Source: a virus
Length of the DNA: 27,708 nucleotides
IMG/VR virus record: IMGVR_UViG_3300024348_000193
Span: 1-27,708 of that record
Strand: one strand, 5' to 3'
Shown: positions 1 through 27,708 of the stretch, piece by piece
How positions within the stretch are numbered: position 1 is the first letter of the stretch
How the letters are laid out: the number at the start of each line of letters is the position of its first letter
The notes under the pieces: model-generated
Databases searched by the model: none
Seen by the model: the letters and a program-made list of their open reading frames with translations, nothing else
What the model was told of the DNA's origin: nothing
Position numbers and translations under genes: made by a program

Positions 1-85
1 GTTTAATATATAAAGATATGGCAATACCTTACTTTGTGGGCAAAAGTCCCTAGAAACGGCATTTGGTGGGCAAATAGGCAATATA

Positions 86-143
86 CCCCTCCCCCCGTTG
101 GTATGCCCCCCTATACCCCCCGTAACACCCCCCAAAAGAGGGG
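86..143 (-). other. G-run tract with G-quadruplex potential
   Basis: Four runs of exactly six C lie on the plus strand at 91-96, 106-111, 116-121 and 128-133, with CCCC at 86-89. On the minus strand these are G-runs separated by loops of 1, 9, 4 and 6 nt, which fits a canonical G-quadruplex pattern. GGGG at 140-143 can alternatively pair with CCCC at 130-133 across a 6-nt loop. The tract stands out in an AT-rich genome and lies downstream of the minus-strand HNH gene, so it would be in that gene's 3' transcript. No convincing gene is seen in 1-295. Confidence 0.6.
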
Positions 144-164
144 CTCAGACCCAAAAATGAACCC

Positions 165-207
165 TTTCCAAAAAAATTTCTGGGGAAAATTTTATTCCAA
201 AATTTCA
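165..207. repeat. 43-bp direct repeat, copy 1
   Basis: This 43-nt segment is identical to 269-311, start to start 104 bp apart. It lies in noncoding sequence downstream (minus-strand sense) of the HNH endonuclease gene and carries the same bases as that gene's 3' end, including the equivalent of its stop codon. Confidence 0.85.
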
Positions 208-268
208 GGCCCCCAATTTTTTTATATATCATTTCCAAAACATGACCCTATGTTTATTTTTAAATCGT

Positions 269-311
269 TTTCCAAAAAAATTTCTGGGGAAAATTTTATT
301 CCAAAATTTCA
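269..311. repeat. 43-bp direct repeat, copy 2, overlapping the HNH stop codon
   Basis: Exact copy of 165-207. It covers the last codons and stop of the HNH gene that ends at 296, plus its immediate downstream sequence. The arrangement looks like a duplicated 3' flank, as left by endonuclease-mediated insertion or slipped recombination, but origin cannot be told from sequence alone. Confidence 0.85.
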
Positions 312-1708
312 CCCCTTTTAAGATCCCTGTTTGTATGTGAACAAAGTGGTCGTATGTTAGTGTAATGATACACCCTATAAAAGTCATCCATGGTCTTTAC
401 CGTGCTTCTGGGTATTATATGATCCAAATCCCATCCATAGTTAAGCTGTCCATTATGTAGGCCATAGTTAGACCAGGTCATCCAAGGTTCCATTTTACTC
501 TCCACATAATCGATAAAATCTTCCTTTTTAAGACCACATATTTTTATGGAGGAATAATTAGGGTCATATTTCTTATATTCCACACCCAGTTCTTTTAAAG
601 AACGAGTTATATGGTCCCTTAAATTAAGATATAACTTATGACCCAGCATTTCTTTACTAAAAACGGTTTTATCGTGCTTAGGACATTGTTTACACCCCTG
701 GAATCCCTTAATGTGGGATTGGTAAGTCTGTTCAAATTCACCATGCTCCTTGCAAATAAAAACAATTTTATTTTTTTTATTTGTGTAGTTAAATTTACTA
801 TAGTCATACTTGTCGCCAAAAAGATCAATCGATTTTTGTATTAGCTCGTCATTGTTTAAACCAAATGATACAACACCTCGCTCTGGTTTGGATTGTACAA
901 ACCCGTATTCTATTCTACAAGATGGACATGGATATTTATAACGGGGTAAATTAGATGGTATTGTCTCAAATTCACCATGCTCCTTGCAACTTAATATAGT
1001 TTTTGTGTTTTGGTTCTTATACTCACCTATGAGTGTTATTTGGTCGCCATAACAGTTATTAAGTTTCCTTTTAAAATTTGTTGTGTATTCATCCCTTAAA
1101 CAAATTGGACATGGTTTTTTTGGTAAATCTTCTGGGCTAACAATTATCTCATTACCATGTTCCTTGCAACTTAATATAGTTTTTGTGTTCCTATTCTTAT
1201 ATTCACCAATAAGTATGATATTACCACCATATAGTTTATCAATTTTATTCTTAAACTGATTCGTATAATAATCTGGTTCTAAAATAACTTTCGATACCTT
1301 TTTTTGGTCGTACTTTTGTTTGTGATATTCTCTTATTAAATTTTCATTTATAAGTTTAATTTCATCATAAGATGGGTCATTTTTTAGATATTCATCAATA
1401 TCCCTATTTAACAAACCACAATACTTCTTAAGTGTTCTAACACGTTTTCTGGTTTTATATCTTTCTTTGTTGAGTTGGTAGTATAATCTCTGCCATTCTT
1501 TTTTATAGAAATCTTTTGGGTCCTCAACATCATCTGGGACGTTAATTTTTATCATCAGTTCTTTTTTAGGACCTTTTGTCCCCCTATATTTACAACCACG
1601 ACAAATCGGTGTATACGCCATAAGTTTACTCTTATCCGTCTCACCGCACTTTTCGCATACTGTTGATTTCTCTTTTCTAACATAACCAACTTTTCTAATA
1701 TAACCCAT
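296..1708 (-). CDS. HNH endonuclease with zinc-ribbon and CKEHG repeats (homing type)
   Basis: A 470-residue putative free-standing homing endonuclease. Residues 18-39 form a C-x2-C...C-x2-C zinc ribbon. Three diverged repeats follow in the middle, each about 60 residues, built on a (Y/F)GD/GG...CKEHG...C-x2-C pattern, as in DUF723-like DNA-binding repeats of phage endonucleases. The C-terminus carries an HNH core: WDLDHIIPRS with D429-H430, then N451 in YTNIRPL and N460 before RDLKRG. The family nicks or cuts DNA to spread its own gene. It stands alone on the minus strand, divergent from the tagged gene at 1812. Its 3' end overlaps one copy of a 43-bp direct repeat. Function is well supported; the target site is unknown. 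Confidence 0.88.
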   Translation of the reverse strand: MGYIRKVGYVRKEKSTVCEKCGETDKSKLMAYTPICRGCKYRGTKGPKKELMIKINVPDDVEDPKDFYKKEWQRLYYQLNKERYKTRKRVRTLKKYCGLLNRDIDEYLKNDPSYDEIKLINENLIREYHKQKYDQKKVSKVILEPDYYTNQFKNKIDKLYGGNIILIGEYKNRNTKTILSCKEHGNEIIVSPEDLPKKPCPICLRDEYTTNFKRKLNNCYGDQITLIGEYKNQNTKTILSCKEHGEFETIPSNLPRYKYPCPSCRIEYGFVQSKPERGVVSFGLNNDELIQKSIDLFGDKYDYSKFNYTNKKNKIVFICKEHGEFEQTYQSHIKGFQGCKQCPKHDKTVFSKEMLGHKLYLNLRDHITRSLKELGVEYKKYDPNYSSIKICGLKKEDFIDYVESKMEPWMTWSNYGLHNGQLNYGWDLDHIIPRSTVKTMDDFYRVYHYTNIRPLCSHTNRDLKRGEILE

Positions 1709-1787
1709 AATATAAAATCAATAATCACAATTATAAAAAAAATCTTTTTAATAAGCAAAAATATCGGTCATTTACACGATAATCATG

Positions 1788-1795
1788 TATTTATT
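1788..1795 (+). promoter_or_regulatory. Candidate phage promoter element TATTTATT
   Basis: TATTTATT ends 16 nt before the ATG at 1812. The same octamer or TATTTATA lies 13-19 nt before seven other starts in the window. Confidence 0.5.
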
Positions 1796-1811
1796 ATAAA
1801 AATATATTGTT

Positions 1812-2198
1812 ATGAAAAAGAATATTTTAAATGAGGAGATCTCAAAAATTCGCAAAATGATGGGCCTTAATGAAGGTGAGATGTGGGATATGGATGCTTC
1901 CAATAGAGACACCTACAATGATTCTGAAGATGAAAGGGATTACGAAGAGGATTCGGAAGATGAACTTTTTGACACTACCAGTAGAATGATTCACGATAAA
2001 CTTAACGAACCAACGGAATTTACCTTCGGTATGTATGATGCTTTAGAGAGCGCTGCTGACGAGGCTGTTAGCAATGAATGGGACCATATGGAAAAAAATG
2101 ACCCTCAAAGACCTGATTTAGTAAAGGGTGCTATGAAATTCTATCTAAAAACATATTTCAAAGACTGGTATAGAATGGCATCTGGGATGTTCAGCTAA
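1812..2198 (+). CDS. Tagged small acidic protein, putative internal head (cargo) protein
   Basis: A 128-residue acidic protein of no recognised family. It opens with MKKN then LNEEISKIRKMMGLNE, the clearest copy of the tag shared by many proteins here. The tag contains LNE at both ends, matching the (L/I)xE consensus of T4-type prohead proteases. After the tag come a D/E-rich stretch (about 25-55) and a probably helical C-terminal part. By analogy with T4 internal proteins I infer capsid targeting and cleavage after GLNE; this is not shown. The ATG is chosen because it places the tag at the N-terminus and follows a TATTTATT element at normal spacing. Confidence 0.75.
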   Translation: MKKNILNEEISKIRKMMGLNEGEMWDMDASNRDTYNDSEDERDYEEDSEDELFDTTSRMIHDKLNEPTEFTFGMYDALESAADEAVSNEWDHMEKNDPQRPDLVKGAMKFYLKTYFKDWYRMASGMFS

Positions 2199-2219
2199 AC
2201 ATATAAAACCACAACCTTA

Positions 2220-2227
2220 TATTTATA
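2220..2227 (+). promoter_or_regulatory. Candidate phage promoter element TATTTATA
   Basis: TATTTATA ends 14 nt before the ATG at 2242, the spacing seen at other starts with this element. It lies just after the stop of the preceding gene, so the two plus-strand genes may have separate promoters. Confidence 0.5.
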
Positions 2228-2241
2228 TCTAAACCAAAGTT

Positions 2242-2775
2242 ATGTTCAAGTACATCTCAGAGATCCTCTCAAAGTTATCCATGGGCCAGCGTCTGCTTGC
2301 TCTTGTATTCTTATTGCTTTCCATCACTTTCATAAGCGTGGGGCCGAAGGTTATCGATTCATTAACTCATGACACCGAAGAGCTAAAGGTTAAGGTGGAG
2401 AACCAACGTACTGAAATTCAAACACTTACACAACGAGTGAATGATCTTAACGACAGGATACTCAATGACCAGATGGCTTGCACCGATAAGTTTGTGACAA
2501 GGGAGAAAGAGATCATGGATCTTCTTTCCAATATTGAATCGGTTGCAAAGTCTGAGAATGGGAAGGTTTTATCGACTCAAACCGTATATGAGAGAAAAGA
2601 ATACAGACCTGTCTATGTGGAAGAGTATGGCGATGAGAACCAACCCAAGGTTGCCAGAATGGAGATGCCTTCACCACCAGTTGAAAAAACCGTTGTTATT
2701 AAATCCGATAATACAAAGATGCTTAAAATGATCTCGAAGGTTAAGAAAAACGTGGTGGATCATATGGGGCAATGA
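2242..2775 (+). CDS. Membrane-anchored coiled-coil protein
   Basis: A 177-residue protein of unknown family. One hydrophobic segment at about residues 19-37 (LALVFLLLSITFISVG) follows a short basic N-terminus, so it is probably a single-pass inner-membrane protein with its bulk on one side. Residues about 45-105 are heptad-rich and likely coiled coil. The rest is proline-containing and ends in a basic tail. One transmembrane helix plus a coiled coil would suit an i-spanin or another envelope-associated phage protein, but it is far from the endolysin and has no lipobox partner nearby, so I do not call it a spanin. It lacks the cargo tag. A U-rich hairpin follows it. Confidence 0.7.
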   Translation: MFKYISEILSKLSMGQRLLALVFLLLSITFISVGPKVIDSLTHDTEELKVKVENQRTEIQTLTQRVNDLNDRILNDQMACTDKFVTREKEIMDLLSNIESVAKSENGKVLSTQTVYERKEYRPVYVEEYGDENQPKVARMEMPSPPVEKTVVIKSDNTKMLKMISKVKKNVVDHMGQ

Positions 2776-2810
2776 CGGCCCGTACCGCCCCATGGGCGGA
2801 GAGTACCATT

Positions 2811-2836
2811 AATAATTTCCTGTAAATTATTTTTTT
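2811..2836 (+). terminator. Rho-independent terminator after the coiled-coil membrane gene
   Basis: AATAATTT (2811-2818) pairs with AAATTATT (2824-2831) across a 5-nt loop and runs into T2830-T2836. The stem is AT-only, so it is weak, but a GC-rich hairpin (CCGCC...GGCGG, about 2785-2799) lies just upstream. It overlaps the stop codon of the convergent gene ending at 2827. Confidence 0.55.
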
Positions 2837-3438
2837 GCTAAATCGTATGTGGGTAGTGTGTCTTTTGGTTGGATTCGTTTAACATTCTTTATTAAACTCG
2901 GGTTATATAAAACCATCATTGTGTCACCGTAACCAAAAGCGTTATCCACAATCTCGTAATCAACACCCAAACCAACCAGGAACGTTCTCCATGCAAATGA
3001 CTTGGGGCCTTTAAGGTAATTATGGTTTATTAATATGTTATTTACCAAATATAACGGTATACCATCATTGTGTATTCTGTAATTGGTTAAATTAAGTATA
3101 TCCTGTGCTGTTTTTTTGGGGAAGTTTTGGTTAAGGAATTGCATTAAAGATTCTATATCGATCTTCTTATCATTTATATCCACACCCTTTTGAACCGAAA
3201 CCAAATACATCTTCCTATTGCCCTTGGCATATTTTTTTGCAACATCATAATATGTTGTTAGGTATAAACCAGAACCATATTGTTGTCTGTCGGTTTTTTG
3301 TTGTATATCGTATTTGATTTCATCTAAGTCACCGCCATGAAAGAAATTCATTAAACTACTATCATCAGGTATCTCTATCATCTCTTCGGAGATCCCCATC
3401 ATTGTCTTCATTTTCGATATTTGTTCATTGAACAACAT
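2827..3438 (-). CDS. Tagged ADP-ribosyltransferase-like protein, putative injected effector
   Basis: A 203-residue protein. The N-terminus is the tag (MLFNEQISKMKTMMGISEE), with ISE at the predicted prohead-protease cut. The rest resembles H-Y-type ADP-ribosyltransferases: H34 in FFHGG, then YGSGLYLTT with Y59 at the second position, then a helix with AKKYA, and a C-terminal strand GDTMMVLYNP (about 170-180) where these enzymes place the third catalytic residue (E, Q or other). D replaces the usual E there, so activity is uncertain. The family moves ADP-ribose from NAD+ to proteins or nucleic acids. T4 Alt is a packaged, injected enzyme of this kind. It is 3 nt downstream of the GNAT/Nudix gene, so the two are probably one operon. 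Confidence 0.65.
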   Translation of the reverse strand: MLFNEQISKMKTMMGISEEMIEIPDDSSLMNFFHGGDLDEIKYDIQQKTDRQQYGSGLYLTTYYDVAKKYAKGNRKMYLVSVQKGVDINDKKIDIESLMQFLNQNFPKKTAQDILNLTNYRIHNDGIPLYLVNNILINHNYLKGPKSFAWRTFLVGLGVDYEIVDNAFGYGDTMMVLYNPSLIKNVKRIQPKDTLPTYDLAKK

Positions 3439-3441
3439 GTA

Positions 3442-5370
3442 TTATCTATTAATGATTGATTTCATTCTTAATAACGTTTCATTGAGTTGTTTATCCTCTT
3501 GCGCTTTCTTGTTATAATCTCTGGCAATACCTTTATTGGTGTCAATGCATTCTTCTGGTGACATCTCATCCAATTCTTCCAGTGTGAAGAATTTCTTTGC
3601 GGTATGCTCCTTCTTATCCAGTTTAACATTATCCACGTCAAATTCATTCGTATAGAACACATTTAATTGAACCTCATCCAATTCATATACCTTTAATTTC
3701 TTGAATGCGCCAACTTCAACGCCAGCCTCTTCTTTAACTTCTCTTCTTAACGCCTCTTCTGGGGTCTCACCCTTTTCTATGTGACCGCCAAGCATTCCGT
3801 ATTTGCCAGGGTTTGTTGTTTCCTCTGGGCTTCTCTTAAATAACAATACCTTGTTATCAATCACAATGAATAATAATGCGATTCTTTTCTTTTCCTTTTG
3901 TTCTTCTTCATTCATAATATCGTAAGACTCTTCTTTTGTCTTGCCCCATTTTTTTCCTTTTCCTGGTGTTCCGCATGATGCTGGAGTTGGTCTGCATGAT
4001 GGATACTTAGATCTCTTCTCACCATCTTTTCTTCCACAGGCTTTGCATTTCTTTTTTCCGCCAACGGTTGTACATGTGTTGCAATCAACCCATCCTTTGC
4101 TTCCACCACCACCTCTTCTGGAGAACCATCCGTGCAATCCGTCCTTCTTCTCCTTTGAGTAGTCTGTTTTCTTAGCCTCTTCCAACCCTTCCTCGCTCTC
4201 AAGGTGATCGTTTATCCACGCTTGCAACTCATGAACGTCTGGGGCGTAATCTTTGCCCTTTCTTCTTGTGATTGCATCGTGCGCCTTATAGATCAAAGTC
4301 TTAACGTCCTCTGGGGCGTCATTAACATCTTCTTCCTTAAGATCCTTCCAGATTTTTCCCTTGCGACATCTCACAATCGCACCAGATCTATATGCCGATG
4401 GTTTGTCGTATTTTCTTCTCGCTATTCTAAGACAACGATCCGCTTTCTTTTTTTCTTCATCAAGAACTTCGCCCTCCCCCAAATGAGAATCCAACTCAAC
4501 TGGTAAAACATCATCCAAGTATTCTTCCAACTCAATGAAAGATTTATTTATGTTGTTGATGATCTCGTTCCATTGTTCTTTGGTTAATGTTTCTTGTTCC
4601 AACACCTCATCGTAAGTGTAATCAAACGATTCCATCTGTTTTGTCATCGCCATTGTCATAACTCTATATAATAGCGCTTGTTCTGGCTCCTTAATTTCTG
4701 GTGGCATAAGCCAGGTTTGGTGTTTAAGGGATAACATGAACCTGTGACGGCCATCATACATATCCACAACGCTGTAGTTGAACTCAGATGAAAGATTAAA
4801 TTGTTTAAATAAGATTGGTTCACCGTCAGGGTTATATAACTCCACATTCTCATTATAGGTCATGTGTTGGAATTTTAATCTGGTGTCATCAGAATAATTC
4901 TTGAAGTGTCTTAAAAAGGGAACCCTTCTAATTAATTCTTCTGGTGCCATATCGACAGTGTATTTTGAATTGGCTTCACCAAGCCCCATCGTGTTTTTCA
5001 TCTTCGTTATTTCTTCATTCAACGAACCTTTTGGTGATCTGTACATATCTTCTTTGTGTGTAAAATCTCTATTGGCTCCCTTGTTTTCAACAAAACCAAA
5101 TCTTTTATAAAATTCTTTTAGTCTCGACACATTTCCACCATAACTATTTGATGGTGAAAGTGTTATCATCCACCCATCTTTATCAGCCAACGCAATAAGA
5201 TCCTCCATGAATGCGCTACCAGCACCGCCATTCCTCATTGAGATTGGTACGATAAAACCCGTAAGGTAAACCCTTTTCGCTTTTTCGGTTGGGTATAATT
5301 CAAATCTAATATCTGGATGTTTATCCAAAAGCGAATTAAAAATTGTATTTCCTGATACGTAAGAATTCAT
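3442..5370 (-). CDS. Multidomain GNAT - tag - zinc/Cys modules - Nudix hydrolase protein
   Basis: A 642-residue fusion. Residues about 30-110 resemble a GNAT acetyltransferase (NGGAGSAFMEDLIALADKDG for acetyl-CoA binding, then YKRFGFV). An internal tag, SLNEEITKMKNTMGLGEA, lies at 116-133. Residues 135-300 are unrecognised. Residues 308-345 (DRCLRIARRKY...PSAY...RCRKGKIW) and 408-475 (DGLHGWFSRRG...C-x2-C...C-x2-C...YPSCRPTP) are two modules that recur in phage proteins. Residues 495-615 are a Nudix domain with an intact Nudix box: G529, E535, then REVKEEAGV at 543-551. The C-terminus, LNETLLRMKSIINR, is a variant of the tag. LxE sites flank the tags, so this may be a polyprotein cut by the prohead protease. 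Nudix is certain, GNAT likely, processing inferred. Confidence 0.8.
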   Translation of the reverse strand: MNSYVSGNTIFNSLLDKHPDIRFELYPTEKAKRVYLTGFIVPISMRNGGAGSAFMEDLIALADKDGWMITLSPSNSYGGNVSRLKEFYKRFGFVENKGANRDFTHKEDMYRSPKGSLNEEITKMKNTMGLGEANSKYTVDMAPEELIRRVPFLRHFKNYSDDTRLKFQHMTYNENVELYNPDGEPILFKQFNLSSEFNYSVVDMYDGRHRFMLSLKHQTWLMPPEIKEPEQALLYRVMTMAMTKQMESFDYTYDEVLEQETLTKEQWNEIINNINKSFIELEEYLDDVLPVELDSHLGEGEVLDEEKKKADRCLRIARRKYDKPSAYRSGAIVRCRKGKIWKDLKEEDVNDAPEDVKTLIYKAHDAITRRKGKDYAPDVHELQAWINDHLESEEGLEEAKKTDYSKEKKDGLHGWFSRRGGGGSKGWVDCNTCTTVGGKKKCKACGRKDGEKRSKYPSCRPTPASCGTPGKGKKWGKTKEESYDIMNEEEQKEKKRIALLFIVIDNKVLLFKRSPEETTNPGKYGMLGGHIEKGETPEEALRREVKEEAGVEVGAFKKLKVYELDEVQLNVFYTNEFDVDNVKLDKKEHTAKKFFTLEELDEMSPEECIDTNKGIARDYNKKAQEDKQLNETLLRMKSIINR

Positions 5371-5376
5371 TTCATT

Positions 5377-5384
5377 TATAAATA
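5377..5384 (-). promoter_or_regulatory. Candidate phage promoter element TATTTATA, close spacing
   Basis: Read on the minus strand this is TATTTATA, 6 nt before the ATG at 5370. The spacing is shorter than the usual 13-19 nt, so transcription from it would be leaderless or the match is chance. Confidence 0.3.
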
Positions 5385-5393
5385 GTTACTATC

Positions 5394-5576
5394 TTATGAT
5401 AATCCCTCTTCCCCTCTTTTATCCATTAAAATTTTATAAGCGATCTGAACCTTTTCATTAAAAGGTAGCTTCTGATCAATTATTGGTAAATTATTGATGT
5501 AAGTTCTTAATTCATCAATAAATCCTTCCGTGTGAGCCTCGAAAAGGATTTCTTCGGTAAATTCTTCGTTTGTCAT
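5394..5576 (-). CDS. Small protein of unknown function
   Basis: A 60-residue, mainly helical, acidic protein (MTNEEFTEEILFEAHTEGF at the start). No recognised family. It lies on the minus strand just upstream of the GNAT/Nudix gene (23-nt gap) and downstream of a terminator, so it may be the first gene of that operon. An FTEEI stretch near the N-terminus faintly recalls the tag but lacks the R-M-K core, so I do not count it. Confidence 0.6.
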   Translation of the reverse strand: MTNEEFTEEILFEAHTEGFIDELRTYINNLPIIDQKLPFNEKVQIAYKILMDKRGEEGLS

Positions 5577-5615
5577 GATCTCTGGGGCTTTATTATATAT
5601 ATCACCAAAACTAAT

Positions 5616-5642
5616 AAAAAAATCCCGCCAAAAGCGGGATTT
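5616..5642 (-). terminator. Rho-independent terminator for the zinc-ribbon gene
   Basis: AAATCCCGC (5620-5628) pairs with GCGGGATTT (5634-5642) across a 5-nt loop. On the minus strand a run of seven U follows (plus-strand A5616-A5622). It sits 21 nt after the stop at 5664. Confidence 0.85.
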
Positions 5643-5663
5643 AATGACCTTGTGAATTTTATT

Positions 5664-6518
5664 TTACATTTTATCTATAATCATTTTAATAAGTTCCTCT
5701 TTTGACATAGAATTTAAAAAACCTTCCGTTATATCTTTTGTTGAGGCTTCTTGACCACACTCAGGGCAGAACTTATAATTTGACTTTATTTTTGTGTTGC
5801 ATTTAACACATCTTTCAACCAGATCCTTAGCTGTTTTTGGTTGTTGATTATATGGCATGATTTGCCACTCATCTATCCATGTGTGGAACCATTCAAAGTC
5901 TCCGTTGGCTGATCTTAGCTCTTGATTACTTTTACCACCTTGTTCAACAGCACCCGTTTCTTTCATATTGGCAAAATTAACACTATTTGTTAAGAAAGTA
6001 TTATGAGTACCTATAACATCAGATGTATCACATGTTACTGGGGTGTTGTAGTTTGTGTAAGTGACTTCACTCCAACCAAATCCAGATGAACCGTTAAAGA
6101 TGGTGCCGTAGCTTAAACTTCTTGGTCTTGGTTTTGATTCTTTGTGGAATTTAACCGTAACCTTTCCGTTCTCAGCGATGGCTTCTTTGGTTTCTTTATT
6201 ATTATCAACCACGTAAGTTTCATAAAGGAATTTTTTCTCATCATCCAGAAATCTTTCAAGGAATACTCGTTGACCTGGTTTTAAGATGATACCCGAACTT
6301 GAAATGGGCTTACCATTCAAATCGATCATTGCCATTATTTTTTCTTTTGTGGGATTGTAAAGTTCGATCTCGAACTCTGTTTGGTCTTTCATGTAGACCT
6401 GCTTTCCGTTTTGACGGAGTCTTTGCTTGTTTACTGTGATGAACGCACTTGGCGCAGGTACAGTATTAATGTACGTGTATAACATTTTCCTTATATTTTT
6501 TTTGTATTTGGTGTCCAT
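5664..6518 (-). CDS. Putative virion protein with C-terminal zinc ribbon
   Basis: A 284-residue protein. Residues 45-100 are a beta-rich stretch with the pattern YNPT...I..NG...SG.ILKPGQRVFLERFLDD...FLYETY, which I recall from hypothetical virion proteins of large phages and giant viruses. Residues 130-160 are rich in S, G, N and T. A zinc ribbon (C237-x2-C240...C251-x2-C254) lies near the end, followed by a helical tail (SKEELIKMIIDKM). Function is unknown; a structural or scaffold-binding role is my inference. It is a single-gene unit with its own terminator at 5616-5642 and a weak TATTTATT element 64 nt upstream. Confidence 0.65.
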   Translation of the reverse strand: MDTKYKKNIRKMLYTYINTVPAPSAFITVNKQRLRQNGKQVYMKDQTEFEIELYNPTKEKIMAMIDLNGKPISSSGIILKPGQRVFLERFLDDEKKFLYETYVVDNNKETKEAIAENGKVTVKFHKESKPRPRSLSYGTIFNGSSGFGWSEVTYTNYNTPVTCDTSDVIGTHNTFLTNSVNFANMKETGAVEQGGKSNQELRSANGDFEWFHTWIDEWQIMPYNQQPKTAKDLVERCVKCNTKIKSNYKFCPECGQEASTKDITEGFLNSMSKEELIKMIIDKM

Positions 6519-6582
6519 ATCGTTGGTATCAATTCCAACTCAAACGCATCTAGTACGCATGGAACCCAATCACAAGGTCTCC

Positions 6583-6590
6583 AATAAATA
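6583..6590 (-). promoter_or_regulatory. Weak candidate promoter element TATTTATT
   Basis: TATTTATT on the minus strand, 64 nt before the start at 6518. The spacing is outside the 13-19 nt pattern, so support is low. Confidence 0.25.
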
Positions 6591-6615
6591 TACGTGATTT
6601 TATGAAAGTTTCAAG

Positions 6616-6623
6616 TATTTATA
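6616..6623 (+). promoter_or_regulatory. Candidate phage promoter element TATTTATA
   Basis: TATTTATA, 46 nt before the ATG at 6670. An imperfect direct repeat (A-runs followed by GCATATA) fills the space between. It would drive the five-gene operon 6670-11615. Confidence 0.4.
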
Positions 6624-6669
6624 TGTAAAAAAGCATATAATTGCGATTATATATAAAAAAGCATATATC

Positions 6670-7569
6670 ATGAAAAAACCTTTATTAAACGAAGAAATAG
6701 CTAAAATGCGCAAGATGATGGGTCTTAACGAAGGTCCTGTAAGCGTAAACGATTATCAAAGCGGTGAAAATTCTTATGGGGATGAATCCACTAACTTTGA
6801 GGATATGTTTTATAAAACATTAAACGGACATGAAATAGAATCACTTGAGTTTGAGGGTGTTGTTTATGTTGATGGTAGAAACAAATGTATTGTTAGTGAT
6901 GGTGAGAGGATTACCCCTAGCAAAGAACAATTAAAAGATCTTTGGGATGAATACGTTGATAGTGAAGGTTTATATCTTGAGAAAGCAAATGAGGGTGGCG
7001 ATGACGCCAACGAAGATACTGTTGGTATTATAACCAGTAGAGGTAAATTAATGCCAGGTTATTTTGAGAAGTTCGGTTTAATATCGGCTGGTGATAATAT
7101 GTTATTCGATAAAGGAGGTAATGTTGTGTTACAGGGTGGTGGTTACCCAGAAGGTGGCTTCAAAGAATACACCGATCCAAAAGAACTCGAAAAAGATATT
7201 TGTAATAACTATGAAAAAATTATTAATTCATTTAGATCACACGCACCAAAGACTGTTCAATTAAACGAGACTTACGATGTCATTAAAAAATCGGTTGAAT
7301 GTGATTTAGTTTATGAATCTTTAGAAGAAGGTAGCTATGAAATAGACCCAACATACACACACTTTGCTGTTAACAACGAAGACGGTAAAATTTATAACGG
7401 TTGGGAGTATGATTCAGACATGGATAAGGCATCAATATTATATTACTGTAAAATTGATTTAAAGGACATGGATCTAAACCCTAAAAATTTTAAAATTATT
7501 ACAAAAAAATATTTATTAAGTTCAAATATAGACCCATTTGACAGTAATAACTGGAAAAACAATAATTAA
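6670..7569 (+). CDS. Tagged protein of unknown function, putative cargo
   Basis: A 299-residue acidic protein. It opens with MKKP and the tag LNEEIAKMRKMMGLNE. The body is not recognised: two beta-rich segments (about 50-95 and 110-165, GRNKCIVSDGERITPS and GYFEKFGLISAGDNMLFDKG) and a C-terminal domain. Residues about 197-215 (QLNETYDVIKKSV...) begin with LNE and look like a second, weaker tag, so the protein may be cut there too. It is first in a plus-strand operon with very short gaps that continues through the tagged gene at 7992 to the appendage proteins. Confidence 0.75.
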   Translation: MKKPLLNEEIAKMRKMMGLNEGPVSVNDYQSGENSYGDESTNFEDMFYKTLNGHEIESLEFEGVVYVDGRNKCIVSDGERITPSKEQLKDLWDEYVDSEGLYLEKANEGGDDANEDTVGIITSRGKLMPGYFEKFGLISAGDNMLFDKGGNVVLQGGGYPEGGFKEYTDPKELEKDICNNYEKIINSFRSHAPKTVQLNETYDVIKKSVECDLVYESLEEGSYEIDPTYTHFAVNNEDGKIYNGWEYDSDMDKASILYYCKIDLKDMDLNPKNFKIITKKYLLSSNIDPFDSNNWKNNN

Positions 7570-7570
7570 T

Positions 7571-7972
7571 ATGAAAGATACTAGAGTTATTTTTAGAGCT
7601 AATGGTGGGTCCTGGAGACTAACCATGAACGGATCATCATACAGAAGAATATCTGGTAATGAGTCCTTCGAATGTACGGGATCAAACTCTGGTGGGGTTG
7701 ATGTCGTTGGTGAATTCTACAACGATAGAGTCGTATTACAGATTGAAGCGAGTAACCCTTGGATCGGATCGCCATGGGCTGCAATTGGTCAGGCTATCGA
7801 TGATATGGGTGGTTGGTCTAACGGTAGAACAGAGTTATCTGAAGGCGAATACCACATATTCTCAACAACGTTTTATACTGACGATGATGAATATGTTTTT
7901 AATACAAGAGTTATTAGATTAATGGACACAGATACAAAGAATTTTGAAATTTATCCTGATTGGAATCAGTAA
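7571..7972 (+). CDS. Unknown beta-rich protein
   Basis: A 133-residue protein, predominantly beta by composition (many G, S, T, V; NGGSWRLTMNGSSYRRISG), with no recognised family. The ATG at 7571 is preferred to an in-frame start at 7538: it begins 1 nt after the stop at 7569, whereas the upstream start would overlap the previous gene by 32 nt. It sits between two tagged genes but carries no tag. It may be a small virion or tail protein; this is only context. Confidence 0.65.
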   Translation: MKDTRVIFRANGGSWRLTMNGSSYRRISGNESFECTGSNSGGVDVVGEFYNDRVVLQIEASNPWIGSPWAAIGQAIDDMGGWSNGRTELSEGEYHIFSTTFYTDDDEYVFNTRVIRLMDTDTKNFEIYPDWNQ

Positions 7973-7991
7973 ACTTTAAGTTATAAAAGAA

Positions 7992-8450
7992 ATGAAAAAA
8001 GAAGTTTTAAAAGAAGAGATAACCCAGATTAGAAAAATGATGGGCCTTAAAGAGGGTATAGAATATTCCCCCGAAAAAATAGATCAGTTTATAGCTGAGG
8101 CCGACAAAACTGTTAATATGAGTAAAGCTGTCATACAAAAGTATGGTGGTATGATTATGAATTTAACAATGAATGATGTTTTAGATGACATTAATGGTGC
8201 TAAGGTTAGTTTGGATAAATTAAAAAGCTCAAAAAAACACATCGAGGGTCAATTCAATAAGTTCTATGATATTGTTGAAATGTACGATTATATGGATTTA
8301 CCAGATAACGTCCAGAAATTGAGTGACCTTAATGATTTATTAGATAAAGCGGTTATGCCATTGGGTGAGCTTGAAGATGTCTTTGATGCGTTAATTGATG
8401 CAGCTGAGCGAGTTGAACGATACGATATAAAAAGTTTTTTAAATAATTAA
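7992..8450 (+). CDS. Tagged helical protein, putative cargo
   Basis: A 152-residue, mostly helical protein. It opens with MKKEV and the tag LKEEITQIRKMMGLKE, both ends of which read LKE, matching (L/I)xE. The remainder has long amphipathic helices (for example residues 60-90 and 105-140) and no recognised domain. It is followed 5 nt later by an appendage protein gene, so cargo and structural genes share a transcript, consistent with late expression. Confidence 0.75.
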   Translation: MKKEVLKEEITQIRKMMGLKEGIEYSPEKIDQFIAEADKTVNMSKAVIQKYGGMIMNLTMNDVLDDINGAKVSLDKLKSSKKHIEGQFNKFYDIVEMYDYMDLPDNVQKLSDLNDLLDKAVMPLGELEDVFDALIDAAERVERYDIKSFLNN

Positions 8451-8455
8451 ATGAG

Positions 8456-9328
8456 ATGAGTAAAGACGTAAGAATTAAATTAAGTGGTGAAACCGCAATT
8501 GACGGTGCCAAATTATTGGGTAACGTTGCTTTGGTTACGGGTGACACCGTATCATATAATGAAGGATCTTGGGTTGGTGGTGTTGATGATTCCGATGGTT
8601 ATGTTATTATCGGTGATACTGATACCTCTGGTTTAATCGGTAGGACTACTGGTGGCGGTACTGGTGTTGTTACTGAAATGGTTCCAACATTTTGGAAAGC
8701 TAACGGGCTAACCAACGAAGACCTTATCGAATTGGTTAATAGGATACCTGGTTCCCCTGGTAATATCTCATCTAGTACTGAAGCACGAAATTGGTTAACC
8801 ACGCAAGACAGATTCATTATTTCAAATGATTACAGCGATGGTGATGGTGGTGGTGGTAATTACACGTTAGGTGATTATATGTTATCAACACAGTATTCAC
8901 CAGCACCCTTAGATGGGTTTATTTCATTCCCAGCACACCCAGTTGTTGGTGGGCCAGGTGGACAATCCGTAACAAACCCAAATTTAGTTGGTACTAATGA
9001 CGGTGAATATGAATACCAATTATATATCAATTCTAGAGATAGCTTGGGTAATGATTCGTCTGTAAAATTAGACCAATTAATAGGTAATTCAGGTACTTTA
9101 ACTTTAACACAAGGTTCTGATTCCGTAACATATACTTTCACTAATCGTGCATTCCAAACTGGTTACCCAGATCAGGTTGGTCAGGAACCCGTTTACTTCT
9201 ACGATAGTAAATTCGTTGTTAATGGTGAGTCTCAATCAGCCCCACTAGGTGCTGTTAGTGTTTTAACACCTTCACTTGATCATTTTAACACGGTAGACCC
9301 TATAACAATTACAGTAACGATTTCATAA
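8456..9328 (+). CDS. Phage appendage protein, paralogue of the next gene
   Basis: A 290-residue protein. The first 120 residues are strongly similar to those of the gene at 9342: EGSWVGGVD, GYVIIGDTDTSGLIGR, GGGTGVVTE...PTFW, LVNRIPGSPGN and ARNWLTTQ. The same design, more diverged, opens the gene at 27254. The C-terminal 165 residues are beta-rich with many G, S, N and T, as in tail-fibre or head-decoration tips. I read the N-terminus as a shared virion-docking module and the C-terminus as a variable module. The start at 8456 is used because the ATG at 8451 meets a stop after one codon. Confidence 0.7.
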   Translation: MSKDVRIKLSGETAIDGAKLLGNVALVTGDTVSYNEGSWVGGVDDSDGYVIIGDTDTSGLIGRTTGGGTGVVTEMVPTFWKANGLTNEDLIELVNRIPGSPGNISSSTEARNWLTTQDRFIISNDYSDGDGGGGNYTLGDYMLSTQYSPAPLDGFISFPAHPVVGGPGGQSVTNPNLVGTNDGEYEYQLYINSRDSLGNDSSVKLDQLIGNSGTLTLTQGSDSVTYTFTNRAFQTGYPDQVGQEPVYFYDSKFVVNGESQSAPLGAVSVLTPSLDHFNTVDPITITVTIS

Positions 9329-9341
9329 AAAAGATTATAAA

Positions 9342-11615
9342 ATGAAAAAAGATGTTAGATTAAAAATAGGTACCGAATCAACTGTTGAGGGTGGTACGGT
9401 AAGTGGTAATATTGTTGTTGCCACAGGTGACACAATAAATTACCTTGAGGGTAGCTGGGTAGCTGGTGTTGACGAATCAACTGGATATGTTATTATTGGT
9501 GATACAAATACTTCTGGTTTAATTGGTAGAGCAACTGGGAGTGGTACTGGCGTTGTAACAGAAACAACCCCAACGTTCTGGAGATCGACTGATCTGACGG
9601 ATAATAGTTTTATTAATTTAATTAATAGGTTACCAAACTCACCAGGTAATTTTACCACATTAAGTGATGCAAGGGATTGGTTAACTTCCCAAGGTTACTG
9701 GAGTAGCTCAAATCCGAATACCGATTTTGTTTCAGGTATTCAAACCTATTCCGTTCTTTATAATACGGAAGATGAAACTTCACAGTGGGCCTTTGCTACA
9801 CTTAATTATACTAACAACACATTAACGTTAAAACCTCTTGGTTTTTCATCTAATGAATGGGTTCGTCAAGATAATTATCCATTGAATGAATCAGGTTATA
9901 TGTGCTTATTTAGTAGTAATGATACTGGTGAATACAAAATATTATTTCTAGATGCTGCGAATAATATTGTTCAGACTATAACTACTCCTGGTAATATTAA
10001 TTATGATGTACACGAAGGTAAAGTTATGACTGTAAGATATAGCGGTGTGGTTTGGTATTTTGACGGGCTAAATGTTTATCAATATACATACGATGACACC
10101 AATCTAGATTATACTGAAGTTATATACGATTCAGATTCAGCTTCATCTAACGGTACATTCATGTTTAGGGTTTTTTATCTTGATGGTAGTGCGGTTATTA
10201 AAAAGTTACACGGTGGAACCGATGTAACTATCATGGAGTATTCTAATTTAGATGATATTTACGAGGTTAGACTTTATGATCAAGCTGACTATTATGTAAT
10301 ATTTAAAAAATCAGTAGGTGGTGTGTATCAAGATTTTAAAATTAGAAAAATATCTGATAATACCCTATTACATTCAGTTGATTTAACTGCGTTCTTTAAA
10401 GTAGATGAGTCAGTGATGAATTATACTGCTATCAATTTTAACAATTGTAGCATTAACAAATTTGCTATGGTTATTCATAACTGGGATGACGCAGATGTAG
10501 ACTATAGGATTTATACTTATAATGGTACAACTGATATACTTAGTTCTGCATCACATGTAAAGGGCGCTAATTATCCTAATTTTAATATAATTGCAAATTC
10601 CAATGATAGATTAAGTACTGTAGGTAGAGACTCTGTTCTTTTCTCTTTTTCTACTAATTCTTCATGGAACGGTTCAATGGATCTATATGCATATTTTGAT
10701 ATTATCTATCAAATGTCATGGCATACTAGCTTAACCACATATGTATTTGCAAACGGTGGTGTTGGAAATGAAAAAGGTATTTTATTCAATGATAACGGTT
10801 TAACAAATAACTATTATGCGATTTGTACTACTAATAACACAGATCTTCAAGTATTATCTATTACCGAAGCTGATGGGCTTGATATTACAACAGTAGGTTT
10901 ACTAACAGATTTTTATAATCCGTACATGCGCAGTTTTGGAAATAAATCATGCCTTATAGCTTATACCGCAAGTGATGGTACTGGAATGGCGCTTAAATAT
11001 TTTGGAAATACTGCTACTGTAGCAGACTCATTGACTATTACTGGGACTACACAGTATAACGTACAAACATACGTTGGATGGGATATTTTTGCCGCAAAAT
11101 ATGAAAACGTCTTATATCAGATTAACACAACCACCGATGAAATTGTTACTGTCGGTAACTGGTATGGTAGTAATGATTACACAGCTACTTTTTACTACGA
11201 AGTGTTGCCATCTGAAAGAAAGGGGGATACTTCGATTTTATTATTTGACGCATCAACATACGATGCCATTGTTTTAAAACCCGCAGCATATGTTACTGGT
11301 ACTTTACCACAGAACAGCGATTTTAATGTTAGAATGGGTAAAAATCATTTCATGTATGTCTTTGAAGACCCGAATACTGGAAATATCCAAATCAATTTAT
11401 ATGATTTTAATTTGACATTAGTTAATTCTATACTAACTGATAAAACTAATTTTAGTTTTAATACAAGAGGTGTCAAAGATAGGTTTCTTGCTAGACATAA
11501 TGATGGTAATGGTACTTACACGTGGTTTATGATTACAGCTACATTTGATGATTCAACCATGACACCAAATTCTAATACCTATAGAGTCGAAAATGATTGG
11601 GTTTACTGGAACTAA
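9342..11615 (+). CDS. Large appendage protein with shared N-terminal module, candidate receptor-binding protein
   Basis: A 757-residue protein. Residues 1-120 match the preceding gene's N-terminal module almost motif for motif. The remaining 640 residues are dense in short beta strands rich in Y, T, N and D (such as VWYFDGLNVYQYTYDD and YDQADYYVIFKK), recurring irregularly as in beta-propeller or beta-helix proteins. I cannot assign a fold. Together with the shared docking module this suggests a tail-fibre or receptor-binding protein. It is last in the 6670-11615 operon, 13 nt after its paralogue, and is followed by a hairpin shared with the convergent gene. No catalytic motif is seen. Confidence 0.7.
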   Translation: MKKDVRLKIGTESTVEGGTVSGNIVVATGDTINYLEGSWVAGVDESTGYVIIGDTNTSGLIGRATGSGTGVVTETTPTFWRSTDLTDNSFINLINRLPNSPGNFTTLSDARDWLTSQGYWSSSNPNTDFVSGIQTYSVLYNTEDETSQWAFATLNYTNNTLTLKPLGFSSNEWVRQDNYPLNESGYMCLFSSNDTGEYKILFLDAANNIVQTITTPGNINYDVHEGKVMTVRYSGVVWYFDGLNVYQYTYDDTNLDYTEVIYDSDSASSNGTFMFRVFYLDGSAVIKKLHGGTDVTIMEYSNLDDIYEVRLYDQADYYVIFKKSVGGVYQDFKIRKISDNTLLHSVDLTAFFKVDESVMNYTAINFNNCSINKFAMVIHNWDDADVDYRIYTYNGTTDILSSASHVKGANYPNFNIIANSNDRLSTVGRDSVLFSFSTNSSWNGSMDLYAYFDIIYQMSWHTSLTTYVFANGGVGNEKGILFNDNGLTNNYYAICTTNNTDLQVLSITEADGLDITTVGLLTDFYNPYMRSFGNKSCLIAYTASDGTGMALKYFGNTATVADSLTITGTTQYNVQTYVGWDIFAAKYENVLYQINTTTDEIVTVGNWYGSNDYTATFYYEVLPSERKGDTSILLFDASTYDAIVLKPAAYVTGTLPQNSDFNVRMGKNHFMYVFEDPNTGNIQINLYDFNLTLVNSILTDKTNFSFNTRGVKDRFLARHNDGNGTYTWFMITATFDDSTMTPNSNTYRVENDWVYWN

Positions 11616-11636
11616 TTAAAAAATAATTGATATTAA

Positions 11637-11667
11637 AAAAGGGGTTTTTAAACCCCTTTTTCTTTTT
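11637..11667. terminator. Bidirectional terminator between convergent genes
   Basis: AAAAGGGGTTT (11637-11647) pairs with AAACCCCTTTT (11650-11660). T-rich sequence follows on the plus strand and an A-run precedes, so it can act in both directions. It includes the stop codon of the minus-strand gene ending at 11648. Confidence 0.8.
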
Positions 11668-12184
11668 CTATTAATAATTCCCCTAGAACCTCTATCTTAC
11701 CGACTAGCTCTTGAAAAGCTATTTGTTCTATATCCATATCCCCTTTTGTCGCTGAATAAAGTTGTTCTAACAATTCTTTATATTCTTTTTTAACATCTTC
11801 AAAATCTAATTCACCTTTAGAAGCTTTTTCATAATATGGTAACTTAACCTCAAAATGGTGATAGGTTAACATCGCAACCCCACCTTTTTCTTTGGCGTTA
11901 TCAACTATCTTTTCGGCACCACCCATTCTTTTTTCAGAAAAATCTTCCAAAGATTCTTCTTTATCATCCGCTTCACCCAACTCTATTGGATTGGCTTTAC
12001 CGTGTGTTGTTCTTATTGGTGATGGTGCGTTTCCGATAGGTGCGGCAGGGCCACTCCTATTAATACCAGTCTCCCATTTTTTCTTTGCGGCACCTGTTGG
12101 GTTTTGTGACGTTCCTGAAGATTCACCATCTTCATTTAAACCCATAACCTCTTTGATTCTAGATATTTGTTCGTTCAATTCCAT
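11648..12184 (-). CDS. Tagged phage protein, putative cargo
   Basis: A 178-residue protein opening with the tag MELNEQISRIKEVMGLNED. A low-complexity linker (about 20-65, rich in G, P, S and T) follows. The C-terminal 100 residues (AKEKGGVAMLTYHHFEVKLPYYEKA, then FQELVGKIEVLGELL) look like a conserved domain I have seen in hypothetical proteins of T4-like phages; its function is unknown. The ATG overlaps the stop of the upstream gene as TAATG (shared base 12184), so the two tagged genes are probably translationally coupled. Confidence 0.75.
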   Translation of the reverse strand: MELNEQISRIKEVMGLNEDGESSGTSQNPTGAAKKKWETGINRSGPAAPIGNAPSPIRTTHGKANPIELGEADDKEESLEDFSEKRMGGAEKIVDNAKEKGGVAMLTYHHFEVKLPYYEKASKGELDFEDVKKEYKELLEQLYSATKGDMDIEQIAFQELVGKIEVLGELLIEKEKGV

Positions 12185-13464
12185 TACATAATATAATTAG
12201 TTAATTCATATTTTCCAGAAGGCATTCTATATAATGAGATTTGTAACATTTTTTTAAGCGGTTTACCGTCTTTTAATATTTCAACGTGATATTGAACCGT
12301 TTTCTCATATGCAACGTGTTGCGGTGTAATACTTTCCCAGTTAACATCGAAACCTTTATGTTTAGCGTATTCTTCAGCTGATTGTAGGGCTTCAGATTGT
12401 GTATTATAAAAATTTTCTTGTTTGAATCCAGGTCTACCCTCATACACTTTACCATCTTTACCAGCTCTCATTTTCATAAATGATTCCACCTCTTCTCTAA
12501 TTCCTAAATCGTCTAATGCATCAGTCGTATCTTCAAAACCAGGTATGTCTTTAGATGTCTCGGTATCATCATTACCAAACAAATCATCGATTAATGATTG
12601 AGCCATGGATTTTAAATCAATTTTATTATTACCACGACCCATATTCCAAACACCCCCTAAAGCGTTTTCAAGGTAATCAACTCTATTATCAGAACCAACC
12701 ATTGCATCTTCCATGGCAAGATCCCAACCACCGATCGCTGACTCCTCGTCAACTCCTTCTCTAATACCTAAACCATCTAATGCGTCAGTTGTACCCTCAA
12801 AGCCAGGCATATCTTTGGGTGTTTCTTGTTCATCATCAATTTTAGCTATAAGTTCTTTAATATATTCATCAGCCTTCATCTTCGTAACAACACCAGAAAC
12901 AAACTCGTTGGCTTTAGCGTTTTCTTCCCCGCCCAATTCATCTGCAAGAACCATAATCATACCCATCTGTTCGAAAGTCATCCTGTTGGATGGTCTATTC
13001 AAAATAGCGGTTGATTTACTAATATTCTCATCTATTTCTTCTTCAGCCTCACAATGCTCACCACATTCAGAACATATGTCATGCATAACAATTGGTGCGC
13101 CACAACAATCTGAAAGGCCGTCACCATCGCTGTCACTAGGGTCAAACGCCTCATTTTTCTCAAATGTTTCTGGATCTCTATCTTGTTTATTAGCGGTTGC
13201 GTAATAAACTTCTTCACCCTTTTTATCACCGTATTGATCTTTGAATTTATTAAGAACTTCAGTGTTCTCATCAGCTTCCTCTTCTCTCATTGAACCAACA
13301 ATATCTGAAGGGGATATTTCTTCGATAGCGTTTTTACCATAATTAATTTCATAATCATCGTCATCAGGTGACATATTCGTTTCTTTACCGCTCGGGCTGA
13401 TGTGTTTAACGCCCATCATTTCCTGTATCCTAGTAACTTCTTCGTTTAAACTTTTCTTTTTCAT
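12184..13464 (-). CDS. Tagged modular acidic protein with internal duplication, putative cargo
   Basis: A 426-residue acidic protein. The N-terminus is MKKK then the tag LNEEVTRIQEMMGV; here the second LxE after the G is absent (VKHIS). Residues 109-139 hold DSDGDGLSDCCGAP...CSECGEHC, a Cys/His cluster likely to bind zinc. A segment at 211-238 (PKDMPGFEGTTDALDGLGIRE) is repeated at 299-326 with few changes. Residues 340-426 form a separate beta-rich C-terminal domain. No enzymatic motif is seen. It leads the two-gene minus-strand unit with the tagged gene at 11648 and has TATTTATT 19 nt upstream. Confidence 0.75.
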   Translation of the reverse strand: MKKKSLNEEVTRIQEMMGVKHISPSGKETNMSPDDDDYEINYGKNAIEEISPSDIVGSMREEEADENTEVLNKFKDQYGDKKGEEVYYATANKQDRDPETFEKNEAFDPSDSDGDGLSDCCGAPIVMHDICSECGEHCEAEEEIDENISKSTAILNRPSNRMTFEQMGMIMVLADELGGEENAKANEFVSGVVTKMKADEYIKELIAKIDDEQETPKDMPGFEGTTDALDGLGIREGVDEESAIGGWDLAMEDAMVGSDNRVDYLENALGGVWNMGRGNNKIDLKSMAQSLIDDLFGNDDTETSKDIPGFEDTTDALDDLGIREEVESFMKMRAGKDGKVYEGRPGFKQENFYNTQSEALQSAEEYAKHKGFDVNWESITPQHVAYEKTVQYHVEILKDGKPLKKMLQISLYRMPSGKYELTNYIM

Positions 13465-13483
13465 GTTATTAAATTGTTATAAC

Positions 13484-13491
13484 AATAAATA
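13484..13491 (-). promoter_or_regulatory. Candidate phage promoter element TATTTATT
   Basis: Minus-strand TATTTATT ending 19 nt before the ATG at 13464. It would drive the two coupled tagged genes. Confidence 0.5.
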
Positions 13492-13548
13492 TTATAAAAA
13501 AAAGTAAAAAATTTTCCCCCTTTACCGACATTTACCGACAAACCAAAG

Positions 13549-13556
13549 TATTTATA
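13549..13556 (+). promoter_or_regulatory. Candidate phage promoter element TATTTATA
   Basis: TATTTATA ending 18 nt before the ATG at 13575. A tandem direct repeat, TTTACCGACA twice (about 13521-13540), lies just upstream and could be an operator or upstream element. Confidence 0.5.
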
Positions 13557-13574
13557 TATGGCCTTTTGTTATGT

Positions 13575-14162
13575 ATGAGTTTAAAGGATTTGGAACTTAA
13601 AAGTTTGGTGAGTAAGATTGTCGCTGTAGAAGACGAAATAACGATGGTAGATGCTATAAATGAAGAGTATCTGTCGGAATTTCTAAATCACATTGATGAA
13701 ATTGCCCGTGAAAAAAACTTAAAAAGAAACGAATTACCGTCATTACCAGATGATGGAGTTGGTGATGAAAAAGAAATCTCGTTGAACAACAACATGCCAG
13801 AGGATATTAAAAAGGTATACAGGCAAATCGTTATTAAGACACATCCTGATAAAAATCTAGATAAGACTGAAGAAGAACGTGAGGTTTTGGCTAGACTTTT
13901 TGAAAGAGCGACTAAAGCGTTTGATGAAACGGACATACTTGAGCTACTTAAGATATGTAAAGAATTGGGTATTGGCGGGTTTGAAATAAATTCAAATCAT
14001 TTAGAAATTATCAAAAAACGCATTAATCTATTAAACGAGGAATTAGAAGCAATGAAGGGTTCAGCTGTTTATGTCTGGTATAATTTAGGTGACGAACAAA
14101 AAAAACAATTCATTGATAACTTCATAAACTCCAAATACATACCTAATTCCGAACAAAATTAA
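13575..14162 (+). CDS. J-domain (DnaJ-like) protein
   Basis: A 195-residue protein. Residues 75-128 resemble a J domain: helix II IKKVYRQIVIKTHPDK with the signature H90-P91-D92, then a helix EREVLARLFERATKAFDE. J domains stimulate ATP hydrolysis by DnaK-type Hsp70 chaperones. There is no G/F-rich, zinc-finger or substrate domain, so it would recruit host DnaK to a phage-specific client through its own helical N- and C-termini. It lies 49 nt upstream of the 1146-residue fibre gene, so it may help that fibre fold, but this is inference. The ATG at 13575 is preferred to an in-frame TTG at 13566, judging by the spacing of the promoter element. Confidence 0.75.
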   Translation: MSLKDLELKSLVSKIVAVEDEITMVDAINEEYLSEFLNHIDEIAREKNLKRNELPSLPDDGVGDEKEISLNNNMPEDIKKVYRQIVIKTHPDKNLDKTEEEREVLARLFERATKAFDETDILELLKICKELGIGGFEINSNHLEIIKKRINLLNEELEAMKGSAVYVWYNLGDEQKKQFIDNFINSKYIPNSEQN

Positions 14163-14211
14163 AGGCTCTAATAATTAAAATAATAATAACAAAAAAAAAC
14201 AAGTCAAAAAA

Positions 14212-17200
14212 ATGGCAAATTTAAATTTAAGAAAAAACCTTAACCAAGCATTAAGTTTCACACAGTTAGATGGTAACTTTGAGTACTTGGAAAGTGTTGA
14301 CGTGTCGTTGGCGTCTGTTGTTACCGCAGCTGACTCATCGTTGTCAACTAGAGTTTCTGCTGAAGAAGTAGCTAGAGCAAGTGCCGACACTTCTATCGAA
14401 GCTGTTATTTCAGCTAACGAATTAGCTAATGATTCAGCTGACGCTTCATTAACCGCAAGAATCTCTGCTGAAGAGGTTGCAAGAGCTTCTGCCGATACTT
14501 CTATCGTAGCTGTTATCTCTGCAAACGCATCTGCTGACGATTCATTAGAATTAAGATTATCTACTGAAGAAGTAGCTCGTGCATCTGCCGACACATCTAT
14601 CGTTAACTACGTTGATGGTGAAATGTCTGCTGAGGAATCTGCAAGAATTTCTGGTGACGCATCTTTAACTACAAGAGTTTCAACTGAAGAGTCTGTAAGA
14701 GAAAGCGCTGATGATTCATTAGAGGTTAAAATCTCTACTGATATTTCAGCCGCAAATTCTTCTAACGCTTCTGCTGATGCTTCATTAACAGCTAGAATTT
14801 CTGCTGAGGAGATTGCTAGAGCTGATGCTGATTCATCTATCGTAGATGCCTATGTTTCTGCTGACGCTTCTTTAGAATTAGCTTATGTTTCTGCTGACAC
14901 ATCTATCGTTAACTACGTTGACGCTGAAATGTCTACAGAAGAATCTGTAAGAGAAAGCGCTGATACTTCATTAACTACAAGAGTATCTAACGAAGAAGTT
15001 GCTAGAGCTTCTGCTGACACTTCAATCGTTGCATTGATCTCAGGTAATGCTTCTGCTGATGATTCATTAGAATTAAGATTATCTACCGAGGAAACTGCTA
15101 GAGCATCTGCTGACACATCTATCGTAACTTACTTAGATGCTGAAATGTCTACAGAAGAATCTGTAAGAGCTTCTGCTGATGCATCAATAATGGTTGTTGT
15201 TGATAACAATAAATCAGTACTTGACGTTGCTGATGCTTCATTGACAACAAGATTGTCTAACGAAGAGGTTGCAAGAGCTTCTGCTGATACGTCAATCGTT
15301 AACTATGTTGACGCTGAAATCTCTGCTGAGGAATCCGCAAGAATTTCTGGTGATGCATCTTTAACTACAAGAGTTTCAACTGAGGAATCTGTAAGATCTT
15401 CTGCTGACGCATCTTTAGCAACTAAAATTTCAACTGATATTTCAGCTGCAAATTCTTCTAATGCTTCTGCTGATGCTTCATTAACAGCTAGAATTTCTGC
15501 TGAGGAATCTGTAAGATTATCTACAGATGATGAATTATTTCAATACACTACTGATCAGGTTTATGCTGAGACATTAAACAGAGAGTCTGCTGATACTTCA
15601 TTAACAACTAGATTGTCTAACGAAGAGTCTGTAAGAACAAGTGCTGATGCATCTATCGTGACAGCTTATACAGCTGCTGATTCAACTGAAGCTTCTATTA
15701 GATTATCTGCTGATACTTCTATCGTAGCGTTGATTTCTGGTAATGCTTCTGCTGATGATTCATTAGAGGCTAGATTATCCGCTGAGGAAGTTGCTCGTGC
15801 ATCTGCTGATACTTCAGTTGTTGCTTATGTTGACGCTGAAATGTCTACAGAAGAATCTGCAAGAATTTCTGGTGATGCTTCATTGACAACAAGATTGTCT
15901 AACGAAGAGTCTGTAAGAGAAAGTGCTGATTTATCTATGTATACTGCTTTAGATAACGATATTGCAGCTGAAGAGTCTGGAAGAATTTCTGGTGATGCTT
16001 CATTGACAACAAGATTGTCTAACGAAGAGTCTGTAAGAGAATCTGCTGATGATTCATTGGAGGTTAAAATCTCTACTGATATTTCTGCTGCTAATTCTTC
16101 TAATGCTTCAGCTGATGCCTCATTAGCTACTAGAATTTCAACTGAAGAGTCTGTAAGAACGAGTGCTGACGCATCATTAGCTACCGCTATTGGTGATGAA
16201 GAACAAGCTAGAATTACTGCCGTTTCAAACGAAGCTTCTTTAAGAGTGTCTGCTGACGATTCAATCGTTGCATTGATCTCAGGTAACGCTTCTGCTGATG
16301 ATTCATTAGAAACTAGATTGTCTAACGAAGAGTCTAACAGAGCTTCTGCTGATACTTCAGTTGTTGCTTATTTAGACGCTGAAATGTCTACAGAAGAATC
16401 TGTAAGAGCTGCTGCTGACGCATCTTTAGAGGTTAGATTGTCTAACGAAGAAGCTACTAGAGAATCTGGGGATAATGATTTATATCAGTACATCGATACT
16501 GAGATGTCTACAGAAGAATCTGTAAGAGCAAGCGCTGATACGTCAATCGTTAACTATGTTGATGCTGAAATGTCTACAGAAGAATCTGTAAGAGCTGCTG
16601 CTGACGCATCATTAACTACAAGAGTATCTAACGAGGAGTCTGTAAGAACTTCTGCTGATGCTTCTATCGTAGCATTGATCTCAGGTAATGAATCCGCAAA
16701 TGATTCTGCTGACGCTTCTTTGACAACTAGATTGTCTAACGAAGAGTCTGTAAGAGCAAGCGCTGATACTTCAATTGTTAACTTTATTAACAACGAGGTT
16801 TCAATTTTAGAAGATGCTGACGCTTCTATCGTAGATGCTTATGTTTCTGCTGACGCTTCTTTAGAATTAGCTTACACATCTGCTGATACTTCATTAACAA
16901 CTAGATTGTCTAACGAAGAGTCTGTAAGAACTTCTGCTGATGCTTCTATCGTAGCATTGATCTCAGGTAATGAATCTGCAAATGATTCAGCTGATACTTC
17001 ATTAACTACAAGAATTTCTGCTGAGGAATCTGTAAGAGCAAGCGCTGATACATCATTAGCTAACTTGATCGCAGCTAACAACCAGTTAGATATCAATGGT
17101 CAAGTATTAGACTTAGCTGACGAAACTTTAACTATCGAAGGCACTAGCCAAGAAGTTATGGTTGACACATCTTTCGATGGTAATGGTAATGTTACAATTA

Positions 17201-17652
17201 CTGTTGGTCTTGAGGATACTATCTTCGTAGACACTAACGGTGAGCACACAGGTAACGTTGTTCCAGAAGTTTACAGAGATACAATGAAGACAGTATACAA
17301 CGGTGGTAACTTCGGTTCAGCGACTGGTACTGTAACTGTAACAGGTGAATTAAATAATATCGTTGTTATCGATGCTGCTATCGTAACTGCTGGTGTTATT
17401 GATTTAACTGGTGTTGTTGCTGGTACTTTAACTCACTTCGTGGTTAAGGACTTAGCTGGTAATAGCACTGGTTCTTCTACTGTAACACTTAAATTCGCTG
17501 CCGTATATGGTAACCCTTACGGTAATGTTGATTTAGTATTACAAGAAGGTGAGGCTGCTCAAATCTACATGATCGGTACTGGTCAAGGTTTAGTATTGTC
17601 TCTAAACAAAGCTGTTACTTATGTAACTGAATATCCATCAGATTTGAAATAA
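14212..17652 (+). CDS. Giant repetitive phage fibre protein
   Basis: A 1146-residue protein. The first 30 residues (NLRKNLNQALSFTQLDGNFEYLE) resemble the N-terminal attachment region of phage tail fibres. Residues about 35-950 are an almost unbroken array of 14-18-residue units of the form SADxSLTTRLSNEESVRx, rich in S, A, D and E, predicted to form a long trimeric coiled stalk. Residues about 955-1146 are a beta-rich tip (NGQVLDLADETLTIEG, then VVIDAAIVTAGVIDL). By type it is a long tail or head fibre; a homotrimer is inferred. The nucleotide sequence is also repetitive. A strong terminator follows. It may share a transcript with the J-domain gene. Confidence 0.85.
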   Translation: MANLNLRKNLNQALSFTQLDGNFEYLESVDVSLASVVTAADSSLSTRVSAEEVARASADTSIEAVISANELANDSADASLTARISAEEVARASADTSIVAVISANASADDSLELRLSTEEVARASADTSIVNYVDGEMSAEESARISGDASLTTRVSTEESVRESADDSLEVKISTDISAANSSNASADASLTARISAEEIARADADSSIVDAYVSADASLELAYVSADTSIVNYVDAEMSTEESVRESADTSLTTRVSNEEVARASADTSIVALISGNASADDSLELRLSTEETARASADTSIVTYLDAEMSTEESVRASADASIMVVVDNNKSVLDVADASLTTRLSNEEVARASADTSIVNYVDAEISAEESARISGDASLTTRVSTEESVRSSADASLATKISTDISAANSSNASADASLTARISAEESVRLSTDDELFQYTTDQVYAETLNRESADTSLTTRLSNEESVRTSADASIVTAYTAADSTEASIRLSADTSIVALISGNASADDSLEARLSAEEVARASADTSVVAYVDAEMSTEESARISGDASLTTRLSNEESVRESADLSMYTALDNDIAAEESGRISGDASLTTRLSNEESVRESADDSLEVKISTDISAANSSNASADASLATRISTEESVRTSADASLATAIGDEEQARITAVSNEASLRVSADDSIVALISGNASADDSLETRLSNEESNRASADTSVVAYLDAEMSTEESVRAAADASLEVRLSNEEATRESGDNDLYQYIDTEMSTEESVRASADTSIVNYVDAEMSTEESVRAAADASLTTRVSNEESVRTSADASIVALISGNESANDSADASLTTRLSNEESVRASADTSIVNFINNEVSILEDADASIVDAYVSADASLELAYTSADTSLTTRLSNEESVRTSADASIVALISGNESANDSADTSLTTRISAEESVRASADTSLANLIAANNQLDINGQVLDLADETLTIEGTSQEVMVDTSFDGNGNVTITVGLEDTIFVDTNGEHTGNVVPEVYRDTMKTVYNGGNFGSATGTVTVTGELNNIVVIDAAIVTAGVIDLTGVVAGTLTHFVVKDLAGNSTGSSTVTLKFAAVYGNPYGNVDLVLQEGEAAQIYMIGTGQGLVLSLNKAVTYVTEYPSDLK
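14290..17060 (+). repeat. Tandem coding repeats, unit about 54 nt, inside the fibre gene
   Basis: Most units encode 18 residues around SADxS and SNEESVR. Longer near-duplicates are embedded; for example 16636-16694 matches 16918-16976. The array is prone to recombination and length change. The bias also leaves spurious stop-free frames on the opposite strand (14175-14594, 14913-15116, 16554-16793, 16872-17096). Confidence 0.85.
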
Positions 17653-17675
17653 TCTTAAAACGGATATAAATAATT

Positions 17676-17703
17676 AAGGGTGGAAGAAATTCCACCCTTT
17701 TTT
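17676..17703 (+). terminator. Rho-independent terminator after the fibre gene
   Basis: AAGGGTGGA (17676-17684) pairs with TCCACCCTT (17691-17699) across a 6-nt loop and runs into six T (17698-17703). It lies 23 nt after the stop at 17652. Confidence 0.9.
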
Positions 17704-17725
17704 ATTTTAAATAAATTTTTTTTTA

Positions 17726-18916
17726 TTAATTTAATAAATTTGTTTGCCAGTCATATTTTTTACCATCGATTTCATTTTTTTCAAATAAATTATTAAGTAA
17801 CAATTCGTATTGGCTGATCATTTCTTCATTTTCAATTGTATACCTTTTTAAGATCTCTCGATGTCTAGTGGTGTAATCTTTATCAGACTTTCTTTCTTCA
17901 ATAGCTTTAAGAATTAAATCACCCGCATCCTTTAGTTTGAAGTCTTCATAATAATAACCAATATCTTTACAAAGGTGGGCGTTGTGAACTAAAGGTGTCC
18001 CAAAATAAACAACATCTAAATAGGCGTAATTCAACGCATTTCCCCATTGATTGCAAATTACCAAATCAGCAAAATTAACGAGTACATGGGCGATATTATA
18101 TCTTGAATCAAAAATCATTTTTTTATCCTTATGTGACTTAAAATTCTTAACAATATCAATTAAAGTTTTATTTGTTAAAATTTTACCTGAATTCGTAATA
18201 TTAAATTCTTGGAATATTTCTGGATTTTTTTGATACGCATATTCACAAGCATAGACTAATGGTACGATATTTTTTAAAACGCTGAGGTTTGGTTCGACTG
18301 TGGCTACTTTCCATTTATCAAAAGTTTTATCATCAAAATGAGGACTTGTACCTCTTTTAATATAAACTTCGGCAACCTCTTCTATAAATTTTGGTGACCA
18401 TACAAATGGTACAGATTTAGCTTCACATTTATGTGCAATCTCAAAAAATTGTTGATTATGGAATTCTTGTTGCGGAACCATCCAAATTTCATCAAACAAC
18501 TCTGTTGCAATTACACCATGTTTTGGTGAGTTAGGGTCATCACCATATTTACTAGAGAATAGGACGTCCTCCATATGCATAACAAATGAGTTACCACCTT
18601 TGTAACCAACAATTTTTTTATTACCCCCGCTTTTAAAATACAATAAATCATTTTCAGCTGGTACAGAATCTAATGTGATTAAAACGTCTATCTGATCTTT
18701 TATCTTTTTCCCCCAGGTAATCACATCATAACCTTTAACCCAAGAAATCTCAGCTAATTCTTCATCAGTTAATTTAAAATTGGTGTTTATTATGTAAATC
18801 TCGGTAACCGATTTTATTCTTTTAAAGACATCATAAAGCATAAAACAATTTTGTCTTAGGCCGTTTGAAAATAAAGATTTTTCTTTTTGTATTGTTAATG
18901 TTATTCCTACTCTCAT
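17726..18916 (-). CDS. DUF2827-type glycosyltransferase-like protein
   Basis: A 396-residue protein resembling the DUF2827 family. The N-terminus MRVGITLTI...SNGLRQNCFMLYDVFKRI matches the family's opening (Gly-rich strand, then (W/F)SNG..QN). Family-like motifs follow: VDVLITLDSVP-type strand, GNSFVMHMEDVLF, FDEIWMVPQ and VPFVWSP. The C-terminal half (CNQWGNALNYAYLDVVYFGTPLVHN) resembles the donor-sugar side of GT-B glycosyltransferases. Phages use such enzymes to modify virion proteins, DNA or host glycans; which applies here is unknown. It is a single gene on the minus strand, separated by terminators and by 54 nt from the HNH gene upstream. A TATAAATA sequence lies 6 nt before the ATG. 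Confidence 0.75.
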   Translation of the reverse strand: MRVGITLTIQKEKSLFSNGLRQNCFMLYDVFKRIKSVTEIYIINTNFKLTDEELAEISWVKGYDVITWGKKIKDQIDVLITLDSVPAENDLLYFKSGGNKKIVGYKGGNSFVMHMEDVLFSSKYGDDPNSPKHGVIATELFDEIWMVPQQEFHNQQFFEIAHKCEAKSVPFVWSPKFIEEVAEVYIKRGTSPHFDDKTFDKWKVATVEPNLSVLKNIVPLVYACEYAYQKNPEIFQEFNITNSGKILTNKTLIDIVKNFKSHKDKKMIFDSRYNIAHVLVNFADLVICNQWGNALNYAYLDVVYFGTPLVHNAHLCKDIGYYYEDFKLKDAGDLILKAIEERKSDKDYTTRHREILKRYTIENEEMISQYELLLNNLFEKNEIDGKKYDWQTNLLN

Positions 18917-18970
18917 ACTTTTTATTTATAAGTATGATAATACTACGCAAAAACCCACATAAATAAAGAT

Positions 18971-19558
18971 TTATTGGTATTTAATTAGTGTATCAGTAAT
19001 TCTTTCTTTATCTAACTCAAAATGTATTTCTTTATGACAATTAGAGCAAACTAAAATACATTTATCCAGTTCGATTTTTATTTTATCCCAGGATAATACT
19101 TTATATGATGATAAGTGAAAATCCTTTTCCTTTGGGTCATTGTGGTGAAATTCTAACGCACGTATACATTTACTATAACCACATTTAAAACATTCACCCC
19201 CTTTATATTCAACAGCCCTCTCTTTAATTTTTTGTCGGTACGTTTTAACATGATTATAATTACGTTCACGTAATTCCTCATCAGATAATTTAATTCTTTT
19301 ATTATCGGTGTATCTTATAACAGTACTTCTACTAATATTAAACCGCTTAACAACCTCATCTATTGTGTGATTAAGATAATAATCGTTAATTTGGTTAACT
19401 AGCTCATTATCAATAATCGGTTTATTATTACCAATACCGTTTCTAGTACAGTGATAGGAAATTGTCGCTTTTGAACAACCTAATAAGTCTTTAATCTCAT
19501 CATACGTTTTATTCTCACCCCTTAATCTAAGGATCTCTTTTTTTAAACTAACAGTCAT
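18971..19558 (-). CDS. HNH endonuclease with two helix-turn-helix motifs
   Basis: A 195-residue protein. Residues 18-40 and 66-88 look like helix-turn-helix motifs (YDEIKDLLGCSKATISYHC and IDEVVKRFNISRSTVIRY). The C-terminal half is a zinc-binding HNH domain: C123-x2-C126, LEFHHNDP with H138-H139, and CSNCHKEIH with C171-x2-C174 and H175, H179. This type is a common free-standing phage endonuclease. It sits at the downstream edge of the tRNA array, 46 nt from the tRNA-Ile gene, a position typical of mobile endonucleases. TATTTATA lies 19 nt upstream of the ATG. Confidence 0.85.
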   Translation of the reverse strand: MTVSLKKEILRLRGENKTYDEIKDLLGCSKATISYHCTRNGIGNNKPIIDNELVNQINDYYLNHTIDEVVKRFNISRSTVIRYTDNKRIKLSDEELRERNYNHVKTYRQKIKERAVEYKGGECFKCGYSKCIRALEFHHNDPKEKDFHLSSYKVLSWDKIKIELDKCILVCSNCHKEIHFELDKERITDTLIKYQ

Positions 19559-19577
19559 ATTTGTATCATTATATGAT

Positions 19578-19585
19578 TATAAATA
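19578..19585 (-). promoter_or_regulatory. Candidate phage promoter element TATTTATA
   Basis: Minus-strand TATTTATA ending 19 nt before the HNH start at 19558, between that gene and the tRNA-Ile gene. Confidence 0.45.
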
Positions 19586-19604
19586 TGTTCTAAATTCAAA
19601 AAAG

Positions 19605-19676
19605 TTGGCCCACCCAGATTTGAACTGGGAATACATCCTTATCAGGGATGCGTGATAACCGTTTCACTATGGGCCA
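19605..19676 (-). tRNA. tRNA-Ile (GAU)
   Basis: Minus strand. Acceptor TGGCCCA pairs fully with TGGGCCA, discriminator A. Anticodon stem CATCC/GGATG encloses loop CTGATAA, anticodon GAT. T-loop TTCAAAT. No encoded CCA. Last gene of the array in transcription order. Confidence 0.9.
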
Positions 19677-19768
19677 ATATGCAAAATAACCAAATGAGCT
19701 ACAGGACGTTAAACTAAATTTTGCACGATAAACAATATGTGTTTATTGTCGCAAAAACAGGTTTATTG
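19677..19768 (-). pseudogene. Spacer with tRNA 5'-half remnant
   Basis: At 19687-19707 the minus strand reads like a tRNA 5' end and D-arm (TCCTGTAGCTCATTTGGTTA), but no anticodon or T-arm follows. GCAAAAT (19681-19687) and ATTTTGC (19718-19724) form an inverted repeat around it. It looks like a deleted tRNA gene. Confidence 0.45.
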
Positions 19769-19840
19769 TACCCCCAAAGCGATTCGAACGCCTATTTCTT
19801 GATTCGTAATCAAGTGTTCTATCCGTTGAACTATGAAGGT
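19769..19840 (-). tRNA. tRNA-Arg (ACG)
   Basis: Minus strand. Acceptor ACCTTCA/TGGGGGT (two G-U pairs), discriminator A. Anticodon stem CTTGA/TCAAG with loop TTACGAA, anticodon ACG, presumably read as ICG. T-loop TTCGAAT. Confidence 0.88.
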
Positions 19841-19959
19841 AAATAATAGGTCATTGTTACAACATCTTTCACCTACTTTCTTGGCAAGGTCTCCATCATG
19901 GGTTCCGTTAACCGATGTTTATTTTATAACCCCTTACGGAACAAGTGGGGTAACCTATT
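19841..19959 (-). other. Unassigned structured spacer in the tRNA array
   Basis: 119 nt without a tRNA or ORF. GTTCCGT (19902-19908) pairs with ACGGAAC (19936-19942), and ACCCC (19929-19933) with GGGGT (19947-19951); the two pairings interleave. It could be a degenerate gene or a small RNA. Confidence 0.3.
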
Positions 19960-20037
19960 TGGGGTGACTGGTGGGGATCGAACCCACGACCTCTTGAATC
20001 ACAATCAAGCACTCTAACCAACTGAGCTACAGAAACC
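19960..20037 (-). tRNA. tRNA-His (GUG), acceptor stem with two mismatches
   Basis: Minus strand. Anticodon stem CTTGA/TCAAG with loop TTGTGAT, anticodon GTG. The His-specific extra pair G-1:C73 is present and CCA is encoded (19960-19962). Acceptor positions 3 and 4 face C and T, so two of seven pairs are mismatched (GTTTCTG against CAGTCAC). T-arm GTGGG/CCCAC is intact. It may be decaying or need unusual processing. Confidence 0.8.
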
Positions 20038-20043
20038 GTGTTG

Positions 20044-20130
20044 CGGAAGATAGAGGATTCGAACCTCTGGGTCGGTTTCCCGACCAACTCCTTAGCAGGG
20101 AGCCACAATCGACCTCTCTGTCAATCTTCC
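20044..20130 (-). tRNA. tRNA-Ser (GCU)
   Basis: Minus strand. Class II with a long variable arm (TTGGTCGGGAAACCGACC). Acceptor GGAAGAT/ATCTTCC, discriminator G. Loop CTGCTAA, anticodon GCT. Confidence 0.92.
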
Positions 20131-20134
20131 TTGG

Positions 20135-20206
20135 TAGCGAGAGGGAGTTTCGAAATCCCGACCTTTCGGATATGAGCCGAACGCTCTTCCTCTGAGCTAT
20201 CTCGCC
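20135..20206 (-). tRNA. tRNA-Met (CAU), elongator or Ile2 type
   Basis: Minus strand. Acceptor GGCGAGA/TCTCGCT with a G1-U72 wobble, discriminator A, CCA encoded (20132-20134). Loop CTCATAT, anticodon CAT. It lacks the three G-C pairs of initiator tRNA. It could be elongator Met or lysidine-modified Ile(CAU); sequence alone does not decide. Confidence 0.85.
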
Positions 20207-20211
20207 ATTGG

Positions 20212-20282
20212 TTGTCCCGCCAGGACTCGAACCTGGACGACCCGAGTCAAAGTCGGGCGAACTGCCATTATTCTACAGGACA
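20212..20282 (-). tRNA. tRNA-Gln (UUG)
   Basis: Minus strand. Acceptor TGTCCTG/CGGGACA with the U1-A72 pair usual for tRNA-Gln, discriminator A. Stem CCCGA/TCGGG, loop CTTTGAC, anticodon TTG. Confidence 0.92.
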
Positions 20283-20288
20283 TTGTTG

Positions 20289-20370
20289 TGCCAGCAGGTG
20301 GACTCGAACCACCGAACCCGTAAGGGAGCTGATTTACAGTCAGCTGCAATTGCCGCTATGCGATACTGGC
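20289..20370 (-). tRNA. tRNA-Tyr (GUA)
   Basis: Minus strand. Class II with a long variable arm. Acceptor GCCAGTA/TGCTGGC, discriminator A. Stem GCTGA/TCAGC, loop CTGTAAA, anticodon GTA. Confidence 0.92.
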
Positions 20371-20511
20371 AAGTTAGGGAAGAGGAAGATGGTTCAGTGG
20401 ACATCCTCTTTTACGATCGGCATTACTTGGGTGAATACCTGCAAACTCCGATCACACCAGTCAGTATTCACTCTCGAACTATTGATGTGATCATTCCCCG
20501 ATCAACCTTTG
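20371..20511 (-). other. Structured spacer with interleaved inverted repeats
   Basis: 141 nt between tRNA-Tyr and tRNA-Val with no tRNA. GTGAATAC (20431-20438) pairs perfectly with GTATTCAC (20464-20471), and GATCACA (20450-20456) with TGTGATC (20486-20492). The two helices interleave, as in a pseudoknot. GATCGG (20415-20420) can pair with CCGATC at 20448-20453 or 20498-20503. AAGAGG...CCTCTT near 20380-20410 adds a fourth hairpin. Candidate structured RNA. Confidence 0.4.
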
Positions 20512-20584
20512 TACACCCTATAGGACTCGAACCTATGACATCTGCCATGTAAGGGCAGCGCTCTACCAACTGAGCTAAAGGTGC
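20512..20584 (-). tRNA. tRNA-Val (UAC)
   Basis: Minus strand. Acceptor GCACCTT/AGGGTGT, discriminator A. Stem CTGCC/GGCAG, loop CTTACAT, anticodon TAC. T-loop TTCGAGT. Confidence 0.92.
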
Positions 20585-20688
20585 ATGTGTCCCTTCGTAG
20601 GTACTTGCCGTTTCTTAAGTCGACACTTTCCCCGTTGCGTGTTTTATTTAAGTGTACTTCCCTACTGGGATTTGAAGCCAACACATTG
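20585..20688 (-). pseudogene. Spacer with tRNA 3'-half remnant
   Basis: At 20655-20679 the minus strand resembles a tRNA T-arm and 3' acceptor (GGCTTCAAATCCCAGTAGGG), but no matching 5' half, anticodon or full T-stem is present. The rest of the spacer shows nothing recognisable. Confidence 0.35.
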
Positions 20689-20769
20689 TACCCAAAGAGA
20701 GATTCGAACTCTCACGCCTTTCAGCCACGGTTTCTAAGACCGTTATGTCTACCATTCCATCACTCGGGC
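20689..20769 (-). tRNA. tRNA-Leu (UAG)
   Basis: Minus strand. Class II. Acceptor GCCCGAG/TTTGGGT, discriminator A. Stem ACGGT/ACCGT, loop CTTAGAA, anticodon TAG. T-stem GAGAG/CTCTC. Confidence 0.9.
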
Positions 20770-20776
20770 ATTTTAG

Positions 20777-20847
20777 CACGGATACAAGGATTCGAACCCT
20801 GACCAAGAGATTTGGAGTCACTTATGCTACCGTTACACCATATCCGT
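20777..20847 (-). tRNA. tRNA-Trp (CCA)
   Basis: Minus strand. Acceptor ACGGATA/TATCCGT, discriminator G as usual for Trp. Loop CTCCAAA, anticodon CCA. The anticodon stem AGTGA/TCTCT has one T-T mismatch. Confidence 0.87.
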
Positions 20848-20856
20848 GTTTATTTG

Positions 20857-20926
20857 AGTATAAGGTTGGAATCGAACCAACTCCGCAAGTTTTGCAGACC
20901 TGCTGGCCTCCACGACCAACTTATAC
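20857..20926 (-). tRNA. tRNA-Cys (GCA)
   Basis: Minus strand. Acceptor GTATAAG/CTTATAC with U73, the discriminator typical of tRNA-Cys. Loop CTGCAAA, anticodon GCA. Confidence 0.92.
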
Positions 20927-20931
20927 GTTTG

Positions 20932-21006
20932 TGTCCCCGACAGGACTCGAACCTGTGACTCCCTCATTAAAAGTGAGGTGCTCTAAACCAACTGAGCTAC
21001 GAAGAC
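20932..21006 (-). tRNA. tRNA-Lys (UUU)
   Basis: Minus strand. Acceptor GTCTTCG/CGGGGAC, discriminator A. Stem CCTCA/TGAGG, loop CTTTTAA, anticodon TTT. Confidence 0.92.
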
Positions 21007-21111
21007 GTTTTTAGCTCAAAACTAACTAAATTATGGCTCAATTTTTAACCTAAATGAGCTATAAACCCGATATCAATGACCTAAAAGCCCAATATCGGTC
21101 AATTTGAGTTG
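21007..21111 (-). other. AT-rich spacer with D-arm-like fragment and hairpin
   Basis: At 21046-21061 the minus strand reads TAGCTCATTTAGGTTA, close to the D-arm fragment in 19687-19707. CCGATAT (21067-21073) pairs with ATATCGG (21092-21098). No complete tRNA can be folded. Confidence 0.35.
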
Positions 21112-21186
21112 TAGCGTAGACAGGACTCGAACCTGCACTATGTCCTCATCCCAAATGAGGCGGCCTACCAATTGGCCAACTACGCT
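21112..21186 (-). tRNA. tRNA-Pro (UGG)
   Basis: Minus strand. Acceptor AGCGTAG/CTACGCT, discriminator A. Stem CCTCA/TGAGG, loop TTTGGGA, anticodon TGG with G37 as in bacterial tRNA-Pro. Confidence 0.9.
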
Positions 21187-21224
21187 ATTTTAAAATTACC
21201 AATACGTCAAAGAACTATATTCTG

Positions 21225-21300
21225 TCTAGATGGCAAGATTCGAACTTGCGTGCTCCTACGTCCAAGGTAGGTGAGATAGACCTGACTCCTCTACATCTAG
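21225..21300 (-). tRNA. tRNA-Pro-like (UGG), second copy, isotype uncertain
   Basis: Minus strand. Acceptor CTAGATG/CATCTAG, discriminator A; T-stem GCAAG/CTTGC. Stem CCTAC/GTAGG, loop CTTGGAC, so the anticodon reads TGG. A37 instead of G37 and an 11-nt D-loop are unusual for Pro. First gene of the array in transcription order. Confidence 0.78.
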
Positions 21301-21311
21301 TTTTTACCAAC

Positions 21312-21344
21312 AAAAAAAACCCTGAACTTTTCGGTCCAGGGTTT
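21312..21344 (-). terminator. Terminator ending the short transcript upstream of the tRNA array
   Basis: AAACCCTG (21317-21324) pairs with CAGGGTTT (21337-21344), and on the minus strand eight U follow (plus-strand A21312-A21319). It lies 12 nt before the first tRNA, so array transcription must rely on read-through or a local promoter I cannot see. Confidence 0.8.
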
Positions 21345-21374
21345 AAGTTTCTTAGTTTTAGTATAGCTATAACA

Positions 21375-21473
21375 TCATAAGACAACTAGTTCTGAACCAG
21401 GCATAGAGCACGGATACCACTGGCAAATCACCATCGGTTTACTCACTCGGATATGTAGGTTCATATTTTTCAT
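21375..21473 (-). CDS. Possible 32-residue peptide in a self-contained transcription unit
   Basis: An ATG-started frame of 32 codons (begins MKNMNLHIRVSKPMVICQWY, contains two Cys and two Trp/Tyr-rich positions, ends in SELVVL). It is bounded by a good host-type promoter (21501-21531) and a strong terminator (21312-21344), giving a transcript near 180 nt. The frame occupies most of it. No known family. The alternative is a noncoding small RNA that merely contains an open frame. Confidence 0.4.
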   Translation of the reverse strand: MKNMNLHIRVSKPMVICQWYPCSMPGSELVVL

Positions 21474-21500
21474 TTTTATCTTATTGTTATATAATTAGTA

Positions 21501-21531
21501 CAAAATTAAGCAAAGTTTTCTAAAAAACAAA
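21501..21531 (-). promoter_or_regulatory. Bacteroidota-type promoter of the short transcription unit
   Basis: On the minus strand TTTG (21531-21528), a 19-nt spacer, then TAATTTTG (21508-21501) match the Bacteroidota consensus TTTG-N19-21-TAnnTTTG. Start of transcription would be near 21495. Confidence 0.65.
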
Positions 21532-21548
21532 CTTTTTACGATTTTTTT

Positions 21549-21800
21549 TTAAAAATTATCAAAATTATCTTCATCTTCATTATCGTTAAAGTCGTTATTA
21601 GTATAATAACCCTCTTCAACATCACCCATTATTGTTTCAATTTCATAAATAATATCATCTAATTTAGATAAAACATTTTCATTAACATCATCAATGAAAT
21701 TCTCACAACCGACATCGCTTAATTTATATTCTTGCTCTTCAGCTAAATTGGATATCACCTGTTGTAAATTTTTTAGATAGTCTAGTGCGGCTCTGTTCAT
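21549..21800 (-). CDS. Small acidic protein of unknown function
   Basis: An 83-residue protein (MNRAALDYLKNLQQVISNLA...), helical in its first two thirds with a very acidic, N/D/E-rich tail ending DNFDNF. No recognised family. An in-frame TTG at 21836 would add 12 residues, but the ATG at 21800 has TATTTATT 16 nt upstream, the standard spacing here, so it is preferred. Confidence 0.6.
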   Translation of the reverse strand: MNRAALDYLKNLQQVISNLAEEQEYKLSDVGCENFIDDVNENVLSKLDDIIYEIETIMGDVEEGYYTNNDFNDNEDEDNFDNF

Positions 21801-21816
21801 TTGATTTATTTTTTCA

Positions 21817-21824
21817 AATAAATA
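21817..21824 (-). promoter_or_regulatory. Candidate phage promoter element TATTTATT
   Basis: Minus-strand TATTTATT ending 16 nt before the ATG at 21800. It lies in the gap after the gene ending at 21843. Confidence 0.5.
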
Positions 21825-21842
21825 GTTTGATTCCAATCAAAA

Positions 21843-22007
21843 TTATTTACTTGCTAATATAGATTTTACGAAATTCATTGACTCTTCACTACCCATTAGA
21901 CAATCTGGGTTGTAGTAATATATTTTTAAGAATTCATCAACCCCGAGTTCTTCTAATCTTTTTTTAAGGATACTAACATCGGGTAGGATTCTTTTATTAA
22001 AACCCAT
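21843..22007 (-). CDS. Small protein of unknown function (54 residues)
   Basis: A 54-residue protein (MGFNKRILPDVSILKKRLEE...), mixed charge, probably helical, ending ILASK. No family recognised. Its ATG follows the stop of the upstream gene by 1 nt (TAACATG), which strongly suggests a translated member of the minus-strand cluster 21843-24129. Confidence 0.65.
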   Translation of the reverse strand: MGFNKRILPDVSILKKRLEELGVDEFLKIYYYNPDCLMGSEESMNFVKSILASK

Positions 22008-22008
22008 G

Positions 22009-22263
22009 TTAATTGGTTGTTAAGACACCGTTATAGAATCTACAACCCATTGAATCTATTGTTGATTTTGCCTGTGCTAAAGTTTCGATTTCTGGGTTTA
22101 AAGTTTTACCAGTATTTAAGACATCATCTTCAGTCTCACCACCATAAAACCTTATTTCGTTATCAACACATACAGCTGAGATATATTTACCTTCTGGCAG
22201 CATCAGTGAATCGGTTTCAGTTGTTACAGCTGCTTTGTTATTTACAATTTTAATAAAAATCAT
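22009..22263 (-). CDS. Small protein of unknown function (84 residues)
   Basis: An 84-residue protein with a beta-rich first half (MIFIKIVNNKAAVTTETDSL) and a helical segment near the end. No recognised family. It is packed between the L,D-transpeptidase-like gene and a 54-residue gene on the minus strand. Its place at the end of a tail/lysis cluster suggests a virion or lysis accessory role, but nothing in the sequence shows it. Confidence 0.6.
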   Translation of the reverse strand: MIFIKIVNNKAAVTTETDSLMLPEGKYISAVCVDNEIRFYGGETEDDVLNTGKTLNPEIETLAQAKSTIDSMGCRFYNGVLTTN

Positions 22264-22288
22264 TTTAATTTAATTTTAATTTAACTTA

Positions 22289-22894
22289 TTATACAATGTC
22301 CGTAGATTCTAACAATGTGTATGAAAATTTATTACCCCATATTTTTCTGGCCTGTTGGCAAATTTTCATAAATTGATCGAAATCTTTAACTCTTTTAAAA
22401 ACTTGGCAACCCTCCGACCAGTTTTCAACCCAAGTTGAGTCTTGTCCAGCTTTGTGGATATTAATACCAAACATACCAGTATCTAATTTTGACTCATCAA
22501 AAACTAAATTTTTATCAGCGTCTCTGTAAACAGTCACATTACCATTTCTCTGGCAAAGCGCTGTGTATTTACCTTGGTGTTTATCAATAGCCCAAACGCC
22601 TCTGTATTGGTTAGGTACTAATCTAGCAACACCTTTTTTATTCGAGAATTGCTGAACACCTTTTTTACCTGGATCTGTTGTCGCACTCCAACAAAAGAAT
22701 TGTTCCACACCATTCTCATCTTTGTATGAAATAGTGATGTGGTCATCAAAAACGTTTGTTACTTTATCAGCAACCGATGGTGCGTTGTTTCTAACACCAA
22801 CAATATTTACATCATATCCTTTGTTCGCTTCGTCCGCAAACCAAGCATATTTTTTTGCTTTAACAGCAGCCTCAATTTGTTGTCTTGTATACAT
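22289..22894 (-). CDS. L,D-transpeptidase-like (YkuD-type motif) cell-wall protein
   Basis: A 201-residue protein. Its C-terminal part carries INIHKAG (H147) followed by WSEGCQVF (C163), matching the HxxG...S-x-GC active-site pattern of L,D-transpeptidases. VGVRNN near residue 32 and YRGVWAIDKHQGKYTAL with TVYRD in the middle are features I associate with a phage and bacterial family near endolysins. The residues point to a cysteine enzyme acting on peptidoglycan stem peptides, either cross-link formation or hydrolysis; I cannot say which. No signal peptide. It lies next to the tail-collar and GH19 endolysin genes, so a lysis or entry role is likely. Confidence 0.65.
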   Translation of the reverse strand: MYTRQQIEAAVKAKKYAWFADEANKGYDVNIVGVRNNAPSVADKVTNVFDDHITISYKDENGVEQFFCWSATTDPGKKGVQQFSNKKGVARLVPNQYRGVWAIDKHQGKYTALCQRNGNVTVYRDADKNLVFDESKLDTGMFGINIHKAGQDSTWVENWSEGCQVFKRVKDFDQFMKICQQARKIWGNKFSYTLLESTDIV

Positions 22895-22920
22895 AATATT
22901 TTATTTTTTTTTCTTATTTA

Positions 22921-23211
22921 TTAATCTCTTGATGGGAAAACCCCTTCTAACGCAATACACGTTTCCATATAAGGTTTACCATCATACATACCACCAACCC
23001 ATAATTGTACTAAATTACCTTGCTCATCTCTAGGTCTTAGATCTGGTAACGCAAATGTTCTAATACCATCGCCACCAAAAGCAGTGCCAATTAGAGCAAA
23101 TAATGGGGTATATTGTTGAATTTGTAAGATTTGACCGTGGCAAAGTGCCCAGCCTTTCGGTGCGAACGGGAATCCAAACTGTTGGATTTGCCCAATAAAT
23201 GGTTCATACAT
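22921..23211 (-). CDS. Phage tail collar domain protein
   Basis: A 96-residue protein made almost wholly of a tail-collar (microcystin-dependent-protein-like) domain. The diagnostic run is PKGWALCHGQILQIQQYTPLF, then GTAFGGDGIRTFALPDLRPR. Such domains form fibre collars or tips. Family members are usually longer (150 residues or more), so this is a minimal version, with only about 35 residues after the core. It is 5 nt downstream of the endolysin gene and 26 nt upstream of the L,D-transpeptidase-like gene, in the same direction. Confidence 0.88.
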   Translation of the reverse strand: MYEPFIGQIQQFGFPFAPKGWALCHGQILQIQQYTPLFALIGTAFGGDGIRTFALPDLRPRDEQGNLVQLWVGGMYDGKPYMETCIALEGVFPSRD

Positions 23212-23216
23212 AGTTT

Positions 23217-23948
23217 TTAAGAATTTAAAAGTTTATAAAATTTATTAAAGTACTGGATTCTATCGTTTAATCCGTTAGTACCACCGTTAACTTTTCTAGT
23301 AACAGCAGTTATTGTGTTTACATCTGCCCCTTTATCACATATAGGCCAAAGTCTTACACTATTAAAGAAGTAAGCAGCTGACATCATCGGGTATTTAGTA
23401 GCAACTAAATCTGGGTTACTAACACAATCCTCGCCACAAAAGGCGGAGAATCTCGTATAGTTAGCTCTACCAGTCAACTGGATATAGCCACGCCCTTTAA
23501 ATCTAACCCCGTCACCAGGTTCAGTATTACCCAAATCCTTTCTACCCTCATACGCTTTACCAGATGCGAACTCAACCACCCATTTAAAATTACCCGATTC
23601 ATGGGCACACTGGGATAAGAAATGAGCCAACCTTAAGTTTGTTGTTATATTAAATTTTTTAGCTGTATCTGGTATTTGTGCCAAAACATTATCGGGTATT
23701 TGACCCTTTAATTTAACTAAATTAAGATTTGTATCGGATAAATCGACTTGAGTGACTATTGTTGGTTTAGGAAACATTTTATTCCACGTATTATCACCAA
23801 CAACACCATCATCCAAAAGACCGTTAGCTTTTTGCCAAGCCTTAACCTTTTTTTCGGTCCCAGAACCAAATTTACCGTCATCTTTTATTCCTAAGAAGCG
23901 CTGTAATTTTTTAACGTCTTCCCCAGTAGATCCTACTTTTAATAACAT
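23217..23948 (-). CDS. Endolysin: peptidoglycan-binding domain plus GH19 catalytic domain
   Basis: A 243-residue endolysin. Residues 1-60 are a PG_binding_1-type domain (GSTGEDVKKLQRFLG, then DGVVGDNTWNKM). Residues about 75-243 are a GH19 chitinase-like lysozyme domain: AHESGNFKW with catalytic-type E117, YEGR with E134, and FKGRGYIQLTGRANY (150-164). It would cut the glycan backbone of host peptidoglycan at lysis. There is no signal peptide or SAR segment, so release needs a holin, and none is evident nearby. It lies between a 52-residue gene and the tail-collar gene on the minus strand. Confidence 0.92.
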   Translation of the reverse strand: MLLKVGSTGEDVKKLQRFLGIKDDGKFGSGTEKKVKAWQKANGLLDDGVVGDNTWNKMFPKPTIVTQVDLSDTNLNLVKLKGQIPDNVLAQIPDTAKKFNITTNLRLAHFLSQCAHESGNFKWVVEFASGKAYEGRKDLGNTEPGDGVRFKGRGYIQLTGRANYTRFSAFCGEDCVSNPDLVATKYPMMSAAYFFNSVRLWPICDKGADVNTITAVTRKVNGGTNGLNDRIQYFNKFYKLLNS

Positions 23949-23970
23949 AACTATTTAATTTTAAGCGTTT

Positions 23971-24129
23971 TTATTTTACCCTCTCTACAGTAAATAGTCT
24001 TAAAAAATCCTTTAGACTTAAGTTTTTTAGTTGAGCGAAGTATTTCGCAGCGTCAAGCCTGTTATTATGTTTTGTTGTTTTTGATACTGGTTCACGTTTA
24101 GAGTCTGTTTTTCTGTAATAAAAAATCAT
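23971..24129 (-). CDS. Small conserved-looking basic phage protein (52 residues)
   Basis: A 52-residue basic protein (MIFYYRKTDSKREPVSKTTK, then LDAAKYFAQLKNLSLKDFLRLFTV). The pattern Y-Y-R-K-T-D-S at the start and AA..FA..K.L....FL..F.V resembles small proteins I have seen in other phages of Bacteroidota, with unknown function. It is the first gene of the minus-strand lysis/tail cluster, 22 nt before the endolysin gene. Confidence 0.65.
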   Translation of the reverse strand: MIFYYRKTDSKREPVSKTTKHNNRLDAAKYFAQLKNLSLKDFLRLFTVERVK

Positions 24130-24182
24130 GATATTAAATTTTTATATTCTTAATCATAATAATTTTTTTCTAATAATCAAGA

Positions 24183-24190
24183 TATTTATA
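24183..24190 (+). promoter_or_regulatory. Candidate phage promoter element TATTTATA
   Basis: TATTTATA ending 13 nt before the ATG at 24204. It lies between divergent genes and reads TATAAATA on the minus strand, so it might also serve the cluster starting at 24129. Confidence 0.5.
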
Positions 24191-24203
24191 AGAAAGAAAA
24201 CTT

Positions 24204-24905
24204 ATGTTAACATTTGATACATTACCCGATAAAGTAAAAGATAACTATAAAAGAAACATAACTTCCAGTGTTGCGTTCGTTAAAGCGGATGGTACTGTGA
24301 GACATATCGCTTTTAGAAGAAATTTAAATTCGTATATCGCTAGTGATAAACCTAAGAGTGAAAAACAGGTTAACGTACAAGCGAATAACAACCTATTATT
24401 AGTTGTTGATACTAACGCATATATTAAGGCGCTAAAGGGATCAAACGGTGATAAAGCAGCTGCTGCTAAGAAGGCTTGGAGAAATATTAAGTTAGGTGAA
24501 GTTTTAGCTTTCATGGCCTCTGGCGAGGTTTTTGATATGCGAGAAGAAAATAATATACTTGAAAGATATGGTGAAGAAATTTATTCTCAGTTAACACCTA
24601 ACATGAAAGCAGCATTAATGAGTGATATCAATCAGTCGTCAGACGTGGATAAATATGTGATCGAACCAATGGAAGGTTCCGAAGAAGAGGTTAATGATAA
24701 CCTAAAAGAATCGGATATGTATAATGAGACCACGGATAATGACTACACTGATGATATTTATAATCCAGAAATAGATTACGAGGAGATGATAAGTAAGCAT
24801 GAGGATGAAGAAGACGGCAAACACGCTATGAAGACGTATGACGATTTTGAATCTGGGGCTATATATGAAACAATCACTCGTATGAAAAAATTAATCAACC
24901 ACTAA
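24204..24905 (+). CDS. Phage protein with C-terminal tag, putative cargo
   Basis: A 233-residue protein. Residues 1-120 (DKVKDNYKRNITSSVAFVKA, VRHIAFRRNL, then YIKALKG and GEVLAFMASGEVFDMREENN) look like a conserved phage domain whose function I do not know; the start may be a small beta-barrel. Residues 150-218 are acidic and low in complexity. The last 14 residues, IYETITRMKKLINH, match the tag in C-terminal form, preceded by IYE, an (L/I)xE site. It is followed after 11 nt by a small basic protein gene, so the two are co-transcribed. Confidence 0.75.
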   Translation: MLTFDTLPDKVKDNYKRNITSSVAFVKADGTVRHIAFRRNLNSYIASDKPKSEKQVNVQANNNLLLVVDTNAYIKALKGSNGDKAAAAKKAWRNIKLGEVLAFMASGEVFDMREENNILERYGEEIYSQLTPNMKAALMSDINQSSDVDKYVIEPMEGSEEEVNDNLKESDMYNETTDNDYTDDIYNPEIDYEEMISKHEDEEDGKHAMKTYDDFESGAIYETITRMKKLINH

Positions 24906-24916
24906 TTTAAGTAACA

Positions 24917-25069
24917 ATGGCAGCAAAAAAAAGCACGGGAACTTCAAATGTTAAAATGCACAAAAGCAGAGGTAAGGTTACCAGAAAGGGTATCATAGCC
25001 AAAACCAAACAAAGCAAAAACAAGAGAAGTAAAAACTACAAAAAACCGTATAGAGGACAAGGTAGATAA
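24917..25069 (+). CDS. Small highly basic protein (50 residues)
   Basis: A 50-residue protein with about 19 Lys/Arg and almost no acid (MAAKKSTGTSNVKMHKSRGK, ending KPYRGQGR). The composition suggests nucleic-acid binding, for example DNA condensation in the head. I recall similar small basic proteins in other large phages but know no function. It follows the tagged gene by 11 nt and precedes a bidirectional terminator. Confidence 0.7.
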   Translation: MAAKKSTGTSNVKMHKSRGKVTRKGIIAKTKQSKNKRSKNYKKPYRGQGR

Positions 25070-25178
25070 CTTTAGATGAAACAAAAATTAGTCTGGTATG
25101 ATATTTTTTATGATTAAGTCGTAATAATACCAAAACCAATATATATTAAATAGTAAAGTTTTAAACTCTATATATTAA

Positions 25179-25205
25179 AAAAGCCACCCATAAGGTGGCT
25201 TTTAT
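25179..25205. terminator. Bidirectional terminator between convergent genes
   Basis: AAAAGCCACC (25179-25188) pairs with GGTGGCTTTT (25194-25203) across a 5-nt loop. T-rich sequence follows on the plus strand and an A-run precedes, so it serves both the small basic gene and the helicase gene ending at 25208. Confidence 0.88.
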
Positions 25206-25207
25206 TT

Positions 25208-26608
25208 TTAAAATTCATCGTATATCATAAAGTATAGTTCTTCCTTTGGTCTAGTAACAGCGACATAATGTATGTTGCGGCCTTCTTCATCGATTTCACC
25301 ATCTTCAGTTATAAAAGAAAATTCACTAAAATCGTACATATAACCACCTTCTTTTGCTAGTAATTGTGGGTCGGCAGAGTTAACGACAACACATCTAGGA
25401 AATTCTCTACCCTTACTTTTATGGATTGAGGTGACAAACACATCTAGATGTTGGTTATTTTCGATGAATCCAACCAATTCCTGGACATTTAAATAGTAGG
25501 GCAATACTTCATTAAGTTTTTTCTTTAAAGGCTCTGAGATCGAAGATTTCTTGATATTCTCTAAGTCTGTTTTTGTTATGTAGTTAAAATACCTCATCGG
25601 TATTTGTTTTTTTAAACCCTGCTTCTCTATCTCTTTAATTACATTATTTGTTCTAACCAAAACCGTTAGTGGTTTTCCGTCTTGCATCATAGCATATAGT
25701 GTCTTTTTGGTTATGAACTTATTATCAACAAAACCCTCATTTTCAGATTCTGGTATGGCCCTTAACGAACTAAACTTATTAGCGTTCTCAACAATTTTTT
25801 TATGTGATCTAAAATTTTTAGTTAAAGTTAACTCGATAACGGTTTTTTTATTCTTTAGCAAACCCTCAATTTTTTCACAATTAGCCCCAGAAAACCCATA
25901 TATTGATTGGTTTTTGTCACCGATAAGATAATATTGTTTCGCATTTATTGCCGACAATATTTTCATTTGTAAAGTGGACGTATCTTGATATTCATCAATA
26001 AAGATATAATCATACATACCGTTGAAGAATTGGTAATGTTGTGGATCTTTAGTCAACTTTTCGGTGTCAATCAACATATCAGAAAAATCACGACTATTAG
26101 TTTCCTTTAAAAACGCTACGTAATGATCGTAGAAATTAGGTCTAGGTGACTTAAGCCCATCGTGAAACTGTAATTTATATGCAGAGAAAGTTGCTGCGAT
26201 ATTAGCCCCCTCCTCATAAAATCTTTCAATTGTTTTATAATATTCTTCACGTATTTTTTGCGGGTCTTTAAATGACGGTTTTTTCTTTTCACGATACCAA
26301 TTAATGAAATCATAAAAAGTTACTATTTGTTTAAATTTACCTAGCTTACCTAAAACGGAGGTTGTGAAGCTATGTATTGTTGTAATTTTAACATCCCTAT
26401 CAATTCTACTTTTTAATTCATTAACAGCATCATTTGTAAATGAGAAAAAGATTATTTTACTCGGATCAACACCATTATCCAAAAGATGATTTAACCTACC
26501 AACGGTAGAGTGTGTTTTACCACTACCAGCGGTGGCTGACAATATTATGGACTCTGGCCCACTGAACTCAATAAATTTTAACTGTTCTTCTGTATATCTA
26601 CTTTTCAT
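25208..26608 (-). CDS. UvrD/Rep-like superfamily 1 DNA helicase
   Basis: A 466-residue SF1 helicase with all core motifs in order: Walker A ATAGSGKT (25-32), motif Ia FFSFTNDAVNEL, motif II DEYQD (205-209), motif III GDKNQSIYGFSGA (230-242), motif IV NFRS (265-268), motif V TSIHKSKGREF and motif VI YVAVTRPKEEL near the end. It is shorter than UvrD or Rep (about 700 residues), so the 1B and 2B subdomains are reduced, as usual in phages. It would unwind DNA in phage replication or recombination. The gene is driven by a host-type promoter at 26613-26644, with only a few nt of leader. Confidence 0.93.
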   Translation of the reverse strand: MKSRYTEEQLKFIEFSGPESIILSATAGSGKTHSTVGRLNHLLDNGVDPSKIIFFSFTNDAVNELKSRIDRDVKITTIHSFTTSVLGKLGKFKQIVTFYDFINWYREKKKPSFKDPQKIREEYYKTIERFYEEGANIAATFSAYKLQFHDGLKSPRPNFYDHYVAFLKETNSRDFSDMLIDTEKLTKDPQHYQFFNGMYDYIFIDEYQDTSTLQMKILSAINAKQYYLIGDKNQSIYGFSGANCEKIEGLLKNKKTVIELTLTKNFRSHKKIVENANKFSSLRAIPESENEGFVDNKFITKKTLYAMMQDGKPLTVLVRTNNVIKEIEKQGLKKQIPMRYFNYITKTDLENIKKSSISEPLKKKLNEVLPYYLNVQELVGFIENNQHLDVFVTSIHKSKGREFPRCVVVNSADPQLLAKEGGYMYDFSEFSFITEDGEIDEEGRNIHYVAVTRPKEELYFMIYDEF

Positions 26609-26612
26609 TTGA

Positions 26613-26644
26613 CAAAAATAGTAAATTATTTGTTTTGGGGCAAA
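26613..26644 (-). promoter_or_regulatory. Bacteroidota-type promoter of the helicase gene
   Basis: On the minus strand TTTG (26644-26641), a 20-nt spacer, then TATTTTTG (26620-26613) fit TTTG-N19-21-TAnnTTTG. The ATG at 26608 begins 4 nt later, so the message is nearly leaderless. Confidence 0.75.
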
Positions 26645-26660
26645 CTTTTTATTATTTTTG
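26629..26660 (+). promoter_or_regulatory. Bacteroidota-type promoter of the early gene at 26669
   Basis: TTTG (26629-26632), a 20-nt spacer, then TATTTTTG (26653-26660) fit the Bacteroidota consensus. The two divergent promoters overlap and share a 13-bp inverted repeat. Confidence 0.75.
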
Positions 26661-26668
26661 TCAAAGAT

Positions 26669-27226
26669 ATGGCGATTTTAACCTTTAACAATTCATTTGA
26701 ACCGCACAAAACACGATTTACTCATGTGTCGTTAAATGAGAAAGAGATACATAATTGTGTCCTTTATATGAAAAAAATATTCGAGCGTGACCAAAAAAAT
26801 AGGCCACCTAGCTTAATTAAAAAAGAAAAGTATGAGCGAATGTTTACAAATCTTTGCGCTGTAACGGCAATATCTAGAGTTGTTAACTTCCCGTTTATTA
26901 ATTATTCGAATTTTGATAAAGACCCAGTAACCCAACTAAGGGAGACCGTTGGGCCTCACTTTGATATTGTGGTATTTAATTATGGTGAGTTCCCGCTCTT
27001 CTACTATAAAATGTACAAAAAGGCTATTTTTATTTGTAAGGTGAGTAAACTGGAGTATATCGTTTGTGGGTATGGAACACCATATATCATAAACAGCTTC
27101 CATTCAAAATCATTAATTTCTAGTCCAGAGATAAGACAGAATTCAAGTATGAGCGCTTTCTATGGTTTTGAGCACCTTAGATCACTACCAAAAAACATTT
27201 ATGATTTTAAAACTATGGTGAAATAA
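26669..27226 (+). CDS. Protein of unknown function, probable early gene
   Basis: A 185-residue protein. No family assigned. Visible features: TFNNSFEPHKTRFTHVSLNE at the start, a helical segment, then alternating strands HFDIVVFNYGEFPLF and KKAIFICKVSKLEYIVCGYG. The start at 26669 is used because it lies 8 nt after the -7 element; an in-frame ATG at 26609 would place the promoter inside the gene. Host-type control suggests early expression alongside the helicase. Confidence 0.65.
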   Translation: MAILTFNNSFEPHKTRFTHVSLNEKEIHNCVLYMKKIFERDQKNRPPSLIKKEKYERMFTNLCAVTAISRVVNFPFINYSNFDKDPVTQLRETVGPHFDIVVFNYGEFPLFYYKMYKKAIFICKVSKLEYIVCGYGTPYIINSFHSKSLISSPEIRQNSSMSAFYGFEHLRSLPKNIYDFKTMVK

Positions 27227-27230
27227 GGTA

Positions 27231-27238
27231 TATTTATA
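27231..27238 (+). promoter_or_regulatory. Candidate phage promoter element TATTTATA
   Basis: TATTTATA ending 15 nt before the ATG at 27254, just after the stop of the previous gene. An early-type gene and a structural gene are thus separated by a change of promoter class. Confidence 0.5.
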
Positions 27239-27253
27239 TATAAAAATATAGAA

Positions 27254-27708
27254 ATGCCTAGACCAACAGCAGTAAATACTGGTACTAAAAAAAACAAAAC
27301 GATTAAAAGAGGTAACATTGAGATGGCTTCATCGCCAGATGTTACAAATGGTTATGAAGGATTAACTTGGTTCTCATCAATAGCACCAGGTGACGGAGTT
27401 GTATTTGTAACAGATAGTTATATACAAGGGTACTCAAATTTAGCTAACGCAAGACCATTATTTTATACATCCCCAAGCGCTTCAGATGCTGATTTAATAA
27501 AGACAATAAACGGTTTACCCGATAGAGTCGGTCAAACACGTTTTACGTTGGTAACTGACGCATTAAACTGGGTTGCGACCAGTGGTAAATACAAAATAGT
27601 CAATAAAGAAGCTGATTCGATTTACACGGATAATTTAAGGTTACACACAGAAATCGACAATATGACTTCATACCCTAAAGCGAGTACAATCTGGTACGAT
27701 ATGAGTGC
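27254..27708 (+). CDS. Appendage protein, third paralogue, 3' end beyond the window
   Basis: At least 151 residues, open to the window edge. Its N-terminal module is a diverged relative of those at 8456 and 9342: GDGVVFVTDSYIQGYSN corresponds to GYVIIGDTDTSGLIG, then PLFYTSPSASDADLIKTING, LPDRVGQ and ALNWVATSGKYKIVN align with PTFW...DLIELVNRIPGS...ARNWLTTQ. The visible end, YPKASTIWYDMS, resembles the lead-in to a LamG-like carbohydrate-binding domain (TWYDLSGN in phage fibres), but that domain is outside the window. A virion fibre or decoration protein is likely. Confidence 0.7.
   Translation, partial: MPRPTAVNTGTKKNKTIKRGNIEMASSPDVTNGYEGLTWFSSIAPGDGVVFVTDSYIQGYSNLANARPLFYTSPSASDADLIKTINGLPDRVGQTRFTLVTDALNWVATSGKYKIVNKEADSIYTDNLRLHTEIDNMTSYPKASTIWYDMS

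Follow-up and report, generated by a model that had tools for sequence, protein, structure and literature searches.

A recurrent 16-residue tag on proteins of T4-like jumbo phages as a candidate capsid-targeting propeptide

What is the role of a short peptide that recurs on proteins whose bodies differ? This question is raised by the window, a 27,708-base IMG/VR record (the sole contig of that record). A sequence-only reading of it had noticed a shared tag on several genes and had proposed capsid targeting of the kind known from phage T4. This proposal was supported at the sequence level by the end of the tag, gp21 and gp23 in relatives, leader exchange and the kinds of cargo. In a clade of mostly uncultured, T4-like jumbo phages, the tag is very probably a removable capsid-targeting propeptide, with a function like that of the capsid-targeting sequence (CTS) on the internal proteins of T4.

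Tag copies in the window

A BLOSUM profile was built from the reported copies and run over the six frames of the window. Seven strong copies were obtained with scores of 50.7–60.4, and the runner-up scored 28.1. The best score across 30 shuffles of the window was 25.1. The tag is 16 residues long and is laid out as NEEIxKMKxMMG followed by LNE. Six copies open ORFs, and one is internal to the 642-aa ORF at 3442–5370. Two ORFs (3442–5370 and 24204–24905) finish with a shorter C-terminal variant. Every tag site named in the sequence-only reading was thus recovered: the openings of the genes at 1812, 6670 and 7992 and, on the minus strand, 2827, 11648 and 12184, all within the above score range; the internal copy, placed at residues 117–132; and the two C-terminal variants. 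The ORF coordinates also bear out that tagged genes lie on both strands. Most copies were said to contain or end with an [LI]xE-type triplet, and six of the seven terminate exactly in [LI]xE, the exception being the 12184 copy, which ends in GVKH. The tagged ORFs are as follows (a slash marks the predicted cut).

1812–2198, plus strand: putative cargo ORF of 128 aa; N-terminal tag MKKNI-LNEEISKIRKMMGLNE/, core at 1827–1874
2827–3438, minus strand: putative cargo ORF of 203 aa, ADP-ribosyltransferase-like (ART-PolyVal/DUF3990); N-terminal tag ML-FNEQISKMKTMMGISE/, core at 3385–3432
3442–5370, minus strand: putative fused cargo ORF of 642 aa; internal tag LNE/EITKMKNTMGLGE/ at 4975–5022; C-terminal tag QLNE/TLLRMKSIINR
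6670–7569, plus strand: putative cargo ORF of 299 aa; N-terminal tag, core at 6685–6732
7992–8450, plus strand: putative cargo ORF of 152 aa; N-terminal tag, core at 8007–8054
11648–12184, minus strand: putative cargo ORF of 178 aa; N-terminal tag (core at 12131–12178), linker, conserved body of about 100 aa at 11651–11950
12184–13464, minus strand: putative cargo ORF of 426 aa; N-terminal tag variant ending GVKH, core at 13402–13449
24204–24905, plus strand: ORF of 233 aa; C-terminal tag variant AIYE/TITRMKKLINH

The tagged genes are interspersed with fibre-like genes (8456–11615), not with head genes, and no head genes, including gp21 and gp23, were detected within the 27.7-kb window. The ADP-ribosyltransferase-like (ART) protein at 2827–3438 matched Pfam ART profiles at E values of 5.6e-5 and 3.8e-6, under the gathering cut-off, and its homologue or paralogue in a 321-kb relative (G015) scored above that cut-off. 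An AlphaFold model of the ART, made with five sequences, had a mean pLDDT of 53.6 and was too poor for interpretation. The C-terminal domain of ORF 1812–2198 is also present in longer tagged proteins of two relatives, G005 and G001, and that of ORF 7992–8450 is preceded in the same two by one more domain. No close relatives of ORF 24204 were found in cultured phages.

Spread of the tag and the motif at its end

The tag core, written as a degenerate DNA pattern, matched at least 119 stretches in IMG/VR, a collection of about 57 Gb as estimated from a random 15-mer that matched 107 stretches. In bacterial and archaeal genomes (257 Gb) the same pattern gave four matches; all were internal to unrelated ORFs, with none N-terminal, and therefore they were taken as chance. 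Viral contigs carry the tag widely; it is phage-specific and essentially absent from bacterial genomes. From the fetched loci, 114 non-redundant tagged proteins were collected, of which 103 carry the tag N-terminally and 11 internally in the longest ORF, several of these 11 probably owing to start-codon choice. After removal of the tag, the bodies fell into 60 BLAST families, and conservation in an alignment of 112 proteins was confined to the tag columns. The claim that the bodies are unrelated therefore holds broadly, with the qualification that the 1812 and 6670 bodies are linked through other family members. G015 has 11 tagged ORFs. A short tblastn search with the tag gave no matches in INPHARED and was too insensitive, and a low-score clustering of N-termini was dropped, as its 287 edges against 233 in shuffles were swamped by chance. 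No earlier description of the tag was found in the literature searched, which missed most subscription journals.

The T4 gp21 protease follows the rule L/I-X-E (PMC9026906), and by sequence the tag end matches this published rule. Tag columns that the search pattern did not cover carry information here, as they were not selected by it. At column 14 (P3), 103 of 103 N-terminal tags have L, I, V or F; in these tags column 15 varies, with Asn as the main residue, 61 have Glu at column 16, and conservation does not extend further. The motif [LIVMF]xE stands at columns 14–16 in 66 of the 114 tags and at most six residues off in 33 more (99/114 in total), against a background rate of 2.2% per position in the protein bodies. 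Asn occupies P2 in 51 of 87 [LIVMF]xE tag ends, compared with a background of 6.6%. The 15 of 114 tags with no LxE inside six residues count against the cleavage reading. The cleavage rule of phiKZ is S/A-X-E (PMC9026906), and this motif was not found at the tag end, where none of the 103 N-terminal tags departs from L, I, V or F at P3. The C-terminal variant motif was enriched about 28-fold at C-termini in the genomes studied (14 C-terminal occurrences, some of them orthologues, versus 9 in 410,094 internal positions).

Neither gp21 nor gp23 was detectable in the small relatives of the window's phage; their absence there and from the window is expected, because these are fragments. Two relatives, G003 and G005, are fragments of 68–70 kb. 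Both genes were present, always as a pair, in 12 of the 25 larger tag-bearing contigs examined, and in 12 of the 16 that are at least 129 kb long. Four tag-bearing contigs of 157–215 kb had no detectable gp21 and gp23, which speaks against the proposal. A T4 portal profile found no match in contigs lacking the pair, and the controls gave no match either. In a random control, gp21 was present in three of seven large contigs, so that its co-occurrence with the tag is a weak argument by itself and was dropped as the main one. The inferred capsid cut site, as read from the sequences, is a stronger argument. With cut sites placed by the expected position of gp23 processing, 12 of 12 MCPs from tag-bearing contigs read ENQAS..[LI]NE/[SA], whereas the inferred sites in phages that lack the tag are VSE/A (immuto), LKE/A (LR756508) and LRE/S (CBB). 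Therefore, the tag clade shares [LI]NE between its inferred capsid site and most of its tag ends. In G015, gp21 is split by an apparent intein and gp23 is present, and [LIM][NS]E[SGAN] occurs five times in the protein at the scaffold position, upstream of the MCP, which is the highest density of such sites in that genome.

Leader exchange, fused proteins and cargo

The body of ORF 11648–12184 (residues 79–178) was found at 70 viral loci with 48 distinct leaders. In 45 of the 48, [LIVMF]xE occurs within residues 6–26, compared with 59% of shuffled leaders and 36–44% of all proteins. These leaders are unrelated in sequence and have a helix-plus-LxE plan in common; they include the LNE tag, MKILLSESQLKRLIE/S, MKLTDILTE/S, MIKLKNIISE/A and MIQHYEEFIAE/K. 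The last closely resembles the start of T4 ipII and ipIII, MKTYQEFIAE/A (T4 record). The window tag itself has no recognisable sequence homology to the T4 CTS MKTYQEFIAE. The leader of the ART likewise differs by phage, being LNEQISRIKEMMDINE/ in G015, MEMKKLMEDISAIME/ in CBB and MNLKELQESISSIME/ in Munch. The tag of ORF 24204 is C-terminal, and its orthologue in a further relative, G031, has instead an N-terminal leader, MSRKIIVTESQLKRLLDRMINE/S. This exchange of leaders suggests that the T4 CTS may be one instance of a far broader and changeable address code.

The 642-aa ORF at 3442–5370 consists, in order, of a GNAT-like domain, the internal tag, a body that G023 encodes on its own, a DUF5872-like region, a NUDIX domain and the C-terminal tag. 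Its modules exist as separate genes in relatives, among them G001 and G005. In G005 the GNAT-like module ends with a C-terminal tag, in G023 the middle module stands alone and has its tag at the N-terminus, and in G001 the DUF5872/NUDIX module forms its own protein, tagged at the C-terminus. The internal tag, which is bordered by LNE and LGE, is thus the point at which former cargo units meet, and the parts of the protein may be released as separate enzymes.

Recognisable bodies among the tagged proteins are ADP-ribosyltransferases, NUDIX, GNAT, thioredoxin, P-loop kinases and the anti-CBASS protein Acb1; several others have no recognised function. Acb1 is represented by three proteins, above the Pfam cut-off and with two HxT motifs, which suggests that anti-CBASS enzymes could arrive ready-made. 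The annotations fit possible early roles in host take-over or anti-defence, like those of T4 Alt and IPI. The virion protein list of phage CBB, tried as a positive test, failed as such and counts against the proposal: this list of 55 proteins, which may be incomplete according to its authors, does not contain CBB_455, a homologue of the ART that bears another leader (PMC5259590 Table 4).

Capsid targeting and its alternatives

In the proposed mechanism, the amphipathic segment NEEIxKMKxMMG would bind a gp22-like scaffold core and thereby draw the enzymes that serve as cargo into the prohead. Cleavage by the S77 protease gp21 would come next, directly behind the [LIV]xE that closes the tag or, for C-terminal tags, ahead of the helix. 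The freed cargo would remain beside the DNA inside the head and be ejected along with it into the host. Core binding, packaging, cleavage, injection and a function in host take-over are steps that we infer by analogy with T4.

The tag system is best filed, on its sequence features, as a new and much expanded variant of the T4 capsid-targeting system. As with the T4 CTS, which is carried by IPI–III and Alt and cut by gp21, a short N-terminal leader that ends in [LI]xE stands on unrelated proteins; gp21 and gp23 are encoded in tag-bearing relatives; and an ADP-ribosyltransferase is among the cargo. The processing predicted at both ends also has a precedent in T4, where Alt is processed at both ends (PMC9026906). 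Unlike MKTYQEFIAE, however, the tag here is longer and different in sequence (NEEIxKMKxMMG-LNE), and this system is set apart from T4 by the many types of cargo in a single phage, by tags at C-termini and inside proteins, by cargo with several domains fused and by Acb1 among the cargo. In phiKZ and SPN3US, many head proteins, some of them ejected, have propeptides removed by a gp21-related protease; in contrast to the S/A-X-E of phiKZ, the present phages are T4-like, with [LIV]xE and a conserved, recurrent 16-mer leader. DarA/Hdf of phage P1 are described as head-associated anti-defence (anti-restriction) proteins, and would be similar in this respect. Short [LIVM]xE leaders also stand on homologous bodies in immuto, LR756508, CBB and Munch (CBB and Munch have the ART, immuto has the 11648 body), but their leader sequences are others, as are the inferred MCP cut sites (VSE, LKE and LRE).

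Tagged proteins could also be targeted to the prohead and cut there, and yet be core or scaffold parts, or be expelled or degraded during maturation, so that no cargo is injected. The T4 core proteins gp22 and gp67 likewise undergo cleavage at L/I-X-E and are for the most part lost from the head (PMC9026906), and the cargo bodies with no known function would suit such a role. On the other hand, the ART, NUDIX, GNAT, Acb1 and thioredoxin bodies are enzymes with no obvious structural role, and the bodies vary greatly among phages (60 families in 114 proteins), unlike essential core proteins. We regard this explanation as unlikely. A loading signal for another virion part, such as the tail tube, the baseplate or an eCIS-like lumen, is far less probable still. 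The neighbourhood of the window's tagged genes, with its fibre-like genes, speaks for it, and eCIS cargo also bears N-terminal signals; but the tag ends in a prohead protease motif that matches the inferred capsid cut site, and the leader-swapped orthologues include one with a T4 CTS-like leader and two that lie near the head block in immuto.

The occurrence of the tag in genes on both strands with unrelated bodies might also be expected of a spreading DNA element or a recombination hot spot without peptide function. However, at same-residue positions of the window tags 73 of 156 codons were identical versus 73.7 expected from an independent draw on the window's codon usage. The synonymous codons are thus randomised while the peptide is kept, which indicates selection on the peptide and no recent DNA repeat. 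In addition, one body carries unrelated leaders that have just the helix-plus-LxE plan in common, and the tag shifts to the C-terminal end in frame. A DNA-repeat origin is contradicted by the codon data, and the probability left to this explanation is negligible.

Within the capsid-targeting reading, a wider one can be considered, namely a general system of head-delivered effectors. Interchangeable scaffold-binding leaders, at the N-terminus, at the C-terminus or between fused domains, would send at least 10 proteins per phage into the capsid, Acb1, ADP-ribosyltransferases, GNAT and NUDIX enzymes among them, and the prohead protease would split even multi-enzyme polyproteins into effectors that act before phage gene expression. 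We hold this to be slightly more probable than its negation. Injected proteins are known for very few phages and usually need mass spectrometry of a cultured virion. If the effector reading is true, the tag predicts injected effectors in uncultured jumbo phages: a leader tied to the capsid cut site would make it possible to list them for such phages on the basis of sequence, and tagged proteins of unknown function would become candidate anti-defence or take-over factors.

A natural test system for the tag reading is the cultured Flavobacterium phage immuto, whose host is Flavobacterium sp. LMO8; no virion proteome of immuto or of any tagged phage was found in the literature search. Kinship to immuto suggests Bacteroidota hosts for the window's phage. 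Its gp082 is an orthologue of the 11648 body with the leader MRLLELLRE/A, and its gp084 is an orthologue of the DUF5872 region with a leader ending in ILSE/KKADRC. Downstream of both, at a distance of about 6–8 kb, come the genes for terminase, portal, protease, scaffold and capsid. The adjoining gp083 has a tag-like leader, MKKQILSEQFRRMQKLAGIITE/S, with a profile score of just 25.

Prohead protease and leader genes in other phages

The following prohead protease gene was identified in G015, a larger (321 kb) viral relative that bears the tag.

L031:3551-5350 (G015 183551-185353): prohead protease, 600 aa

The protein reaches this length because an intein-like insert, which matched thymidylate synthase and PhoH profiles (PHROG), separates its two S77 halves.

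In G031, another tag-bearing relative, more than 12 genes with varied leaders ending in [LIV]xE were clustered at 236-259 kb (loci L248-L249). This island adjoins orthologues of window genes, and a second leader type, represented by LTESDLVNIVESVINE and ITESQLKKIIDSEIDE, is common in it. In the T4-like phage CBB, neighbouring genes with diverse bodies have a common N-terminus of approximately MLPF.R..EYGN (KU574722.1, 344-355 kb), which is possibly another targeting or attachment tag. Published mass spectrometry places the products of several genes in the range CBB_534-553 in the virion (PMC5259590).

Other proteins and their annotations

A small protein is encoded in the window.

24917-25069: basic protein, 50 aa, C-terminal end KNYKKPYRGQGR

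It resembles gp085 of the cultured Flavobacterium phage immuto (NC_055915.1), which ends with KNYKKLYRGQGK and whose gene adjoins gp084, near gp082. Two immuto annotations are likely wrong: gp082, labelled 'tRNA(Ile2) agmatinyltransferase', is orthologous to the window 11648 body, and gp067, labelled 'DNA polymerase phi-like', occupies the scaffold position before MCP.

Positions 514-627 of the PHROG profile phrog_15528, which carries the name 'portal protein', match the NUDIX domain of window 3442-5370. This suggests that NUDIX sequences have been fused to members of the profile's family or mixed in among them.

Fibre-like ORFs and tRNA genes of the window

14212-17652: repeat protein, 1146 aa, repeats of SADASL/EESVRASADTS type
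19604-21300, minus strand: array of 14 tRNA genes

The repeat protein, for which the family search gave no useful match, is probably a fibre. Three fibre-like ORFs (8456-9328, 9342-11615 and 27254-27708) have a related N-terminal region and different C-terminal parts.

Follow-up and report, generated by a model that had tools for sequence, protein, structure and literature searches.

The stretch of DNA analyzed here (the window) is a viral contig of 27,708 bases recorded in IMG/VR, available without flanking genome and without the gp20-gp23 genes, in which nine copies of a short peptide tag were found: six N-terminal, one internal (at 5022, within the protein encoded by 3442-5370) and two C-terminal. 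The plus-strand ORF at 24204-24905 encodes a 233 aa C-tagged protein, whose body (approximately residues 20-144) is small, conserved and PHROG 2267-like (PHROG_2267, E = 9e-6), and is followed by an acidic linker and the tag. The linker module DYEEMISKHEDEEDGKHAMKTYDDFESGA (24774-24860, plus strand) runs up to a putative IYE cleavage site, whereas the tag itself, IYETITRMKKLINH (24861-24902, plus strand), consists of the IxE site and then a scaffold-like helix. The AlphaFold model of this protein had a mean pLDDT of 35 and was left out of the analysis. The other C-tagged protein is a 642 aa tagged polyprotein encoded on the minus strand (3442-5370), which is composed of a GNAT-like unit, the internal tag, a second unit ("unit 2"), a DUF5872-like part, a NUDIX domain and a C-terminal tag, LNETLLRMKSIINR (3445-3486, minus strand). 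Its GNAT-like unit (5026-5370, minus strand) has no N-terminal tag of its own, resembles domains of DarB-like/PLxRFG phage proteins and is separated from unit 2 by the internal tag LNEEITKMKNTMGLGE (4975-5022, minus strand), which carries a putative GLGE↓A site. The NUDIX domain (3568-3885, minus strand; Pfam PF00293, E = 2.7e-18) was the clear match in a domain search of the polyprotein, in which the GNAT and DUF5872 matches were weak.

The N-tagged proteins include an ADP-ribosyltransferase-like one (2827-3438, minus strand; tag FNEQISKMKTMMGISE at 3385-3432), whose matches to DUF3990 (E = 4e-6) and ART-PolyVal (E = 6e-5) do not reach Pfam's curated cut-offs. Three more are encoded on the plus strand, at 1812-2198 (tag LNEEISKIRKMMGLNE at 1827-1874), 6670-7569 (tag LNEEIAKMRKMMGLNE at 6685-6732) and 7992-8450 (tag LKEEITQIRKMMGLKE at 8007-8054), and two on the minus strand, at 11648-12184 (tag LNEQISRIKEVMGLNE at 12131-12178) and 12184-13464 (tag LNEEVTRIQEMMGVKH at 13402-13449). 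A gene similar to that at 11648-12184 is present in contig G004, on a record that also bears gp21-gp22-gp23. The product of 12184-13464 is an acidic protein with a recurrent ESFMKMRAGxxGKVxE module, and, in the form ESFMKMRAGAxGKVxE, this module is seen in otherwise different acidic tagged proteins (besides the window gene, at G008 6708-8240, G025 16814-17563 and G022 211037-212008).

Elsewhere in the window, 14 predicted tRNA genes are clustered at 19604-21300 on the minus strand, and several small ORFs listed in this interval are tRNA sequence and not genes. The 1146-aa protein encoded by 14212-17652 is made up of many degenerate EESVRASADTSIVxxI-type repeats and is probably a fibrous tail protein. 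The adjoining genes 8456-9328 and 9342-11615 are alike in their N-terminal regions and divergent in the remainder, which suggests that a gene for a structural protein or an adhesin was duplicated.

C-terminal copies of the tag in the window and in related contigs

That the same tag serves the C-terminus as well, in a distinct consensus, had been proposed in a first-pass annotation of the window, and the two C-termini do read as claimed there: E-x-(I/L)-x-R-M-K is kept in both, G-L-x-E is absent from both, and an (L/I)xE triplet (IYE and LNE, respectively) opens each tag ahead of the helix. Both C-tagged ORFs are real genes, the 24204-24905 protein being ~48% identical to proteins of other contigs and the NUDIX part of the 3442-5370 protein being 72-77% identical to its relatives. 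For a wider comparison, 33 related IMG/VR contigs, the window and Flavobacterium phage immuto were taken together (2258 non-redundant proteins from called ORFs); the host is probably a member of Bacteroidetes, as judged solely from the kinship with immuto.

A matrix of nine positions (LNEEIxRMK), trained on N-terminal tags only, gave 17 C-terminal matches at a score threshold of at least 11, whereas 1.2 would be expected from the internal rate and 1.15 from shuffled C-termini. The first-pass annotation had named a lack of further C-terminal copies as a finding that would speak against it, and, as many of them exist in the relatives, this objection fails. An independent scan of 2.9 million IMG/VR viral contigs with E-x-I-x-R-M-K-x-(L/I/V/M/F)-I-N, a consensus derived from both of the window's C-terminal tags, placed 15 of the 21 matches in ORFs of at least 50 codons at C-termini, five at N-termini (one of them stop-broken) and one internally; as several of the records are near copies, the distinct tails number about seven, on five or more body families. 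The C-terminal form is indeed a distinct one: past R-M-K-x it continues with I/L, then I/F/L, often N, and the stop (14 of the 15 C-terminal consensus matches end exactly one residue past the N), whereas the N-terminal form continues as M-M-G-(L/I)-x-E, the M-M after K-x being usual in the N-terminal tags and nearly absent from the C-terminal ones.

The motif is admittedly short, and charged helices are common enough at C-termini to have prevailed in a loose comparison, so it might be argued that the C-terminal copies are chance matches or generic amphipathic helices. This seems highly improbable, given the 17 matches against 1.2 expected, the 15 of 21 placed at C-termini by the independent scan and an identical 8-mer common to tags and scaffolds (see below). 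A helix-only matrix omitting the LxE positions yielded 11 C-terminal matches at a score of at least 9 against 3.0-4.5 expected, and was dropped as a decisive test for being too short. C-terminal tagging is thus confirmed, and the bodies bearing the tag are diverse, with ADP-ribosyltransferase-like, NUDIX, GNAT-like and M23-peptidase-like ones among them.

Another terminal element, M(K/G)K(I/V)(I/V)RLTESDLxRIVKRVIxE, recurs in the same contigs; it mostly has an IxE end and was seen at 16 N-termini (G017, G024, G005, G016, G003, G009, L032-L035) and two C-termini (among them, G024 12841-13269). This RLTESDL-type element may be a second loading tag.

Exchange of units and tags as joints

The first-pass annotation was right about the N- and C-terminal positions, and had missed the internal tags, which lie at the joints between the cargo units of polyproteins. 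Units of the 3442-5370 polyprotein are found separate or reordered in three related contigs (G008, G023 and L480). The GNAT-like unit, which in the window is followed by the internal tag, is 57% identical to a stand-alone 196-aa protein of G008 that has a C-terminal tag of its own, LNEAIINIKKWFGILN. The NUDIX domain, which is closed by the C-terminal tag in the window, has a homolog in G008 508-2724 (72% identical over 343 aa), behind which lie an internal tag and one more unit. G023 has the start of unit 2 in a gene of its own, with a counterpart of the internal tag at the N-terminus, and the order in L480 is an N-terminal tag, a different first unit (read as ADP-ribosyltransferase-like, with no database match), unit 2, NUDIX and a C-terminal tag. 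The parts of the 24204-24905 protein are exchanged as well: over a stretch of 43 residues, its linker and tag share 63% identity with the tail of an otherwise unrelated 211-aa protein (G013 16488-17123), a stretch similar to the linker is present in an N-tagged protein (G004 46688), and the body is ~48% identical to 183-aa proteins of L032-L034 that lack the C-terminal tag and have an N-terminal element, MGRILRLTESELTKMIQEMI, instead. Judging by these sequences, tagged units (GNAT, NUDIX and others) are shuffled among separate genes and polyproteins with the tags at the joints, and such an exchange of bodies and tag positions fits a loading tag that is indifferent to its position on the body.

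The same joints could be taken to mean that the C-terminal copies are relics, i.e., non-functional stubs left where a polyprotein lost the unit behind an internal tag, and at least one C-terminal tag may have arisen by such a loss, as the G008 counterpart of the window's NUDIX tag has another unit behind it. Stubs, however, would be expected to decay, whereas C-terminal tags are kept on several unrelated body families across large divergence: in the M23-peptidase-like proteins of G017/G024 at 25% identity, in a 156-aa family (L485/L500/G023) at 30%, and in the 211-aa family and the proteins of the clade whose scaffolds end in LAGI (the LAGI clade, see below). As they also have a consensus of their own that ends one residue past I-N, we regard the relic explanation as unlikely for the C-terminal copies at large.

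Likeness to the C-terminal helix of the scaffold

What the first-pass annotation had missed altogether is that the tag appears, by its sequence, to be a likeness of the helix in which the prohead scaffold of the same phage terminates. Where a contig includes head genes, a tag-like helix closes the product of the gene between the S77 protease (gp21) and gp23 (the position of the gp22 scaffold), as in VERMKDLINKIQ (G023), LERMLDMINKMK (G022) and FLRMKDLMSKLK (G017); for the window, which has no head genes, the nearest scaffold ends are those of G004, G023 and G022. The scaffold was identified from the order of the genes and from the homology of the two clades' scaffold groups (hhalign probability of 98.7%, E = 2e-16), and no named scaffold family was matched in PHROGs (two members searched) or Pfam (one). 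With the matrix trained on N-terminal tags only, the scaffold C-terminus ranks first among the 61, 188, 202, 32 and 31 C-termini of five records, and fourth among the 189 and 411 of two others, mostly behind C-tagged proteins. The tag of phage immuto (NC_055915), carried by two genes (25061-25456 and 111675-112139) with a putative cut after IITE, is a different one, LSEQFRRMQKLAGIITE; the immuto scaffold end, VSEQVSRWQKLAGIIK, is ranked first of 218 by the phage's own tags with a score of 49, the runner-up scoring 19.

A scan of IMG/VR for the 8-mer RM[KQ]KLAGI, common to scaffolds and tags in one clade, resulted in at least 121 ORF matches, of which at least 103 were C-terminal, at least 17 N-terminal and at least one internal; gp23 lies directly downstream of at least 95 of the C-terminal ones, and the N-terminal tags (at least 17) sit on about 15 unrelated bodies. 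The same motif also ends proteins other than the scaffold, such as those of L248 and L250 (INESFTRMQKLAGIIK), L325 and L305; the few non-scaffold proteins among the C-terminal matches listed include two relatives ending in STSINESFTRMQKLAGIIK and a pair with a DGHHR motif that is read as ParB-like (a Pfam search of one DGHHR-motif protein gave no match). For the scaffold end of the other clade, NPQxxRMxD followed by two hydrophobic residues, all 120 of the 120 matches were C-terminal, and 119 had gp23 downstream. The tags of the MMG type were found in six records, all from the NPQ-scaffold clade and none from the LAGI one (four of the six records having been chosen for their tags), while among LAGI-type records only immuto has the tag and the scaffold together. 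These clade-matched tags and scaffold ends suggest that each clade's tag goes with that clade's scaffold.

By virtue of this match, a C-terminal tag shares the geometry of the scaffold itself, as the scaffold and the C-tagged proteins have a common arrangement of body, (L/I)xE (putatively LIE↓S in the scaffold), helix and stop. The further idea that C-terminal tags are nearer to the scaffold end than N-terminal ones was rejected (p = 0.40), and a template test over all C-termini at a loose BLOSUM threshold did not single out the scaffold, with charged helices winning, and was substituted by the trained matrix. The scaffold ends of T4 and S-PM2 gave no tag-like match, so the copy principle is demonstrated for a single branch, that of the window's clade and the immuto-like clade. 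The scaffold of Rhodothermus phage RM378 ends in LERIKRLAGL and that of Microcystis phage Mel-JY01 in VERMKKLAGIVK, and no tags were found in either of the two phages.

Two other head genes have ends worth recording here. The prohead protease has a tag-like end, DDRMKKLMGGLDKFLSK (G030 19469-20152, G032 2760-3443), and is in this respect reminiscent of the SPN3US protease, for whose propeptide a targeting role has been proposed. In G022, the gene in the place of the gp20 portal (178363-180240) ends in ISLNESITKTIQEIDELLKD, an LxE followed by a C-terminal helix, and might therefore also be processed.

Putative cleavage sites and the proposed loading of cargo into the prohead

Of the 34 related records, nine encode an S77 prohead protease (PF03420), and all five of those longer than 120 kb are among them. 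Within 14 residues past the core, 42 of the 52 N-proximal tags have an [LI]xE, as opposed to 14% of random windows, and in C-terminal tags an (L/I/V/M)xE directly precedes the helix (IYE, VYE, LDE, LFE, LSE, IQE, INE), all the other residues being variable. In the window's clade, all 106 of the 106 scaffold ends have an [LI]xE among the 14 residues that lead up to the helix (background of 55%, from windows further upstream), and 64 of the 97 C-terminal tails of the LAGI clade have one nearby (background of 43%). The earlier T4-like targeting model thus keeps its single tag at both ends, its site enrichment and its S77 protease in relatives, and the proposal that a capsid-targeting peptide is removed by the prohead protease, with the cut on its body side, seems well supported by sequence, albeit short of proven. 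Its weakest step is the cleavage of the C-terminal tags, as an (L/I)xE also opens the N-terminal tags and, taken alone, is thus no proof of a C-terminal cut. A small residue after the first (L/I)xE is weakly commoner in C-terminal tags (5/19 vs. 5/67, p = 0.04), and this preference was dropped as a proof of C-terminal cleavage on account of that p-value.

As the first (L/I)xE lies in the tag core at every tag position, it may be a binding feature and not a cut site, which, together with the weak signal at the residue after the E, would suit a helix that assembles with scaffold or capsid and is retained in the mature protein. Against such retention speak the second [LI]xE past 42 of the 52 N-terminal tags, the C-terminal triplet that keeps its L/I and E while its middle residue varies, the S77 protease encoded by relatives and the [LI]xE in all 106 scaffold ends of the window's clade, so a helix that is never removed appears rather improbable to us.

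The best explanation overall, to which we would assign a probability of roughly 0.7, is that of a scaffold-helix loading tag by which cargo is docked, cut by the S77 protease and injected. Taking the tag positions, the tag-scaffold match, the protease gene of relatives, the site enrichment and the exchange of bodies and tag positions as given at the level of sequence, we infer the docking partner, the packaging, the cleavage and the injection as follows. The window would be part of the genome of a tailed phage of the T4 superfamily, and this phage would load its prohead with many proteins by means of a peptide copied from the C-terminal helix of its own scaffold (gp22 position) and placed at either terminus or between the units of a polyprotein. 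The helix would dock at the site taken by the scaffold C-terminus, whether on the inside of gp23 or in the scaffold core, and the cargo would in this way become part of the prohead as it is built. At (L/I)xE, the S77 protease (gp21) would then cut on the body side, i.e., past the helix where the tag is N-terminal (GLNE↓), ahead of it where the tag is C-terminal (IYE↓T, LNE↓T) and between units, and the freed body would remain in the head and be injected along with the DNA. With somewhat less confidence, we favor the fuller version of this scheme, in which a position-independent loading peptide, a copy of the scaffold helix that tracks the clades, builds polyproteins of injected enzymes that are cut in the prohead.

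In T4, the N-terminal peptides of internal proteins, 10-19 residues long, have an affinity for the prohead core and are removed by gp21 with a cut after (L/I)xE, C-terminal processing being known for Alt and gp21 (PMC9026906). Like these T4 capsid-targeting sequences (IPI-IPIII, Alt), the tag is a short terminal peptide on unrelated proteins with an (L/I)xE end and an S77 protease in relatives, and the tagged set, like Alt, includes an ADP-ribosyltransferase-like protein. Unlike them, it occurs N-terminally, C-terminally and internally, is a likeness of the scaffold C-terminal helix, and shows no evident similarity to MKTYQEFIAE, with the T4 scaffold end giving no match either. The protease of SPN3US (gp245) has a C-terminal propeptide with a proposed targeting role (PMC7411985, PMC10052503); the C-terminal segments of Alt, gp21 and gp245 are removed by the prohead protease, as we suppose the window tags to be, yet those are single cases with no common tag, whereas one modular tag recurs on many bodies here. 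The 30 N-terminal residues of P1 DarB similarly suffice to load a reporter into the head, the same study having found in P1 neither a consensus for the N-termini of the Dar proteins nor a separate scaffold (PMC9024508). In engineered P22 scaffold-cargo fusions, too, the capsid-binding C-terminal part of the scaffold brings cargo into the shell, but these are man-made, employ the whole C-terminal domain, have no release by a phage protease and belong to an unrelated phage (PMC9962691). Phage polyvalent proteins are multidomain, with conflict-related enzyme domains deployed as infection starts (PMC5512222); the tagged proteins may resemble them, the NUDIX match being strong and the GNAT and ART-PolyVal matches weak, but here the units are set apart by putative loading tags with protease-type sites. 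Neither a natural targeting tag copying a scaffold C-terminus nor a single tag at N-terminal, C-terminal and internal positions was found reported in the open-access literature.

While the sequence of the T4 targeting peptides is silent on what they imitate, the tag described here is recognizably a piece of the scaffold, which indicates a docking site and makes it testable by competition. The natural arrangement would parallel the engineered P22 nanocages, with two cargo-loading geometries and with release built in. The tag could also serve as a simple rule for predicting the proteins that are packaged in the head and injected in thousands of uncultured phages, at whichever position of the protein it happens to be placed.
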